This document shows positions 1 through 64,000 of a stretch of DNA of 64,000 bases, piece after piece. Every line of letters begins with the position of its first letter. The first letter of the stretch is position 1. The position numbers and the translations under genes were made by a program. The notes beneath the pieces were generated by a model. That model saw only the letters and a program-made list of their open reading frames with translations, ran no database searches and was not told the origin of the DNA. Source of the stretch: Streptomyces sp. NBC_01314 (GTDB lineage Bacteria; Actinomycetota; Actinomycetes; Streptomycetales; Streptomycetaceae); assembly GCF_041435215.1 (NCBI RefSeq), contig NZ_CP108394.1:868001-932000 (forward strand), read 5' to 3'.

Positions 1-1655
1 GGGTCGTACGAGACGGTGTCCCACAGCGGTGCCAGGGCCTCGTTCAGGGCCTGTGCCGGTATGTGCACGACGCCCGGCCGGTCCGCGCCGGATGCCGTCG
101 CGGCGCTCTCGGCGCCTTCCGACACCAGGCGGCGCAGCACGGCGTCGAGCCGGTCACGGCGCTCGTCGCGTGTGGTGAGTTCCCCCACGGCCAGGGCCGC
201 CAGCGAGCCGGGGCGCCCTCCGAGCGTCTCGCGCAGGGCGTCCCGGGCGTCCTCGCGGGCCAGCAGCGCGGCGAGGAACGCCAGCGGGAACACCGCCTCG
301 GTCATCTCGCGGATCCGGTCGACGACCGGCCCGCCGAAGCCGACCCGCTCGCTCACGGGGCTCGATCTGTCCTCGTGGAACAGCTCGCGGTCCGCGTAGT
401 GCCGCCCGCCGTCGCGCGAGACCTCACCGCCGGACCGCAGGCTCACGGCCCGCGCCGCCTCCAGATGCTCGGCGCGCTGCGGCCAGGAGGCCTCGGCGTA
501 TTTGTCGCGGTGCTCGGCCAGTTCCACCGCGTCGGCCGTCGGATGCCCGGCCGCGACCTTGGTCAGCGCGTGCAGTTCGGTCGCCGGGAGCCGCCACGGC
601 GACACGACGAGCGCCGGCCCGAGGGCCTTGACCAGCCGTGCCGCGTGCTCCTCCGTGGGCTCGGGGCCACCGGCCGCCGTCAGCAGCGCGTCGAGCCGGT
701 CACCGGCCCGCGCGCGGGCGGCCCGCCACAGGGCCAGCGCGGGCGCGGCCACCTTGAACCGGCGGCCGTCCGCGGTCCGTTCCAGCCCGAGGCCCGACTC
801 CAGTTCACGGAAGAGCGGGTTCGGCCACGCGTGCTGCCGGGTCAGCGGCACCTCGGCCGCGGCCTGCTCCCGCAGCTGTTCCACGAGCCAGGCGCTCGCC
901 TCCACGACGACCCGTTCCGGGCCGGCCGGGCCGACCCGCACCGCTTCCGCCTGCTCGGGCCGCATCCGGGCGAACAGCACCGGTCCGAAGAACGACACGG
1001 TCTCGCACTTGGTGGCGAACCGCCGGACGTAGCGGTGCAGGGTGTCGATCCGGCGGCGCAGTCCGCGCGGCAGCTCCGCGCCCTCCGCCGTGGCGGCCCA
1101 GCCGGCGTGCCCGGACGGCGGGGTCCGCAGGGCGGTGTCGAAGAACGTCGGGTTGGACACGAACACCGCGTGGCGGAAGTCGTCGAGGCCCGCCGCCTCC
1201 GCGGTGCGCAGCCTGGCGCGGTGCAGGGCTGCCGCGAACGCCTCCCGGGCGGCGGCCTCCCGCTCCCGGCGGGCCGCGACGACGGTGTTCCAGCGGGGTG
1301 CGAAGTCCGGCAGGCCGGTGGCGTCCAGGACGGCGACGCAGCGTTCGTCGAGCGGGGCGCCCTCCTCGACGGCCCTGCGGCAGCTCTGCAGCGCGCGCAG
1401 TGAACGCTGCCTCGGTTCGACCGCGCGTACCCTCTCCCGCACCCCCGGCCAGTGCTCGTCGAGGAAGGCGGCCCGCTCGGCGGCCACGGCGCGCTCCGCG
1501 TCGGCGGACCCGGTCGCGTCGTCGAGGAGTTCGGGGAAGGCCAGTCCGTCGAGCAGCCGGGTGGAGAATCCTGTCGCCCGCAGCAGCGACCAGGGCATGG
1601 TTTCCACGGCCAGTTCACCGTTTCCCGCCCGCACGTGCCATTTCAATGACGCCAT
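1..1655 (-). CDS. LanB-type (PEARL-like) protein, partial at left edge
   Basis: The frame is open from ATG at 1655 to the window edge (551 residues seen, no stop). It begins MASLKWHVRAG and has the LanB glutamylation-domain marks: SNPTFF near residue 175, ETVSFFGP at 218-225 and GRHYADRELF from 417. The same marks recur in the three LanB-type genes between 7.1 and 15.6 kb. The family uses aminoacyl-tRNA, either to glutamylate Ser/Thr (lanthipeptide dehydratases) or to add an amino acid to a peptide C-terminus (PEARLs). The PEARL reading fits the cluster better, but whether this copy has an elimination domain cannot be seen because the C-terminus is outside. It is divergent from the M20 gene, 104 bp away. 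Family call is firm; the reaction is inferred. Confidence 0.8.
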   Translation of the reverse strand, partial: MASLKWHVRAGNGELAVETMPWSLLRATGFSTRLLDGLAFPELLDDATGSADAERAVAAERAAFLDEHWPGVRERVRAVEPRQRSLRALQSCRRAVEEGAPLDERCVAVLDATGLPDFAPRWNTVVAARREREAAAREAFAAALHRARLRTAEAAGLDDFRHAVFVSNPTFFDTALRTPPSGHAGWAATAEGAELPRGLRRRIDTLHRYVRRFATKCETVSFFGPVLFARMRPEQAEAVRVGPAGPERVVVEASAWLVEQLREQAAAEVPLTRQHAWPNPLFRELESGLGLERTADGRRFKVAAPALALWRAARARAGDRLDALLTAAGGPEPTEEHAARLVKALGPALVVSPWRLPATELHALTKVAAGHPTADAVELAEHRDKYAEASWPQRAEHLEAARAVSLRSGGEVSRDGGRHYADRELFHEDRSSPVSERVGFGGPVVDRIREMTEAVFPLAFLAALLAREDARDALRETLGGRPGSLAALAVGELTTRDERRDRLDAVLRRLVSEGAESAATASGADRPGVVHIPAQALNEALAPLWDTVSYD

Positions 1656-1759
1656 GTCAACTCTCCCGACTGGTCTCGCTTTTCGAACTCGTATCCGGTA
1701 GGAAAGAGAGGGCTCGTACGGAAGACGGCGGGCTGTTTCCCGGTATTCCGGAGGAAAGA

Positions 1760-2965
1760 ATGCAGATGAGAATTCCGCCTCGGACGAAACGTCGCTGCGG
1801 CGCCGCCGTGAATCGCGCCGAGGAGAAACTGCTGGCCCTGTCGAGAAGCATTCACGCCGAACCGGAGACGGCGTTTCAGGAACACCGCAGCGCCGCCAAG
1901 GTCGCCGGTCTCCTCCGGGACGAGGGCTTCGAAGTGGAGTCGGGGGCCGGCGGGCTCGAGACGGCGTTCACCGCGCGCTTCGGCGGTGGCCCGCTCACCG
2001 TCGGGCTCTGCGCCGAGTACGACGCGCTGCCGGGACTCGGCCATGCCTGCGGGCACAACATCATCGCGGCGTCCTCGGCCGGTGCCGCGCTGGCGCTGCG
2101 GGACGTCGCCGACGAACTCGGCATCACCGTGCTCGTCATCGGCACCCCGGCCGAGGAGGAGGGCGGCGGGAAGATAGCCCTCCTGGAGGCCGGGGTCTTC
2201 GACGACGTGTCGATGTCGATGCTGGTGCACCCGGCCCCGGAGGACAACTGCGCCCCGCGCCCGCTCGCGCTCCTGGAACTGGAGGTCCGCTACACCGGGC
2301 GGCCGTCCCACTCCGCTCTCGCCCCGCATCTGGGCGTCAACGCGGCCGACGCGCTGACCGTGGCGGAGGTCGCCGTCGGTGTCGGCCGGCAGCACTTCGA
2401 GCCCCGGCAGCAGGTGCACGGCATCGTCACCCGGGGCGGCCAGGTCCCGAACGTGGTGCCGGCCGACACCCGGGCGCTGTACAACCTGCGCGCCGCCGAC
2501 ATGGAGTCGCTCGGCCGCCTGGAGTCCCGGATCAGGGCGTGCTTCGAGGCCGGCGCCGTCGCCACGGGCTGCACGCACGAGGTGCTGTCCACCCCCGCGT
2601 ACGCCGAGCTCGCGCACGACGCGTTCCTGTCCGAGGCGTACCGCGCGGCCGCCACCGAACTGGGCCGGCCGCTGGTGTCCCGGGAGGCGGAGCGCGACAT
2701 GCCCACCGGCAGCACCGACATGGGCAATGTGAGCCGGGCGTTGCCGGCGCTCCAGCCCAGCATCGGTATCGACAGTGGCGACGCGGTCAACCACCAGCCG
2801 GAGTTCGCGGCTGCCTGTGTCGCCCCCGGCGCCGACCGCGCGCTGGTGCAGGGCGCGGTCGCTCTTGCCTGGACCGCCGCGCAGGCGGCCCACGACGACG
2901 AGACCAGGGAGCGGCTGCTGACGCACCAGGCGCAGCGGCGGGCCCCCGGCGACGCGACGGCCTGA
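1760..2965 (+). CDS. M20-family amidohydrolase/peptidase
   Basis: A 401-aa metallo-amidohydrolase of the M20 family, close in style to p-aminobenzoyl-glutamate/aminoacylase types. Visible metal-ligand motifs are GHACGHN (residues about 94-100) and PAEEEGGGK (about 130-138); GRPSHSA marks the lid domain and STDMGNVS lies near the C-terminus. Start chosen at ATG 1760, with GGAGG at 1750-1754; ATG 1766 is an alternative. It has no signal peptide, so it should act in the cytosol. It is the only cluster gene on the plus strand and is divergent from a LanB-type gene. A plausible role is hydrolysing an amide bond to free or trim the product made on the scaffold peptide; this is inference from context. 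Confidence 0.88.
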   Translation: MQMRIPPRTKRRCGAAVNRAEEKLLALSRSIHAEPETAFQEHRSAAKVAGLLRDEGFEVESGAGGLETAFTARFGGGPLTVGLCAEYDALPGLGHACGHNIIAASSAGAALALRDVADELGITVLVIGTPAEEEGGGKIALLEAGVFDDVSMSMLVHPAPEDNCAPRPLALLELEVRYTGRPSHSALAPHLGVNAADALTVAEVAVGVGRQHFEPRQQVHGIVTRGGQVPNVVPADTRALYNLRAADMESLGRLESRIRACFEAGAVATGCTHEVLSTPAYAELAHDAFLSEAYRAAATELGRPLVSREAERDMPTGSTDMGNVSRALPALQPSIGIDSGDAVNHQPEFAAACVAPGADRALVQGAVALAWTAAQAAHDDETRERLLTHQAQRRAPGDATA

Positions 2966-2978
2966 CGTCGAGGCCGTA

Positions 2979-3018
2979 CGGTCCGCCGGTGGCGTCGCGC
3001 CCACCCGTCGGCGGACCG
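2979..3018. terminator. Hairpin between convergent M20 and VOC genes
   Basis: A perfect 10-bp inverted repeat (cggtccgccg / cggcggaccg, arms 2979-2988 and 3009-3018) with a 20-nt loop lies in the 65-bp gap between two convergent stop codons. No T-tract follows, as is usual in Streptomyces. Likely a bidirectional terminator. Confidence 0.6.
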
Positions 3019-3030
3019 GGCCGGGTCGGT

Positions 3031-3702
3031 TCACGGCAGCCGCACCACGGTCTCGCCCTCGGCGGTGCCGACGCGGACCGCGGTGATCTCCGGGCCCGCC
3101 GCGGTGTCGATGTCGACGGCGAGTCCGTCCAGGCCCGGCCAGCCAGGCGCCCATTCCCGTTCCTGCGCCGGGCCGGTCACCAGGCCGTCGAGCGTGCGCG
3201 GGCACACCCGGTGGGCGGCCGCCGCGAGGTCGCCCGGCACCCGGGCCGCGCGCGCCTCGGGGTTGCCGTAGCTGAGGAAGAACGGCAGCACACGGCTGCG
3301 CCAGGACAGCTCGAACGCGGCCTCCGCCCAGGGCACCCGCTGGCCGTCCGCGCGCACCGACTCCCCTTCGTACAGATCGGGGTCGGCCCCGGTGAGCGCC
3401 TCCACCGCGCGGGCGGTGCCCTTGATGTCGCCGGTGAGGACGGCCCAGTTGAGGAAGGCGGGCCCGTCCGCGGTCCGTTCCAGGAAGAGCCGCCCGAAGT
3501 CGGCGCCGGCCAGCTTCTCCTCGTCGTGTGTGACGAGCAGTTCCAGGTACTGCACGTCGGGGGTGTCGAAGGGCACCACCCAGCTCGCCGTTCCGTCGGG
3601 GTTGGGGCTGCCGTCGGTGATGCCGAACCCGTACCGCTCCCAGAGCAGTTCGCGCAGCGGCTCGATGGTCCGGGCGCCGAGGATCACATGGTCGAAGCGC
3701 AT
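3031..3702 (-). CDS. VOC (glyoxalase/bleomycin-resistance) fold protein
   Basis: A 223-aa protein starting MRFDHVILGAR, typical of the first strand of a vicinal-oxygen-chelate module; TASWVVPFDTPDVQYLELL and the Gly/Asp-rich turns also fit. Length suits a glyoxalase-like fold with an extended C-terminal half. Its ATG overlaps the stop of the flavoprotein gene by one base (TGATG), so it is the last gene of the minus-strand cluster operon. VOC proteins bind a metal and act on small oxygenated substrates or bind products. A role with a quinone-like intermediate, or in self-protection, is possible but unproven. Confidence 0.72.
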   Translation of the reverse strand: MRFDHVILGARTIEPLRELLWERYGFGITDGSPNPDGTASWVVPFDTPDVQYLELLVTHDEEKLAGADFGRLFLERTADGPAFLNWAVLTGDIKGTARAVEALTGADPDLYEGESVRADGQRVPWAEAAFELSWRSRVLPFFLSYGNPEARAARVPGDLAAAAHRVCPRTLDGLVTGPAQEREWAPGWPGLDGLAVDIDTAAGPEITAVRVGTAEGETVVRLP

Positions 3703-4805
3703 CAGGCCGCACCGCCCAGGGCGTGGTCCGGGCACATGCTGTACGGCAGCGCGTCCCAGTCGTCCTCGATCAGCCCCGCCGCCATGCCCTTGCCTGTACA
3801 GCGCGCGGAGAGCAGTCCGTGACCGGCGTGCCCGGCCGACATGAAGATCCGCTGCCGGCCGGGGACCGCGCCGACGAGCGGGCGGCCGGTGCCGGACACG
3901 GGCCGCAGGCCGGCCCGCAGCTCCGCGGGGACCGACTCGGCGAGCCCCGGCATGACGGTGGTCGCGAACCGCAGCAACTGCCCGATGCCCTGCGTCGTGA
4001 CGCGCTCCGCGAAGCCGCTGTCCTCCTCGGTCGCGCCGACGATGACGTCGTCCCCGACCCCCGGCGCGAGGTAGTAGGCGGAGGAGAGGATGCAGTTCAG
4101 TTTCTCGTCGGACCGCAGCACCACCATCTGGCCGCGCTGCGGGCGGACCCCGGTCGCCTCCGCGAGCCCCTTGCCCGAACTCCACGCTCCGGCGGTGATG
4201 ATCACCCGGTCCGCCGTGACGGTGCCCTCGTCCGTGAGGACGGACACCGCCTGCCCTTCCTCCCGGACCTCGCGGGCAGCACGGCCCTGGGCCCAGGTGA
4301 CCCCCTGCGCGAGGCAGCGGCGGCGCACCGCGTCCAGATAGCGCCGCCCGTCGACCATCAGTCCGCCCTCGTCGAGCAGATACCGCCGGCTGTCCGGCAG
4401 CTTCAGCCCCGGCCCGGCGGCGGCGAGTTCGTCACCGTCGACCCACCGGCCCGCCCCGGCGCCCTCGATGGCCTCGGCGTGGGTGTCGGCCTCCGTCGCG
4501 CGCAGGGCCCGCAGGATGGGCCGCGCCACGCTGAACGCGCCGAACTCCGGCTCCAGCCGGGCCACGTCGGCGTCCAGGTCCCCCTTGGCATGCCGCAGCC
4601 AGTCGTAGAACGCGGGGTCGGTGAGGTACCGGAGGGAGGGGACGGCCACTCCGGCGGCCTTGTTGGTGGCCTGGCCCGGCTCCTCCCCCGCATCCAGGAC
4701 GACGACCGAGGCACCCCGGCCGCTCAGCTCCTCGGCCAGGCAGGCACCGACGATCCCACCGCCTACCAGGGCGAAATCAGGGGTTGTTGACGGTGACGAC
4801 GGCAT
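3702..4805 (-). CDS. FAD-dependent amine/glycine oxidase-like protein (DAO family)
   Basis: A 367-aa flavoprotein. The N-terminal Rossmann motif VGGGIVGACLAEELSGRG (residues about 13-30) and the C-terminal RPVSGTGRPLVG and SAGHAGHGLL segments are those of DadA/ThiO-type oxidases, which oxidise amino acids or N-substituted glycines to imines. Start ATG 4805 has GGAAGG upstream and overlaps the TldE-like gene by 29 nt. In ammosamide-type PEARL pathways a glycine added from Gly-tRNA is later stripped to leave an amine; a glycine-oxidase-like enzyme here would fit such a step. That link is inference; the family assignment is firm. Confidence 0.88.
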   Translation of the reverse strand: MPSSPSTTPDFALVGGGIVGACLAEELSGRGASVVVLDAGEEPGQATNKAAGVAVPSLRYLTDPAFYDWLRHAKGDLDADVARLEPEFGAFSVARPILRALRATEADTHAEAIEGAGAGRWVDGDELAAAGPGLKLPDSRRYLLDEGGLMVDGRRYLDAVRRRCLAQGVTWAQGRAAREVREEGQAVSVLTDEGTVTADRVIITAGAWSSGKGLAEATGVRPQRGQMVVLRSDEKLNCILSSAYYLAPGVGDDVIVGATEEDSGFAERVTTQGIGQLLRFATTVMPGLAESVPAELRAGLRPVSGTGRPLVGAVPGRQRIFMSAGHAGHGLLSARCTGKGMAAGLIEDDWDALPYSMCPDHALGGAA

Positions 4806-5859
4806 GTCCGGTACCTTCCAGTTCGGCTGCGCCGGCGAGCACCAGCGAGCGGGTGGTCACATCGCTGTCGCTGTGGACAGCCGTGGGCGGGCCGGTCAGG
4901 CCACGGGCCCGGCGCAGCAGGTGCACGGGTTTGCCCCGCAGCACGACGGTGAACCAGGCCCCGGGCCGCTCCGTGACCCTCGCCAGGCACTGCAGCCGTA
5001 CGGTGCCGTCCGCGTGGTAGCGCTGAAGTCCCTCGACGCAGCGCACGAGTTCCACCGCGTGCGACGGCAGGGGCAGGTCGGGGCCGAGGAGTTCGAGCCG
5101 GGCCAGCGGCGGCGGGGCGCACGCGCCGCTGTCGTGGTCCCAGACCGCGCGGCCGACGGGGATGCCCTCGCGCAGCGGGGCCGGTGGGCGGATCCGGCCG
5201 TCGTCGACGAGTGTCCTGGGCTGCGCCGGGCCGCCCAGGTCGTCCTGGGCGTGGGCCGAGGGAGTCGTGGGCAGGTCGCGCAGGGTCAGGGACGGCAGGA
5301 CCCGGCGCCCGGCGAGTCTGTGCGCCGTGTCCCGGCCGCCCCGTGAGGTCAGGGAGAACGCCGTACCGGCGACGAGCACGGCGGCGGGCGAGGGGCGCAG
5401 CACGAGCGGCCGTTCCCGCCAGTCGGCCGGGGGGCCGTCGCCGGCCGTGCTTCCTGCCGGGGCGGCGAGTTCGTGCCAGGGCAGGTCCTCGGCCGTCGCG
5501 AGGGGCTCGCCGTTCCCGGCCGTGCCGAACAGGACCGGCCCGCCGGCGGTCTCCACGCGGGCCAGCAGTTCGGTCCGGCGTTCCAGCAGCTTCCCGTCGG
5601 CGTCGCGCCACTCCCGGACCGTGGCCACGGCGCTCTGCAGTCCGCCGTCACCAGTGCCGGCCCGGGCGGCTGTCTCGGCGAGGAGCAGCCCGGTGTGCTT
5701 GGCGGCCTCCTGGCCGAGCGGTTCCGTGCTCCGCAGGGAGCCGGTGACCCGTCCCGCGTCGTCCCGTTCCAGTCGTAGCGCGTCGACGGAGACGGTGACG
5801 CGGGGTCCGCCGGGGGCGGGGGTCAGGACCCCGAAGGCCCTTACGCGCGACTCATGCAC
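4777..5859 (-). CDS. TldE/PmbA-like protease partner (divergent)
   Basis: About 360 aa if started at GTG 5859, which overlaps the end of the TldD gene by 8 nt; the frame is open to 5898. No HExxxH motif is present, as expected for TldE, the non-metal subunit that pairs with TldD. The C-terminal half (GAVLVAGTAFSLTSRGG-like run, residues about 160-200, then LPLPSHAVELVRCVEG) recalls the TldE core, but similarity is weak and the protein is shorter than the usual 440-450 aa. The call rests largely on overlap with the tldD-like gene. In characterised systems TldD/TldE cleaves leader or unfolded peptides; here it probably degrades or trims the scaffold peptide. Confidence 0.6.
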   Translation of the reverse strand: MHESRVRAFGVLTPAPGGPRVTVSVDALRLERDDAGRVTGSLRSTEPLGQEAAKHTGLLLAETAARAGTGDGGLQSAVATVREWRDADGKLLERRTELLARVETAGGPVLFGTAGNGEPLATAEDLPWHELAAPAGSTAGDGPPADWRERPLVLRPSPAAVLVAGTAFSLTSRGGRDTAHRLAGRRVLPSLTLRDLPTTPSAHAQDDLGGPAQPRTLVDDGRIRPPAPLREGIPVGRAVWDHDSGACAPPPLARLELLGPDLPLPSHAVELVRCVEGLQRYHADGTVRLQCLARVTERPGAWFTVVLRGKPVHLLRRARGLTGPPTAVHSDSDVTTRSLVLAGAAELEGTGHAVVTVNNP

Positions 5860-7159
5860 GGGCCACCGCCCGGAGGCCGACCAGGCCGGACGGGACACGC
5901 AGCCCGGCGTTGGCGAACGAGACCAGTACGGGGTACTGCCCGAGCTTGCCGCAGCCGCCCGTGGCGCGCAGATAGCCGTCGACGCGGTGCTCGAACGGCT
6001 CGATCCCGGCGAGGACCCGGGCGCCGTTGCCCGTCACCTCCAGCGGGCCGAGCCGGGCGAGGCCGCCGTCGGCGCGGTGCAGCAGCGAGAAGGGCGCGTC
6101 GAAGACGAACTCCCCCGAGGCGATGTTCATCATGTGCAGCCGCAGTCCGTAGGGGGCGATCCAGTCACCGGGCGGTGCCTGGAGCGGCGTTCCGGGTTCC
6201 ACCAGCGCCACCGTGTGGGTCATGCGGGGAATCGCCGGATGCCGGTAGTCCTGTCGGCGGCCGTGGCCCGTGCCGGGGGTGTCCAGGAGTCCCGCCACCG
6301 CCAGGTCCGTCATGGGGCGGCCCACGGTGCCGCGGTCGATCAGCCGGGCCGTCGAGCAGTCGGTGCCCTCGTCGTCGAACGGGCTGCGGTAGCCGCGTAC
6401 GGCCTCCCGGCCGCCGTCCACGACGGACAGCCAGTCGGGGGCCACCCGCCGTCCGGCGCGGGCGCCCAGGTAGCTGGTGCCGGAGGCCACCACGTCGCCC
6501 TCCATGGGGTGGCCGACGATCTCGTGGAAGAACGCGCCGGCGAGGCCGGGCAGCAGCACCAGGTCGGCCCTGTCCGGCAGGGTGTCGGCGAGGGGCAGCG
6601 CGAGACGGCGACGGATCTGCTCCGCCGTGCGGGCCGCCACATCCCGCAGGGCCTTCGTGTCGGCCGGGGAGCCGCACAGCAGGGACCGCGTGTGCCGGGT
6701 GCCGTCCGTTCCGGTCAGCCGCACCTCCAGGGTCGTCACCATCCGTTCCGCGGCGCGGACCCGGTCCGGTCCGCCGGCGGCGACATGCTGCTGGACCACG
6801 CCCAGCGAGAGGTGCGCGCCGGTCTCGGCGGCCACGGCGGCGAGACCGGTCCTGCTCTCCTCCGACAGGGCGTACAGGGGGCGTTCCTGTACCTCGCGCA
6901 GCGTGTCGGCGGCAGCGCCCACGGCCCCGGTGCGGCCGGCGCGGAGCAGGGCGTCGTCGTCGGCGAACCGGTGCTCCGTCCAGCCGTGCCCGTCGGCGTG
7001 CTCGACGCTCATCCCGCGTACGGCGGACCGTCGTTCGTCGGCCGTGCCGTCCGGCGCGACGTCGGCCCGCAGCCTCAGGGAGCGCTCGGCGAAGACCGTG
7101 GTGTACGCCCTGCCGGTGGCCGCCGTCCGCCCACCGCGCACCTGTGTCGTTCCGGTCAT
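5852..7159 (-). CDS. TldD-like metallopeptidase
   Basis: A 435-aa protein with the TldD zinc motif HEIVGHPMEGD (HExxxH at about 212-217), SYLGARAGRRVAP after it and GGCGKLGQYP near the C-terminus, which matches the conserved TldD GG.C....G segment. ATG 7159 overlaps the upstream LanB-type stop in an ATGA. TldD works with TldE as a heterodimer that threads and cleaves peptides; the pair is best known from microcin B17 leader removal. Here it sits directly between a LanB-type gene and a TldE-like gene, so removal of amino acids from the modified scaffold peptide is the natural guess. Confidence 0.9.
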   Translation of the reverse strand: MTGTTQVRGGRTAATGRAYTTVFAERSLRLRADVAPDGTADERRSAVRGMSVEHADGHGWTEHRFADDDALLRAGRTGAVGAAADTLREVQERPLYALSEESRTGLAAVAAETGAHLSLGVVQQHVAAGGPDRVRAAERMVTTLEVRLTGTDGTRHTRSLLCGSPADTKALRDVAARTAEQIRRRLALPLADTLPDRADLVLLPGLAGAFFHEIVGHPMEGDVVASGTSYLGARAGRRVAPDWLSVVDGGREAVRGYRSPFDDEGTDCSTARLIDRGTVGRPMTDLAVAGLLDTPGTGHGRRQDYRHPAIPRMTHTVALVEPGTPLQAPPGDWIAPYGLRLHMMNIASGEFVFDAPFSLLHRADGGLARLGPLEVTGNGARVLAGIEPFEHRVDGYLRATGGCGKLGQYPVLVSFANAGLRVPSGLVGLRAVARA

Positions 7160-9408
7160 GGCCGCACACTCCTGCCGATGACCTGGACGCGCAGTTCGCT
7201 CGTGTACCGCCGCCCCTCGGCGTCGCGCAGCCACAGTCCCTCCGGTCCCGGTGCCATCCGCTCCACGTCGAGCCACGGCGTGTCGCGTGCCACGTGGCTG
7301 ACGAGGTCGGCGGCCAGCGGGGAGGCGAGGTCGAGCAGGTAGGGCTTGCGTTCGCGGGCGCTGCGGCAGAACACGAACCGGCCCTCCGTACGGCCGGCGA
7401 GGCGCCGCAGGGCGAGGAACCGCGCGTACGGCTCCGGGGCTGTCAGCGCCTCGGCGGGCACCCGCCACCGGGCGCGTTGCAGGACGACCCCGCCGACGCG
7501 CACCTCCGGCTGCTCCCCGTCCGGGGAGGCGAACGTCGGGTGCAGCACCTGCGGATGCGACAGCGCGGCCATCGGCGCGTACTTGACGAAGTCGCTCAGC
7601 GGTACGTACGCGCTGACCTCGCGGCCCGCCGGATCGCGCAGGGTGACGGCGTCCGGCGCGATGGTGACCCGCATCCGTTCCGGCAGGGTCACGTCCGCGC
7701 TGTCCTGGTCGGTCCAGGCGAGCGGGCGCATCGCGACCTCACGGCCGGGGAAGCGGTAGTAGCCCTTGTTGCGGCGGCCGAAGTCGAGGCCGACGACGGT
7801 GCCGTCCTGTTCGGCGACCCAGTCGGCCGCGTCCGCGGCGAGCCGGTCGGGCTCCTGGTGCATGGTGCCCAGCCAGCTCCGCACCAGCAGATGGTGATGG
7901 GCGCGGGAGAGGACGAGCGGGGCGCCCGTCAGGCCCTCGGTGTCCGGCGCGGAGGGGCACAGGTCGACGACCGCGTACCGGTCGCCCTGCTGGGCGTCGG
8001 CCTCGCCGGTCAGCCGCTCCACCTCCGCCCGCCACCCGGCTCCGGAGTGCACGGGCGCGTGGGCCGCCTGGAAGGTGCTGGTGGAGTCGGCCCGGCTCGC
8101 CGCGGCGCGCGTCGCGTAGTCCAGCAGGTCGAGTTCCACGCTCTGTTCGCCGGATCCGTCGGTGAAGGCCGCGCGGACCGCGTCCGTCGCGGCCGACTGG
8201 GCGGCGCGGCCGTGGGCCACGCACACCTCCAGGGCCGGCCCGAGCCGCTCCTCCCAGTCGCCCACGACGTCGTCGCCGACCGTCAGGGCGAACGCGGAGG
8301 CGCACTCCTCGAAGAACACCGCGCGGTCCGCGTAGGCGGCGCCGGCTCCCCGGCGGGCGGGTCTGCCGGTGATCTCCGTGAACCGTTCCTCCAGCGTCGC
8401 CACGGTGGCCGCCTTGCGGTCGAGCGGCTGCTCCGCCATCTCGTCCAGCAGCGCGGCGAGTTCGCGGACGTGTCCGAGCCAGCGCTCGCGCGCCGGGGAG
8501 GCGGGCAGCGCGGCGAGCTGGCCGTGCAGGGTGGTCAGCGGATCGAGGTCGTAGTCGCCGCCGCCGAGACCGACGGTGAGGGCCTCCGCCGCCACCAGCC
8601 GCATCAGTGTCCGGGCCACGTCGCCGGCCGGCAGACCCGCCGCGCGGACCACGTCCTTGAAGGCGGTCCCGCCCGGGGGGACGAGTCGCAGCAGGGGTTC
8701 GGCCGCGGTGTCGCCGCGGCCGGTGGTGTGGAAGGCGAGGTGGGGCAGGATCTTCGGGTCCCTGGCGATCGCGGTGACCAGGGCGCGCGCGGCCCAGTGG
8801 GAGAGGAACACCTTGCGGGTGCGCGGCACGTCCCTGCGCAGCTCCGCGCCGGAGCCCGGCCGGACCGTCCCGTACGCCATCGGACCGAAGAAGCTCACGG
8901 TCTCGTTCTTGGCGCAGAACCGCTGGACGTACGTGTACATCTGGCGGCGCACCCGGCGGCGGCGCGAGGTGAGCGGGCCGTCACCGGCGAGCAGCGGGCG
9001 GAGCATGTTGCGGTGGGCGTCGGGGTTGGACAGGAACACCGCTTCCGAGACCAGCGGGTGGGCGAGGAGTTCCCGCAGGCGTTTCCCGGCCTGTTCGTCG
9101 GCCTCCTCGTAGGCGGCCGAGTAGCGCCGTACCGTGTCCTCCCAGGCGCGTGCGGCCTCCGACCAGCCGTCGCCGCCGGACCTGGGCAGCCGGTCGGTGC
9201 GCCCGCGCAGTACCTCGGCCCGCAGGGACGCCGCCCGTTCCCCGTCGAAGCGGGCCGCGACCAGGTCGAGCAGTGCCTGCTCCCGTTCCAGGACCTCGTC
9301 CGCCAGGTCCAGCAGGAACGTGGGTGCGCCCAGTTCCTCCAGCCAGTCGAACGGCATGCCCGCGTGGCGCAGGATGAACTCCCGTCCGATACGCCATCGT
9401 CGGTTCAC
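7156..9408 (-). CDS. LanB-type (PEARL-like) protein
   Basis: 750 aa from GTG 9408, which has GGAGG five bases upstream and overlaps the previous stop as GTGA. It carries the LanB glutamylation-domain marks: LSNPDAHRN (about 135), NETVSFFGP (SFFGP at 172-176), a YADRAVFFEE segment in mid-protein and the C-terminal REVSAYVPLSDF / ERKPYLLDL / TSELRVQ blocks. There is no room for the roughly 300-aa elimination domain of full LanB enzymes, matching small LanB proteins that act as PEARLs. Likely reaction: aminoacyl-tRNA-dependent addition of one amino acid to the precursor's C-terminus or to a modified residue. The amino acid cannot be read from the sequence. Confidence 0.85.
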   Translation of the reverse strand: MNRRWRIGREFILRHAGMPFDWLEELGAPTFLLDLADEVLEREQALLDLVAARFDGERAASLRAEVLRGRTDRLPRSGGDGWSEAARAWEDTVRRYSAAYEEADEQAGKRLRELLAHPLVSEAVFLSNPDAHRNMLRPLLAGDGPLTSRRRRVRRQMYTYVQRFCAKNETVSFFGPMAYGTVRPGSGAELRRDVPRTRKVFLSHWAARALVTAIARDPKILPHLAFHTTGRGDTAAEPLLRLVPPGGTAFKDVVRAAGLPAGDVARTLMRLVAAEALTVGLGGGDYDLDPLTTLHGQLAALPASPARERWLGHVRELAALLDEMAEQPLDRKAATVATLEERFTEITGRPARRGAGAAYADRAVFFEECASAFALTVGDDVVGDWEERLGPALEVCVAHGRAAQSAATDAVRAAFTDGSGEQSVELDLLDYATRAAASRADSTSTFQAAHAPVHSGAGWRAEVERLTGEADAQQGDRYAVVDLCPSAPDTEGLTGAPLVLSRAHHHLLVRSWLGTMHQEPDRLAADAADWVAEQDGTVVGLDFGRRNKGYYRFPGREVAMRPLAWTDQDSADVTLPERMRVTIAPDAVTLRDPAGREVSAYVPLSDFVKYAPMAALSHPQVLHPTFASPDGEQPEVRVGGVVLQRARWRVPAEALTAPEPYARFLALRRLAGRTEGRFVFCRSARERKPYLLDLASPLAADLVSHVARDTPWLDVERMAPGPEGLWLRDAEGRRYTSELRVQVIGRSVRP

Positions 9409-10880
9409 CGGTGCCTCCGTATCACGCCGGCCCTGACCAGTTGGCCGGACAGTTTCGTACGGACCGTCTCGCCGAGCCGGTCCAGGACGGTGGTGTCGCC
9501 CGACGCCAGGCGCTCCACGACGGGAGCGAGCCGGGGGTGCAGCCGGAAGGCGCCGCCCGACCTCAGGTTCACCACGAAGGGTCCGGGGCCGCGGCCGTCC
9601 GGCCCTCGCCCCTCCTCGTGGACGACGGCGGCCGACGGCTCCCACAGGGACTCCGGCCCGGGAACGGCAGCCGCACTGCCCGCGAACCGGCCGGGGAAGA
9701 GGTCGGTGTCCGTCCCGGACTCGCCGGTGAGCGCGCCGATCAAAGCGGTCCGCTCGGACCGGCCGAGTGTGCCGGGGGCGTCGAACGGGTCCCAGCGCGG
9801 CAGGTCGTGGTGTCCGACGGCGGTCCGTGTCAGCGGCAGCCCGCCCCAGGTGTCCGGCACGGTACGGCCGCGTGCGGCGGGCAGCCGGAAGGCGCTGAAC
9901 CCGGCGAGTCGCGGACCGGGGCCGGTCACCAGCCGCCGGGCGGTGGCGGTGGTCTCCTCGGCGCCGACGCCCGGTGCGCCGACGAGGAGTTCCACGGCGA
10001 GCCGGCCGGGGCCGGCGAGCTTCAGGACGTGTTCCAGGCCGACGGGGGTGCCGTGGGTTCCGGTCACCCGCGCCCAGGACTCCAGCCGGGCCACGGTCAG
10101 CGCGAGGCCCCGGCAGTCGCTCCACGCCTCCTCGGGCAGCAGGGCCGCCTCCTCCGGTTCCAGCCAGCCCGCCCAGGGGACGCCCGCCCGCCAGGTCGCG
10201 GCCCGGCGCACCCAGTGCACGGGCTCGCCGTCGGCCGCCCACTCGGGGCGCAGCCGCCAGGCGGGCGCCCAGTCCTCGATGTCGGCGGCGTTCGCGAACG
10301 GGCCCAGGGCTCGCAGCGCCGGTGCGTGGTCGGCGGCGAACCGGCCGCACAGCACGGTCCGTTCGGGGCCGACGGCCTCGATGAACCGGGCGGCGGCGGG
10401 CAGTTGCTGGTCGGTCTCGATCAGCAGGTGCACCCGGTGGCCCCGCGCCCAGTCGCGGGCGCGGTCGGTCTCCGGTTCCCACAGCGTCGTACGGGCCGCC
10501 GCCGAGAGCACGTCGGTGCCTGCCTCGGTGGTGCCGCCGACGAGTTCCACGTCGTCCCCGGCGAGCCGCAGCGCCGGGTCGTCCTCGCCGGAAAGCCGGA
10601 GGGCCACGCCCACGGCCCGCAGCCGGCCGGCGTCATGACGGCCGCGGGCCAGGACCGCCCCGGCGGCCCGGACGAACAGGGTCTTGGTGGCCGCCTCGGC
10701 CGGATCGTCGTCAGCGTCGTGCCCTCCGGTCGCGTAACCGGCGGCCAGGCCCCGCAGATGAGCGTCACCCGTGAGACGGTCGACGAACGCCGCGTTGAGA
10801 TCAAGGAGTTCGTCCCCCGGCGCGAGATCCGGAGCGAGACTCAGGTCGGACAGCGGGGGGACGAGGAGACGGCGGGCCAT
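9405..10880 (-). CDS. Unrecognised 491-aa protein, possible cysteine-less radical-SAM relative
   Basis: Starts at ATG 10880 (TGATG overlap with the upstream LanB-type gene; a TTG at 10883 is possible) and ends in a GTGA overlap with the next LanB-type gene, so it is translated as part of the set. The N-terminus RRLLVPPLSDLS and a later ELLVGAPGVGAEETTATARR block resemble the start of B12-binding/radical-SAM proteins and the G-PGE..E..E strand-helix of the radical-SAM barrel. Only isolated Cys residues are present (TVLCGRF, SDCRGL), with no CxxxCxxC cluster motif. It may be a catalytically dead scaffold that binds peptide or tRNA ligase, or an unrelated fold. I do not assign a function. Confidence 0.75.
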   Translation of the reverse strand: MARRLLVPPLSDLSLAPDLAPGDELLDLNAAFVDRLTGDAHLRGLAAGYATGGHDADDDPAEAATKTLFVRAAGAVLARGRHDAGRLRAVGVALRLSGEDDPALRLAGDDVELVGGTTEAGTDVLSAAARTTLWEPETDRARDWARGHRVHLLIETDQQLPAAARFIEAVGPERTVLCGRFAADHAPALRALGPFANAADIEDWAPAWRLRPEWAADGEPVHWVRRAATWRAGVPWAGWLEPEEAALLPEEAWSDCRGLALTVARLESWARVTGTHGTPVGLEHVLKLAGPGRLAVELLVGAPGVGAEETTATARRLVTGPGPRLAGFSAFRLPAARGRTVPDTWGGLPLTRTAVGHHDLPRWDPFDAPGTLGRSERTALIGALTGESGTDTDLFPGRFAGSAAAVPGPESLWEPSAAVVHEEGRGPDGRGPGPFVVNLRSGGAFRLHPRLAPVVERLASGDTTVLDRLGETVRTKLSGQLVRAGVIRRHR

Positions 10881-13171
10881 CAACTCTCACCCCCGCCCCG
10901 CAGGTACACACAGCGCAGTTCGGACGCGAACCGCAGTTCTCCGTCCCGCAGCCAGGTGTCCTCGGGCGCCGGCAGTGGCTCGGAGACCGCGAGCTGCTCC
11001 GCGGTGCCTGCCAGCCGCGCGAGCCCTTTCAGCAGTTCGGGCGCGGCCGTGTCCACATACACAGGCTTCCGCTCGGCCGGGGACTTCACGAAGAACCGCG
11101 TCGGCAGTCCGTGTGCACGCACCAGCCGGGCCGACTCCAGCAGCCGGTCGGCGTCCTGGGGGCGGCCCGCCGCGTCGAGTACGGCGGCGCTCGGGACGGT
11201 CCAGCGGCGCCGCGAGAACACCACGTTGCCCCAGCGCAGCCGTGGGACGTGGGGCAGATCGGGGAGGGCCGGGCGGCGGATGCGCGGCAGGGCGAGCGCG
11301 GTGTGGACTGCGGTGTCCAGTTCACCGTTGTGGAACAGCATGCTCCGGCCGGGGTGGGTGTCGCTGCGCAGCTCGACCCGTTCGCCGTCGCTGTCCAGCC
11401 ACAGCTCGTCCAGGCCGACGCGTTCGCGTCCCGGGGCAGCGGTGCCGCCCAGTTCGAGGACGACGCCGGGGAACTCCAGCGGCGGCAGACCTGTCGTGCG
11501 GCGCGAGATCACGTTCACGGCGAGCCGGTCGCCGAGGGCACGGCGCACGGCCGCGTCCCGTCCGGCGAGAAGCTCGGCCGAGTCCGGGTGGAACTGGAGC
11601 GCCCAGGGGGTGAGCAGCGCCGCGTCGTGGATGTCGCCGAGCACCAGGGGGGTGTCGCCGGGCCGGTAGTCGGCGAGGTCGGCCGCGGCGACGAGGACGT
11701 CGATCGAGCACAGCACCGGCTCCGGCGGCGCCGGCGGCTTCGGCAGCAGCCCCGCCACGTCCAGTTCCGCGCGGTCCGCCCCGGCGTCGGCGATCACCTT
11801 GCCGAGTTCGGTTCCCAGGCGGCCGCCGGCCACGATCTCCAGCGAGGCGCAGTCCCGCAGCGCCCGTGTGAGGGGGATCCGGCCGGGACCGAGGTGGGCC
11901 GCGACGGCGCTGTTCGTACGGATCCTGGTCGACTCGGCCTCGTGGGCGAGCAGATCGAGCACCGGGGCGACGGCCTCGCACATGTCGCGCGCGAGGGGCC
12001 CGCGCACGGTGAGGTCGGCCGTCCCCACCGCGGCCTCGTGGACGATCACACGGTCGTTGTAGAAGCGGCCCCGCCGAGTCGGCCCCGAGGCGCCCGGGAG
12101 CAGGGACTCCAGTTCCGCCTGGACGGTCAGCTTGCGGTCGGGGGGCGCCGCCGGGTAGCCGTCGAGCAGGTCGAGCATCTTCACCAGCAGGGCGCGTACA
12201 CCGGCGGCACGGCTCGCCGTCGCGTTGTCCGAGGCGTCGATCCGTTCCAGGGTCCAGCGCAGCGGATCGACGACCGTCGCGGGCGGGCACAGCGTGTGGG
12301 TGAGCAGTCCCTTGGCGACGGCCGTGCGGAACTGCCCGACCGCGTCGTCCTCGGCCGCGCCCAGCCCGGCGGCGATCCCCGCCACGGTGCGCTCGCCGTC
12401 GGCCTCCCGGACCAGCGACGCGAGAAGCCCGTCTCCCCGGGGCGCGCGGGTCACGGTCTTGCGCACGGGCACCAGGTGCGTGGCGAGGGAGTCGTCCTCG
12501 GTGAGCAGGGCCTGCACGGCGTCGTTGACGCGGGCGGCGGTGTGGGCCTGGCGGACCGGGATCTCCTGGTGGCCCCGCCAGGTGAGGGTGGTCGGGGCGT
12601 CCGACTCCGCGTCCACCCGTCCGTAGTTGATGGGGCCGAAGAAGCTCATCGTCTCGCTCTTCGACGCCAGCCGCTGTGCGTAGGAGGCGAGTTGCCTGCG
12701 GATACGGCCGCCCGTCGTCCCCCTCACCAGGTCTCGGTGCACGGCGGGGGAAGAGCACACTATGGCGTCATTGACCCGCGGGTCGGTACGGATGCCCGTG
12801 AGGGCCTTCTCGACGAGCGCGGCGTCGGAGTCGACCGTCGACGCGATCCGCTCCCGGGCCAGGGTCACCCGCCCGGCCACGTCGTTCCACTCCGCGAGCC
12901 AGTCCTCGGTGAACGTCTCCGACGGCGGCAGGGGCCGCAGATTACGCAGCTTGCTCTGCTGACCACGGGCGAGACGGCCGTGGGGCCGCAGCCGGGCGGC
13001 CACTTCGGCGGCCTCCGCCTCCAGCGCGGACAACTCGTCGAGGAGCTCGCGGGTGCGCTCGTACGTCAGGGACTCGACCATCTGCCAGGGGAACCCGGCG
13101 CTGCGCAGGACGACGGCCGGCAGCAGTTCCCAGCGCGGGCCCGCCGGGGCGGCTGCGGGGGATTCGTTCAC
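10880..13171 (-). CDS. LanB-type (PEARL-like) protein
   Basis: 763 aa from GTG 13171, overlapping the upstream stop as GTGA; the frame is open further upstream but only within the preceding gene. LanB marks: LLPAVVLRSAGFPWQMVESL at the N-terminus, CSSPAVHRDLVRG, SETMSFFGPINYGRVD (SFFGP at 176-180), GRFYNDRVIVHEA in mid-protein and a C-terminal AERKPVYVDTAAP / FASELRCVY block. It lacks an elimination domain. The four LanB-type proteins clearly share a domain plan but are far apart in sequence, which suggests different tRNA or peptide substrates. The enzyme should be cytosolic. Confidence 0.85.
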   Translation of the reverse strand: MNESPAAAPAGPRWELLPAVVLRSAGFPWQMVESLTYERTRELLDELSALEAEAAEVAARLRPHGRLARGQQSKLRNLRPLPPSETFTEDWLAEWNDVAGRVTLARERIASTVDSDAALVEKALTGIRTDPRVNDAIVCSSPAVHRDLVRGTTGGRIRRQLASYAQRLASKSETMSFFGPINYGRVDAESDAPTTLTWRGHQEIPVRQAHTAARVNDAVQALLTEDDSLATHLVPVRKTVTRAPRGDGLLASLVREADGERTVAGIAAGLGAAEDDAVGQFRTAVAKGLLTHTLCPPATVVDPLRWTLERIDASDNATASRAAGVRALLVKMLDLLDGYPAAPPDRKLTVQAELESLLPGASGPTRRGRFYNDRVIVHEAAVGTADLTVRGPLARDMCEAVAPVLDLLAHEAESTRIRTNSAVAAHLGPGRIPLTRALRDCASLEIVAGGRLGTELGKVIADAGADRAELDVAGLLPKPPAPPEPVLCSIDVLVAAADLADYRPGDTPLVLGDIHDAALLTPWALQFHPDSAELLAGRDAAVRRALGDRLAVNVISRRTTGLPPLEFPGVVLELGGTAAPGRERVGLDELWLDSDGERVELRSDTHPGRSMLFHNGELDTAVHTALALPRIRRPALPDLPHVPRLRWGNVVFSRRRWTVPSAAVLDAAGRPQDADRLLESARLVRAHGLPTRFFVKSPAERKPVYVDTAAPELLKGLARLAGTAEQLAVSEPLPAPEDTWLRDGELRFASELRCVYLRGGGES

Positions 13172-15603
13172 GACGAAGCTCTTTTCATGGCGATCCGGAA
13201 CTCCGAGGTCACGGGCGATCCGCCGTGGCTCAGCCACAGGGCGTCCGGCGCGGGACGCATCTCCGCGAGCGAGATCTGCCGGTCCTCCCCTGCCAGGACC
13301 ATCGCCACGAGCGCGTCGACCGCCAGCGGGTTGTCCAGGTCAACTCCGACGGGTTTCGGCTCGTGCGCGGCGGAGGCGAAGCAGAACCGGGGCAGCCCGT
13401 GCCGCGCCCGCAGCGCCTGCACCGCGAGGAAGGCACCCGCGGAGTCGCGTACGGCGTCGATGGCGAGGTCGACGCGGCCGAACCACCAGCGGGCCCGCTG
13501 CACGATCAGATCGCCGACAGTGATCCGTGGCGCGAAGTCCCCGAGTCTGACCTGGGGAAGCGCCACTCCGGGGGCGGCGAACGCCCGCAGGTGGACGTGG
13601 TCGTCCTCACCGGCGTACAGGACCAACTCGCCGTCGGGCGTGCGCAGTCGAGGCCGCCCGTCGTCGAGGACGACCGTCAGGTCGGTGAGCGGCACGGTCC
13701 GGTCCGCGTCCTCGGTGGCCACCGCCGTGATCTCGACGAAGCGGCCCGGGAACCAGTCGGCCACCAGCCCCTTGTGGCGGCGCCGTCTGATGACCGTGGC
13801 GATGCGTTCGGGGCCGCCCCATGGTTCGAGTCCGGTGGCGAAGTCGTCCAGCATCCGGTCCTGTTCGTCGCTGAACAGTCCCTGGGAGCCCCAGGCGAAG
13901 ACGTACGGGTGCAGCTCGCCCAGGACGAGCAGGTCGGGGCCGTCGGGCCGGCTCTCCAGCATCAGGTCCGGGCTCACGAACCGGTCCCGGCCGGGATCGG
14001 GGGCCAGCGCCGCCAGATCCCGCGCGGTCAGCCGTGCCTCCCGGCCGTGCAGACCGGAGCGCACCAACTCCGTGTAGGCGAGGGTGAACCCGTCCGCCTC
14101 TGAGGTGAGTTCAGCGAGCGCACCACTTTCGACCGCCGCGTGTGTGCGGCGGATCAGCTCGTCGTACGGCATGGGGCCGGGGCCCGCCGCGCGCACGATC
14201 TGCCCGCACAGCCGGGCCGCGGCGCGCTGCTGGATCTCGCCGTAGCGGGCGGCGGCGTCGAGTACGGGAGTGAGCTGTTCCTCCCAACGGCGTGCCACGG
14301 GGCCGCCGACCACGACGGGGCTCTGGTCGCCCTTGGCATCGAGGGACACCACGAGCCGGTCGGCGTACATGCGGCCGCCCGCGCGCCGGGCGTCGACCGA
14401 GGTGAGCGCGGTGAAGCATTCCTCGACGTCGGCGAGCGCGGCGGCCCGTGCCCGGTGGCCGTCGGCCGCGGCGTACCAGTCGGCCAGGTCCCGCAGTTCA
14501 CGCAGCCCGGCCGGCCAGCCGGTCGTGGAGGCGTACCGGTCCGCCCAGGAGATCAGCCAGTCGAGCGGCCGTGCCGCGGTCGACGGGGGTTCCGGCCAGA
14601 GGCGGACGGCGCCGACCTGCCGCAGCCGCTCCAACACGTGCCGTGCGTCGGCGATTTCGGCTCCGGCGAGGTCGGCGAGGTCCGTGACCGACCGTCGGCC
14701 GTCGACAGCGCGGGCCACGGTCCACTGGGCGCCGACCAGTCTGATCCGGCGGCCGTCTGCGGGCCGGATCGCTCCTTCACCGGGTGCGCTGTCTTCCTCC
14801 CGGTGGCAGGAGGGCAGCCAGAACACCGGGGACGCGTCGCGTACGGCCGGATCGGTGCCGATGAGCCGGGCCAGCTCGCAGACGGCCCAGAAGGCCGTCT
14901 GCGCCTGGAAGAAGTGGACTCCCGACTCCGTCTCGGGGCCCAGCTCGATACCGTCGGCGGCCCGGTCGACCCTGCCGTGGACGAGCGGGCCGAAGAAGCT
15001 CGTCGTCTCGTTCTTGGCGCCGAGCCTCTGCCCGTACAGGTATGCACGGCGGTAGAAGGAGCGGTCCTTGGCCCGGTTGCGTCCCGCCCCGCCCCGCTCG
15101 GCCCAGCCGTCGTTCCAGCGGAGCACTTCTGTGTGGAAGGACGGGGAGAGCTGCAACAGCGCGTCGCGGACCCGCTCGTCGTCCAGCAGGGCGCGCACAC
15201 GTTCCGGCCGGCGCAGCGCCTCTTCGGCGAGGACCGCCGTCAGCCGGTCCGCCGTCTCCCGCTCGGCGGCGAGCGCCGTGGCGTAGCCGCCCACGGCCTC
15301 GGCCAGTTCGGGGTTGAGGGTCCCGGGTTCGACGGGCAGCCTGCGGCCGGCCCGGCTGCGCATCGTGGACAGCTCGCGCAGCTTCGCCCGGTCCGCCGTC
15401 CGGTCCGCTCGGGCGACGGTCTTGGCGATCTCCTCCCGCAGGAGGGTGCGGCTCTGTTCGAACCGTCCCGCCGCGGCGCGGTACTCCGCGGCCGTGGCGA
15501 GGGTGGGACCGTCGGCCAGGTCGGTGAGCAACTCCACGCCGAACCCGGCGCGGCGCAGCAGCAGACGCGGGTACAGACGCCATCCAGGTGTGTTGTCCGT
15601 CAT
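13168..15603 (-). CDS. LanB-type (PEARL-like) protein
   Basis: 811 aa from ATG 15603, with an AGGA element upstream and a 3-bp gap after the TPR gene stop. LanB marks: YPRLLLRRAGFGVELLTDL, LSPSFHTEVLRW, NETTSFFGPLVHGRVD (S at 202), GRMYADRLVVSLDAKGD and the C-terminal EPKPVGVDLDNP / VTSEFRIAM block. It is the longest complete copy and the first LanB-type gene after the precursor and TPR genes, so it may act first; in the ammosamide precedent the first functional ligase adds Trp. That order is a guess from gene position. Confidence 0.85.
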   Translation of the reverse strand: MTDNTPGWRLYPRLLLRRAGFGVELLTDLADGPTLATAAEYRAAAGRFEQSRTLLREEIAKTVARADRTADRAKLRELSTMRSRAGRRLPVEPGTLNPELAEAVGGYATALAAERETADRLTAVLAEEALRRPERVRALLDDERVRDALLQLSPSFHTEVLRWNDGWAERGGAGRNRAKDRSFYRRAYLYGQRLGAKNETTSFFGPLVHGRVDRAADGIELGPETESGVHFFQAQTAFWAVCELARLIGTDPAVRDASPVFWLPSCHREEDSAPGEGAIRPADGRRIRLVGAQWTVARAVDGRRSVTDLADLAGAEIADARHVLERLRQVGAVRLWPEPPSTAARPLDWLISWADRYASTTGWPAGLRELRDLADWYAAADGHRARAAALADVEECFTALTSVDARRAGGRMYADRLVVSLDAKGDQSPVVVGGPVARRWEEQLTPVLDAAARYGEIQQRAAARLCGQIVRAAGPGPMPYDELIRRTHAAVESGALAELTSEADGFTLAYTELVRSGLHGREARLTARDLAALAPDPGRDRFVSPDLMLESRPDGPDLLVLGELHPYVFAWGSQGLFSDEQDRMLDDFATGLEPWGGPERIATVIRRRRHKGLVADWFPGRFVEITAVATEDADRTVPLTDLTVVLDDGRPRLRTPDGELVLYAGEDDHVHLRAFAAPGVALPQVRLGDFAPRITVGDLIVQRARWWFGRVDLAIDAVRDSAGAFLAVQALRARHGLPRFCFASAAHEPKPVGVDLDNPLAVDALVAMVLAGEDRQISLAEMRPAPDALWLSHGGSPVTSEFRIAMKRASS

Positions 15604-15606
15604 GGC

Positions 15607-17412
15607 TCAGTCCTGAAAGTTGATCAGGTCGAAGGGACGGTTGAGCTTGGTGCGGGGCATGGGCAGCAGCCCGGCCGGCTCGGTCCCCTCTCTGACGGCC
15701 TTGGCGAGCGTGTCCGCGTCACCGGGACGGGTGAGGCTCAGCGCGGCGTGTTCCTCCGCGGACCGGGCAGCGGCTGCCGAACCCGTCGCCAGGAACCGTC
15801 CGGCCTGCGCCTGTGCGATCCGGTAGGGGTCACCGAGCTGGACGGCTGTCGCCTCGGCCCGCGCGTACTGCTCGTCGGCGGCCTCGCGGTCACCGGCCGA
15901 GGCGTGCAGCGTGCCCAGTTCCAGCCGTACCTCGGTCTCGTGGAAGAGGTCGTCCAGCCCGTGGGCGTTGAACAGTGTGGTGTCGAGGTCGGCGAGAGCC
16001 GCGTCGCGTTCCCCGACCAGCAGTCGCAGCCCGGCGCTGCGGTAGGCGTGGTGCTTGGCGAACCCGGCGTTCGAGGCCCCGGTGGCCTGCTTGAACTTCT
16101 CCCACGTCTGCAGGGCCGAGCTGTGCTTGCCGGCCTTCTCCTGGAGCACGCTGATGTTCGAGTAGAGGTTGATCCGCAGATGTGCGGAGCTGGCGTCGGT
16201 CAGGCCGGCCATGCAGGCCAGCGCCTGCTTCTCGTGCTCGAACGCGGCGCCCAGACGTCGCTCGGCGAACAGAGTGAGCCCGCGCAGGTTGTGCAGCCAC
16301 CCCCGCTCGCGGCGCACGCTCTCGGCCTCGTCGGGACGTTCCTCGACCGCCGCGAAGCCCTGTTCGACCTCCGCGACCGCCTCGGCCAGCCGCTGCTTGC
16401 GCTTGGAGAGGGTCAGCGCCGAGTAGAGATGGGACTGGGCTCGGATCTCCGGGGAGAGGCCGGGCGCGTCCTCCCGCATGGCGCGGAAGAACGCGAGGGC
16501 GCTGTCCTGGTCCCCGCGGAATCCGGCCTGGATGCCGAGCACCTTCAGCAGGAATCCTCTGACATCGGACGGACCGCGCAGGATCGCGGTCTCGAACTCG
16601 ATGGCGTGGACGAGTTCGCCCTCCCGCTCGGCCTTCCCGAGCAGTTCGGGGATCTTCGCCTCGGGAATGCCGGACAGCAGCCGGACCGCCTCGTCGGCGA
16701 CGACCGCCATGCCCTCCCAGTTCGCGGAGAAGAACGCCTCGCGGCTGTACGCCAGGGCGGCAGCCACCCGGTCCACGGCGGAACTCTGCTCGTCCCGAGC
16801 CCTCAGATAGAGCCGGCCCTCCTCCGAGACCGGCACGAACGGAGTGGCGGGCCGGTCCGGCAGGCCGGGCGGCAAGTCCCCGTCGGCGAGGGGCAATCCC
16901 ATCCGGCGCAGGCAGCGCAGTCGTTCCCGGTCGTAGTCGGCATGACCGACAACCGGGGTGCGCACCGCTTCCGGAGCGTCGAGCAGGAGAGCGGCACCGG
17001 GTGCGACCCGCGCGTGCTCCACGGCCCGCATGAAGCCGCGCAGCGAGGAGAGGTCCGTCCCGCCGACACCGCTGACGAGCAGCGGCCGGCCGAGTTCGGC
17101 GGTCGCAGCGCACAGGGCGGCGGCGGCCACCGACAGCACGCGGTACACCTGCTCGCTCTCGCGGTGCAGCCGGCGCTCGGAGGGAGCGAGGGCGATCTCC
17201 TCCAGCGGTGTCGTGCCGGGCGAGGCCTGTGCGGGGAACAGCTCGGCCCACTCGGACGCGTGACGGACGGGCAGGTCGCCGAAGGACGCGCCCTCGGAAC
17301 GCAGCGCCTCCAGGCTCTCCCGAAGCCCGGAGTAGGAGGCTGCGGGCCCTGTGTTCACATCGACTCGGACGACGTTCCCGTGAGCGGTGCTCGAACCCGC
17401 CGCGTTCACCAT
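15607..17412 (-). CDS. TPR-rich protein coupled to the precursor gene
   Basis: 601 aa. The N-terminal quarter (YRVLSVAAAALCAATAELG, PLLVSGVGGTDLSSLRGFMRA) looks like a small alpha/beta domain, and residues about 210-560 form helical TPR-type repeats. The start codon lies inside the end of the precursor gene (ATG 17412 or GTG 17409), so translation of the two is coupled. The extreme C-terminus, KLNRPFDLINFQD, is set off from the repeats. TPR proteins bind peptides or partner proteins; here it could present the scaffold peptide to the LanB-type enzymes or act as a regulator. No catalytic motif was seen. Confidence 0.8.
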   Translation of the reverse strand: MVNAAGSSTAHGNVVRVDVNTGPAASYSGLRESLEALRSEGASFGDLPVRHASEWAELFPAQASPGTTPLEEIALAPSERRLHRESEQVYRVLSVAAAALCAATAELGRPLLVSGVGGTDLSSLRGFMRAVEHARVAPGAALLLDAPEAVRTPVVGHADYDRERLRCLRRMGLPLADGDLPPGLPDRPATPFVPVSEEGRLYLRARDEQSSAVDRVAAALAYSREAFFSANWEGMAVVADEAVRLLSGIPEAKIPELLGKAEREGELVHAIEFETAILRGPSDVRGFLLKVLGIQAGFRGDQDSALAFFRAMREDAPGLSPEIRAQSHLYSALTLSKRKQRLAEAVAEVEQGFAAVEERPDEAESVRRERGWLHNLRGLTLFAERRLGAAFEHEKQALACMAGLTDASSAHLRINLYSNISVLQEKAGKHSSALQTWEKFKQATGASNAGFAKHHAYRSAGLRLLVGERDAALADLDTTLFNAHGLDDLFHETEVRLELGTLHASAGDREAADEQYARAEATAVQLGDPYRIAQAQAGRFLATGSAAAARSAEEHAALSLTRPGDADTLAKAVREGTEPAGLLPMPRTKLNRPFDLINFQD

Positions 17413-17648
17413 CGGGCGGACACGTTCGCGGCGAGGGCCAGGGGAGCGATCTTGTTCTCGACCTCGTCGAGGTCGAAGTCCACGTCGTCGAGGTCGTCGA
17501 GGTTGTCGAGACCTTCGAGCTCGGTGTCGTCCTCGGTGTCCGCCGTGACGACCGTGACCTCGCCCTCGGGGGCTGCGGGGGACTCGGCGGTCGTCGCCGT
17601 GTCGGTCTGCGTGGGGTCGGCCTGTGTGAGCTCGGTGATGCCTTCCAT
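17406..17648 (-). CDS. Acidic precursor/scaffold peptide ending in Trp
   Basis: 80 aa from ATG 17648, with GGAG upstream. The first 30 residues are Thr/Ala/Pro-rich, residues 36-64 are very acidic (LDNLDDLDDVDFDLDEVEN), and the tail is KIAPLALAANVSARW. It contains no Cys and, in the tail, only one Ser, so it cannot form a normal lanthipeptide. An acidic leader with a short, nearly featureless tail suits a scaffold peptide that PEARLs extend at the C-terminus. The genetically encoded C-terminal Trp is notable because ammosamide-type pathways work on a C-terminal Trp. It is the first gene of the operon and overlaps the TPR start. Confidence 0.85.
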   Translation of the reverse strand: MEGITELTQADPTQTDTATTAESPAAPEGEVTVVTADTEDDTELEGLDNLDDLDDVDFDLDEVENKIAPLALAANVSARW

Positions 17649-17764
17649 GGGGTTCTCCGTTTCGGGTCTCTCAGCGGGAGACCGGATGAATGACGTCAGG
17701 GCAGACGGGCAGGACTCGCCAAGCCGCCGCGTGCCGGGGCACGGCGACGCGGACGGCTCGCGGT

Positions 17765-17804
17765 GAGGGAGGGGGGAGTGAAGGGAGAGGGAGGGGGGTG
17801 TGAA
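17765..17804 (-). promoter_or_regulatory. Direct repeat with 22-bp period, candidate SARP operator
   Basis: Two 18-bp copies (17765-17782 and 17787-17804) match at 17 of 18 positions. On the minus strand each begins TTCAC(A/T)C followed by a C-rich tract. The period is exactly 22 bp, two helical turns. SARP regulators bind direct heptamer repeats at 11- or 22-bp spacing, and a SARP gene lies just upstream at 18.5-19.5 kb. The site is in the 182-bp gap before the precursor gene. I could not place a clear -10 box. Confidence 0.5.
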
Positions 17805-17830
17805 CGACGGCGGTGGCGCGCCTTCGCGCG

Positions 17831-18460
17831 TCAGTACGCGGCGGCGCGCACTCGTAGGAAGTCGACGACCTGACCGCCCATCGTGGCCAGTTGGGCCGTG
17901 ACGCGCGGGTCGGTACTGTTCCCGTCGGGCGCGAGCGAAGTCGTCTCGGTGTTGACCGTGACGCCGAGCGGAGTGGGCCAGCCCCGCAGCGCGTGCACGA
18001 CGGCGCGGAGGCCTGAGAGGGCCGAGGCGGCCTGCGGGCCGCGGGCGGTGACCACACAGCCGACCGCGCGGCCGTGCAGGTAGGGGCGGGAGTCCTCGCG
18101 GAGGTCCTCGATGTAGTCGAGGGCGTTCTTGACGAGGCCCGACACGCCGCCGTGGTAGGCAGGAGTGCCGATCACCAGTCCGTCCGCCCGCTTGATCGCG
18201 TCGATCAGTGCCCGTGCCTCCGGTGTCCGCCGCGTTTCCGCCGGGGAGAAGAGCGGCAGTTGCAGATCGGCGGCGCCGAAGAGGAGCGTCCTGGCCCCGG
18301 CCGCCCGGGCGGCCGAGAGTGCCGCCCCGACCGCGAGCTCCGTTGAGGACGAGGGACGGATTGTGCCGCCGATGCCGACGACGAGGGGGGCTGCGCTGTC
18401 GCCGGGGCCTCTGACTCGTTTCCCGGTGAGGGATCCGATGTCTCGTTCCGTCTCCAGCAT
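17831..18460 (-). CDS. NADPH-dependent FMN reductase-like flavoprotein
   Basis: 209 aa from ATG 18460 (ATG 18490 is an alternative). Flavodoxin-fold motifs are plain: VVGIGGTIRPSSSTELAV near the N-terminus (FMN phosphate loop) and VIGTPAYHGGVSGLVKNALDYIEDL about residues 90-115. The family reduces or uses FMN with NAD(P)H. Placed between a SARP gene and the precursor gene, it is probably a cluster tailoring enzyme; in the ammosamide pathway a flavoprotein hydroxylates the indole of the added Trp, and this gene is a candidate for such a step. The N-terminal 30 residues before the fold are extra. Confidence 0.85.
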   Translation of the reverse strand: MLETERDIGSLTGKRVRGPGDSAAPLVVGIGGTIRPSSSTELAVGAALSAARAAGARTLLFGAADLQLPLFSPAETRRTPEARALIDAIKRADGLVIGTPAYHGGVSGLVKNALDYIEDLREDSRPYLHGRAVGCVVTARGPQAASALSGLRAVVHALRGWPTPLGVTVNTETTSLAPDGNSTDPRVTAQLATMGGQVVDFLRVRAAAY

Positions 18461-18514
18461 GGAGCCACCAACCTTCCTGGCCGAGCGCATGCTTGAAACC
18501 TTAATCAGGAGGCG

Positions 18515-19510
18515 TTACGAGGCCGTTATGCGGACGGTGGCCGACTGCAGCCCAGCCCCCTTGGCTGCGGCCACAGCAGCTGGGCGTACGGTCGTGGTGG
18601 GCAGGCGGACCTCATGAGGCGGGGAACACGCCCCCGTGCGCATCATTCGCTCGAAAGCGCGGCGGGTGTCTTCGGTGATACCCACGTCGAGCTCCTCGGA
18701 CAGCCGACGGCAGCACTGGTCGTACCAGGCCCTGGCTTGGCCCAACTGGCCCAGCTCGCCGTGGAGTTGGATCAGTGTTCGGTAGACGTTCTCCTGGTAG
18801 GGATCCACCTGCAGGGTCCGGCGGCACAGGGTGATCGCCTCGGACACGTCCTCCCGGCACAGCGCGTCCTCCAGCAGGTGGCCGAGTGCCGCCAGGACCA
18901 GGGACCGCGCCCACTCCTGCTGCTCTCGGACCCACTCGGCGTTCTGCCCGTGCATGAAGTCCCCGCTGTACAGCTGCTGGGCGCGGTGGAACCGGTCGAG
19001 CGCGGTGGACCTGTCGTTGCAGGCGGCGGCCCGCCGCCCCTCGCCGCAGAGCCTCTCGAACTCCTCGATGTCAAGCCACAGGTCATGGGCTCGCAGGGTG
19101 TATCCGCCGTTCTGGGAGACGATTTCGGCCGCCGGGCATTCGGCGTCCCCGGTGTCCGCGCCTCTGAGAATTTGGTCGACCGCGTGCTTGGCCACCCGTA
19201 TGGAACTCGACTGCGGTGATCTGACCTTCTCGGGCCACAGGGCTTCGTGGAGTTCGTCACGGTCGACCGTACGGCCACGGTTGACGAGGAGATACAGGAA
19301 GAGGTCTCGTGCTTTGCCGGCTCGCCACCGAATGATCCGGCGCCCCTCCACACTCAAGGAGAAAGAGCCGAGGCAGTGCGCAACGATGCGGGCGGAAACA
19401 GCGGATGAAGGCAAGACAGCCCCTATTCTCGCTGGAACGAGACAGGCGTGCCCGCACCCATCCGGGAGGATGCTGCGGAAATGAGTGAGTCCGCTGGTCA
19501 GGCGGCCCAT
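18515..19510 (-). CDS. SARP-family (BTAD) pathway activator
   Basis: 331 aa from ATG 19510; a TTG at 19414 with AGGGG upstream would give about 299 aa and may be the true start. An OmpR-like winged helix (HCLGSFSLSVEGRRIIRWRAGKARDLFLYLL, then DELHEALWPEK) is followed by a bacterial transcriptional activation (BTAD) helical domain (LYSGDFMHGQNAEWVREQQEW, DPYQENVYRTLIQLHGELGQ). There is no NTPase domain, so it is a small SARP. It is the obvious cluster-situated activator; the 22-bp-period repeat before the precursor gene is its likely target. Confidence 0.9.
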   Translation of the reverse strand: MGRLTSGLTHFRSILPDGCGHACLVPARIGAVLPSSAVSARIVAHCLGSFSLSVEGRRIIRWRAGKARDLFLYLLVNRGRTVDRDELHEALWPEKVRSPQSSSIRVAKHAVDQILRGADTGDAECPAAEIVSQNGGYTLRAHDLWLDIEEFERLCGEGRRAAACNDRSTALDRFHRAQQLYSGDFMHGQNAEWVREQQEWARSLVLAALGHLLEDALCREDVSEAITLCRRTLQVDPYQENVYRTLIQLHGELGQLGQARAWYDQCCRRLSEELDVGITEDTRRAFERMMRTGACSPPHEVRLPTTTVRPAAVAAAKGAGLQSATVRITAS

Positions 19511-19577
19511 GGTGCACGTTTCTGTCGCTAGCTCCGGGCGGACGGCCGAGACGCTCCCCGGCCGATGCAGACACAGT

Positions 19578-19598
19578 CTTCATAGAAAAGTTATGAAG
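19578..19598. promoter_or_regulatory. Perfect 7-7-7 inverted repeat upstream of the SARP gene
   Basis: cttcata, a 7-bp spacer (gaaaagt) and tatgaag form a perfect interrupted palindrome in an unusually AT-rich patch 68 bp upstream of the annotated SARP start. It looks like an operator for a dimeric repressor or activator; the nearby IclR protein is one candidate binder. Confidence 0.5.
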
Positions 19599-19746
19599 GC
19601 AACGCATCTTCTCAGTGGCTGGGAATGAAATGAGCCACCTTGCATATGCCATTCGGATTGCGACATCTCCCAGCAGTCAATACACGGCCCTGCGATTAAA
19701 GCCGAGCCCAGCGGGGAAGAAAGGACGCTTACGGCTGGTGAAGTAC

Positions 19747-19773
19747 GTGGCACCTCCTTGGCAGAGGCGCCAC
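19747..19773 (-). terminator. Hairpin after the IclR gene
   Basis: gtggcacctc (19747-19756) and gaggcgccac (19764-19773) pair with one mismatch around a 7-nt loop, just downstream of the IclR stop codon. Confidence 0.45.
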
Positions 19774-19784
19774 GAAGTGAATAC

Positions 19785-20513
19785 TCAGTAACTTTTGTAC
19801 GACAGGGCGTCGGCGGCGCCCATCACCGCGTGTACCGCGCCGGGGACGTGGGCGCGACCCATCTCACCGGCCACACCCAGTGCCGCGAGGGGGCGCCCGT
19901 TCGTACCCCGGATGGCGGCGACGACCTCGGTGACCCCCGGGTTCAGCTTGCCCTCGACCACGATGTGCCCGGTGCGCTCCGCGCGTTCCACGATGTTGTC
20001 CGGCCAGGCACGCTCGACGGGCTCGGCGATGAGGGTGCGCGCCTCCGGGTTCTGGGCCTGGGCCGGCAGGAGCAGTCCCATGCCGCAGCCGCCCAGCGGT
20101 ATCCGGTCGCCGGGACCGGGGAGTGCGGCGATGTGCACCTGGCCGGGCAACACCTCCAGCAGCACTATCTCGTCGGCGTCCCGCATGCCCAGCAGCACGG
20201 CGGCACGGGTACGGACGGACAGCCTGAGCATGTGGGGCAGGGCCGCGTGGCGGAGATTGGCGAGAGGCGCCCCGGACACCGCCTCCCACAGCCGCAGGCC
20301 GATGCAGTACTCGCCCCCGCCCCGGCGCTCCAGCGCGCCCAAGGCCACCAGCTTCGTCATCAGGCGGTAGGTGGTCGCGACCGGCAGCCCCGAGCGCCTG
20401 CACAGTTCGTTCGCCGTGAGCGTCGAGTTGCCTCGGTCGAACGCCATGAGGATGCGCATGGTCCGGGCGGTGATCGAGCGGTCTTCTTCCGAGGACGTGA
20501 ATAAGGAGGACAT
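19785..20513 (-). CDS. IclR-family transcriptional regulator
   Basis: 242 aa. An N-terminal winged helix (ITARTMRILMAFDRGNSTLTANELCRRSGLPVATTYRLMTKLVALG split over residues about 13-60) is followed by the IclR effector-binding domain (LLGMRDADEIVLLEVLPGQ, PGVTEVVAAIRGTNGRPLAALGV). It lies 275 bp upstream of the SARP gene on the same strand and may be a second cluster regulator. It is also near the DHA2 exporter gene. The effector cannot be predicted. Confidence 0.88.
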   Translation of the reverse strand: MSSLFTSSEEDRSITARTMRILMAFDRGNSTLTANELCRRSGLPVATTYRLMTKLVALGALERRGGGEYCIGLRLWEAVSGAPLANLRHAALPHMLRLSVRTRAAVLLGMRDADEIVLLEVLPGQVHIAALPGPGDRIPLGGCGMGLLLPAQAQNPEARTLIAEPVERAWPDNIVERAERTGHIVVEGKLNPGVTEVVAAIRGTNGRPLAALGVAGEMGRAHVPGAVHAVMGAADALSYKSY

Positions 20514-21050
20514 CCCTGCTGGTCCTTTCAGGAATGCGCGTACGGGTGCGGTCGCGACGCGCCGGGACGACGGAGGACGGGGGTGGGGCTACGGATCGCC
20601 GACCGCCGCCGCGTGGGGCATCCTCCGCCCGCGGGCTGAGGCTTGCGCAGGGATCGGAGAGGACAAGGGGATCGTGTCGTACCGAATGCGGTCGGCTGAC
20701 GGTCGATTCCGCCGGTCGGCGTCTCGGTTCCTGAGCCGCACCGCGGGCGGTCGGCGGCGGACTACGGATCAAGGAGGTTCTCTCGAAGTTCGAATCCTCC
20801 ACCAGAAAGCACCGACACGATAATCGTTTCCACGGCTGGAACATGGCACAAGGACACCACAAAAAACCAGGTTCTGGCCCGAGTTCCGGATGCCGGCGGG
20901 GCATCGGCCTCGATACCCCGGGGCGACAGACCGAGCAGGCCAGAGCATCGCGAACCGCGTCAGCACAGCAATCTCGAACTCGGTGGCCCGGCACCCGGGT
21001 TCGGCCTCCGCGGCCGCGACCCCGCCCCGGAGGCCGACACTTCACGCTGG
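20514..21050. other. Intergenic region with a small palindromic hairpin
   Basis: No supportable gene in 537 bp. The only structure I see is at 20773-20800: ggagg ... tcgaa g ttcga ... tcctcc, a nested inverted repeat that could be an operator or hairpin upstream of the IclR gene. Confidence 0.4.
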
Positions 21051-22520
21051 TCACATGACAGCCGGAGCCGGAACGTCGTCGCTCGCCGAGCGGTCCGACC
21101 CGGGGACCGCGAGGAGCGTGATCAGTAACCCGAGCAGGGCGAAGCCCGCGCCCACGGCGAAGGCCAGCCGGAAGCCCTCGGTGGTGGCGCTCGCCACGGC
21201 GGCCTCGTCGGGACGGCGGCCCGCCATCAGCTCCGAGATACGGGAGTTGGCGACCGAGGAGAGCACCGCCAGTCCGAGGGCACCGCCGATCTGCTGGGTG
21301 GTGTTGATGAGCCCCGAGGCCAGTCCCGACTCCTGCGGGGTCACACCGGACACGGCGACGATCGTGACCGGTACGAACGAGAAGCCCAGCCCCAGGGCCG
21401 TGACCACCGACGGCAGCAGTACATCACCGACGAACGTACCGTCCGGTGTGATCCGGGTGAACAGCAGCAGACCCACCGTGGTCAGCGCCAGCCCTCCGAG
21501 AAGGACCGGCTTCGGGCCCGTCCTCGTCACCAGTTGGGAAGCGACACCTGCAGCGATGATGGACGCGGCCGAGAAGGGGAGGTAGGACAGCCCGGCCTCC
21601 AACGCGGAGAAACCCAGGACCACTTGGAGGTAGAGGGAGATGAAGAAGAACATCGAGAGCAGCGCGGCGCCCACGAGCAGGGAGACGCCGTTGGCGCTGG
21701 AGACATTGCGGTTGCCGAAGATCCTCAGCGGCATCACAGGATGGGCGACGAAGCGCAGTTCCACCAGGACGAACGCGCCGAGCAACACGGCGGACAGGAC
21801 GAGCATGCCGATGGTCCTGGTCGAGCCCCATCCCGCCTGTTCCGCGTCGACGAGGGCGTAGACGAGGACGCTGAGGCCGACGGTGACCAGTGCGGCACCG
21901 GCGATGTCCAGGCTCGTCCGTTCATGGGCCCGGCTCTCCCGGACGAACTTCGGCGCGAGGAAGGCGGCGGCCACACCGATCGGTACGTTGACGAACATCA
22001 CCCATTCCCAGCCCGCCCATTCGGTGAGCACACCGCCGAGCAGGACACCGATCGCCCCGCCCGCTCCGGCGAGGGCGCCCCAGATGCCGAGGGCCTTGTT
22101 GCGTTCGGCGCCCTCCGTGAACGTCGTCGTGACGATCGAGAGCGCGGCCGGAGCGATGATCGCGGCACCGAGGCCTTGCCCGACCCGCGCGGCGATGAGC
22201 CAGCCGGCCGTCGGGGCCAAACCGCCCACGAGAGAGGCCACGGAGAAGAGGGCGAGACCGGTGACGAAGACCCGGCGGCGCCCGAACAGGTCGGCGATCC
22301 TGCCGCCGAGCAGCAGAAACCCTCCGAAGGCTAGGGCATAGGCGTTGACGATCCACTGGACGTTGGAATCGCTGAAGTGCAGATCCCGCTGGACCGATGG
22401 CAGGGCGACGTTCACGATCGAGGCGTCCAGGACCACCATCAGCTGCGCGGCGGCCAGGATCGCCAGTGCCTTCCACCGCAAGGGGTCGGGAGATAACGGT
22501 CGTTCGGAGGGCGTGGCCAT
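21051..22520 (-). CDS. DHA2-family (EmrB/QacA-like) 14-TM drug exporter
   Basis: 489 aa from ATG 22520. Typical DHA2 motifs are present: VVLDASIVNVALPSVQRDLHFS in TM1, GGRIADLFGRRRVF (motif A), AALSIVTTTF after GQGLGAAIIAP in TM5, and 13-14 hydrophobic segments to the C-terminus. It uses the proton gradient to export amphipathic small molecules. It is divergent from a TetR gene across a 22-bp palindrome, so it is almost surely repressed by that TetR and induced by its ligand. It could export the product of the adjacent peptide cluster, though it may be an independent resistance pair. Confidence 0.93.
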   Translation of the reverse strand: MATPSERPLSPDPLRWKALAILAAAQLMVVLDASIVNVALPSVQRDLHFSDSNVQWIVNAYALAFGGFLLLGGRIADLFGRRRVFVTGLALFSVASLVGGLAPTAGWLIAARVGQGLGAAIIAPAALSIVTTTFTEGAERNKALGIWGALAGAGGAIGVLLGGVLTEWAGWEWVMFVNVPIGVAAAFLAPKFVRESRAHERTSLDIAGAALVTVGLSVLVYALVDAEQAGWGSTRTIGMLVLSAVLLGAFVLVELRFVAHPVMPLRIFGNRNVSSANGVSLLVGAALLSMFFFISLYLQVVLGFSALEAGLSYLPFSAASIIAAGVASQLVTRTGPKPVLLGGLALTTVGLLLFTRITPDGTFVGDVLLPSVVTALGLGFSFVPVTIVAVSGVTPQESGLASGLINTTQQIGGALGLAVLSSVANSRISELMAGRRPDEAAVASATTEGFRLAFAVGAGFALLGLLITLLAVPGSDRSASDDVPAPAVM

Positions 22521-22559
22521 GGGGGGAGTCCGCTCCTGAGGGTGAGGTAAACTAGAAAA

Positions 22560-22581
22560 CGGAATCGGACGTCCGATTCCG
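22560..22581. promoter_or_regulatory. 22-bp perfect palindrome, TetR operator
   Basis: cggaatcggac followed by its exact reverse complement, in the 62-bp gap between the divergent exporter and TetR genes. The palindrome ends one base before the annotated TetR ATG. Position and symmetry are those of a TetR autoregulatory operator. Confidence 0.85.
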
Positions 22582-22582
22582 C

Positions 22583-23236
22583 ATGGACGATACGGAGGCG
22601 CGGTTCCCCTTGTCAAACACCACCCACACCCCTGCCGCACCCGGCCGGCCCGAAGGCGGAAGGCTTCGCGCGGACGCCGCCCGCAATCGACTCAAGGTGC
22701 TTGAGGCGGCGCGCATCGCCTTCGCCGAAACCGGACACGACGCGCAGATGAGCGACATCGCCCGGCGCGCGGGGGTGGGAGTCGGAACGGTCTACCGGCA
22801 CTTCCCGACCAAGGAGTCCCTGGCGCAGGCGATCGTGGAGCATCGCTTCCAGCAGGTCGTGCTGTTCCTGCGCACCGAGGTGCTACCCGACCCCGATCCT
22901 TGGAACGGCATCGTCCGCTCCTTCGAGTACTGCGCCACGATGCAGGAACTGGACCGCGGCCACATCGAGACCGTCACCGTCATGGTCGGCGGCAACAAGT
23001 TCGACGAGCGGGCGATCGCCGAGCTCAACGAACTCACCGAAACGGTGCTCAGGCGCGCCCAGGCAGAGGGCTCGGTCCGCCCGGACCTCACCGCGGCCGA
23101 CATGTCACCGCTCTACATCGGTCTCGCCCAGGTCGTACTGGCCGGCGTCATCGACTGGAGGCGCTACCTCGACATCCTCCTCGACGGCATCCGTCCACGC
23201 CGGGACGGGTGTTCCGAGACGAGGGGCCAGTCCTGA
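22583..23236 (+). CDS. TetR-family repressor of the adjacent exporter
   Basis: 217 aa from ATG 22583. The helix-turn-helix is clear: RLKVLEAARIAFAETGHDAQ, SDIARRAGVGVGTVYRHFPTKESL (about residues 36-80). The C-terminal domain ends in LDILLDGIRP. The ATG has no ribosome site and touches the operator, so either the mRNA is leaderless or translation starts at TTG 22610, which has GGAGG at 22594-22598. It is divergent from the DHA2 exporter and should repress both genes. Confidence 0.92.
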   Translation: MDDTEARFPLSNTTHTPAAPGRPEGGRLRADAARNRLKVLEAARIAFAETGHDAQMSDIARRAGVGVGTVYRHFPTKESLAQAIVEHRFQQVVLFLRTEVLPDPDPWNGIVRSFEYCATMQELDRGHIETVTVMVGGNKFDERAIAELNELTETVLRRAQAEGSVRPDLTAADMSPLYIGLAQVVLAGVIDWRRYLDILLDGIRPRRDGCSETRGQS

Positions 23237-23322
23237 TCGTCGAAACGGCGGTCGTTGACCGTGCGGTACAGGCTGAGGGTGCCGAGCACGCCGCGCCGGG
23301 CCACCAGCGGATCGGAGATGAG
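23209..23322 (-). pseudogene. GAF-domain fragment (relic)
   Basis: A short minus-strand stretch reads LVARRGVLGTLSLYR followed by RRFDDQDWPLV, the last strand and helix of a GAF domain as found in SpoIIE-type phosphatases and sensor kinases. Nothing upstream or downstream in frame completes the protein. It is overlapped by the end of the TetR gene, so it is a decayed fragment. Confidence 0.4.
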
Positions 23323-23856
23323 TCCTGGCCCAGGTCCCGCCCGGGTGGTTCCGCCGCCCCGGTCGCAGGCCGGATGTCCGGGAGGGCGTGTGTTGCCGCC
23401 CTCGGGGCTGCCGGCGCCGAAGGCGAGATGCCGGCGGGCATTGGCCCGTTCGGACACATCCGTTCCGGCTCCGGAACGCCTCCGGATCGGATCCGCCGCC
23501 CTTGAGCACCAGCAACAACGGTTCCTCGGCCGGCAGTTGCGCCCAGCCCGGCCGAGTTGCCTGCGCGGTCACCCGGCGCCAGGTGGTCACCGGCGGCTCG
23601 CGCCGCAGGACCTCCTCCACTCACGCCTCGGCCAGACCTGCGTGACCCACCGCTGCGGTTCCGGGGCCGGTTCGGTCGCACCGGTGGTGCCGGGGCGGAC
23701 GACCACGTACGCCTCCAGTGCGGGCGCCGGTTGGTGGATCCGTCGGGTCGAGGAACCGGCGGCGGTCGATCGCCCAGGGGCGCCGGCCACCAGCCACGGT
23801 GCGTTCGCTGATCCGCATGCCCCGTTCGCGAGTTCGAGCACGGTCGCGCGGGCGGA

Positions 23857-23899
23857 CCACCTGTTGACCACCTGTTGACCACCTGTTGACCACCTGTTG
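23857..23899. repeat. 11-bp tandem repeat, about four copies
   Basis: Unit ccacctgttga: three perfect copies at 23857-23889 and a fourth missing its final base at 23890-23899. It follows directly on the IS481-like relic and looks like slippage or expansion in non-functional DNA. Confidence 0.85.
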
Positions 23900-23901
23900 T
23901 C

Positions 23902-24126
23902 CCACCGCAGTCGCTCGGTCCGTTCGAAGACGTCGGGCGGGGTCCGGGTCGGTGCGGCCGGGCTGCGGGACGCTTGAGGGGTCTCGCAGCCGGCCTCGCC
24001 GTACTGGTCGTAGCGGTTCTTCCACGTGGACAGGCGGGCGCGGGAGACGCCGGCCTCGGCGGCCACGTGGGCGATCGGACGGCTGCGGCGGCGTTCGATG
24101 CGCCATGAACCTTCGGCGTCCCTCAA
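23902..24126 (-). pseudogene. IS481-like transposase N-terminal relic
   Basis: The minus strand reads RRSRPIAHVAAEAGVSRARLSTWKNRY, then a QASRSPAAPTRTPP segment. This is the helix-turn-helix and linker of IS481-family transposases. No DDE catalytic core follows: the frame runs into the 11-bp repeats and then unrecognisable sequence. I saw no flanking terminal repeats. It is a truncated insertion-sequence remnant. Confidence 0.6.
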
Positions 24127-24165
24127 TGTTTCGAGGGGGCGATGTTCAGGGGGTGTTCGCCTGCC

Positions 24166-25344
24166 TCACCGGAGCACTTCAGCGCTTGGGCCGGCCGCGA
24201 CCACGGTACGGAAGGGGAACGCGATGAGCAGGGTGATCGTGACCAGGAGCCCGCTCGCCCACAGCGGCCCCAGGTTCCCGACCGCGGTGCTCAGGGTGGT
24301 CGCGGCGATGAGCGGGCCGACGGCGGCGCCGACGTTGAGTGCCGCCGTCGCGTAGGACCCGGCCATGGTGGGCGCTTCCGCGGCCTCGTAGAGGACCCGT
24401 GTGATCAGGGTGCTGCCCAGCGCGAACGACAGGGCGCCCTGCACGAACACGAGGGCGAGCAGGGCGACCGGCTCGTCGGCGAGCACCGCAAGGGCCGGCC
24501 AGCCGATGAGCAGCAGCGGACCGCCGACCGCGATGACCAGGCCGGGACGCTGGTCGGACAGCCGGCCGGCGACGGCGACCCCGGTGAAGGAACCGACGCC
24601 GAAAAGCACCAGAACGACAGAGATCCACAGTTCGCTCAGCCCGGCGGTGCCGGTCACGACGGGGGCGAGGAAGGTGAAGCTTCCGAACGTGGCCGCGTTC
24701 ACCAGCGCGCCGAGCAGCATCACCAGAAGCAATGGCGGCCTTGTGAGCCGGGCGAGCTCCGCTCGCAGGACTGGCCCGCCAGTCGCCTCTTCCTTCGCAC
24801 CTCCCGCCGGGATCGCCTTCAGGATGCCGAGAGCCGCGGGCAGGCAGAGAGCGGCGACGGCCCAGAACGTGGCCCGCCAGCCGAACACCGTGCCGAGTAC
24901 CGACCCGCCTGGGACACCGGCGATCGTGGCCACCGTCGTGCCTGACAGCAGAACGGCCAGCGCACGTCCCTTCCTGTCGGATGAGACCAGCGTGGCGGCA
25001 ACCGTCAGAGCGACGGCGAGGAACCCCGCGTTCGCGAGCGCGGCGACGACCCGGGTGGCGAACAGGACCGGGAAGCTGGTGGTGATGGCGCCCACCGTAT
25101 GAGCCGCCGCGAAGGTGAGAATGAACCAGAGAAGGCTGGAGCGCCTGGGCCAGTTGCGGGCAAGCGCGGCCACAAGGGGAGCACCGACGACCATGCCGAC
25201 CGCGAAGGCCGAGGTGAGCGTGCCTGCTGTCCCGACTGTCACATCGAGATCTGAGGCGATGTCCGGCAGCAGGCCGGCGAGCATGAACTCCGAGGTGCTC
25301 ATGGCGAAGACCGCCATGGCAAGCAGATACAGCGGGAGAGGCAT
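24166..25344 (-). CDS. cmlR: Chloramphenicol-type MFS exporter (CmlR-like)
   Basis: 392 aa from ATG 25344, with GGAG upstream. The sequence is very close, from memory, to the Streptomyces CmlR/Cml chloramphenicol exporters throughout (MPLPLYLLAMAVFAMSTSEFMLAGL..., VLLSGTTVATIAGVPGGS, ALSFALGSTLITRVLYEA, GPLWASGLL), and the length is the same. Twelve membrane segments are expected. A second in-frame ATG at 25383 gives a 13-residue extension, or it could start a short leader in the same frame. No chloramphenicol biosynthesis gene is nearby, so it is a stand-alone resistance gene. Confidence 0.92.
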   Translation of the reverse strand: MPLPLYLLAMAVFAMSTSEFMLAGLLPDIASDLDVTVGTAGTLTSAFAVGMVVGAPLVAALARNWPRRSSLLWFILTFAAAHTVGAITTSFPVLFATRVVAALANAGFLAVALTVAATLVSSDRKGRALAVLLSGTTVATIAGVPGGSVLGTVFGWRATFWAVAALCLPAALGILKAIPAGGAKEEATGGPVLRAELARLTRPPLLLVMLLGALVNAATFGSFTFLAPVVTGTAGLSELWISVVLVLFGVGSFTGVAVAGRLSDQRPGLVIAVGGPLLLIGWPALAVLADEPVALLALVFVQGALSFALGSTLITRVLYEAAEAPTMAGSYATAALNVGAAVGPLIAATTLSTAVGNLGPLWASGLLVTITLLIAFPFRTVVAAGPSAEVLR

Positions 25345-25383
25345 CGAGTGGCTCCGAGGTGAGGAGAAGCACGAGAGGGTCAT

Positions 25384-26023
25384 CTCGTCACCGCGGCCAG
25401 CCCCAGGCGCATACTCGCCCGACCGCGGAATGCGGCGCGACGACAGGGCTACGAGCTCAGTGGCTCAGGGGGCTGACGGCGTGACCGAAAGCCCCCACCT
25501 CGTCCGACTCAGGACTCGACATGGCCCGCACGGTACCCGACTGATCCCGTCGAGGCACCTTGGTTTCTACCGGCACTGGCCTGTGTCACCAACGGCATGT
25601 CCCGCAACGACCAACGCTCGGCGGGCTTTCCTCGCCGTACAACCAGTCCTCCCAGATCCCGTCGCAGGTCGCTCTCCGGCGCCGTTTCCTCCACGTACGT
25701 CGTGAACGCGGCGGCGCCCGCGTCGCCGTGGCGGAAGGCGGGAATGCCGCGGCCGCCCGCGCGCATCCGTTCGGCAAAGCGCGGCCTCGTCCATCGCGAG
25801 CGCCGCCAAACCGACCAGCGAGGCGCCGTCGTGGTCATCACATCTGGTGGCCGGTGCGGCCAGGTGCTCGGCGGGGCCCTGACTCGGCGGCTGTGCGACT
25901 GAGCGGCGCCCACGTGGCCGTAACCGACCCTGACCCGGCTGTACCGGCCCTGGGGTCGCCGGAGTCTGCGCCGGGCTCCGGCCCGGACGTTCGACGCCGA
26001 TGCCGGCTCGGGACCGGAGCGGG
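25384..26023. other. Intergenic region without a recognisable gene
   Basis: About 640 bp between the exporter start and the Rieske gene stop. Open frames exist on both strands but none resembles a known protein or has a good start site. It probably contains the exporter promoter near 25384-25450; no strong repeat or hairpin was seen. Confidence 0.5.
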
Positions 26024-27028
26024 TCAGTAGGGCAGGCGACCTGTGGAGCGCAGGTGCCAGCGCCGTTCCGCGTAGGCGAGGTCGTCGCGCCACAGTCGGC
26101 CCGCGGCAGCCCGCATGAGCGGCCGCAGCAGCGGAGCCGCCTTGCGTGCCACGGCGAAACCGGGCCGGTCCGACGCCGCCACGACGGCCTCCACCACCGC
26201 CGTCCGGGGTCTGCCCCGGTCGTCGGGAGCGAGCGGCGTCGCGTGGGACTCCACGACCGAACCCAGGCCCTCGCCCTCGGTGATGCGCATGACGACCGTA
26301 CGCGGCTCGGGCGCGGTGAACACCGCCCGCACCGGCACGACGAGCCGCCCGGCGAGTCTGAAGGACACGTCGACGACGAAACCGTCCTCCTCCCCCGCGG
26401 GCGTGTCGACCGCGGTGAGGTCGACGAAGGAGTACGGGTGGAGCCAGGCGCCGTGCCACGGGTCGAGCCGGTTGGCGACCACGTCCTCCGGCTCGCAGGT
26501 GCCGACCCCCACATAGACCGCCGACACCGACGCCGCACGGGCCGGCCGCACCGGCACGACCGGTGCCGCGAGCGGCGGCTCGCCGCCCACGTCGTCGAGC
26601 CGCACCCACACCAGCACGCCGTCGTCGTGGGCGGGCAAGGGCTCCCAGCCCGCGAACGAGTTCCCGGTCAGGGCGAGTCCGTGCCAGTGGCAGACGAGCG
26701 TGCCGCAGCGCACGGGGCTGTCCTTCAGCGGCGCGCCCAGATGGGGGCAGACGCCGGGGCCGGCGACCAGTCGGCCGTCCGCGTCGCGCCAGACGACCAC
26801 CTCCCGACCGGAGACCGTTCGGGCCAGGGGACGATCGTCCCGGATGTCCCGAGTCGCGCCGACGACGTACCAGTTGCCCGACGGACGTGCCTGCGCGCGC
26901 TTGAGGGCGCGGGCGATCACGGCCGGGCGGGCCTCGTGCCAGGTGGGCCGCTGTCGTTCCCAGGCCACCGGGCTGCGGTTCAGGGACAGGGGATACCGTC
27001 CGCGGCGGACGGGACGCCGAGGGCTCAC
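26024..27028 (-). CDS. Rieske [2Fe-2S] protein of the carotenoid operon (DUF5914-like)
   Basis: 334 aa from GTG 27028, which overlaps the crtB stop as GTGA and has AGGAGG upstream. The Rieske ligands are clear: CPHLG and CHWHG, 16 residues apart, in the first 130 residues. The rest ([40 protein letters not shown]) resembles the DUF5914 domain seen beside phytoene synthase genes in actinomycetes. It is the last gene of crtE-crtI-crtB-Rieske. A role in carotenoid ring oxidation or desaturation is likely but not proven. Confidence 0.82.
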
Positions 27029-28071
27029 GCGACCTCCTCGCGCAGCGGGTCCGGTGAGGCGGTGACGCCGTCCGGCAGATGTCCGGCGGCGGGCCGTGCG
27101 GCCCTCGCCGTCGGCGTTGCCGTCCGCCGTGCCCCGGCGTGCACCGCGGCCCGTGCCGCCGTCAGGCGTACGAGCCCGTCGACGGTGACCGCCGCACGCC
27201 GCCGCCGGGGGACCACGGCACGCCGGTGCAGCACCGCGTACCCGTCGTGGGCGACGGAGTCCAGGATGCCCCCGTACAGCACGAACGCCGTGCGGATGCA
27301 GGGACGTGCCACGGGGTCGAGCATGGCGAGGCCGGGAGCGGCTTCGCGGTAGACACCGCGGGTGAGGTCCTCGAAGGCCCGCAACGCCTGGGTGATCCGC
27401 CGGTCGCGGAGGCCTGTACGGCGGCTCCACGACAGCAACTCCCGGTCCACGCCGTGCGCTCCCAGCAGGTCGGCGGGCAGGTAGAGGCGGCCACGGTCGA
27501 GGTCCTCGCCCACGTCGCGCAGGAAGTTGGTCAGCTGGAAGGCGAGCCCCAGGGCGGCCGCGTGCGGGGCGGCGTCCTCGCGCGGGACCACCGTTCCCAG
27601 GATCGGCAGCATCTGCAGCCCGATCACGGCGGCGGAGCCGTGCATGTAGGCGCGCAGGTCCTCGTAGGTCGGGTAGTCGGTGACGTCCAGATCGCTGCGC
27701 ATGGACGCCATGAAGTCGCTGAAGTGCTGGTGGTCGATGGCGTACCGGCGGGCGGTGTCCGCGAGCGCGAGGACGACCGGCTCGGCGCTGTCGCCGTCGC
27801 GCAGGCCCCGTTCCAGGCGCGTGTGCAGGAGGGCGAGGTCCGCCGCGCGGCGGTGCTGCGGCACGCCCGTGTCCAGACGGTCGACGATGTCGTCGGCCCA
27901 GCGGGCGAAGCCGTAGAGCGCGTGCACGGCGGGGCGGCGTTCCACGGGCAGCAGCCGGGTGGCGAGGAAGTAGGTCCTGCCGTGCCTGGCGTTGAGGCGG
28001 CGGCAGCGCGTGTAGGCGTCGCGCAGTGCCGGCTCGGTGATGCCCGCCGCGTCGAGTTCGCGGGCGGTCAT
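27025..28071 (-). CDS. crtB: Phytoene synthase
   Basis: 348 aa from ATG 28071 (ATGA overlap with crtI). Both Asp-rich Mg2+ motifs are present: [11 protein letters not shown] (about residue 55) and [20 protein letters not shown] (about 165-185). It joins two geranylgeranyl diphosphates to phytoene. An Arg/Ala-rich tail of about 60 residues extends beyond the catalytic domain. Translationally coupled to its neighbours on both sides. Confidence 0.96.
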
Positions 28072-29612
28072 GGGGAGGTTCCTTCCGGTGCGGTCGGCGC
28101 GGTGCGCGGGCGCCTGGGGACGGGTGCCGCGTGCCGCCCGGTGATCCGGGCGGCGGCGAGCTTGCCGGACAGCAGGACGGTCGGCACGCCTACGCCCGGT
28201 GTGGTGCCACAGCCGGCGAGCACGGCGTTCGCGGTGCCGCGCACGAGGTTGCGTGGCCGGAACGGGCCGGTCTGCGCGAAGGTGTGGGCGGCCGAGAAGG
28301 GGGTGCCCGCCGCGTGCCCCCTGGCATGCCAGTCGGCCGGTGTGACCAGGGCCAGTTCCTCGACGGCGTCGGCGATACCGTCGAATCCGCGCCGTTCCAG
28401 TTCCCGCAGGATGCTGTCGCGGTAGCGCGGAGCCAGGTCGCCCCACGCGGCGGCGTCCGGTCCGATGTCGGTGTTCGGGCAGGGGGCGAGGATGTAGTGG
28501 AGGTGGCGGCCGGGCGGGGCGAGAGTCGGGTCCGTGGCGGTGGGGCGGGTGATCAGCAGCGACGGATCGCTCATCAGGCTGCCGGTGCGGGTGAGTTCCT
28601 CGAAGGTGCCCCGCCATGCGGCCCCGAAGGACAGCGTGTGGTGCGCGAGCCCGGGCCAGGTCCGGTCGGTGCCGGCGTGCAGGACGACGGCCGACGGCGA
28701 GTGCCTGATCCGCGACGGCCGACGCGGCGTGCGGCCGAGCAGGCCGTAGGCCACGGGCAGGTCCGGAGTGAGGACGACGGCGTCGCACGGGATGCGCTGC
28801 CGCGCGGTGACCACGGCGGTGACGCGGTCACCGGAGCGCTCCAGCCGGATGACCTCCTGCCCGAAACGCAGGTCGGCGCCCGCCTCGGCGGCGGCGTCCG
28901 CCATGGCCTGCGGCAGCGCGTGCATGCCGCCGCGGGGAAAGTAGACGCCGGCCACGGTGTCCATGTAGGCGATCACGGCGTACGCGGCGAGCGCCCGCGC
29001 CGGCGGTACCCCGGCGTAGAGCGCCTGGAAGGAGAAGACGCGGCGCAGGCGTTCGTCGCGGAGGTGGCGGGCGATGCGCGCGTCCAGCCGCCCGAAGCCG
29101 CCCAGCGCGGCGAGCCGGGCGAGGTCCGGGGTGAACAGTTGGAAGGGTGAGTCGAAGTTGGTGTCGATGAAGCGCCTCATCTGCGCCCGGTACAACTGCT
29201 CCAGCCAGCCGCGCAGCCGCCGGTAGCCCATGGCCTCCTCGGCACCCGCGAAGCGTTTGACCTCCGCTTCCATGGTCTCGGCGTCGGTGTGCACGTCGAG
29301 GCTGCTGCCGTCGGCGAACAGGGCCCGGTAGGCCGGGTGCAGGGGGACGAGTTCGACCCGGTCGCGCAGGTTCTCGCCGACCGCCGCGAAGGCCTCGTCC
29401 GCCAGTTCCGGCATGGTGAGCACGGTGGGGCCGGTGTCGATGCGGTAGCCGCCGCGTACCAGGCGGCCGGCGCGTCCGCCGGGCAACGCGTCACGCTCGA
29501 CGAGGGTGACGCGGCGGCCGGCACCGAGCAGGTGCAGTGCGGCCGCCAGGCCGGAGAGTCCGGCACCGACGACCACGACGTGATCCGTGCGCCCGGGAAC
29601 GGTCCTGGTCAT
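28068..29612 (-). CDS. crtI: Phytoene desaturase
   Basis: 514 aa from ATG 29612 (ATGA overlap with crtE). N-terminal FAD motif [35 protein letters not shown] with [12 protein letters not shown], and the C-terminal [19 protein letters not shown] segment are diagnostic of CrtI. It converts phytoene to lycopene with FAD at the membrane. Length matches the family. Confidence 0.96.
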
Positions 29613-30943
29613 CGGGTGGCCCCTTCGGCGCCCAGCGGGGGCGAGACCGGGGTGTCGTCCACGGGAGCGTGTGCGCCGCGGGAGGGCGGTGGCGTCGGCG
29701 CGCCGTCGGCCGTGGCGTGCAGCAGCTCCCGCAGTCGCAGGCGGCCCTCCGCTTCCAGCGGGGCGGACTCCAGATGGCGCAGGCCCCGGGCGACCAGCCG
29801 GTCGATCTTCGCCTCGACGATGTCGCGTGCACCGGTGCGGACGAGGACGTCGACGACCTCGGCGAGACCGTTCTCCGACAGATCGGCGTCGCCGAGCGAA
29901 TTCCGCAGGAGGGTGAGGGCACGCCGGTCGCCGGCTGCCTCGGCGCGGGCCTGGGCCATGGCGACCAGATAGGTGGGCTTGCCCGCCCGGATGTCGCCCC
30001 CGGTGGGTTTGCCGGTGTGCCGCGGGCCACCGAAGACGTCGCCGAGGTCGTCCCGGAGCTGGAAGGCGATGCCGACGCAGCGGCCCGCCGAGCACAGGGC
30101 CTGGGTCCGCGCGGCGTCCGCGCCCGCCAGAGCCGCTCCGAGGGCCAGTGGACGCTCCACCGAGTACAGGGCGCTCTTCAGGCAGGCGGCGCGGATCGCG
30201 CGGGCCGGCGATCTGGACGACGTGGCCTGGCCCTGGATGTCCAGGTACTGCCCGGCCACCATCTCGGTGCGCATGGTGCTCCACAGCTCGCGGACGACGC
30301 GGTCGGTGGCCGGTGCCGTCCTGGTGGCCGCGACGATGTCGTCCGCCCATGCCAGGGCCAGATCGCCGGCGAGGATCGCCGCTCCCTCCCCGAAGCGCGC
30401 CCCGTGCGCCGGATCCATGCCCTCGGCGTACTGCGCGGCGATGTCGGCGTGCAGGGCGAGTCGTCCGCGACGCAGCCGGGAGCCGTCCATGACGTCGTCG
30501 TGGACCAGCGCGCAGGTCTGGATCAGTTCGAGCGCGGCGCCGATGCGCAGGGCGGCCTCCGCCTCGGCGGCCCCTCCACCGCACGCGCGCAGGGCCCACC
30601 ACAGGAAGCGCGGACGCATGAGCCTGCCGCCGTCCAGGGCGAAACGCGCGACGCGCTCGGCCATATCCTCCGCGAACAGCGGGTCGAGGGCGGCGGCGCG
30701 TTCGGTGCGCTCCGACAGCAGGCCCTCCAGCACGCGTCGCACGGCCCCAGGGACGTCACCGTCGACGGCGTGCGGTTCGCCCGCGCCGGGCGGCGGATGC
30801 GAGGGGCCTTCCTGCTGCGTACCGGGGCAGGGGCTACGGCACCCGGGGCGCGGGTCGGCGCCCGCATGCTCCCGGCGCGGTGCCGCGCGGGATCCGGGCG
30901 GTGACGCAGCCGCGGGGTGATCCTTCGCGTCGCTCGGGCCCAT
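29609..30943 (-). CDS. crtE: Geranylgeranyl diphosphate synthase
   Basis: 444 aa from ATG 30943 with GGAAGG upstream. The prenyltransferase motifs are HDDVMDGS (first Asp-rich motif) and FQLRDDLGDVFG (second), with GKPTGGDIRAGKPTYL between helices. It makes the C20 precursor for CrtB. The first 75 residues are a Pro/Arg-rich extension not needed for the fold; a later start is possible. First gene of the leftward crt operon. Confidence 0.94.
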   Translation of the reverse strand: MGPSDAKDHPAAASPPGSRAAPRREHAGADPRPGCRSPCPGTQQEGPSHPPPGAGEPHAVDGDVPGAVRRVLEGLLSERTERAAALDPLFAEDMAERVARFALDGGRLMRPRFLWWALRACGGGAAEAEAALRIGAALELIQTCALVHDDVMDGSRLRRGRLALHADIAAQYAEGMDPAHGARFGEGAAILAGDLALAWADDIVAATRTAPATDRVVRELWSTMRTEMVAGQYLDIQGQATSSRSPARAIRAACLKSALYSVERPLALGAALAGADAARTQALCSAGRCVGIAFQLRDDLGDVFGGPRHTGKPTGGDIRAGKPTYLVAMAQARAEAAGDRRALTLLRNSLGDADLSENGLAEVVDVLVRTGARDIVEAKIDRLVARGLRHLESAPLEAEGRLRLRELLHATADGAPTPPPSRGAHAPVDDTPVSPPLGAEGATR

Positions 30944-31239
30944 CACGGTTCCTTCCGTCGCAAACACAGCGGTACCTGCCTCAACGCCTTCCGTGGCAGA
31001 GGTGCCCGCGGATGCGCCGGACGAGTGAAAAGGGTGCGGTCCGTTCACGGGCGGGGGCCATCCGTGCGACGGCGCGCCACCATCCGGCGCAAAGCGCTGC
31101 ACAGACGATGCAAGTTGTCCCCTCTTCGCCCGTCCTCCCAAGGTGGAGGAGTGGCAGGAGCCGAGCGACGCGCTCCCGACACGGACGGAACGGGTGCCCC
31201 CGGGAAGCACGCCCGTCACCCCGCATGGCGCGACGGACA
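30944..31239. promoter_or_regulatory. Upstream region of the leftward crt operon
   Basis: Must contain the crtE promoter, read leftward. A TTGAGG element on the minus strand near 30990 is a possible -35 box, but I could not place a convincing -10. No gene seen. Confidence 0.3.
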
Positions 31240-31361
31240 CAGCCCGCACCGCCGAAGTCACCGGCTGGCCGCTGGGCACGGTCAAGAGCCATGCCCGACG
31301 CGGGCTGCAGCGGCTGAGCCGCTACCTCCAGGAGGAACGCGTCCAGGATCACTCGGCGTAA
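31240..31361 (+). pseudogene. Sigma-factor region 4 fragment (ECF-like relic)
   Basis: The plus strand reads AEVTGWPLGTVKSHARRGLQRLSRYL, the helix-turn-helix of sigma region 4.2 in ECF factors, ending at a stop at 31361. Upstream in frame there is no region 2 or the rest of region 4. In S. coelicolor an ECF sigma gene (litS) with litR sits beside the crt genes and drives light-induced pigment; this fragment, placed between the two crt operons, may be what remains of such a gene. Confidence 0.5.
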
Positions 31362-31843
31362 TACGGTGCGGAATCAATGCGAAGCGGTGCGGTGCGGTAC
31401 CTACGACGTGGGAGCGGGAGAGGAAGAGCGGGATCGGGAGAGGAAGAACTCGTACGCTGCCGCATCGCCGCCCTCCTGCCGCGCTGAATGTGCCGCTGCC
31501 CGCCCGGTTCCTCTCACCCCTTCGCGGGCCGGGCGTCGTGCGGGAGCTCCCCGACATGCGAGGCTGCACGCCGCATCCCAGGGGCAGCCGGAACTCATGC
31601 GCCACGCACCCCAAGTCCCCCGCACCGTCGAACCCGCACCTCCCGCCGCACGGCCGGAGCGACACCCTGGGACGCGGAGACGACCACGCCCCATCCACAC
31701 CGCCGCCGCTCCCCCACACCCCCCACACGGCCGACAATCCGGTCGAGCCTGCATCCGCCCCGGTCCCCCGGGCGGAAAGCTGGCGAGAGGCCGACGGCTG
31801 CGCGCATTCCGCCGGCACGCATGGACAGGGGAGGGAGCCGCAG
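31362..31843. other. Upstream region of crtY
   Basis: About 480 bp with no supportable gene; should include the crtYTU promoter and a C-rich stretch around 31680-31740. The frame of crtY is open through this region but is Pro/His/Arg-rich and unlike a protein. Confidence 0.4.
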
Positions 31844-33079
31844 GTGCTGGAGGCTGACGTGGCCATCGTGGGCGCGGGAGCGGCCGGGCTGTCCCTCGCC
31901 CACCGGCTGTCACTCAGCGCCCCCGACAGCCCCCGCCTGTCAGTGATCCTGATGGACGCCCCACCCGGCCCGCTGCATCCCCCGAGCCGCACCTGGTGCT
32001 TCTGGGAGAAGGGGCCCGGTCCCTATGACACCGCCCTGAGCGCCGCCTGGCGGCGACTGCGGGTGCGTACTCCCGAGGGCCGGATCATCGAGGAGGACAT
32101 CGCGCCCCTGACGTACAAGATGCTCCGCTCCGACGACTTCGAGGAACTCGTCACGCGCCGACTGGCCCGAAGCGACGAAGTCCGCCGCCTGGAGGCCGCG
32201 GTCGAAACAGTGAACGACATTGTTGGGGGTGCCGAGATCCACGCCCGGACCGGCCAGGGCGTCCCCGTGACCGTACGCGTCCGCTGGGTCTTCGACTCCC
32301 GGCCTCTCGGGAGCCTGCCTGCCGCCCGCACCACTCTCCTGCAGCACTTCCACGGCTGGTTCGTCCGCACCGAGCAACCGGTGTTCGATCGCGACACGGT
32401 GGAGTTCATGGACTTCCGGGTCCCGCAGCCGCCCGGCGGACTCGCCTTCGGCTATGTCCTGCCCACCGACAGCCGCCAGGCGCTCCTGGAGTACACCGAG
32501 TTCTCCGGTGCCGTCCTGTCCCACGACGCCTACGACACCGCGCTGCGCCACTACACCGGGGAGGTGCTGCGCCTCGGCGGCTTCGAGGTCGTCTCGACCG
32601 AGACCGGAGTGATCCCCATGACCGACGCGCGCTTCGACCGCCGGTCGGGGCCTTCGGTGTTCCGTATCGGTACGGCGGGCGGCGCCACACGGCCGTCCAC
32701 GGGCTACACCTTCTCCGCGATCCAGCGGCAGACACGAGCAGTCGCCGCCGCGCTGCGGGCCGGCCGGCACCCGCTGCCTCCCCCCGCCCACAAGGCCCGC
32801 TCGCGCGCGATGGACGCGGTACTGCTGAGAGCCCTGGACAGCGGCCGGGTCGACGGCGCCGCGTTCTTCGCGCGGCTGTTCTCCCGGCTCCCGATGGAGC
32901 GGCTGCTGCGCTTCCTGGACGGTGAGACCCGCCTCCACGAGGACCTCGCCCTCGGCATCCACACGCCCGTGCTGCCGATGCTCCGCTCCGCCGCGGAACT
33001 GTCCTGGCTGCCCCGCAGGCCCGCCCCACGCCGCACCTTCGGCCAACCGTTCCCCGACCGTGATCCCGACCGCCCATGA
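31844..33079 (+). CDS. crtY: Lycopene beta-cyclase
   Basis: 411 aa from GTG 31844 with GGGAGGG upstream. The N-terminal dinucleotide motif DVAIVGAGAAGLSLAHRL, the RTWCFWEKGPGP block and GGATRPSTGYTFSAIQRQ are CrtY signatures. It cyclises lycopene ends to beta-carotene. First gene of the rightward crtY-crtT-crtU set. Confidence 0.93.
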   Translation: MLEADVAIVGAGAAGLSLAHRLSLSAPDSPRLSVILMDAPPGPLHPPSRTWCFWEKGPGPYDTALSAAWRRLRVRTPEGRIIEEDIAPLTYKMLRSDDFEELVTRRLARSDEVRRLEAAVETVNDIVGGAEIHARTGQGVPVTVRVRWVFDSRPLGSLPAARTTLLQHFHGWFVRTEQPVFDRDTVEFMDFRVPQPPGGLAFGYVLPTDSRQALLEYTEFSGAVLSHDAYDTALRHYTGEVLRLGGFEVVSTETGVIPMTDARFDRRSGPSVFRIGTAGGATRPSTGYTFSAIQRQTRAVAAALRAGRHPLPPPAHKARSRAMDAVLLRALDSGRVDGAAFFARLFSRLPMERLLRFLDGETRLHEDLALGIHTPVLPMLRSAAELSWLPRRPAPRRTFGQPFPDRDPDRP

Positions 33080-33115
33080 CCGGCACGGACCCCTTCGGGT
33101 ACCCCGCCCCCGTAC

Positions 33116-33190
33116 ACCCGACCTGCGTGTACCCGACCTTCGTGCACCTGACTTCCATGCACCTGAGCTCCGTGCACCAGACCTGTGTGC
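33116..33190. repeat. 15-bp degenerate tandem repeat, five copies
   Basis: Units of the form accYgacctNcgtgc run head to tail from 33116 to 33190 between crtY and crtT, ending just before the crtT ribosome site. The 15-bp period equals five codons and one frame reads as repeats of A-P-D-L-R. No spacers, so not a CRISPR array. Confidence 0.85.
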
Positions 33191-33209
33191 ACCCCACCGA
33201 GGAGACCCC

Positions 33210-33938
33210 GTGACGCTGCTCCGCGACGAGGATCTGGCCGCCGCGTTCGACCACGCCTCTCGTAGCTACGACACACTGGTGGCCGCCAACCCCGGCTACC
33301 ACGCCCATCTGCGCCGCTCGGCGCGCCGCCTCGGCCTGCCCCGAGGTGGCGCCGGCCTGCGCGTCCTGGACCTCGGCTGCGGCACCGGCGCGTCCACCGC
33401 CGCGCTCTCCGCCGTTCTCCCCGGCGCCGAGATCACCGCGGTGGACGCCTCGGCAGGCATGCTGGAGCGGGCGGCCCGCAAACCCTGGCGCGACGGGGTG
33501 AGTTTCGTGCGCGCGCCCGCCGAACGTCTGGTGAAGGCCGGTGTGGAGGGGCCGTTCGACGCGGTGTTCGCGGCCTATCTCTTCCGGAACGTCACCGATC
33601 CCGACGCCGTCCTCTCGACGGTGCGCGACGTACTGGCGCCGCGGGGCCGCCTGGCGGTGCACGAGTACACCCTCAGCGGCCGAGCCACGCACCGCGCCGT
33701 GTGGACGGGGGTGTGCCGCGGCGTGGTCCTGCCCGTCGCCGCCATCCTCGGCGACGGTGGCCTGTACCGCCATCTGTGGCGCAGCGTGGTGGAGTTCGAC
33801 ACCGCGGACGCCTTCGCCGCCCGGGTCCGCTCCCACGGCTTCGAAGCCGTCAGGGTGCTGCCCCTGCCGGGATGGCAGACCGGCATCACGCACACGGTCG
33901 TCGCTCGTCGACCGGCCACCACCGAGGACGGCCGATGA
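33210..33938 (+). CDS. crtT: Carotenoid-locus SAM methyltransferase
   Basis: 242 aa from GTG 33210 with GAGGAG upstream. Motif I is VLDLGCGTGASTAAL (about 50-65), followed by ITAVDASAGMLE and FDAVFAAYLFRNVTDPDAVLSTV, a class I SAM fold of the UbiE type. Position between crtY and crtU matches crtT in streptomycete isorenieratene clusters. The exact substrate of CrtT is not settled. ATGA overlap with crtU. Confidence 0.88.
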   Translation: MTLLRDEDLAAAFDHASRSYDTLVAANPGYHAHLRRSARRLGLPRGGAGLRVLDLGCGTGASTAALSAVLPGAEITAVDASAGMLERAARKPWRDGVSFVRAPAERLVKAGVEGPFDAVFAAYLFRNVTDPDAVLSTVRDVLAPRGRLAVHEYTLSGRATHRAVWTGVCRGVVLPVAAILGDGGLYRHLWRSVVEFDTADAFAARVRSHGFEAVRVLPLPGWQTGITHTVVARRPATTEDGR

Positions 33939-35488
33939 GGGCTCCCCGGCGCACCGACCCGATGAGGCCCGGCAGGGACCGGCGGGCCCGCAGACTGGAC
34001 GCCGTCCCGGGCGCCCCGCGCTGCACGGGCGGCCGTCCCCCGACCACCGCCGTCGTCGGGGGCGGCATCGCCGGACTGGCGGCCGCGACGGCCCTCGCCG
34101 AACGCGGCACGCGGGTCACGCTCTACGAACGGGAGCCGACCCTCGGCGGACGCCTGGCCGGCTGGCCGACCGTTCTGTCGGACGGCACCACCGTCACCAT
34201 GAGCCGCGGCTTCCACGCGTTCTTCCGCCAGTACTACAACCTGCGCGGACTGCTGCGGCGCACCGACCCCGGTCTCACGCGTATGCGGGGGCTGCCTGAC
34301 TATCCCCTACGGCACGTCGACGGCCTCGACGACAGTTTCCGGCACGTCCCGCGCACCCCGCCGTGGAGCGCGCTCGGATTCGTCGCCCTGAGTCCTGCCT
34401 TCGGCCTGCGGGACCTGTTCCGCATCAACCCGGTCGCCGCGCTGCCCCTTCTGGACGTCCGGGTCCCCGAGGTCCACACCCGTCTCGACGACGTCAGCGC
34501 CCGCGACTTCCTCGACGCGATCCGTTTCCCCGAGGCCGCACAGCACCTCGCGTTCGAGGTGTTCTCCCGCAGCTTCTTCGCCGACCCCCGCGAACTGTCC
34601 GCGGCCGAGATGGTACTCATGTTCCACATCTACTTTCTCGGCTCGGCGGAAGGGCTCCTGTTCGACGTACCCGTCGAACCCTTCCCCACCGCCCTGTGGG
34701 ACCCCCTCGCGGACTACCTGCGCGGCCACGGAGCCGATCTGCGCGCCGGGACCCCGGTCGAGATGATCGAGCCCACGCCCGACGGCGGCTTCCTCGTCGC
34801 CGCCGGCCAGGAGGAACAACGTCACGACACCGTCGTCCTGGCCCTGGACACGGTCGGCCTCCGCTCCCTCGTCGGACGCTCCCCGCGGCTGGCCGACGCC
34901 GCGTGGCGCGAGCGGGTGGCGACCCTGCGCGGCGCGCCGCCGTTCCTGGTCTCACGCCTGTGGCTGGACCGCCCCGTCGCCGCCGACCGTCCCGGCTTCC
35001 TGGGCACCAGCGGCTACGGCACCCTCGACAACGTCAGCGTGCTCGACCGCTGGGAGGGCGAGGCGGCGCGCTGGGCCGCCCGCGCCGGCGGATCCGTCGT
35101 GGAACTGCACGCCTACGCCCTGCCCGACCGCTCGCCCCACGACGTCGAACAGAAGCATCTGCTGGAGCAGTTGCACCGCGTGTATCCCGAGACACGCGAG
35201 GCGACCGTGCTGGACGAACGGCACGAGTGGCGGGCCGACTGCCCGCTGTTCCCGGTCGGCGAGTACGACAGCCGCCCCACGGTTCGCACCAGCGACCCCG
35301 GACTGGTGGTGGCCGGGGACCTGGTCCGCACCGGCCTCCCGGTCGCCCTCATGGAGCGCGCGGCCACCAGCGGGTTCCTCGCCGCCAACGCGCTGCTCGA
35401 GCGGTGGGGAGTGGGCGGCCAGACGCTGTGGACCGTGCCCGACCGTGGCCGCGGCCCGCTGCTGCGCCGCCTCGCGCGACTCGGATGA
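33935..35488 (+). CDS. crtU: Isorenieratene synthase-type carotenoid desaturase/methyltransferase
   Basis: 517 aa from ATG 33935. After a basic 37-residue N-terminal stretch comes the FAD motif TTAVVGGGIAGLAAATALAERG and LGGRLAGW; MSRGFHAFFRQYYNLR and the C-terminal VVAGDLVRTGLPVALMERAATSG are typical of CrtU. It turns the beta-ionone rings of beta-carotene into aromatic rings, giving isorenieratene. Last gene of the rightward set. Confidence 0.93.
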   Translation: MRAPRRTDPMRPGRDRRARRLDAVPGAPRCTGGRPPTTAVVGGGIAGLAAATALAERGTRVTLYEREPTLGGRLAGWPTVLSDGTTVTMSRGFHAFFRQYYNLRGLLRRTDPGLTRMRGLPDYPLRHVDGLDDSFRHVPRTPPWSALGFVALSPAFGLRDLFRINPVAALPLLDVRVPEVHTRLDDVSARDFLDAIRFPEAAQHLAFEVFSRSFFADPRELSAAEMVLMFHIYFLGSAEGLLFDVPVEPFPTALWDPLADYLRGHGADLRAGTPVEMIEPTPDGGFLVAAGQEEQRHDTVVLALDTVGLRSLVGRSPRLADAAWRERVATLRGAPPFLVSRLWLDRPVAADRPGFLGTSGYGTLDNVSVLDRWEGEAARWAARAGGSVVELHAYALPDRSPHDVEQKHLLEQLHRVYPETREATVLDERHEWRADCPLFPVGEYDSRPTVRTSDPGLVVAGDLVRTGLPVALMERAATSGFLAANALLERWGVGGQTLWTVPDRGRGPLLRRLARLG

Positions 35489-35766
35489 GCCCGTGGGTGC
35501 CCGGGCAGTCGGCCAGGCCGCGTTCCGTACTTGTTCGCCTGACCGGCGTTCGGCACCGTGGATCACGCTGAGCTGCCGTTCCCGTGCCGCATGGGCGGTC
35601 CACCGGTGGGCACCCGCCAGGAACGACGTCGGTCAGGGCGCCCCGGGCCGTGCATGTCAGGGCACAGCCACCGTGCCATTTCTCGGCTTGGCCGCTCCCG
35701 ATTTGGCCTCTCCGAGCGTGCCCGGCGGTTGCCACACCTGTCACATGCGAAAGGGGCCGGCCGACC

Positions 35767-36261
35767 ATGAAACGCCCGCACGAGGGAGCTGAGGTGCCCG
35801 ACAGGTCGCATGCGCGTCCCGAAGGCCTCAACGACACAACGGTCGAGGCGCTCGGTTCGTTGTCCAAGGCGCTGGAGACCACAGAGCGTGCCCGAGGGCA
35901 CTTGTTCTCCTTCCACCAGTTGACCGGAACGGCGGATCTGGAGCTGGACCGGGCCACGTCCCTGCTCCGCGAGGCGGGCCACGAGGAGTGGGCCCGCCGC
36001 ATCGAATCAGAAGTCCTGGGACGCAACGTCATTCCGGGCCACTGGACGTTCCAGATCGTCGAGGCCTACGACCAGACCTACTACCAGACGTTCAAAAGCC
36101 TGGAGCGCGACGCGGTGGATGAGCTCGCCGAAGGACGCGCCCACCTGTACGAGGCTGAGATGAAGGAAGCCCGCCGCACTCACCATCATCCAGATCACAC
36201 CTACCGACCCGACAGCCCCGGCACCCGCCCGCCAACCCCTCCTTTCGACCGTCGTACGTGA
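35767..36261 (+). CDS. Conserved hypothetical protein
   Basis: 164 aa from ATG 35767 with AAAGGGG upstream. Mostly helical and charged: SLSKALETTERARGHLFSFHQ, LELDRATSLLREAGHEEWARR, then HWTFQIVEAYDQTYY and a polar His/Pro-rich tail. It has no signal peptide or membrane segment. I associate this pattern with a small actinomycete family of unknown function, but I cannot name a role. Confidence 0.75.
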   Translation: MKRPHEGAEVPDRSHARPEGLNDTTVEALGSLSKALETTERARGHLFSFHQLTGTADLELDRATSLLREAGHEEWARRIESEVLGRNVIPGHWTFQIVEAYDQTYYQTFKSLERDAVDELAEGRAHLYEAEMKEARRTHHHPDHTYRPDSPGTRPPTPPFDRRT

Positions 36262-36303
36262 TCGGCCGTCGCGATTCGAGTCCCGGATGCCGACGCGGTC
36301 GTG

Positions 36304-36382
36304 TCCGTCGTATCCGTCGTATCCGTCGCATCGCGGGCCCTTGAGGGCTGGGGCTGGGGCTGGGGCTGGGGCTGGGGCTGGG
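36304..36382. repeat. Two simple repeats: 9-bp x3 and 6-bp x5-6
   Basis: At 36304-36330 tccgtcgta/ca occurs three times; at 36345-36382 ggggct occurs five full times with partial units at both ends. The G-rich strand could form quadruplex-like structures. Lies in the 527-bp gap (36262-36788) before the protease gene; nothing else recognisable in the gap apart from the protease promoter region. Confidence 0.8.
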
Positions 36383-36788
36383 TGCAGCGTGCGGCATCCA
36401 CGTGGGTGCCGTCACGGCCCGTGATCCTCGTCCGGGTCGCCTTCTTTCGCGCCGTGCGGGTGCGAGGCGCCGGGTGGAATCGGCGCGGTCAGGTGACGGT
36501 GCGGGGAGGTATCCCGCCCGGTCGATCTCGCGCGGCCGGGGTGACCGCCGCCGCATCCGTCATGCACGAGGTCCGTCACCCCTCTGGTGCGAGCAAGCCC
36601 CGGAGGCGATCGCCCTTCCCTTCGTCGAAGCACTGAGACCGGACCACCACACGCGGTGCGGACAAGTCCTGCGGGCCTGTGTCACTCCTCGGCAAAGCCA
36701 TCTCCGGGCGCCCTTGTGCGGCAGGTGACCGTACGTCAGTCTTTGGAAACGTTATTCGAGATTGTCATGGGCATGAGGAGTTGAGTGC

Positions 36789-38384
36789 ATGTTAGTGAGA
36801 CGTACGAGGAGAGCGGCGAAACCGACGGAGCGCAGGCCGGCCCGCGTCGGTCTGGTCGCCGCGACGGCGCTCGCCCTGGCCGCTCTCGGCACGGGCCCCG
36901 CCACCGCCGCCGACGCACCCACCGGCATCATCCAGGGCGCCGGGGCCCAAGGCGCGATCGCCGGCAGCTACCTCGTCGTCCTCGACAAGGACGCCGCCCT
37001 CTCCGCGTCCGCCAAGGGCAGGGCCGTCGCCGAGGAGTACGGCGCCAGGATCGAGAGGACGTACACGGCCGCGCTCAACGGCTACGCCGTCGGGCTCTCC
37101 GAGGCGCAGGCCACGAAGCTGGCCGCCGACCCGGATGTCGAGGCCGTGGTGCAGAACCGGACCTTCACGATCGCCACGACCCAGCCCAACCCGCCTTCCT
37201 GGGGCCTGGACCGCATCGACCAGGCGGCCGTCCCGCTGGACCGGGGCTACACCCGCGACGACACCGAAGGAGAGGGTGTCACGGCGTACGTCCTGGACAC
37301 CGGGGTCCGCGTCAGCCACGCCGACTTCGGCGGGCGCGCGTTCGACGGCTACGACGCCATCGACAAGGACAACATCGCCCAGGACGGCCACGGCCACGGT
37401 ACCCACGTAGCCGGAACACTCGCGGGCACCGTGTACGGCGTCGCCAAGAAGGCGAAGGTCGTCGCTGTGCGGGTGCTCAACAACCAGGGGTCGGGCTCGA
37501 CCGCGCAGATCGTCGCAGGCATCGACTGGGTGACGGCCAACGCCGTCAAGCCGGCCGTCGCCAACATGAGCATCGTCGGTCCCGGGGACGTCGCGATGGA
37601 CACCGCGATACGCAACTCCATCGCCTCCGGCGTGAGCTACGCCGTGGCCGCCGGCAACGACTCGAGGGACGCCGCCAACGGCTCCCCCGCCCGCATCGCC
37701 GAGGCCGTCACCGTCGGCGCCACCACCAACACCGACGCCAGGGCCTCCTACTCCAACTACGGCAGCGCCCTCGACCTGTTCGCTCCCGGCTCCGCCGTCG
37801 TCTCCGACTGGCCGACCAGCGACAGCGCGGCCAACTCGCTCTCCGGCACATCGATGGCATCACCGCATGTCGCCGGAGCCGCCGCCCTCTATCTGGCGGA
37901 CCACCCCGCCGCCACCCCGGCCGAGGTACAGAGCGCACTGGTCGGCTCCGCCACCACCGGTGTGGTCACCGGTCCGGGCTCCGGCTCCCCCAACCGGCTC
38001 CTGCGCGTCGGCCCCGGCACCGCCGTCGCTCCGCCCGCCGGGCCGCGCTTCGAGAACCCCACCGACCACGCGATCAGGGACTTCGCCACCGTCGACTCGC
38101 CGATCACCGTCACCGGGGTCACGGGCAACGCGCCATCACTCCTCCAGATCCCGGTGGCCATCCAGCACACCTTCGTCGCCGACCTGGAGATCAAACTGAT
38201 CGCGCCGGACGGCACCGTATACGACCTCAAGGCGCGCAGCACAGGAGGCAGCGACCAGAACGTCAACGCCACCTACGTCCTGAACGCCTCCGCTGAGGCC
38301 GCAGCCGGCACCTGGGTGCTGCGCGTAACGGACCGAAGCCTCTTCTACGGGGGAACGCTGACCTCCTGGAGTCTGCAGTTCTAA
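36789..38384 (+). CDS. Secreted subtilisin-like (S8) protease with P-domain
   Basis: 531 aa. A basic n-region plus VGLVAATALALAALGTGPATA is a Sec signal peptide with AxA-type cleavage near residue 40. Residues about 60-118 form an I9 propeptide (SYLVVLDKDAALS... VVQNRTF). The catalytic triad is visible: Asp170 (YVLDTGV), His206 (HGTHVAG) and Ser355 (SGTSMASPHVAG), with the oxyanion Asn in AAGND. The C-terminal 110 residues (FENPTDHAIRDF to TSWSLQF) are a proprotein-convertase P-domain. Active outside the cell. Confidence 0.95.
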   Translation: MLVRRTRRAAKPTERRPARVGLVAATALALAALGTGPATAADAPTGIIQGAGAQGAIAGSYLVVLDKDAALSASAKGRAVAEEYGARIERTYTAALNGYAVGLSEAQATKLAADPDVEAVVQNRTFTIATTQPNPPSWGLDRIDQAAVPLDRGYTRDDTEGEGVTAYVLDTGVRVSHADFGGRAFDGYDAIDKDNIAQDGHGHGTHVAGTLAGTVYGVAKKAKVVAVRVLNNQGSGSTAQIVAGIDWVTANAVKPAVANMSIVGPGDVAMDTAIRNSIASGVSYAVAAGNDSRDAANGSPARIAEAVTVGATTNTDARASYSNYGSALDLFAPGSAVVSDWPTSDSAANSLSGTSMASPHVAGAAALYLADHPAATPAEVQSALVGSATTGVVTGPGSGSPNRLLRVGPGTAVAPPAGPRFENPTDHAIRDFATVDSPITVTGVTGNAPSLLQIPVAIQHTFVADLEIKLIAPDGTVYDLKARSTGGSDQNVNATYVLNASAEAAAGTWVLRVTDRSLFYGGTLTSWSLQF

Positions 38385-38450
38385 GGCCCGCACCGCGCTC
38401 CACACCCCGCCTCCGGACCTGGACCTGGACTCCAGGCACGTCCGCGCGAA

Positions 38451-38490
38451 CGGGCAGGGGATGCCGCTCCGCTACGGCACCCCCTGCCCG
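38451..38490. terminator. Hairpin between convergent protease and kinase genes
   Basis: 16-bp arms (38451-38466 and 38475-38490; cgggcagggg... / ...cccctgcccg) pair with one mismatch around an 8-nt loop. Likely bidirectional terminator. Confidence 0.7.
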
Positions 38491-38561
38491 TGAAGTGAAC
38501 AGTCGCTCTGAGTGCCGACCGTGCCTCGGCCGACAGGCAGGCACGACACTTTCCCCACTCC

Positions 38562-40514
38562 TCACGGCAGGGGTACGGCGCTGTAGTCGTCGGCGCACGA
38601 ATAGGTGAAGCTGCTGCCCGCCGCACTGGCGGGGAAGTTCATGACGCCGTAATGGAAGTGGTTGAGCGTCGTGTCGCTGCGGTCAAGCCGGACGTCCCGC
38701 GGGTACTCCTGCGCTCCGCCCTGATTCAGGCACGACGTCCGAGGGCTTCGCAGGGTCGGATCTCCGGCCGAAGCGAACACCAGCTGCAAGCCGCTGGACG
38801 TGCGGTCCGCGGAGAGGACGACGGCGAAGAACTCGTCGCTGTAGCGGGAAATGCCGAGGTGGGGAACGGTCGCGGTGCCCAAGTCGGCGTCCGAGTAGTC
38901 GTTCCGGCAGGAGTAGCGCAGAACGTATCTCCCCGATACGAGCAGCGGGAAGGTGAGCGTTCCGTCGAAAGCGCCGGGCCGGGCCGTCTCGGCGTCCCAC
39001 GCGGTCGGACGCACCGTGAACGTCCCGTCCGGCCCCCTCACCACGAGACAGGTGGTGTCCGCCGCGCGGAGGTCTGCCTCGCCTCTCGCCCGCAGCGCGA
39101 CGGTCAACTGATGGCCGTCCGCCCGCACAGCGGTCACCGTGGCCGAGTACCCCGGGTGCTGGTAGCGGGACACGCCCAGTGTCGCCGCCGTGAACGTGGG
39201 CGGTTCGGGTGCCGCGGCCGACGGAGCCCGGGCCGGCTCCGCCGGTGTGCCCGCGAGGGTGTCGGTGTCCCGGGGCGGGGTGGTCCTGCTCGACGGCTTC
39301 CCGTCACCGAACGGCTCGGCCGAGGCCGTGACCGTCGTGCTGGGCGCGGAGTCCGGTAGCCCGTCCTGGGACTCGGACCCGCTGTCCGGTCCGGCCAGCG
39401 ACACACCCGCCACGACGAGCAGACTCGCCGCCAGCACCAGGGCGACGGTGAGAGCGAGCCTCCTACCGGAGGCAGGCGCGTGAACAGGACTTCTCAGAGG
39501 GCCGATCGGGCTGGTGGGGGCGTGTGCGGCCGCCGGACCTCCGAAGGGCACGTGCGCGGTCGCCGTCGGCCGCTGGTGAGCGCCCGCGGACCGCGGGTCG
39601 AGCGCGGTCGGCGGATGGGTGACGGCCAGCAGGCCCTCCGAACTGCGGCGCACCGAACGGGCGACGGAGTCCGGTAGCCACCGGTAGGTGCCTCGGCCGT
39701 CGGGACGCGGCAGTTCAGTCAGCATGCCGGGGACTTCGGTCGGTGACGGTCGGCCGTCCGGGTCTCGCGTGAGGCACTTCCGCACGATCGCCCCCAGATC
39801 CGGGGACAGGGACGACAGGGACGGGATCCGGCCGTCTGCTGATTCGGCTGCGAGCGGGGCACCCTGCGCGGAGAGTACCGCCTTGCCCGAAGCCTCGGCG
39901 AGCACGACTCCGAGAGAGAACATGTCGCTCTGCGGACCGATCGGTTGGGCGAGCAACTGCTCCGGGGAGGCGTAGACGACACTGCCGACGAACTGCCCCG
40001 TCGAGGTCAGCCCGACCTGTCCCACAGGCCGTGCGACCCCGAAGTCGACCAGGCGTGGTCCGGTCTCGGCAAGGATGATGTTGGACGGCTTCACATCGCG
40101 ATGCACGATGCCGGCGGCGTGAATCGCCGTCAGCGCCTCCGCCAGGCTGGCTGCCAGGACACGGACGCTGCCGTCGGGCAACCGGCCGTGCGAGGCCAGT
40201 ACGTCTGCGAGGTTCGGGCCGTGGACGAGTTCCGTCGCCAGCCAGGGCACGTCCGCCTCGGCGTCGAAGTCGATGAGCTGCGCGGTGTGCGGACTGCGGA
40301 CCGCGCGAGCGATCTCGATCTCACGGGCGAAGCGTTCGCGGTAACCGGGTTCGGCTGAGAGCTCGGCCCGGATCGTCTTGAGCGCCACGAGCAGACCGCC
40401 ACCGGTGCGGCGGGCGAGGTACACGCTGCCCATGCCGCCCGAGCCCAGACGGCCCATCAGCTCGAACGGGCCGACGCGCCCAGGATCCGTACCATGCCGA
40501 AGCGGCTCCACCAC
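38562..40514 (-). CDS. Membrane Ser/Thr protein kinase (PknB-like)
   Basis: 650 aa from GTG 40514. Kinase domain at residues about 15-275: GRLGSGGMGSVYLAR (P-loop), VALKTIR (Lys), GIVHRDVKPSNII (catalytic loop), LVDFGVARP (DFG), then VYASPEQL. A Pro/Ala-rich linker leads to one membrane helix, RRLALTVALVLAASLLVVAGVSL (about 350-372), and an extracytoplasmic domain of about 270 residues made of two similar beta-rich halves (GVSRYQHPGYSATV and GISRYSDEFFAVV). It has no PASTA repeats. Transmembrane sensor kinase; ligand unknown. Confidence 0.92.
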   Translation of the reverse strand: MVEPLRHGTDPGRVGPFELMGRLGSGGMGSVYLARRTGGGLLVALKTIRAELSAEPGYRERFAREIEIARAVRSPHTAQLIDFDAEADVPWLATELVHGPNLADVLASHGRLPDGSVRVLAASLAEALTAIHAAGIVHRDVKPSNIILAETGPRLVDFGVARPVGQVGLTSTGQFVGSVVYASPEQLLAQPIGPQSDMFSLGVVLAEASGKAVLSAQGAPLAAESADGRIPSLSSLSPDLGAIVRKCLTRDPDGRPSPTEVPGMLTELPRPDGRGTYRWLPDSVARSVRRSSEGLLAVTHPPTALDPRSAGAHQRPTATAHVPFGGPAAAHAPTSPIGPLRSPVHAPASGRRLALTVALVLAASLLVVAGVSLAGPDSGSESQDGLPDSAPSTTVTASAEPFGDGKPSSRTTPPRDTDTLAGTPAEPARAPSAAAPEPPTFTAATLGVSRYQHPGYSATVTAVRADGHQLTVALRARGEADLRAADTTCLVVRGPDGTFTVRPTAWDAETARPGAFDGTLTFPLLVSGRYVLRYSCRNDYSDADLGTATVPHLGISRYSDEFFAVVLSADRTSSGLQLVFASAGDPTLRSPRTSCLNQGGAQEYPRDVRLDRSDTTLNHFHYGVMNFPASAAGSSFTYSCADDYSAVPLP

Positions 40515-40925
40515 GCTGCACCCTCACCCGTCCGTCGATGTCCCCGAAGGCAGCCACGCCGTCTGCCGGGCCATGACCGACGGTCGGGGCGGGGCCACGG
40601 ACGCAGCAAGGCCGGGAGACCCGTGCCCCCGTGCCGAACCGGCTCCGATCACCGTGAGCCGAGAGCCAGGAGCCGTGAGCCGGGAGATGACAGTCTGACG
40701 ATCCACACCCGACCGCCACAGGGCGCGCGGCAGCGCGAACAGCGCGCGGACGTATCGATCGGGACAACATCGCGCCCCCCTACCGGGGTATGACCGCTCC
40801 GCCACAACCACGGTCACAGTGTCACAAATCCGTTCGAATATGGTTCTCTCTCGATGTCAGCGGGTCGCAGCACCCCTTGTGTGCGGCACGATCACCCGGA
40901 CATTCCGATTCCCGGGGGGCTTCTC
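40515..40925. other. Divergent intergenic region
   Basis: 411 bp between the kinase and lipoprotein genes, which are transcribed apart. A short run of gagcc-type repeats lies near 40650-40690. No gene or clear operator seen. Confidence 0.4.
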
Positions 40926-41603
40926 ATGGCTTACACAGCTCGTTCACTCCGCACGACCGCCGCGCTCGCCGTCCTCTCGCTCGGCATCATGGCGCTGAGC
41001 GCCTGCAAGGGCGACGCCGAGGACGCGGAGAAGGACGGGTCCACCCCGAGCGCGACAGCGAGCCCGTCCGTCGCGGACAGTGGCAAGGACGCCGACCCGA
41101 CGGCCGGCCCGGGCGACGGTGGCAGCGACAGCGGGGACTCGTCCGACAGCCCCGAGAGCACCCCGCCATCCTCGGAGCCCGGGGTGGACGACGGTCAGGA
41201 CGGCGGCGTTGGCATGTGCGAGACGACCGACTTGAGCTACAAGGTCACTGTCGCGTCCAAGCCCGTCAACCACGCCCTGCTGACCGCGACGAACAAGAGT
41301 GGCGACCCCTGTCTGCTGCCGGCGAACGAGCTGGTGCTCACGATTCCGGGGCTCGACGGCGCCGCCGAGCACATGGGCCCCGAGGGCAAGGACTGGATCA
41401 TGGAGGCCGGCGAGAGCGCCTACGCCGGGATCCTGTTCTCCCGCGCCGACACCGCGGGCGGCAAGAGCGCCGACAAGGTGGAAGTCGCACTCACCGCCTC
41501 CGAGAGCCCGACGACCGTGACGATCAGCGGCGGCCCCGTGACGGTCAACGACGGCCAGGTCACCACCTTCTTCGGCACCGCCGAGGACGCACTCACCTAC
41601 TGA
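40926..41603 (+). CDS. Secreted lipoprotein, DUF4232-like
   Basis: 225 aa from ATG 40926. The signal peptide ends in a lipobox, IMALSACKG (Cys about residue 28), so it should be lipidated and membrane-anchored. A Ser/Asp/Pro-rich linker of about 65 residues follows. The C-terminal domain (MCETTDLSYKVTV, HALLTATNKSGDPCLL, WIMEAGESAYAGILF) resembles DUF4232, a small beta domain with a Cys pair. Divergent from the Ser/Thr kinase gene. Confidence 0.88.
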   Translation: MAYTARSLRTTAALAVLSLGIMALSACKGDAEDAEKDGSTPSATASPSVADSGKDADPTAGPGDGGSDSGDSSDSPESTPPSSEPGVDDGQDGGVGMCETTDLSYKVTVASKPVNHALLTATNKSGDPCLLPANELVLTIPGLDGAAEHMGPEGKDWIMEAGESAYAGILFSRADTAGGKSADKVEVALTASESPTTVTISGGPVTVNDGQVTTFFGTAEDALTY

Positions 41604-41640
41604 CCACTCGCGTGCCCTGGGCAGGCCGACGAGGTCTGCC

Positions 41641-42250
41641 TCACCACGTGGGACACGCGCTCCATGTGTGAGCGCGATCGTCCGCGCCAGGTCCGGTCCG
41701 GCCGGTCGCGCTCCCCTCCGCTTGAGCCACCTCGGCCGACGCCCCCGCCGCCGCCTCGACCGTCAGGTCCAACACTCGCGCGATGGTGCACCCCCGGTAG
41801 GCCCCCTCCAGCGTGTCGGGGTTGTAGCGGGAGCCGCCGCGCTGTGGGCAGGGCGCGTACGTGTTCGGCAGGAACAGCGGTTCCACGCTCACGAAGCCCT
41901 CGCCCTGGCAGGTCTCGCAGCGCCCGCCCGCCACATTGAAGAAGAACCGCCCGGCGCCACAACCGCGCTCGCACGCCCCGTCCGCGCCCGAACACCCGCG
42001 CGCACGACGTCGAAGAGACCGGTGTACGTCGCCAGGTTCGAGCGCCGGGTGCGGCCGATGGGCTTCTGGTCGACCGACACCAGCCGTCCCACGCCCGCCA
42101 GGTCCTCGCTGAACTCACCGATGAGCGTGGACTTCCCGGATCCGGACACCCCGGTGACCTCGGTGACCTCGGTGACCTGGTGAACACGCCCAGCGGGAAT
42201 TCGGCCGTGACTTCGCGCAGGTTGTGCCGGGTCACCGGTCCGACACTCAA
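41641..42250 (-). pseudogene. UvrA-like ATPase relic, frameshifted and truncated
   Basis: Pieces of one UvrA-family protein appear in different minus-strand frames: [20 protein letters not shown], then [13 protein letters not shown] with [24 protein letters not shown], then [28 protein letters not shown] to EGAYRGCTIARVLDLTVEAAA. At least two frameshifts separate them; the ends of the protein (normally about 750+ aa) are missing. It is a dead copy of a UvrA paralogue of the kind linked to DNA-damaging antibiotics. Confidence 0.85.
42152..42178. repeat. 9-bp tandem triplication inside the UvrA relic
   Basis: cggtgacct occurs three times in a row immediately before the Walker A codons, adding V-T-E units not found in normal UvrA. 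One of the frame changes lies close to it. Confidence 0.8.
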
Positions 42251-42306
42251 CTGTCCGTTCCAGTTCGTGCGGGCATGTGTGGGTATGTCGCGGTCGGATC
42301 CTTGCC

Positions 42307-42897
42307 CTACGGGTTGGGGAGTCGCGTCGCGGAGCGGGCCAGGCGGATGAGGCCGGCTCGTATCCGTTGTTCACCGAGTTCCGGTAGGAGTGCGGCTACG
42401 TGTTCGGCGGCGAGGGCGGCGAGCAGGGCGTGGGCGGTGTGCTCGGGGTCGGGTGTGCCCTGCAGCAGGATCGCCGTGTGGCGGCGCCAGAACCGGTAGG
42501 CGCCGATCCGGTACCGGGCCCCGACGGCAGCGGTCTCCGAGGTGCGGATGAGCGTCAGGTTTTCCAGCAGGTAGTCGAAATAGGCGTCGACGAAGGCGCC
42601 GAGTCGTTCGGTGGCGGCGGCCCCGGGGCCGAGCGGTGGCGGTCCGAACAGGATCGCCTCCTGGAGTACGCGCTCCCGGGCGTCCAGGAGTGCGGCGGCC
42701 AGCCCGGACTTGTCGCCGAAGCGGCGGTACAGGGTGCCCTTGCCGACGCCCGCAGCTTCGGCCACCTGATCCATGGAGACCGCTTCCACCCCGTGCTCGG
42801 CGAACAGCCGAGCGGCAGCTTCCAGCACGGCGGCACGGTTACGTGCCGAGCGCGCCTGCTCCTTCGGGGGCGGGGTGCGCAGGAGCTCCAGCAGCAT
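42307..42897 (-). CDS. TetR-family repressor
   Basis: 196 aa from ATG 42897. Helix-turn-helix: [49 protein letters not shown] at 42936 would add 13 residues but would place an operator inside the gene, so the ATG is preferred; no ribosome site is clear. It is divergent from a rhodanese gene with two identical-core operators in between, so it should control both. Confidence 0.92.
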
Positions 42898-42905
42898 TGC
42901 AGAAT

Positions 42906-42919
42906 CGGACTGCAGTCCG
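42906..42919. promoter_or_regulatory. TetR operator copy 1
   Basis: Perfect 14-bp palindrome cggactgcagtccg, next to the TetR start. Confidence 0.8.
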
Positions 42920-42939
42920 TTATTGTCGTGAGCCACAAC

Positions 42940-42953
42940 CGGACTATAGTCCG
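42940..42953. promoter_or_regulatory. TetR operator copy 2
   Basis: Perfect 14-bp palindrome cggactatagtccg, same arms as the copy at 42906 and 34 bp from it centre to centre. It lies 20 bp before the rhodanese start, so it overlaps the promoter. Confidence 0.8.
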
Positions 42954-42972
42954 ATCCTTGAAAGGTAGTGGC

Positions 42973-43299
42973 ATGACGGCACTCATCACACGAGACGACC
43001 TGCGGACGGCGATCGATGCCGGCACCGTGACCGTCGTCGACACGCTGGGCGGCGAGTACTACGCCAAGCAGCACCTGCCCGGCGCGCTCACGCTGGTCCT
43101 GGCCGACATCGACGCCCGGGCATCCGCCCTTCTCCCCGACCGCGACGCCGCGATCGTCACCTACTGTTCCAACCCGGCGTGCCCCAACAGTGGACAGGTC
43201 GCCGACCGGCTCACCGCTCTCGGCTACACCGACGTCCGCAAGTACCGCGAAGGCATCCAGGACTGGGTGGAGGCGGACCTCCCCACCGAATCCGCCTGA
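42973..43299 (+). CDS. Rhodanese-like sulfurtransferase domain protein
   Basis: 108 aa from ATG 42973 with AAAGG upstream. A single rhodanese domain: VTVVDTLGGEYYAKQHLPGAL, and the active-site loop VTYCSNPACPNS with Cys about residue 64, followed by LGYTDVRKYREGIQDW. Such small proteins carry persulfide sulfur. The tight TetR control suggests induction by a specific stress or ligand. Confidence 0.93.
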   Translation: MTALITRDDLRTAIDAGTVTVVDTLGGEYYAKQHLPGALTLVLADIDARASALLPDRDAAIVTYCSNPACPNSGQVADRLTALGYTDVRKYREGIQDWVEADLPTESA

Positions 43300-43366
43300 C
43301 CTCCTTCCGGGGGAGGGCGAAGCGAAGAGCCCTGCCCTCCCCTGGCAGTAGGCCCTCACCGGCTGA

Positions 43367-44272
43367 CTACTGACGGGCGCGGAGGCGGCGCAGCATGCGG
43401 GGGTCCTCGAAACCGACGGAGCGGGCGGCCGCGTCGATGGTCGCGCCGTGGGCGATGAAGTGCTGGGCGCGTTCGAGGCGGAGGGTCTGTTGGTAGCGCA
43501 GCGGGGTGAGCCCGGTGGCGCGGCTGAAGAGGCGGGTGAGGGTACGTTCGCTCACGCCGACCGCTGAGGCCAGGGTGGGCAGGGGAAGCGGTTGGTCGAA
43601 GCGGGCGTCGATGAGGTCCTGGGCGCGATGCACGGTGTCGTCGAGGTGCGACCGGTACCGGAGCATCGCGCTGGACTGCGGTTCGTGGCCGTTCCGGCGG
43701 GCGTACACGACCATGTCCCGGGCCACCTGGGCGGCGACCGCCGGGCCGTGCCGTGTCGCGACCAGGTACAGGGCCAGATCGATGCCGCTGGCGATGCCCG
43801 CCGAGGTGATCACCCGGTCGTCGACGGTGAACAGGACGTCCCGGACGACCATCGCCCTGGGGTGGCGCAGGGCGAGTTCGTCCTGCACGTCGTGGTGGGT
43901 GGTGCAGTGGCGGCCGTCGAGCAGGCCGGCCCGGCCGAGCGCCTCGGCCCCGGCGCAGACGCTGGCCACCGTCCCGCCTCTGGCGTGGTGGTCCCGGAGG
44001 ACCTGGAGGGAGGCGGCGCTTACGGCGGGGCCGTCGGCGAGGGTGCCTGTCCGCCAGCCGGGCACGACGACGAGATCCTCGGCGCCGAGTTCGGGCCAGT
44101 CGAGGCCGGCCACCAGCGGCAGCCCTTGGGCGGTGCGGACCTGTGGCTGTTCGGCGACGTAGGCGAGCGTGTAGGGGTGCCCGAAGTCGGCGGCCGTGGA
44201 GAAGACCTGCGCGGGACCGGCCAGGTCCAGCAAGTGGACCCCGGGCACCAGGAAGAAGACGATGTGGCTCAC
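43367..44272 (-). CDS. GlxA-family AraC-type regulator with DJ-1/PfpI domain
   Basis: 301 aa from GTG 44272. The N-terminal half is a DJ-1/PfpI fold (HIVFFLVPGVHLLDLAGPAQVF, VASVCAGAEALGRAGLLDGR with the nucleophile-elbow Cys). The C-terminal 100 residues hold the AraC double helix-turn-helix (LPLPTLASAVGVSERTLTRLF, and AARSVGFEDPRMLRRL). It starts 11 bp after the isochorismatase-like gene, so the two form an operon. Confidence 0.92.
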   Translation of the reverse strand: MSHIVFFLVPGVHLLDLAGPAQVFSTAADFGHPYTLAYVAEQPQVRTAQGLPLVAGLDWPELGAEDLVVVPGWRTGTLADGPAVSAASLQVLRDHHARGGTVASVCAGAEALGRAGLLDGRHCTTHHDVQDELALRHPRAMVVRDVLFTVDDRVITSAGIASGIDLALYLVATRHGPAVAAQVARDMVVYARRNGHEPQSSAMLRYRSHLDDTVHRAQDLIDARFDQPLPLPTLASAVGVSERTLTRLFSRATGLTPLRYQQTLRLERAQHFIAHGATIDAAARSVGFEDPRMLRRLRARQ

Positions 44273-44282
44273 GATTCGGTCA

Positions 44283-44882
44283 TCATGCCCGAAGCTCCGC
44301 GGTGGCCTCCAGCTGGTCGACGGTCGCGATGGTGGCGAAGCGTCCGGCGAGGGCGTACTCGGTGCGCCTGATGATCTCTTCGGCAGGCATCGTGCGGGAG
44401 TCGGCCAGCAGCTCGTCGATGCTCTGGTCGGCGGGCGCGTCGCGGTGCGGGATGGGATTGGTCGCGGTCGCGTCGATGACGAGGGTGACCTGGTAGCCGA
44501 GGTCGCCGGCGACTCGGGTGGTGGTCTCCACGCACTGCTCGGTGCGGATGCCACAGACGGTGAGCTCGCGGATACCGCGCTCGGTGAGGAGTTGCTGCAG
44601 GTTGGTGGTGGTGAAGGCGTTGTGCGAGGTCTTGTGGATCAGTGGCTCCCCATCCGCTCGCTCCAGTTCCTCCATCAGCCGAACATGGCCGAGGTCCGGG
44701 TCGAAGACATCGCCGGTGCCGGGCTCGGAGTGGAGTACCCACACCACCAGGTCCCCGGCCTGACGGGAGAGCCGGACCAGGCGGTTCACCTTGTCGGCGA
44801 TCTTCAGGTCCGAGGTGGTTGCCCACAGCGGACCGGCCCGGAACGATTCCTGGACATCGATGACGATCAGTGCTCGGGTCAT
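44283..44882 (-). CDS. Isochorismatase-like cysteine hydrolase
   Basis: 199 aa. Catalytic triad residues are visible: Asp in ALIVIDVQ (residue 9), Lys in HKTSHNAF, and Cys in GIRTEQCVETT with the family cis-peptide region. The family hydrolyses amides such as nicotinamide, or isochorismate; the substrate here is unknown. In operon with the GlxA-type regulator. Confidence 0.9.
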   Translation of the reverse strand: MTRALIVIDVQESFRAGPLWATTSDLKIADKVNRLVRLSRQAGDLVVWVLHSEPGTGDVFDPDLGHVRLMEELERADGEPLIHKTSHNAFTTTNLQQLLTERGIRELTVCGIRTEQCVETTTRVAGDLGYQVTLVIDATATNPIPHRDAPADQSIDELLADSRTMPAEEIIRRTEYALAGRFATIATVDQLEATAELRA

Positions 44883-45308
44883 GCCCCAAGCCTGAGCCTC
44901 GGGGGCAGGGTGGCGACAGGCCGCATCGGGTCCGGCAGCGGACCGATCCGGTCATCAGCAGGTGGGGAGCATGAGCACCACAGCGAGGGCGCGAGTGACG
45001 TCAGGTCCGCCCGCGCGCTCCGGAACGGGGCGAACCGCCGTCGGCCCTTCACGGCACCCCTCCCCCGGCAGCAGGGTGGTCGGCGGCCCATCCGGGCAGG
45101 GCTTTGCCTCCGGGACCCCCGTAAGCCCGCGCCAGGTCGTCGCGGGTCTGTCGGGCGCCGGCCTGCGTGATCGGTGAAGCGGCGCCGCGGGCACCCGGCC
45201 CGTCCCGTCTTCGGAGACAGTGCGAGTCACCTCCACCGACGGAGCAACCGAGCGAGCGGAGACCGCGGCCGCGATCGTGGTCGTGGTCGTGACCGATGAC
45301 GGCCCGGG
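44883..45308. other. Divergent intergenic region
   Basis: About 430 bp upstream of the isochorismatase gene and of the GntR operator. Only short, unconvincing open frames; no repeat or hairpin stood out. Confidence 0.4.
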
Positions 45309-45326
45309 CAATTGACCGGTCAATTG
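45309..45326. promoter_or_regulatory. 18-bp perfect palindrome, GntR operator
   Basis: caattgacc followed by its exact reverse complement, 73 bp before the GntR start. A further caattgattaattg-type element and a tacggtcta half-site follow at once, so several binding sites may overlap the promoter. Confidence 0.75.
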
Positions 45327-45398
45327 ATTAATTGTACGGTCTAATGGCGGGGAGGCGACATGCCGAGCCCGCCAGTCCACTGAACGCATGGACCACAC

Positions 45399-46112
45399 AT
45401 GACCGTGCCGCTGTACGTACAGATCAGGCGAGAGATCGAAGCGAGGATCCGCGCCGGGGAGCTGCTTCCCGGCGCGCGACTGCCGACCGAGAAGGACCTC
45501 ACCACCCAGTACGGCGTCAGCCGCGCCACGGCCCAACGCGTCCTCAACGACCTCGCAGAGGCAGGACTGGCGATCCGTCGGCGGCGCCACGGAACATTCG
45601 TCGCCGACGTGACGCGGCAGATCAACCTGCTCAACTTCGTCACCCCCTCGGTAGCCGCAAAGGGCACACCGGGCAGACACGAAGTCGTTTCCGCACGGAT
45701 CGTCAGGGCCGCCGACGCCATCCTGAACCTCCCCGGTGCCGCCGCCGACACAGCCGTGGTGGAACTGGTCCGCCGCAAACTCGACGTGCGCGAGGAGCCA
45801 CAGTCCGTCGAGCGGCACGTCGTTCTCTTCTCAGCCGCCCCCGACCTGCTGAACGAGAAACTCGAAAACCTCGTCACCCTCCCGTATCTGCAGCGCAGAG
45901 GCGTACCGATCGACGCGATCCGGCTCTACCTCGACCCGGTGACCCTCGGCGAACACGACGCCGCACTGCTGCACTGCGAGATCGGCACGCCCGCGCTGAT
46001 GAGGCGCAGGGAGTTGCGTGTCGATGACGGAAGCACTGTCGAGGTGGTCACGACCCTCGTCCGTCCGGGAACCGCCGAGTTCTTCTTGGAGCTTCCGGTC
46101 CCGGCCATGTGA
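45399..46112 (+). CDS. GntR/HutC-family regulator with UTRA domain
   Basis: 237 aa from ATG 45399. N-terminal winged helix: PLYVQIRREIEARIRAGELLPGARLPTE, then YGVSRATAQRVLNDLAEAGL. The remaining 165 residues are a UTRA effector domain (VERHVVLFSAAPDLL, ALMRRRELRVDDG). A palindrome just upstream suggests autoregulation. It lies 39 bp before an FAD oxidase gene on the same strand, likely its target and in the same operon. Confidence 0.93.
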   Translation: MTVPLYVQIRREIEARIRAGELLPGARLPTEKDLTTQYGVSRATAQRVLNDLAEAGLAIRRRRHGTFVADVTRQINLLNFVTPSVAAKGTPGRHEVVSARIVRAADAILNLPGAAADTAVVELVRRKLDVREEPQSVERHVVLFSAAPDLLNEKLENLVTLPYLQRRGVPIDAIRLYLDPVTLGEHDAALLHCEIGTPALMRRRELRVDDGSTVEVVTTLVRPGTAEFFLELPVPAM

Positions 46113-46151
46113 GCAGCGCGTGCCGTTTCCAGACAGAAAGGATCGCAGCCC

Positions 46152-47318
46152 ATGAAGGTCATCGTCATCGGTGCCGGCGTGCTGGGCGTGAGTGTCGCGA
46201 GGCACCTTGCCGTCGCCGGCGAAGACGTCCTCCTGCTCGACCAGCGAGGACCCGGCACCGGCACGACCGCGACCACGTTCGCCTGGACCAACTCCAGCCG
46301 CAAGCCCGACCCTGACTACCACCGGCTGAACCTCGCGGGCATGGAGGAACACGCCAGGCTCGCCGGGCAACTGCGCGGCGCGCCGTCCTACTTCCCCAGC
46401 GGGGCACTGCAGTGGGCGGACGCCGCGAACGAGCAGCGGCTCGCCGCGAACGTGGAACGACTGCAGACCCTCGGCTACCCCGCGGAGTGGGTCACGGCCG
46501 ACGAAGCGGCACGGATCGCCGGCGACCTCCGCATCCCGGCCACCGTCACGTCCATCGCGCACTTCCCCAGCGAGGGATACGTTCTGCCAGACCGCTTCGT
46601 CAAGAACCTGCTGACGGATGCCGAGCGGCATGGAGCCACGTGCACGATCGGCGAGGTCGAGGCCATCGACGACGGACCGGAGGGAGTGGCCGTCACCCTG
46701 GTCGGAGGCCGGGTGTGCACGGGCGATCGAGTCGTCCTGGCGGCAGGCCGCTGGACACAACGGCTCGCCGCACGGGCAGGGATCGACGTTCCCATGGTGA
46801 CGGACATCGGTCGCGGAGCGCAGACCGTCGGCCTGCTCGGATACGCCCGGTCGCCCGTACTCGACCTGCGCTGCGTGATCCACACCCCCGGCCTCAACCT
46901 CCGCCCCGCGGCGGACGGGCACACAGTCCTGCAGGCGCTCGATCTGAACGCCGACGCCGATCCCGCCGACCCTCCGTCCGCGGACGGGGACATGGCGGGC
47001 ACCCTCGCCCGACGCTTCTCCGCACTGCTGCCCGGCCCTCGCCGGGCACCGAAGATCGACCTGCGCATCGGCTTCCGGTCACTTCCTGCGGACGGCCACA
47101 CCGTCGCCGGCTACGCCTCCGCGCGGTCCCGTGTCTACTGCCTCGTCTCGCACAGCGGGGTCACCCTGGCACCGGTGCTGGGACGCCTGGTCGCGGCCGA
47201 GATCACGACCGATCAGGAACAGGACCTCCTGGGGGCCTTCCGGCCCACACGGTTCACCGGTGTACGGCGTTCGGACATCGAGGTGGATCAACGCGCCACC
47301 GGTCTGGGCGAGCAGTAG
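46152..47318 (+). CDS. FAD-dependent oxidoreductase, D-amino-acid/DadA family
   Basis: 388 aa from ATG 46152 with AAAGGA upstream. FAD motif MKVIVIGAGVLGVSVARHLAVAGEDVLLLD at the N-terminus; GDRVVLAAGRWTQRLA and the C-terminal GFRSLPADGHTVAGYAS, YCLVSHSGVTLAPVLGRLVAAEI fit the DAO family. It likely oxidises an amino acid or secondary amine under control of the adjacent GntR protein. Substrate unknown. Confidence 0.9.
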   Translation: MKVIVIGAGVLGVSVARHLAVAGEDVLLLDQRGPGTGTTATTFAWTNSSRKPDPDYHRLNLAGMEEHARLAGQLRGAPSYFPSGALQWADAANEQRLAANVERLQTLGYPAEWVTADEAARIAGDLRIPATVTSIAHFPSEGYVLPDRFVKNLLTDAERHGATCTIGEVEAIDDGPEGVAVTLVGGRVCTGDRVVLAAGRWTQRLAARAGIDVPMVTDIGRGAQTVGLLGYARSPVLDLRCVIHTPGLNLRPAADGHTVLQALDLNADADPADPPSADGDMAGTLARRFSALLPGPRRAPKIDLRIGFRSLPADGHTVAGYASARSRVYCLVSHSGVTLAPVLGRLVAAEITTDQEQDLLGAFRPTRFTGVRRSDIEVDQRATGLGEQ

Positions 47319-47337
47319 CCGGCAGCCCTCCACACAG

Positions 47338-47397
47338 GATCCGGTCGCTGGATCAGTCCTGACCGGCGATCCGGTCGTTGGATCTGCCCTGACCGGC
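47338..47397. repeat. 30-bp tandem direct repeat, two copies
   Basis: Copies at 47338-47367 and 47368-47397 match at 27 of 30 positions. Each begins with ccggtc and ends with gaccgg, so each copy could also fold as a hairpin. It starts 20 bp after the FAD oxidase stop and may work as a terminator. Confidence 0.8.
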
Positions 47398-47603
47398 GCC
47401 GGAACCGGACGGCGAGGACGAGCGACGAGACGTCTTCGGTCTCCGGCGGCTGGTCTCCCTCCGGGGCTCCTCAAGGGCTTTCAGCCGGGGGCCGTGAACC
47501 CGCACCATCGCACCACCGCGACGGCGCGACCGCCGACGGCATCGCCACAGGCGTCCCCCGCACCGGTCTGGACGTCCCGGCCGAGGCTGGCCTAAGGTCA
47601 GCC

Positions 47604-47622
47604 CATGGCAAGCGCTTTCTAT
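47604..47622. promoter_or_regulatory. LacI-type operator upstream of GH115
   Basis: tggcaagcgctttcta with the perfect core aagcgctt (47610-47617). This is the usual centre of LacI-family operators that control polysaccharide-use genes in Streptomyces. It is about 135 bp before the GH115 start. No LacI gene is in the window. Confidence 0.6.
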
Positions 47623-47752
47623 CATGAGCATGCCAGCAGACCTTCGTGTTACCCGCCACACTTCGACCTCTTCTCAAGCCAGCCATGCGCTCAGCCCGCC
47701 AACGGTCACACGAGGACCGTCGACGCGGCCCGCGCGGACAAGGGAGCGTCTC

Positions 47753-50719
47753 GTGCCGCACACCGAACCGCCGTTGTGGAGCCGTAAGTCGTTCCTTCGG
47801 GGCATGGCGGCCGTGGGAGCGGCACCACTGCTCCCGGCCGCGCTTCCGACAGCCGCGCGGGCCGCGGCGTCGGACCGGCGAGACTTCACGCTGGTGCGGG
47901 ACGGCGCCGCGGTCGACGTGTTCGTGGACGCGGCCGACGACGCCGCCGTGATCCGCGCGGCCGGCGATCTTCTGGCGGATGTCGAACGGGTCAGCGGGGT
48001 GCGCCCCGAACTGCGGCACACCCTGCCGGAGCACGCCACGCGACTGGTCCTGGTGGGCACCATCGGCGCGAGTCCGGTCGTCGACCGGCTCGTCGCCGAG
48101 GGACGCCTGGACGTCTCCCGGGTGAAGGGCCGTTGGGAGGCCTCGGTGACCCAGGTGGTGGACCGTCCGGCACCAGGGGTGGATCGCGCCCTGGTCATCG
48201 CCGGCAGTGACAGGCGCGGCACGATCTACGGCATGTACGACATCTCGGAGCGCATCGGCGTCTCACCTTGGTACTGGTGGGCCGACGTGCCCGTCGTACG
48301 CCGCGACACCGTGACGGTCCCGGCGGGCATGTCCAAGCGCCCGGAGCCGTCCGTGCGCTACCGGGGCGTCTTCATCAACGACGAGCAGAACCTCACCACG
48401 TGGTCCCGCCGCACCCAGGAACAGGACAAGAACATCGGCCCCGAGACGTACGAGCGGATCTTCGAGCTGCTGCTGCGTCTCAGGGCCAACTACCTGTGGC
48501 CGGCCATGCACCCGTACTCCGACTTCTTCAACAAGCACCGGCAGAACCCCGAACTGGCCGACCGCTACGGCATCGTCGTCGGCTCCAGCCACCCCGAGGC
48601 ACTGCTGCGCAACGGAGTCCACGAGTGGGCGCCCTGGGCGGAGGATCACCGCGGCACGGACGGCAGCCTGCCGCTCTACGACTACACGGTGAACCCCGAT
48701 GCCATCTCCGGCTACTGGCGGGCGCGGGCCCAGCAGAACGCCACGTACGAGAGCAGCTGGACGCTCGGCATGCGCGGACTGCATGACAGCGCGCTGGAGA
48801 CCCGGCACGCCACCACCGTCCCGGAGAAGGTCGCGGTGATGAACGACATCATCGCCGACCAGCGCCGGATCCTGGCCGAGGAGGTCGGCGTCGCGGCCCA
48901 GCCGCAGATCTTCATCCCGTACAAGGAGGTCCTGGATCTGTACAACGCGGGCGTCCAGGTTCCCGACGACGTCACGCTGATCTGGCCGGACGACAACCAC
49001 GGCAACATGCGGCAACTGCCCACCGAGGCCGAGCGCCGCCGCCCGGGCGGCAACGGCATCTACTACCACCTCTCCTACTGGGGCCGCCCCAAGAGCTACC
49101 TCTGGCTGGACACCACCCAACCAGCCAAGGTCTGGCAGGAGTTGCGCCGGGTGTACGAGCACGGCGCCGACCGGATGTGGATCTTCAACGTCGGTGACCT
49201 CAAGTCGATCGAGACCGGGCTGTCCTTCTCCCTGGACATGGCCTGGGACGTGGATCGCTGGGGCGCGGACGAGGTCGAGGACTTCCTGGCCGAGTGGGCC
49301 GGGCGGCAGTTCGGGCGCCTCCACGGACGGGAGATCGCGGCGATCCGCACCGAGTACTACCGGCTCGCGGCCGAACTGCGCCCGGAGTTCGTCGCTCGCG
49401 GGCTGCTCTCCGTGGTTCACCACGGCGACGAGGCGGGAGGCCGGATGGGAGCCTACGACCGGCTGCTGGACCGGGTCCGGGCGCTGGGGGCCGAACTGCC
49501 CGAGACCTACCGGGACGCCTTCTTCGAACTCATCGAGTACCCGGTGCACGGCGCGTACCTGATGAATCTGAAGTACTACTGGGCGGACCGCAACGCGCTC
49601 GCCGTGCGTCAGGGGCGAGGGGCGGGGACCAACCGCTTCGCGGACCTGGCCGAGGCCGCCCACGCCGGCGAAGTGGCGATCACCAAGCGGTACAACACCG
49701 AGGTGGCGGGCGGAAAGTGGGACGGCATCGTCAACCCGTACCCGTCGCAGATACCGAAGGCACCGGGCCGCCCGAGCGTCACCAGGGTGGCCCGGCAGGA
49801 CACTTCCGGGCTCGGGGTGGCGGCCGAGGGGAACGAGACCGGAGCGGACCGGGCGCTGTCCTTCTCGTCCTACACCCGGGACCGGCGCTTCGTGGACGTC
49901 TTCAACACCGGCTTCCTGGCGATGGGCTGGGGTGCCGAGACCAGCCATCCCTGGGTGCGGCTGAGCGAGGCGGGTGGCTCCTTCACCGAGCAGACCCGGG
50001 TGTGGGTGGAGATCGACTGGGCGCGCGTGCCCGAGGGCACACATGACGCCACGGTCACCGTCACCGGCGCCGGGCAGAGCGTCGAAGTGCCGTTGCGGGT
50101 ACGCAACGACGGAGGGCGGGCGCGCCGCCGGGCCCGCGGCTTCGTCGAGGCCCACGGATACGTGTCGATCGACGCCGCGCACACCGACCGGCGGGTGGCG
50201 CGCGGCGGCTGCCACTGGCGGACCGTGCGAGGGCTCGGCCGCCGTACGGGCGCGGTGGAGGCGGTGCCGTCGACGGCGGTCCCGGTCACCGCGGACTTCA
50301 CCACCGGTGCGGCGGAGTTGCGGTACCGGGTGCGCTTCGCCACCACCGGTACCTTCCCCGTCACCGTCTTCCGTCTGCCCTCCCTCGACGAGCGTGGTCA
50401 CCGCCGACTGGCCCTGGCCCTCGACGACCAGCCGGTCACCGTCCTGTCGGGCCAGGCGATCGCCACCGGCAACCGGGGCGACGCATGGGCCCGCAACGTG
50501 GAGGACGGCATGGAGAAACTGACCGCCACGGTGACCGTCACCGAGCCCGGCGTACACGTCCTGCGGGTGTTCATGGCCGACCCCGGGATCGCCGTGGACC
50601 AGATCGTCATCGACACCGGCGGCCTGCCCATCACCTACCTCGCACCGCCGGAGAGTTATCACCCTGTGTTCAATCCCGATCCGGTGTCCGTGGAGGGCCT
50701 GGACCTGCCGGGCCGGTAG
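47753..50719 (+). CDS. Secreted glycoside hydrolase family 115 (xylan alpha-1,2-glucuronidase type)
   Basis: 988 aa from GTG 47753 with GGGAG upstream; the frame is open to ATG 47624. A signal peptide begins SRKSFLRGMAAVGAAPLLPAAL with an AxA-like end. Family blocks are strong: RRGTIYGMYDISERIGVSPWYWWADVPV, YRGVFINDEQNL, LRANYLWPAMHPYSDFF, ADRYGIVVGSSHPEALLRN, LIWPDDNHGNMRQLP and RMWIFNVGDLKSIE. GH115 enzymes remove (methyl)glucuronic acid from xylan. The C-terminal third is the usual beta-rich accessory part. Likely induced by plant polysaccharide through the LacI-type site upstream. Confidence 0.94.
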   Translation: MPHTEPPLWSRKSFLRGMAAVGAAPLLPAALPTAARAAASDRRDFTLVRDGAAVDVFVDAADDAAVIRAAGDLLADVERVSGVRPELRHTLPEHATRLVLVGTIGASPVVDRLVAEGRLDVSRVKGRWEASVTQVVDRPAPGVDRALVIAGSDRRGTIYGMYDISERIGVSPWYWWADVPVVRRDTVTVPAGMSKRPEPSVRYRGVFINDEQNLTTWSRRTQEQDKNIGPETYERIFELLLRLRANYLWPAMHPYSDFFNKHRQNPELADRYGIVVGSSHPEALLRNGVHEWAPWAEDHRGTDGSLPLYDYTVNPDAISGYWRARAQQNATYESSWTLGMRGLHDSALETRHATTVPEKVAVMNDIIADQRRILAEEVGVAAQPQIFIPYKEVLDLYNAGVQVPDDVTLIWPDDNHGNMRQLPTEAERRRPGGNGIYYHLSYWGRPKSYLWLDTTQPAKVWQELRRVYEHGADRMWIFNVGDLKSIETGLSFSLDMAWDVDRWGADEVEDFLAEWAGRQFGRLHGREIAAIRTEYYRLAAELRPEFVARGLLSVVHHGDEAGGRMGAYDRLLDRVRALGAELPETYRDAFFELIEYPVHGAYLMNLKYYWADRNALAVRQGRGAGTNRFADLAEAAHAGEVAITKRYNTEVAGGKWDGIVNPYPSQIPKAPGRPSVTRVARQDTSGLGVAAEGNETGADRALSFSSYTRDRRFVDVFNTGFLAMGWGAETSHPWVRLSEAGGSFTEQTRVWVEIDWARVPEGTHDATVTVTGAGQSVEVPLRVRNDGGRARRRARGFVEAHGYVSIDAAHTDRRVARGGCHWRTVRGLGRRTGAVEAVPSTAVPVTADFTTGAAELRYRVRFATTGTFPVTVFRLPSLDERGHRRLALALDDQPVTVLSGQAIATGNRGDAWARNVEDGMEKLTATVTVTEPGVHVLRVFMADPGIAVDQIVIDTGGLPITYLAPPESYHPVFNPDPVSVEGLDLPGR

Positions 50720-50723
50720 AGCC

Positions 50724-50753
50724 GCGGGCGACCGGCAAAGGCCGGTCGCCCGC
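50724..50753 (+). terminator. Hairpin after GH115
   Basis: 13-bp perfect stem (gcgggcgaccggc / gccggtcgcccgc; arms 50724-50736, 50741-50753) with a 4-nt loop, five bases after the GH115 stop. Confidence 0.85.
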
Positions 50754-50770
50754 TCCATGACCGCCCGCTT

Positions 50771-50825
50771 CGAGCCGGTATCAAGCCGGTGTCGAGCCGG
50801 TGTCGAGCCGGTGTCGAGCCGGTGT
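50771..50825. repeat. 11-bp tandem repeat, five copies
   Basis: Unit cgagccggtgt repeated head to tail, the first two copies with one change each. It lies between two hairpins in the gap between convergent genes. Confidence 0.85.
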
Positions 50826-50879
50826 CGAGCCCTTCGGATCGATGAGCACCCCCTGCCCGTCGTCGTCGACAGCCCCCTC

Positions 50880-50914
50880 CCTCTCCCGGACCGCGTCAGC
50901 CGGTCCGGGAGAGG
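50880..50914. terminator. Second hairpin between GH115 and ABC exporter genes
   Basis: 13-bp perfect stem (cctctcccggacc / ggtccgggagagg; arms 50880-50892, 50902-50914), 9-nt loop. Positioned to stop transcripts from either side. Confidence 0.75.
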
Positions 50915-51008
50915 CGGTCGCTTCCCCCAGCGCTACGGGGTTCGCCGCATGCGACGGACGTATCACCATGACACCGTCAGCGGGCGAGGATGTCCGTGAC
51001 CGACTCGG

Positions 51009-52928
51009 TCACGTGGACCCGGTGTGCGTACGAGCGTGCGACGACATCCTGCGGTCCCCGTCCGGCGCCGGGTCGGCCGGTCCGGGCAGCCCGTCGGGAC
51101 CGGCCACTGGGACCGGGCGTCCGACGTCGGACTCGGTGCTCTCGCCGAGGAAGCCGCCCGACTGGTGCTGCCACAGCTTGGCGTAGGCACCGTTCGCCGT
51201 GAGCAGCTCCGTGTGGGAGCCCTGCTCGACGACGCTTCCGCGGTCGAGGACGACGAGACGGTCCATGCCGGCGACGGTGCTCAGGCGGTGGGCGACCACG
51301 AGGGCCGTACGTCCGTCCATCAACCGCCACAGGGCGTCCTGGACGAGGAGTTCACTCTCCGAGTCCAGCGCGCTGGTGGCCTCGTCGAGCAGCAGGATCG
51401 GGGCGTCGCGCAGGATGGCCCTGGCGAGGGCGACGCGCTGGCGCTGGCCGCCCGAGAGTTTCACTCCCCGCTCCCCCACCAGAGTGCCGAAGCCGTCGGG
51501 GAGTTGGCCGGCGAACTCCATGACGTGCGCGGCCGCGGCCGCGGCGTGGATCTCCGCGTCGGTGGCGCCGGGACGGGCGAAAGCGATGTTGTCCCGCAGG
51601 CTGCGGTGGAACATGGCGGGTTCCTGCGGGACGTAGGCGATCAGTGAGCGCAGGTCCGTCTGGCGCAGTCGGCTGATGTCCTGCCCACCGATCAGGATGC
51701 GTCCTTCGTCGATGTCCGACATGCGCAGCAGGAGCCGGGTGAGTGTGGTCTTGCCGCCGCCGGACCGGCCGACGAGACCGATCCGTGCGCCTGCGGGCAC
51801 GTCCAGGTCGAGTTTCTGGAAGATCGGCTTCGCTCCCGCGTGTGCGAAGGTCACCGCCTCGAAGCGGATGCCGGTGCCCTGCGGTGCGAGCGGTTCTGGT
51901 TCCGTCGGGTCGAGCACGGTGGGCGGATCCAGCAGCAGCTCGGTGAACTGCGCGGCCTCGGTCATCGAACTTTCCAGGCGCCGGTAGATCTGGTTGAACT
52001 CGAACATGATCTGGGTCGCGTTGGAGTAGTAGGTGAAAGCGACGACGACCTCCTCCACTCCCTGGCCCGGGCCGCCGAAGACGATGGCGACCAACAGACC
52101 CAGCACGTTGGTCAGCACGGACATGGGCGCGATCAGGACGTCGACGCGCAGATTGCCGTAGTCCCACGACCTCAGCGTCAGGCGCCGGGAATCCGCGACA
52201 CGGCTGCGGTGTTCGTCGGCCTCCCGCTCCTCAGCCGCGAACGCCCGGATGGTCTCCATGTTCACGAGGCTGTCGGCTACGTGGCCGGAGACCCGGGCGA
52301 TCGCCGCCTCACGGTCACTGACGAGCCGCTGCCGGCGACGGATCAGGGGTGTCGCGGCCACCACGGTCAGCACGATCATCACGAGAAGGCCGGCGACGAG
52401 CATCGGTTCGTAGCTCCACAGCACCACGGCACCGAACACCAGGGGGACGACACTGCCCACGATCCGGTAGGTCACCGTGTCGACGAAGTCCTCGAAGCGC
52501 TTACCGAAGCTCAGCACCCGTTTGGTCAGGGAGCCGGCGAAGTTGTCGTGGAAGAACGCCGCGTCCTTGGCGAGGAGTTCGTCCATGCCACTCACGTACA
52601 GGTGTTCCATGCCGAGGGCGTCCACGCGGTTCAGGCAGTGCTGCCCGACCCGCCACACGGCCTCGGCGACCAGCAGCGTCACGCCGAAGCCCAGCACGTA
52701 CGGCAGCGCCGAGCTGAGGGTGAGACCGCTGTCGTCGGCGGCCTGACCTGCCAGTTTGGCGATCAGAAGGGGGGCGATGTAGCGGATGCCGATGTTACCC
52801 ACGGCCGGCAGCAGCAGCGCGGGCAGGGCCAGCCGTCGTAGTCGCAGCAGTTCCCGGCCGTAGCGGCGCAAAGCCAGAACGACCGCGTTCCTGCCCGGCG
52901 TCGGCCCTCGCGTATCTGTTGTCTCCAT
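51009..52928 (-). CDS. ABC exporter (fused membrane and ATPase domains)
   Basis: 639 aa from ATG 52928 with GGGAG upstream. Six membrane segments lie in residues about 30-320 (e.g. LALPALLLPAVGNIGI, MLVAGLLVMIVLTVVA). The ATPase domain shows Walker A GLVGRSGGGKTTLTR, the signature [18 protein letters not shown], Walker B ILLLDEATSALDSE and VVAHRLSTV. The C-terminal 40 residues are Pro/Asp-rich. It works as a dimer and exports lipids, peptides or drugs; substrate unknown. Confidence 0.95.
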   Translation of the reverse strand: METTDTRGPTPGRNAVVLALRRYGRELLRLRRLALPALLLPAVGNIGIRYIAPLLIAKLAGQAADDSGLTLSSALPYVLGFGVTLLVAEAVWRVGQHCLNRVDALGMEHLYVSGMDELLAKDAAFFHDNFAGSLTKRVLSFGKRFEDFVDTVTYRIVGSVVPLVFGAVVLWSYEPMLVAGLLVMIVLTVVAATPLIRRRQRLVSDREAAIARVSGHVADSLVNMETIRAFAAEEREADEHRSRVADSRRLTLRSWDYGNLRVDVLIAPMSVLTNVLGLLVAIVFGGPGQGVEEVVVAFTYYSNATQIMFEFNQIYRRLESSMTEAAQFTELLLDPPTVLDPTEPEPLAPQGTGIRFEAVTFAHAGAKPIFQKLDLDVPAGARIGLVGRSGGGKTTLTRLLLRMSDIDEGRILIGGQDISRLRQTDLRSLIAYVPQEPAMFHRSLRDNIAFARPGATDAEIHAAAAAAHVMEFAGQLPDGFGTLVGERGVKLSGGQRQRVALARAILRDAPILLLDEATSALDSESELLVQDALWRLMDGRTALVVAHRLSTVAGMDRLVVLDRGSVVEQGSHTELLTANGAYAKLWQHQSGGFLGESTESDVGRPVPVAGPDGLPGPADPAPDGDRRMSSHARTHTGST

Positions 52929-53280
52929 CACACTCCCGGAGGTTCGGAAGTCGGAATTGTCCCGTCCGGGGAGGTTCTCAGTCCAAGCATTTAACGCAGA
53001 TTGGCGAGAACCGGACACCGCCGCGTTCAGCGCACGCTGCGGACGCATCCAGTGGTGAGCGAGCGGTAGTTGGAGGAGCCATCGCCGAGATGGCTCCACC
53101 AGCGCTGGACCGGGCCCCGTCGAAGCATCCGGCGAGGCTTCGCCCTCTCAGCACTCTCACGCAGGCCTCAGGCCTCACCAGCCCGCCTCCCCTCCCCTCC
53201 TCGTGCCTTCGGTCGTTGTCTGTCTCGCCGTCCGCTGTCCGCCGCCGTCCGCTGTTGAAGACACAGGCGACACTGACGGC

Positions 53281-54009
53281 ATGCATGTTCAACGGTTCCC
53301 GCCCCCGTCCGTCTACGGCCGTCTCCGCGTCGAGCGGAGCGACCTCGCCCCCGCCCGCTGGCTGGAACAACGCCCGCCCGGCAACGACGGCTTCGGCACG
53401 GTGGCGGGGGTGTGCGCACCCGGCTTCGAGGCGTACGCGCGGATCCTTCACCCGGCCCGGCTCGGCGCGGACCCGGTGCGGTGGGACCGAGTGGCCGCCC
53501 TGTACGGACACTCGGTATCCGCGGTGACACGCTGGCCCGACCTGATCGGCGCCCAGGACCCCTTCCTCTACCGCAACGACGACACCCCCGCCGTCCCCGA
53601 TGTCTGGGACGAGCACCCACATGAGGGCCCCACCCCCGCCGATGTCGCCCGCACTCTGATCTCCGTGCTGTCCCGGCACACCCGCACCCCCGAGCAATGC
53701 TGGTACGGACTGTGGGAGGGATACGGCCACCACGACTGGGACGGCATCCCTGTCTTCCGCACTCCCGAACGAGACGAGATCCTGCTCGCCGGCCCTCTCG
53801 ACCAAGCCGACTCCCCCGCTCGAAACAACGACGAGGTGTCCGCCGAGATCCCCGACCTGTGGTGGCCCCAGGATCGCGCCTGGTGCGTGGGCGGCGACGT
53901 CGACCTGGTGAGCACGTACGTCGGCGGATCAGCGGCCTGCGTCGCGGACCTCCTCGCGACCCCGAGCCTGGAGGCCTGTTCAGTCACCGAAACCACGACG
54001 GTCAACTGA
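53281..54009 (+). CDS. Conserved hypothetical protein
   Basis: 242 aa from ATG 53281. Trp- and acid-rich, with no signal peptide or membrane segment: RLGADPVRWDRVAALYG, CWYGLWEGYGHHDW, IPDLWWPQDRAWCVGGDVDLVSTYVGGS. This pattern recurs in actinomycete proteins without assigned function. No catalytic motif was recognised. Confidence 0.78.
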   Translation: MHVQRFPPPSVYGRLRVERSDLAPARWLEQRPPGNDGFGTVAGVCAPGFEAYARILHPARLGADPVRWDRVAALYGHSVSAVTRWPDLIGAQDPFLYRNDDTPAVPDVWDEHPHEGPTPADVARTLISVLSRHTRTPEQCWYGLWEGYGHHDWDGIPVFRTPERDEILLAGPLDQADSPARNNDEVSAEIPDLWWPQDRAWCVGGDVDLVSTYVGGSAACVADLLATPSLEACSVTETTTVN

Positions 54010-54168
54010 TACGGGACAGCCCCCGGAACCGGGCAACGGGCAGCCGTGCCGGGTGGTCGGTGCGCGTGGCCGGCTGCGGGTGATGTCCCTCCCTGCTTGG
54101 TGTGGTCGAGGTGGCAATCGTGTTGGGACCCAGGCCGTCGGACATGGCTATCGGCTATCGGTCATCGG

Positions 54169-55512
54169 CTAGAGCGGGGGATCCTCGTCGTCCTCTGGGA
54201 AAGGCTCGACGTGCTTCGGCGGTTGGCGGAACAGTGCCATGGCGTCATCGATACGCCCGCCCGTCATGAGGTGTGCGGCGAGGGCGTTCCGGTTGGCCGG
54301 CGCGGCCGGGGCCAGGATCGCGACGGCCTGTTCCGGGCGTCCGGCGTCCGAAAGGAGGTCCGCGAGGTTCTGCGCCTCGTACCAGCCGGCCGATTCCGGG
54401 CGCGCCCGGGCTTCCTCGATCGCCTGCTCCCGGCGACCGCAGGCAACCAGGAGCTCAGTCCGCAGTCGGAAGAACTCGAACTCCTCAGCACCACATCGAG
54501 CCATACGCTCATCCAGGTACGCCAAGCCGTCCTCGGCACGGCCTTGGTCGGCATACAGCGTGCACAGCGCGTCAGCGACCCAGTCATCAGCGCCGTCGAC
54601 CACGCTTGGCGAAGAACGCAGCAGGTCGATCGCCTCGTCACCCCGATCATGCCGGGCCAGGAGCCGCGCGAGCATCACCACCGTATTCGGCGACCGGTCC
54701 GGAGCGAACGTCCTGTAGACGTCAATCGCGCCCGCCACGTCCCCGCGTTGCTCCAAGTACTCCGCGAGACAACGGACGGCATCACCGAGAGGCTCGGTCG
54801 CCGCGTACTCCCGCAGTTCCTCGATCCGGCCGCGGCGAGCCAACAGATCGGCCAGCTGGTCACGGCCGTTGACCGACGTGACCTCCCGTGTCCGCAGCAG
54901 CTCGATCGCCTCGTCGACCCGCCCCTGCCGCTCACGCACGGTGGCCAGCAGCTCAATGGCGTTGCTGGGGCTGGTATTCCGGCCACCGAAGTCCGGCCAG
55001 GCACTCTGATGTCCTGCCTCGACCCGGACGGCCAACAGCGCCGCGACCTCCTCGTCCCGTCCCAGACCAGCGCACACCTCGACCAGCGCATCGGCGAGGG
55101 ATGAGTGCTCCAGGTAGGGCAGGAGCAGGTCGAGCGCCTCATCTCCCCGGCCGTGCCGGGCAAGCAGCAGCGCGAAGCATTTGAACGCCGGCTGCCAGTC
55201 GGCCCGCATGTTCGAGCGGAAGACTGCGATCGCCTCGTCCACCCGCCCCAGCCCTTCGAGCAACTCGGCCACACTGTGGGCCGCCTTCCACCAGCCCGTG
55301 GCAAGGTACGGGGCGAGCACGTCCAGAGCTTCCTCCCGCCGGTCCCGGTCGACGAGGAACCGCACCCACCCCTGCGCACAGAACCAGTCGCCGCCACGCG
55401 CCTGCTGTTCGACTTCACCGAGATGGCCATGATCGATGAGCCAGGAGACCAGGTGGGGAGGGATCCATCCGTCGTACGTACGGGCGCGGCGGTCAAGTTC
55501 AGCAGCGTTCAC
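54169..55512 (-). CDS. TPR-repeat protein
   Basis: 447 aa from GTG 55512. ARTYDGWIPPHLVSWLIDHGH at the N-terminus is followed by about ten helical repeats of the form LLARHGRGDEALDLLLPYL, in which G-R-x-D-E-A-I recurs every 34-36 residues, to an acidic tail. Cytosolic. A start at 55548 would run into a terminator-like hairpin, so GTG 55512 is preferred. Streptomycetes hold many such proteins of unknown role. Confidence 0.85.
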   Translation of the reverse strand: MNAAELDRRARTYDGWIPPHLVSWLIDHGHLGEVEQQARGGDWFCAQGWVRFLVDRDRREEALDVLAPYLATGWWKAAHSVAELLEGLGRVDEAIAVFRSNMRADWQPAFKCFALLLARHGRGDEALDLLLPYLEHSSLADALVEVCAGLGRDEEVAALLAVRVEAGHQSAWPDFGGRNTSPSNAIELLATVRERQGRVDEAIELLRTREVTSVNGRDQLADLLARRGRIEELREYAATEPLGDAVRCLAEYLEQRGDVAGAIDVYRTFAPDRSPNTVVMLARLLARHDRGDEAIDLLRSSPSVVDGADDWVADALCTLYADQGRAEDGLAYLDERMARCGAEEFEFFRLRTELLVACGRREQAIEEARARPESAGWYEAQNLADLLSDAGRPEQAVAILAPAAPANRNALAAHLMTGGRIDDAMALFRQPPKHVEPFPEDDEDPPL

Positions 55513-55528
55513 GAGGACGCAGCCTATT

Positions 55529-55562
55529 GGGGCCTGTCCGGGGGTCATGCCGGACAGGCCCC
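55529..55562 (-). terminator. Hairpin after the DUF1062 gene
   Basis: 13-bp perfect stem (ggggcctgtccgg / ccggacaggcccc; arms 55529-55541, 55550-55562), 8-nt loop, 37 bp downstream of the DUF1062 stop and before the TPR start. Confidence 0.8.
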
Positions 55563-55598
55563 TGGGTCCCCGTGGGTGCTACTGGGTCCCAGGAGGGC

Positions 55599-56147
55599 TC
55601 AGTGCTTGAGCGTGAAGGCGAAGTCGCTGGAGAGCTTGCCGCTCAGCCGGACTGCCGAAACAAGTTTCCCCTCCACCATCAGTCTCTCGACCTCGGCCCG
55701 TGAAAGGCCGCACCCTTCAGCGACCAGTCGAACCGGTCGGACTGGGATCCGCGCCGCGAAGCGGACCAGGACGTCGATCACCTCGCGGTCCAGGTGATCC
55801 GACCCGCCGGTGTCGAGGTGCCAGGCGTTGTCCCAGTCGAGGGCGATGCGATTACGGCGCCGCACGACCGGATCCTGGAGCAACTCGGCTGTCAGGCCGA
55901 GGTCGTTGTCATGCAGCCGGTCCAGCAGCTCAGGTCGTACGGAGCGCACATGCACTCGCTCCAGGACCGTGAGCTTCGCGGTCTCCCCGCAAGCGGTACA
56001 GAGCACGAGGAGCCAGGCGTCGATGAGCTTGTGGTTGGCGTTGACCCGGAATTTGCCGCTTGCCCGGAAGCGTCCGGACGCGCACACGTGGCAACGGCGG
56101 AGAACGAGTGGCAGGCAGGTGGGCGCGACCACCCAGTTGTTGAGCAC
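55599..56147 (-). CDS. DUF1062 domain protein
   Basis: 182 aa. Two Cys pairs, RRCHVCAS near residue 20 and VLCTACGE near 50, form a probable zinc site; NANHKLIDAWLLVLC and ERVHVRSVRPELLDRLHDND between and after them match DUF1062. The C-terminal part (LVAEGCGLSRAEVERLMVEGKL) resembles a small S4-like nucleic-acid binding motif. Function unknown; possibly RNA-binding. Confidence 0.85.
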   Translation of the reverse strand: MLNNWVVAPTCLPLVLRRCHVCASGRFRASGKFRVNANHKLIDAWLLVLCTACGETAKLTVLERVHVRSVRPELLDRLHDNDLGLTAELLQDPVVRRRNRIALDWDNAWHLDTGGSDHLDREVIDVLVRFAARIPVRPVRLVAEGCGLSRAEVERLMVEGKLVSAVRLSGKLSSDFAFTLKH

Positions 56148-56979
56148 AGAAGTACACCGGTTTCAGTGAGAAGTCCGCAGCAAGAAGCAGCGCGGCGCAC
56201 ATGCGCGACGCGCGACAAATCAGCACTCGGGAGGTCTCACACGGTGTACAACGGCACGTCCTTACCCAGACGACTCGGTTCGGCAGCACGGTAATGGCGC
56301 ACAACAACGCTGCTCCACTGGTTTTCCAGCGCCTCACCGCCAAGACCCGAGGGCGAACGGCGTGGTGTCGAGCATGAGCTCGGCACGGGGCACCGTCAGG
56401 TTCACAGTCGGAGCCAGAATTCGATGGGACAGCATCAGGACCACCTTGATGAGACCTGCGATCCCTGCGGCGGTGTCCGGGTGCCCGATGTTCGACGTGG
56501 CCGACCCGATCCGAAAACCGATCCAGCACCGCTCGGCGGCCGGGCCGAACCCCGCCGCCGCGGCGGCCGGTTCGATCTGGTCGCCGAGCGCGATTCCGGT
56601 GCCGTCATCTCAAGGTAGTGGCGTCTGCGGCACTCAGCCCCACCGCGGCCCACGCCTGCGCGATGGCCCGCCGCCTGCCCCGGCGACGCCGGGCCGCCCG
56701 GCTTGATCAGCACCCGCGACAGCCCAGGCCCGTTCATGGACTACGGCCAGACCGGAACGCTCGTCGACGCGCGGCTGCCCCGAGCCGCTACCCAACCGCA
56801 CCGAGTCGACCCACGTGAGCGGCCACATGCTGCCGCAAACTCATCGACTGATGCTGGAGTTGGGCGGTGACGGACGGCCGACAACCCGTTGAGAGGCCCG
56901 ATCAGCCTCTACCCTCACGACCTTGGGCAAAACGCCAACAGCCCATGCGGACGGGCGAGTTGGATGTAGCTTCGTCGGC
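56148..56979. other. Gene-poor stretch around the ketosynthase relic
   Basis: Outside the relic I see no supportable gene. The presumptive DUF1062 promoter lies at 56150-56300. Confidence 0.4.
56334..56609 (-). pseudogene. Polyketide ketosynthase C-terminal relic
   Basis: The minus strand reads, between two in-frame stops, DGTGIALGDQIEPAAAA, WIGFRIGSATSNIGHPDTA, then AGIAGLIKVVLMLSHRILAPTVNL. These are the HGTGT..GD.IE and K.NIGH..AA.G..G..K motifs of a type I PKS ketosynthase. The active-site Cys half is absent and a stop precedes the fragment. No other PKS domain is near, so it is a remnant of a lost gene. Confidence 0.8.
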
Positions 56980-57165
56980 ATGAGCAATGACATCCGCATA
57001 GACCGTGCCCCGTCCTCCGGGGGCGGCATCCAGATCACGGTCAGCCTCTCCCCCGCGGTTCTGGCGAAGCTCCAGACGGACGGCTCCTGGACCGAGTCCA
57101 TCAGTGAAGGCCAGGTCACAGGCGACGGACCAGCCATCACTCAGATTGAGTTCAAGGTGCCGTAG
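56980..57165 (+). CDS. Small hypothetical protein (61 aa)
   Basis: Starts MSNDIRIDRAPSSGGG at ATG 56980 and ends in TQIEFKVP. The pattern ITVSLSPAVLAKLQTDGSWT then GQVTGDGPAITQIEFKV suggests a small beta-rich domain. The frame is open 57 bp further upstream. No good ribosome site. Function unknown. Confidence 0.6.
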   Translation: MSNDIRIDRAPSSGGGIQITVSLSPAVLAKLQTDGSWTESISEGQVTGDGPAITQIEFKVP

Positions 57166-57396
57166 GTCTCACAGCACCCGAGCGACGACGCAGGCCCGGC
57201 GACCGCCTCGTACTCGCCGCGCACCAGACGGCCGCCCGGAAAGCACCATGGCCGAACCGGAAACACCAGGTCGGCCACGAACCACCACTCCTGCCGCGAT
57301 CATTCCGCTCCTACGGTCAGCAAGCGGAAGTGGGACGCTGCCCCGTCGGATATTCCATGTGCGGTCCGGTCGTCCCGCGTGATACTCCTCCCTGCC

Positions 57397-57918
57397 ATGG
57401 GCGATCTTGTGACAGTGCGGCTGGTGCTTCATCCGATGACCGTCAGCGAGGCTGAGCGGGTGGTGGCGGGCGAGTTGGATGGTGACGGCCGATGGGCGCC
57501 CGGGTACCCCATGAAAGGCGATGTGTCCGCTGCCAGGCGCTTCCTTGACACCTGCGCGAACACCGATGATCCCCAGCCGTTCGGCAACTATGAGATCCGG
57601 CGCCGCGACGACGGTCAGTCGATCGGCGGCCTGGGCTTCCACGGACCTGCGGACGAGAACGGCAGCGTCACGATCGGCTACGGACTCATCCCGTCCGAGC
57701 GAGGCAAGGGTTACGCCTCCGAAGCCCTCCGCGCGCTGTTGCTGTTCGCGCGGGCACGCGGCGTCACCAGTGTGAAAGGCGACGCCGACCACGACAACGT
57801 CGCGTCCCAGCACGTGATGATGGCAGCCGGCATGCGGCCGACCGGACAAGACCAACGCGTCCGGTACTTCGAGACCGCCTGGAGCGACGCAACAACGACT
57901 GCTGACCCACACTCCTAA
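57397..57918 (+). CDS. GNAT-family N-acetyltransferase
   Basis: 173 aa from ATG 57397 (GTG 57379 possible). N-terminal VRLVLHPMTVSEAERVVAGE, and the acetyl-CoA loop GYGLIPSERGKGYASEALRALLLFA (R.GKGYA) are typical; GDADHDNVASQHVMMAAGM is the late GNAT helix with N..S. It most resembles RimJ/ribosomal-type acetyltransferases. Substrate unknown. Confidence 0.88.
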   Translation: MGDLVTVRLVLHPMTVSEAERVVAGELDGDGRWAPGYPMKGDVSAARRFLDTCANTDDPQPFGNYEIRRRDDGQSIGGLGFHGPADENGSVTIGYGLIPSERGKGYASEALRALLLFARARGVTSVKGDADHDNVASQHVMMAAGMRPTGQDQRVRYFETAWSDATTTADPHS

Positions 57919-58057
57919 CGGCGTTCCCTCCGTCAGGCCGACAGCGAGGCCGCAGAAGTCTGGTGACCGACACGGCGACGCTGATGCCGGAACTGTCACG
58001 GCCTCGGAGCCGGGGCAACCAGCAATCGGGTCCCCTTGCACCGGTAGGTTGGGTGCC

Positions 58058-58489
58058 ATGGCACTGGCGCACGTAGTTCTCACTTCCGGCCGCTCGATCG
58101 AACTCTCGGACGTGCGACTGTCTTCGACATATGGCGGAATGTTGGAGGGGTATCCGTTCCGGCGCTGGAACGACCTGACGCTTGAGCGCCTGCTCAAGAG
58201 CACCGAGAAGGATCGTCCCTCAGTTCCGGTTCACCTGGTCGCGCCGGTCCGGGAGCTGCCGGACCTTCCTGCTGGTGGCTTCGGTCCCGTCGAACTGCTG
58301 CCTGCCGTAACGTGCGTTGGTTCGTTCACCTCTTATCCGATCGATCCGGAACGAGAGTCGGTGCTGTACTACTCCTCGCTGACGGTGGTGTGGTTCCAGG
58401 AAACTCCCGACATCCCGTCAGGTGAGGATGCCGATCACGCTCTCCGCAGCATCTGCTGGGACGACGCCGCGCGAGACTTCGAACATTGA
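58058..58489 (+). CDS. Conserved hypothetical protein
   Basis: 143 aa from ATG 58058. Beta-rich: MALAHVVLTSGRSIELSDVRLSSTYGG, then VPVHLVAPVRELPDLPAGGFGPVELLPAVTCVGSF, SVLYYSSLTVVWFQ. No signal peptide or motif. A single-domain streptomycete protein whose function I cannot name. Confidence 0.75.
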   Translation: MALAHVVLTSGRSIELSDVRLSSTYGGMLEGYPFRRWNDLTLERLLKSTEKDRPSVPVHLVAPVRELPDLPAGGFGPVELLPAVTCVGSFTSYPIDPERESVLYYSSLTVVWFQETPDIPSGEDADHALRSICWDDAARDFEH

Positions 58490-58958
58490 GTAGGTCAGCT
58501 CCAGGACGTTCGGGCGACCGGTTCTCCTGATCTTCCTCGGCGTTGCGTCGCAGGCGGGAAAGGCATCCCTCATGCGCCCGGTCAGTGACGGCATGGCAGA
58601 CGATGCGGTGCTCAAGCACTCGTCGATGACCTGTGGCTCGCACAGGCGGAGATCGACCCGGCGGCCAGGAGCAAGCCTCGCGAGGCTCTGCCTATCGATG
58701 TGCGTTCCGCCTGGTGCAGGCTGTCCGGGGCGAGATGGCCGACTCGTCTGCGCTGCGCGGGCGTCGGGTGGTTTGTGCACCATTGGTAACTCGTATCGAG
58801 TGCTCGTCCGAGACGAGGACGTCCCCGACGAGCCGGACGACTCCGAAGCCGGCAAGGACCTCCCTGGTCGGCACCGGAACCGCCCCGCCGACCGCCACAC
58901 CGACTGCAGTCGGATCAATCATGTGCTTCCGATGATCCAGGCAGGTCAGAATGGTGCG
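58490..58958. other. Intergenic region without a recognisable gene
   Basis: About 470 bp. Open frames on both strands look like noise; nothing matches a known family. The region before 58959 has no clear ribosome site for the next gene. Confidence 0.4.
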
Positions 58959-59657
58959 ATGGACCATCACTTCGTTGGCATACCAGAGTTGACCGGCGTT
59001 CCCCGTGTCGCGGTCGTCATCGACGTCATGCGCGCCTTCACCGTGGCTGCCTGGGCCTTTTCGCGTGGCGTCGAGAGGATCGTCCTGGCCGCAACGGAGA
59101 GTGAGGCACTTGCCTTGAAGGAGAGCCACTCGGGTTGGCTGGCCTTGAAGGACGGGGCTCCGGCGGCGGGCTTCGACGCGGTGAACTCACCTGGCTTGCT
59201 CAGGTCACGCGATTTCTCCGGCCGCACGCTGGTGCAGAAGACGACGGCAGGAACCGTGGGCGCGCTAGCCGTCGCGAACGCCCCGCTGGTCCTGTGCGCG
59301 AGCTTCGTGGTGGCCGGCCCGACCGCGCGGTTCCTGCAGACCGAGGATTCCGGCCCGGTGACGTTCGTTGTCACCGGCGAGGGAGGCAAGGCCGACGAGG
59401 ACCTGGCCTGCGCTGAATACATCGGTCGATGTATGACCGGAGGCGATGTCGAGGCGGCCCCGTATCTCCACCGAGCGAGGCATTCCCGTGCCGCGGCCGA
59501 TCTTGCGGGTGGGCTGCGGAGCGGATACCACCCGGACGATGTCGAACTCTGCCTGGAGATCGACAGGTTCCCCTTTGCGATGATGGCTCGCCAGGAAGAA
59601 TCTCTGACGGTACTCCGTCCCGTTGCGGTGCCTGACATCCCGTCCACTATCCGCTGA
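58959..59657 (+). CDS. ComB-like 2-phosphosulfolactate phosphatase family protein
   Basis: 232 aa from ATG 58959. [35 protein letters not shown] and the [20 protein letters not shown] block match the ComB family (D-V-x-R-A..T, K..AG..A, G....ED..CA). ComB hydrolyses 2-phosphosulfolactate in coenzyme M-type pathways, but bacterial members without that pathway are common and their substrate is uncertain. Length is normal for the family. Confidence 0.85.
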
Positions 59658-59899
59658 CCTTCCGGAACTTGGGCTTTCAGGTCTCACCATGTGCAGTGCG
59701 GGCACCGGCCCGGGCAGCGACAGCCGTTGACCCCATGTGCCGACCGAGCCCGCCCGGCCCGAGGCATCCGGTTTCGTTCGCCGGCCCTGTGTCGACGTAC
59801 GGTCCTGGCTCCCCATCTGTGTGCAGAGAAACGTCCCCGATGGTCAGGCCGCTTCGTTCTCTTCCTCTACTGCCTTGAGACGGAGTTCCCAGGGGGAGA

Positions 59900-60988
59900 T
59901 CAGGTCATTGCGCGGGTGAGGGCGCTTGTCAGGTCCGGATGGCTGAGGACGTCGGTGCTGTCGATGAACTGATCGACAGCACCGGTCATCGGTAGGGAAC
60001 GGATGGCCGGATCGGTGATGCGGGTGCTCAGCGCCGCGGTGAAGCGTTCGGCGTGCAGGACCTGAAACGGCCTGCTGTGGTACGGCCGCGTTGCGGGGTC
60101 GACCGGGTCGGTGAGGCCGAGTTGGTTGTGTATGGCCGCGATGGCCTCGTAGGCGCGGGACAAGTGGTGCTCGCGGGTGTGCCAGTCGGTGGCAGCGAGG
60201 GCCGCGGTGAGGACCGGGGTGAGGACGGACGCCTGGGGAGTGCGGGCAAAGGCACTGCCGAGCCATTTGCTGTAGGGCGGATAGCGGCGCTCCATGAGCA
60301 GGCAGAGCCACATCAGATCACGTATCAGGCGGGCGGCGACGATGGCGGAACCAAGTTCGTCGCCCACTTCGCCACAGCGGCCGACGAAGGCTTCCTCTTG
60401 GGAGATGCGCTGCCACTGGCAGGCAAGTAGGTAGAGCCAGAGGTCGTGGGGGTACCAGTCGAGGTGAGCTCGGGCTGATACGAGTTGCCCGAGTCCGTCA
60501 TGGAAGACGGCACCGCCAGTGACCTCGGCGAGTAGCTGGGTGGGGGTGGCCAGCCAGTCCGACAGGGCGACGTCCTTGCGCGGGTCGAAGCCCAGTTGCG
60601 AGGTGAACCAGGCGCCCAGGTCGGTGACTTCGACCCGGTGGTGGACTGGTCCGTCAGTTGTCTGCATGACCCCGATACCCACTTCATCATTCGGTGCAAA
60701 GTGCGTCGGGTAGCCGAGGAAGGTCTTCGGCAGGCGTTCGGAGAGCAGTGTCGTGATCCTCGCGCCGTGGCGGGTGACGTCCCCGGGGTGCAGAAAGATC
60801 TGCAGGCGGGGCCCCCATTCGTGGTCGGCGGAACGGGCGGTGTCGAAGCCGAGGACTTCCGAACCGCTGCCGAGGCGGGCGGCGGAGTGCGTAACCCTGG
60901 GGGCGGCCTTGTCCAGCAGAGGCCGTACGGCTTCGAGGTAGAAGCGGCGGGAGAGCTCCAGGCCGGGGATGAAGGACGGCGTGGTCAT
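59900..60988 (-). CDS. DUF4037 (nucleotidyltransferase-like) protein
   Basis: 362 aa from ATG 60988, which overlaps the small gene before it as ATGA. The N-terminal GSGSEVLGFDTARSADHEWGPRL has the G-S...D-x-[DE] pattern of nucleotidyltransferase folds and matches DUF4037; HDLWLYLLACQWQRISQEEAFVGRCGEVGDELGS is the helical half. Function of the family is unknown. Third gene of a coupled operon with an RsbW-like kinase. Confidence 0.85.
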   Translation of the reverse strand: MTTPSFIPGLELSRRFYLEAVRPLLDKAAPRVTHSAARLGSGSEVLGFDTARSADHEWGPRLQIFLHPGDVTRHGARITTLLSERLPKTFLGYPTHFAPNDEVGIGVMQTTDGPVHHRVEVTDLGAWFTSQLGFDPRKDVALSDWLATPTQLLAEVTGGAVFHDGLGQLVSARAHLDWYPHDLWLYLLACQWQRISQEEAFVGRCGEVGDELGSAIVAARLIRDLMWLCLLMERRYPPYSKWLGSAFARTPQASVLTPVLTAALAATDWHTREHHLSRAYEAIAAIHNQLGLTDPVDPATRPYHSRPFQVLHAERFTAALSTRITDPAIRSLPMTGAVDQFIDSTDVLSHPDLTSALTRAMT

Positions 60989-61179
60989 GCTGGGAGGGTG
61001 CCGGATCGGTGTGCGATGGGTCGAAGGCTTTTCCGTGCCCAGTCGGTCGCCGACACTGCCTGACCGAAATTGATCACGCCGAAACGTGCCACCGGACCAC
61101 CGCGGCGTTGCCAGTTCTCATCGATATTCCTGAGCCCCAAGATCGTTAAGTGCTGGCCACCCGGATGGGAGCCGGGCAT
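60985..61179 (-). CDS. 64-aa protein coupled on both sides
   Basis: Reads MPGSHPGGQHLTILG..., with RRGGPVARFGVINFGQAVSATDWARKSL in the second half. The ATG shares one base with the stop of the RsbW-like gene (TGATG) and the stop overlaps the next start (ATGA), which argues strongly that it is translated. No Cys, no membrane segment, basic overall. Not recognised. It might be a small regulator, a partner of the kinase or DUF4037 protein, or a peptide substrate. Confidence 0.65.
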   Translation of the reverse strand: MPGSHPGGQHLTILGLRNIDENWQRRGGPVARFGVINFGQAVSATDWARKSLRPIAHRSGTLPA

Positions 61180-61673
61180 CACGTCAGGCCGCGGGCGGTG
61201 CTGTCGTCGCCGGGTGTGTCGGACAGGCTGATGCGGGCGGTGATGCGTTTTCCGACCGGCGCCAGTTCGATGTGCAGGTCCTCGGTCACGGCCTTGACGA
61301 TCTCCAGGCCGTGCTGGCCGATCCTGTCCGGGTCGGAGGCTCGGGCCGTCGGAACGGTGGGGTCGCTGTCCCACACGACGACCTCCACGCTGTCGGTCAT
61401 GAGGCGCAATTCCATCAGGACGGGGCCGGGGGCGTACTTGCGGGCGTTGGTGACCAGCTCGCTGACGACCAGCTGGGTGAGATCCCTCGCGCGTGCGGTC
61501 ACGGGCAGGCGACGGTCGGTGTGGGCTTGGTCGAGGAAGGCCATGGCGTGGTGACGGGCGTCGGCGATGCAGCCGTCGTCTCCGCCCAGGGCATAGCCTG
61601 CGCGCATCAGGTGCTCATCCGGCTCGGTACAGCCGTCAGCGTCGGCATCGGACCCCACGTGTCTCGCCCTCAT
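61179..61673 (-). CDS. RsbW-like anti-sigma/ATP-binding protein
   Basis: 164 aa. HATPase_c motifs: LTQLVVSELVTNARKYAPGPVLMELRL (N-box, Asn as Mg2+ ligand), VEVVVWDSDPTVP (G1-like, D-x-x) and DRIGQHGLEIVKAVTEDLHIE (G2). It lacks other domains, as in streptomycete RsbW-type serine kinases that hold sigma factors or phosphorylate STAS partners. A STAS gene lies divergently 157 bp away and is a likely partner. Starts the operon with the 64-aa and DUF4037 genes. Confidence 0.9.
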   Translation of the reverse strand: MRARHVGSDADADGCTEPDEHLMRAGYALGGDDGCIADARHHAMAFLDQAHTDRRLPVTARARDLTQLVVSELVTNARKYAPGPVLMELRLMTDSVEVVVWDSDPTVPTARASDPDRIGQHGLEIVKAVTEDLHIELAPVGKRITARISLSDTPGDDSTARGLT

Positions 61674-61830
61674 TCCCCGTACACGCGCACGCCAGTACCC
61701 GCCACACCGTCACCTATGCCACGGAGGTGTCGTTCGGCACAGCTGCCCAGGTGCGTCCGGCCCGGACGGTGGGGCAGAATCACCCGTGCATGCCTGCCCC
61801 GGGGCCAGCCTAAGCGCAGTCGAGGAGACG

Positions 61831-62199
61831 GTGACCGCCATCGAGAACGCGGACCGGCCAGGCCGGCTCTCCGTCGAACGCCGCGTGGTCGACGGCGTTC
61901 GGGTCGTGACCGTGTGGGGCGAGATCGACCACGACGTCAAGAGCGTCCTCAGTGAGGCCCTGCTGCCCGAGGACGGTGCGGTGCCGCCGCCGCGGATCGT
62001 GGTGGACCTCAGCGGTGTGACTTTCATGGACTCCAGCGGCATCAACGTCTTCGTCGCCGTCCACCGGCAGGTGAGCGGCGCGCGGGGCTGGCTGCGTATC
62101 GCCGCCGCGCAGGAGTCCGTGCTGCGGGTCCTGCAACTGGTCGGCGTCGACACGTTCATCCCGTGCCACCCCACCACCGAGCAGGCCCTCAGCCCCTGA
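61831..62199 (+). CDS. STAS-domain anti-sigma factor antagonist
   Basis: 122 aa from GTG 61831 with GAGGAG upstream; an ATG at 61786 would add 15 residues. VRVVTVWGEIDHDVKSVLSEALL and the phosphoacceptor segment IVVDLSGVTFMDSSGINVFVAVHRQ (Ser pair near residue 75) are typical RsbV/SpoIIAA features. It should be switched off by phosphorylation from an RsbW-type kinase such as the divergent neighbour. Confidence 0.92.
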   Translation: MTAIENADRPGRLSVERRVVDGVRVVTVWGEIDHDVKSVLSEALLPEDGAVPPPRIVVDLSGVTFMDSSGINVFVAVHRQVSGARGWLRIAAAQESVLRVLQLVGVDTFIPCHPTTEQALSP

Positions 62200-62241
62200 C
62201 CGCCCTGCCCGTGCCGGTCCGGGGCATCCTCCTGGCATGAG

Positions 62242-62297
62242 CGCCGACTACACGGCGGTGTCGCCCGGAGCCGGGCGACACCGCCGTGTAGTCGGCG
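62242..62297. terminator. 27-bp perfect inverted repeat between convergent genes
   Basis: Arms 62242-62268 and 62271-62297 are exact reverse complements with only two bases between them; the arm starts cgccgactacacgg. It lies between the STAS stop (62199) and the ABC ATPase stop (62340). A strong bidirectional terminator is the simple reading; the stem is unusually long. Confidence 0.85.
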
Positions 62298-62339
62298 GAA
62301 CATCGTCGGCGCTCGCATCCGCGTCGCGGGCGCTCGGAG

Positions 62340-64000
62340 TCAGGGCTGCGCCGCGGGCGCGGACGTACCCAGCAGTGACTGCGTCGCCTCGTGCTGCGCG
62401 ATGGTGAAGACGTCGCCGGTGCGGCCGGACTCCACGACGCGGCCCGCGTCCAGGACGGTGACGGTGTCCGTTCGGTCGGCGATGAGGAGCAGGTCGTGGC
62501 TGATGAGGATGAGGGTCGTGCCACGCCGCTCGCGCAGCTCGGCAAGAAGGTCCATGATCGCGTGGCCCGTGTCGGGGTCCAGCGCGGAGGTGATCTCGTC
62601 GCACATCAGCACCTCCGGCTCGGCGGCCAGCGCTCGCGCGATGGCGACGCGCTGGCGCTGTCCGCCGGACAGCTCGTGTGGGTAGCGGGCGGCGAAGTCG
62701 GGCGCCAGGCCGACCTGTTCGAGAAGGTCGGCCACTCGTTCGCCGACCTCCCTGGACGCGCAGCGTCGGTGCAACCGTAGCGGGCGGCCCACGGCGGCAC
62801 CGACGGTGCGGCTCGGGTTCAGCGCGCCGAGCGGGTTCTGCGTGATGAGTTGCAGTCCGCGTCGCTGTTCGCGGGTGCGTCCGCGCAGGCCGGTGCTCAG
62901 GGCCGTCCCGGCCAGGTGGATCGTGCCGGAGGTGCTGCGCTGGAGTCCCGCGACGGTGCGGACCAGGGTGGTCTTCCCCGAACCGGAGACCCCGACGATG
63001 CCGACCGCGGAGCCGGGCGTGACGGTGAGGTCGACGCCGGTGAGGGCGGGCGATCCGCGGAACGCCACGTGCAGGTTCCGTACTTCGAGGGCCGACCTGC
63101 TCTCCGGGGCCGAAGGGGCAGCAACGGTCCGTATCGCGGGCGCGGGGTTCGGCACGGGCGCGGGGCTCGGCGTGGCGCTCGGCGCAGACGCGGGGCTCGG
63201 GGCAGGCACGAAGCTCGACGCGGACGCGGGGCTCGGCGCAGGCACGAAGCTCGACGCGGCGCTCGACGCAGACGCGAGACTCGACGCAGACGCGGGCCTC
63301 GGCGCAGACGCGGCGCTCGGCGCAGACTCAGGGCTCGGCGCAGGCGCGAAGCCCGACGCGGCCAGTCGCGTGCCGAGTTCCACGATGTCGTCCGCGAAGT
63401 GCTCGACCACGGCCGGGTCGTGGCAGGAGATGGCGATGGCGAGGTGGTGTTCGCGGGCGAGGTGGCGCAGCAACTCCGCTATCTCGTCCCGGAGTTCGGG
63501 GTGGAGGCCGGCGGTCGGCTCGTCCAGGAGGAGGACGTCGGGGCGGCGGGCCAGGGCGCGGGCGAGGGCGACGCGGCGCTGTTGTCCGCCGGAGAGGGTG
63601 CCGGGGCGGCGTGCGGCCAGGCGGCCGTCGTCCGGGAGGCGGACCTCCGCGAGGAGCGCGGTCACCGCTTCGGGGCCGCGGTCGACCGCGAGTTCACGGA
63701 CCAGGCTTCGGACCCGCATCCGGGGGTTGAGGCCGGAGCCGGGGTCCTGGCCGACGTAGGCGAGGCGGGTGCCGCGCAGGGTGCGCAGTTCCCGGTCGGT
63801 GAGGGCGAAGACGTCATGCCCGAGGACGTCGACGTGGCCTCCGGCGCGGACGGTGCCGGGCGGCAGCAGGCCGGTCAGCGCGCGCAGCAGGGTGGTCTTG
63901 CCCGCGCCCGACGGGCCGGTGAGGGCGACCAGTCGGCCGGGGTGGACGGTCAGGGACGCGTCCCGCAGCAGGTGTCGGCCGTCGGGTGTCGCCACGGTGA
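62340..64000 (-). CDS. Double-ATPase peptide/oligopeptide ABC transporter protein, partial at right edge
   Basis: At least 551 aa visible; the frame is open to the edge and the first beta strand appears cut, so the true start is outside. Domain 1 has Walker [35 protein letters not shown] and Walker [12 protein letters not shown]. Domain 2 has [45 protein letters not shown]. They are OppD- and OppF-like ATPases fused by an 80-90-residue Ala/Ser/Pro linker. The permease genes should lie to the right. Imports peptides, nickel or similar solutes. Confidence 0.93.
63125..63360. repeat. Low-complexity coding repeat in the ABC linker
   Basis: Repeated gcgcagacgcggggctcg- and ggcacgaagctcgacgcg-like units encode the Ala/Ser/Pro linker between the two ATPase domains, e.g. 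two copies of [10 protein letters not shown]. Units are multiples of three, so the frame is kept. Confidence 0.8.

Follow-up and report, generated by a model that had tools for sequence, protein, structure and literature searches.

A predicted lymphostin-type pearlin gene cluster with four PEARL genes in Streptomyces sp. NBC_01314

In Streptomyces sp. NBC_01314, four LanB-type genes surround a single small precursor gene within a window of 64,000 nucleotides (contig NZ_CP108394.1, positions 868,001 to 932,000). What would such a locus make: a dehydrated peptide, or a small molecule assembled by PEARLs on a peptide scaffold? An earlier note favoured a multi-step PEARL pathway, with an unfamiliar set of accessory genes and a perhaps new product. 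Here, the locus is compared with 15 long related loci; a 5.2-kb fragment (L018) is excluded from the 15-locus counts. Coordinates are those of the window unless given as contig positions.

Scaffold peptide and PEARL genes

The scaffold (precursor) peptide is encoded on the minus strand (17406..17648) and is acidic and cysteine-free, as had been described: its 80 residues comprise 23 D/E, 2 K/R and no Cys. It is of the AmmA type and matches the model NF033737 (Amm_Lyn_leader, ammosamide/lymphostin RiPP family) with 55.9 bits against a cut-off of 30. Its core, LDDVDFDLDEVENKIAPLALA, is followed by the encoded tail ANVSARW. An identical or almost identical core, with the KIAPLALA ending of the acidic AmmA-type scaffolds of ammosamide/lymphostin pearlins, occurs in the precursors of 14 of the 15 loci scanned, and the ORF scan of locus L019 gave no precursor. 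The core is identical to that of AmmA* at 18/21 positions and to that of BhaA at 16/21, BhaA's added Ala included. The bha cluster of Bacillus (Alkalihalobacillus) halodurans follows the same PEARL logic, but the Ala before Trp is encoded here, whereas in BhaA it is added by a PEARL (PMC9850906); passages of PMC11117183 describe a later addition of Asn to BhaA.

The four PEARL genes, all on the minus strand, are LB1 (13168..15603, 811 aa), LB2 (10880..13237, 785 aa), LB3 (7156..9408, 750 aa) and LB4 (1..1655), in the positions of AmmB1, AmmB2, AmmB3 and AmmB4, respectively. The C-terminal part of LB4 lies left of the window, and the whole gene (contig positions 867193-869655) encodes 820 aa. 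With a mutual identity of only 23-27%, the four proteins are as divergent as previously noted, and the SFFGP and Y.DR motifs reported for them are present in all of LB1-LB4. Their Salinispora orthologues are much closer (70-71% for LB1 and 65-66% for LB4 in three species). Lant_dehydr_N was recognized in LB2 (54.9 bits), LB3 (58.1 bits) and LB4 (44 bits), and all six matches of this family (PF04738) in the 11.35-Mb genome fall at the locus. LB1 lacks a Lant_dehydr_N match in hmmscan and scored weakly in the PF04738 genome search (25.8 bits; 32.5 bits with neighbours), so its membership is based on motifs and the tree.

For the tree and alignment, 36 sequences chosen from 67 PEARL segments were combined with the four proteins of this locus into 40 rows, duplicates and near-duplicates being omitted and one Salinispora and one Actinomadura retained; five of six true-LanB stretches served for comparison (L062 dropped). 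LB1-LB4 fall into four orthologous clades (support 0.76 for LB1 and 1.0 for each of the others), separate from the five true LanBs. The PEARL ATP site consists of Asp542, Glu801 and Arg803 in TglB numbering. This Asp/Glu-x-Arg set is complete in 40/40 PEARL rows and in none of the five true LanBs, where Arg803 is absent throughout and the aligned Asp and Glu occur together in one (L067). The multi-step PEARL pathway on one scaffold is thus well supported by the four clades, the ATP-site residues and the leader model. The Rhodococcus copy of LB3, which is absent from the 67 segments, contains an in-frame stop, and three Actinomadura loci represent a two-PEARL version.

LB1-LB4 are mapped to AmmB1-B4 by gene order only, and on this analogy LB2 is predicted to use Trp-tRNA and LB4 Arg-tRNA, while Leu-tRNA and Gly-tRNA would be the amine donors for LB1 and LB3, respectively. 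Glu591 of LB4, an uncertainly placed candidate for the Arg-specific Glu581 of AmmB4, is Glu in 8/9 LB4 rows.

Accessory genes and conserved gene order

The genes are arranged as quinone reductase, precursor, TPR flavoprotein, LB1, LB2, Amm10-type protein, LB3, TldD, TldE, oxidase, VOC protein, M20 dipeptidase (in opposite orientation) and LB4. This order is collinear in five Salinispora loci and in Streptomyces sp. MJM8645, with protein identities of 59-84% (tblastn), the precursor excepted. Orientation is likewise kept in the five Salinispora loci, which are presumed lymphostin clusters and share the types from scaffold to M20 dipeptidase; differences from the Salinispora lymphostin cluster lie in the scaffold tail (for example SNEAIQWRR there and ANVSARW here) and in regulation, as discussed below.

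The TPR protein (15607..17412, minus strand, 601 aa) is an AmmC1-type flavoprotein with 53-77% identity to counterparts in 15/15 long loci. Its residues Lys337, Asn419 and Lys589 are invariant in 14/14 aligned rows (this locus and 13 of the 15, all but L012 and L013), and their spacing (82, 170) equals that of Lys350, Asn432 and Lys602 of AmmC1. A TPR flavoprotein with the AmmC1-type Lys/Asn/Lys trio is therefore encoded here, and it is predicted from homology and this trio to trihydroxylate the Trp indole. The 491-aa protein (9405..10880, minus strand) is of the Amm10 type and has a C-terminal RRE-like domain. Next to LB3, a TldD-like protease subunit of the Amm12 type (5852..7159, minus strand; PF19289, 86 bits; probable start ATG at 7159) shows the HEIVGH motif in its translation and is 65-67% identical to its Salinispora counterparts. 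The Amm13-type TldE-like subunit (4777..5898, minus strand) gave no Pfam match and was assigned by synteny and tblastn, having a 59-61% counterpart in the same position in five Salinispora loci. The FAD-dependent glycine-oxidase-like enzyme of the Amm14 type (3702..4805, minus strand; PF01266, 167.9 bits) scores 137.5 bits with the ThiO model, below its cut-off of 250.8, and is 72-74% identical to the Salinispora enzymes. The pearlin combination of an Amm10-type protein, a TldD/E pair (TldE by synteny and tblastn only) and a glycine-oxidase-like enzyme is accordingly present. The idea of a new accessory set was dropped because Amm10 homologues and synteny were found; the 491-aa and TPR proteins are Amm10 and AmmC1 types in loci collinear with Salinispora and Streptomyces.

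Divergent from LB4 lies an Amm19-type M20 dipeptidase gene (1760..2965, plus strand; PF01546, 43.3 bits; PF07687, 34.2 bits), whose product is 80-84% identical to those of five Salinispora loci with position and orientation kept, and which was found in 7/15 long loci. This gene and those past the left edge of the window had been overlooked in the first reading. On the other side, an NADPH-dependent FMN/quinone reductase of the Amm17/BhaH type (17831..18490, minus strand; PF03358, 87.9 bits) has a tblastn match in 13/15 long loci. It is followed by a SARP-type (BTAD) regulator (18515..19510, minus strand; PF03704, 64 bits), which is likely the pathway activator. Of 16 loci, only that of Streptomyces sp. 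MJM8645 has a match, a 55% counterpart adjoining its reductase gene, whereas the roughly 2.6 kb compared beyond the quinone reductase in Salinispora hold no SARP gene. No transporters are among the assigned cluster genes; MFS genes occur at 21051-22640 and 24166-25383.

The glyoxalase-like VOC protein of the Amm15 type (3031..3702, minus strand; PF13468, 93.2 bits) is encoded by a gene whose start overlaps the oxidase stop. In 15/15 long loci, S. uncialis DCA2648 included, tblastn places a VOC gene next to the oxidase, and PF13468 was confirmed in all six of those loci tested. According to PMC12715798 (2025), which names S. uncialis DCA2648 as an ammosamide-ester strain, lymphostin and ammosamide-ester clusters lack amm15; the VOC gene here and in the Salinispora loci conflicts with that stated absence.

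Finishing genes and the predicted product

Extending the locus to the left, as had been suggested, recovered the end of LB4 and two further genes outside the window: a LymB-like SAM methyltransferase (contig positions 866254-867165) and a LymA-like enzyme of 2384 aa (contig positions 859045-866199). The domain order of the latter is A-ACP-KS-AT-ACP-reductase-GNAT, a terminal reductase among them, and its AT carries HAFH, which we take to indicate a malonyl-type extender. Of the five Salinispora species, three were compared for the finishing genes; to these the methyltransferase is 68-72% and the LymA-like enzyme 67-68% identical. Identities are 84% and 74%, respectively, for MJM8645, and 59% and 54% for Actinokineospora, and all of these counterparts are full-length. 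The methyltransferase was found at the locus in 5/9 genomes searched. In lymphostin biosynthesis, according to PMC10127204, the O-methylation by LymB takes place on an aldehyde intermediate, and by gene content the flank holds the corresponding pair, an NRPS-PKS hybrid and a separate O-methyltransferase predicted to act on the aldehyde. The names LymA and LymB were given on the basis of synteny, the order of domains and one sentence in each of two papers. Farther left, genes read from their translations as proline-catabolism, sarcosine-oxidase-like, hydantoinase-like and GntR-like (contig positions 851036-858734) gave no tblastn match (E <= 1e-3) in five stretches around the LymA-like gene in other genomes and were therefore left out of the cluster.

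Several products could be considered for such a gene set. A class I lanthipeptide or thiopeptide, in which LanB-like enzymes glutamylate and dehydrate Ser/Thr, would fit the Lant_dehydr_N homology, but it is almost certainly not made here and was rejected: the elimination domain PF14028 has no match in this genome, although the search detects it in 38 of 61 genomes (this one among the 61), the sole LanC-like match, a weak one, lies at a distance of about 5 Mb, the precursor lacks Cys, the leader model belongs to a different class, and the four enzymes carry the PEARL ATP-site residues. The absence of an elimination domain and of LanC at the locus had been recognized correctly, and the glutamylation-like domain with ATP-site residues and without elimination domain is that of pearlin PEARLs. 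An ammosamide-type cluster, yielding a chlorinated, amidated and N-methylated pyrroloquinoline, shares far more: the AmmA-like scaffold, four PEARLs, and Amm10- and Amm12-15-type genes, that is, the core from scaffold to diaminoquinone seen in Streptomyces sp. CNR-698 and in the ammosamide-ester cluster of S. uncialis DCA2648 (L016/L069). It is nevertheless very improbable and was rejected, since neither a halogenase (Amm3) nor an amidotransferase (Amm20) lies nearby; the two genome matches to tryptophan halogenase (PF04820) are weak and at least about 0.6 Mb off, the closest Asn synthase (PF00733) is about 0.2 Mb away, LymA/LymB-type genes occupy the flank instead, and identity to the counterparts in S. 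uncialis DCA2648 is mostly 41-59%, compared with 59-84% in Salinispora and MJM8645.

The leader model, the collinearity, the LymA/LymB-like flank, the AmmC1-type residue trio, and the PEARL clades and ATP-site residues together identify the locus, with high confidence, as a lymphostin-type pyrroloquinoline (pearlin) gene cluster, the predicted product being lymphostin or a closely related neolymphostin. What is observed is which genes are present and how they are arranged, their orthology, and the retention of key residues known from the literature. The cluster represents another example of an established system; a collinear set already known, joined by LymA/LymB-type finishing enzymes, does not bear out the novelty proposed for the product. 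Lymphostin is an immune-suppressing molecule. It was first described from Streptomyces sp. KY11783, as a reference title indicates, and a review assigns the cluster to S. tropica, S. arenicola and S. pacifica. Within this lymphostin-type reading, another extender or GNAT acyl group might give an undescribed lymphostin: the GNAT region (66-67%) and AT (68-69%) have diverged from the three Salinispora counterparts, so that specificity could differ, and the congeners already named include neolymphostin A, neolymphostin B and neolymphostinol B. Such a new congener is unlikely, as the AT retains HAFH and these identities approximate the 67-68% mean of the enzyme. Slightly more doubtful still is the joint proposal that the VOC protein, translationally coupled to the amine-releasing oxidase, performs a conserved step of the common pathway, such as handling a reactive quinone-amino acid adduct, and that the cluster yields such a congener.

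Proposed route and implications

By transfer from the ammosamide enzymes, whose functions are given in PMC11117183 and PMC12424672, we infer the reactions, the tRNA for each PEARL and the product. The scaffold would be used from its IAPLALA end, to which LB2 would add Trp from Trp-tRNA, followed by indole trihydroxylation by the AmmC1-type TPR flavoprotein. LB3 would then condense Gly, of which the Amm14-type oxidase would leave the nitrogen; LB1 would supply a second nitrogen from Leu, and LB4 an Arg cap. TldD/TldE may release a Trp*-Arg dipeptide, and cleavage of this by the M20 enzyme would yield the diaminoquinone amino acid. On the LymA-like enzyme, the carboxylate of this amino acid would be activated and extended by one malonate unit, and the product would leave as an aldehyde, with enol O-methylation by the LymB-like enzyme and amine acylation by the LymA-like GNAT domain. 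In the ammosamide route, as described in the same two sources, two PEARLs give nitrogen only, and the Arg attached by another is later removed. Four gene copies, from which several additions had been expected, thus do not imply that the product contains four residues.

The locus adds a complete lymphostin-type cluster from another high-GC genome. Its PEARLs have diverged from their orthologues enough to aid the comparison of tRNA choice by PEARLs, and the VOC gene next to the oxidase in 15 loci offers a directly testable correction of the published absence of amm15.

Layout of the locus and its relatives

The locus is, with high confidence, a real and well-conserved system of a known kind, namely a lymphostin-type pearlin cluster. 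The genome comprises 11.35 Mb in two contigs, with the window at G000:C1:868001-932000 (C1 being the contig), and genes were called by codon-position GC on 848001-932000, i.e., the window and a flanking stretch. The cluster runs leftwards on the minus strand from ~19.5 kb and extends ~9 kb beyond the left window edge, an M20 peptidase gene being the sole plus-strand exception. From the precursor to the VOC gene, the genes are arranged head to tail, neighbours overlapping by at most ~70 bases or standing a few bases apart.

A genome scan with an Amm10 alignment yielded 16 loci, 15 of them long enough for locus counts. The 16 come from five Salinispora species, Streptomyces sp. MJM8645, S. uncialis DCA2648 and further genomes. 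Every gene from the quinone reductase to LB4, the LanB-like protein crossing the left edge, occurs in identical order, the divergent M20 gene included, in MJM8645 and all five Salinispora loci, where counterparts share 59–84% identity, the precursor excepted. The accessory set, which the earlier note found unfamiliar, is thus a known one: the 491-aa protein belongs to the Amm10 type, the TPR protein to that of AmmC1, the flavin-dependent indole trihydroxylase, and the gene order is that of Salinispora and MJM8645.

To the right of the cluster lie two MFS transporter genes (window 21051-22640 and 24166-25383, both minus strand), which could be candidate product exporters; a TetR gene (22583-23236, plus) overlaps the start of the former. 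A polyprenyl synthase domain protein (29609-31285, minus) and a flavin amine-oxidase-family protein (33701-35488, plus) possibly belong to a terpene/carotenoid cluster.

PEARLs rather than dehydratases

Four LanB-like proteins (LB1–LB4), sharing 23–27% mutual identity, are indeed placed around one acidic precursor of 80 aa with 23 acidic residues and no Cys. PF04738 has six matches genome-wide, all at the cluster locus; LB1 was matched by the six-frame PF04738 search only and not by hmmscan. The elimination domain PF14028 gave zero matches in the whole genome, and the genome search for LanC a single weak match ~5 Mb distant. An alignment combined 36 LanB-like proteins chosen from 67 segments in related loci with LB1–LB4 and, from relatives, five full-length LanBs. 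The PEARL residues Asp542, Glu801 and Arg803 (TglB numbering; PMC11117183) occur together in 40 of 40 PEARL rows, whereas none of the five true LanBs has all three or the Arg, and one (L067) has the other two. In the tree, LB1, LB2, LB3 and LB4 form orthologous clades (support 0.76, 1, 1 and 1), with the LanBs separate. The ATP-site residues and the four clades bear out the earlier note's reading of these genes as PEARLs, i.e., tRNA-using ligases, rather than dehydratases.

By gene order alone, LB1 would correspond to AmmB1 (Leu), LB2 to AmmB2 (Trp), LB3 to AmmB3 (Gly) and LB4 to AmmB4 (Arg). This mapping is hinted at by the Actinomadura loci, whose PEARLs LB2 and LB3 would represent basal Trp/Gly steps. 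These reduced clusters of A. macra (L017), A. chibensis (L021) and A. syzygii (L023) have only these two PEARLs and also carry TldD/E, oxidase, VOC and a precursor ending exactly at IAPLALA. No match to LB1, LB4, M20 or LymA-like proteins lies within 21 kb at each locus, and LB4 has one match only (29%) in the A. macra genome. In Rhodococcus sp. 06-235-1A (L025, 11410-13635), the LB3 gene is interrupted by a single in-frame stop, at codon 199 of its aligned portion, reflecting either decay or sequencing error.

Scaffold peptide and finishing genes

The precursor leader (gene at 17406-17648, minus) scores 55.9 bits against NCBIfam NF033737, the ammosamide/lymphostin RiPP family (cut-off 30). 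Its core, LDDVDFDLDEVENKIAPLALA, matches AmmA* at 18 of 21 positions and BhaA-Ala at 16 of 21 (sequences from PMC9850906). The encoded tail ANVSARW is probably cut off ahead of scaffold use, since BhaC1 has little or no activity with a residue after Trp and does not accept Asp or Lys ahead of it (PMC9850906), four precursors (L017, L020, L021, L023) terminate exactly at IAPLALA, and the encoded Trp of AmmA is reported in a review to be dispensable. Beyond the shared core end IAPLALA, Trp occurs in 10 of 11 encoded tails (own, L010–L016, L022, L024, L025), e.g., SARW and QWRR; such a Trp-bearing tail is perhaps a first-round TldD/E substrate.

Left of LB4, which ends at C1:867193, C1:866254-867165 encodes a SAM methyltransferase. 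It is followed at C1:859045-866199 by an enzyme of 2384 aa, whose domains comprise AMP-ligase, two ACP, KS, AT, terminal reductase and GNAT. The methyltransferase is found at the same place in five of nine genomes searched (three Salinispora, MJM8645 and Actinokineospora), a search that left out two Salinispora loci (L012, L013), and the 2384-aa enzyme shows full-length identities of 67–68% (three Salinispora), 74% (MJM8645) and 54% (Actinokineospora). The lymphostin cluster, described in S. tropica, S. arenicola and S. pacifica, employs an NRPS-PKS hybrid (PMC9505594), and LymB converts an aldehyde intermediate into a methyl vinyl ether by O-methylation (PMC10127204). The domain order of the 2384-aa enzyme is consistent with these descriptions; the literature search turned up no publication on LymA together with lymphostin.

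Tailoring genes and the VOC gene

All reactions proposed here would follow those of the ammosamide and bha enzymes. The Amm10-type protein (window 9405-10880) has 45 homologues, the closest including named relatives in Streptomyces, Kitasatospora, Micromonospora and Salinispora. Within its own genus, it occurs in five of 392 genomes at E ≤ 1e-20, own included: one counterpart (G298) is close and full-length (65%) and the other three are distant (34–42%). Cys178 and Cys256 are invariant in 28 of 28 aligned members; the predicted fold comes nearest to that of TsrM, a Trp-modifying radical SAM enzyme, but published work reports no radical-SAM cysteine motif in Amm10. In a published model of AmmC1, Lys350, Asn432 and Lys602 touch the substrate Trp; Lys337, Asn419 and Lys589 of the TPR protein have the same spacings (82 and 170) and are conserved without exception across the 14 aligned rows.

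The order of the TldD/TldE pair, glycine-oxidase-like enzyme and PF13468 protein matches Amm12, 13, 14 and 15 (described in PMC12424672 and PMC11117183). The own VOC/PF13468-type gene lies at window 3031-3702; such a gene follows the Amm14-type oxidase within ~40 bases in all 15 long loci (L010–L017, L019–L025, at ~17 kb in each), and six of six tested VOC proteins, including two from Salinispora and that of S. uncialis DCA2648, pass PF13468. According to the sole work found on Amm15 with ammosamide, PMC12715798 (two versions), lymphostin and ammosamide-ester clusters lack both amm15 and amm16. Against this statement, the ubiquity of the VOC gene is slightly unexpected: either the published amm15 figure uses different criteria, or the statement wants correction.
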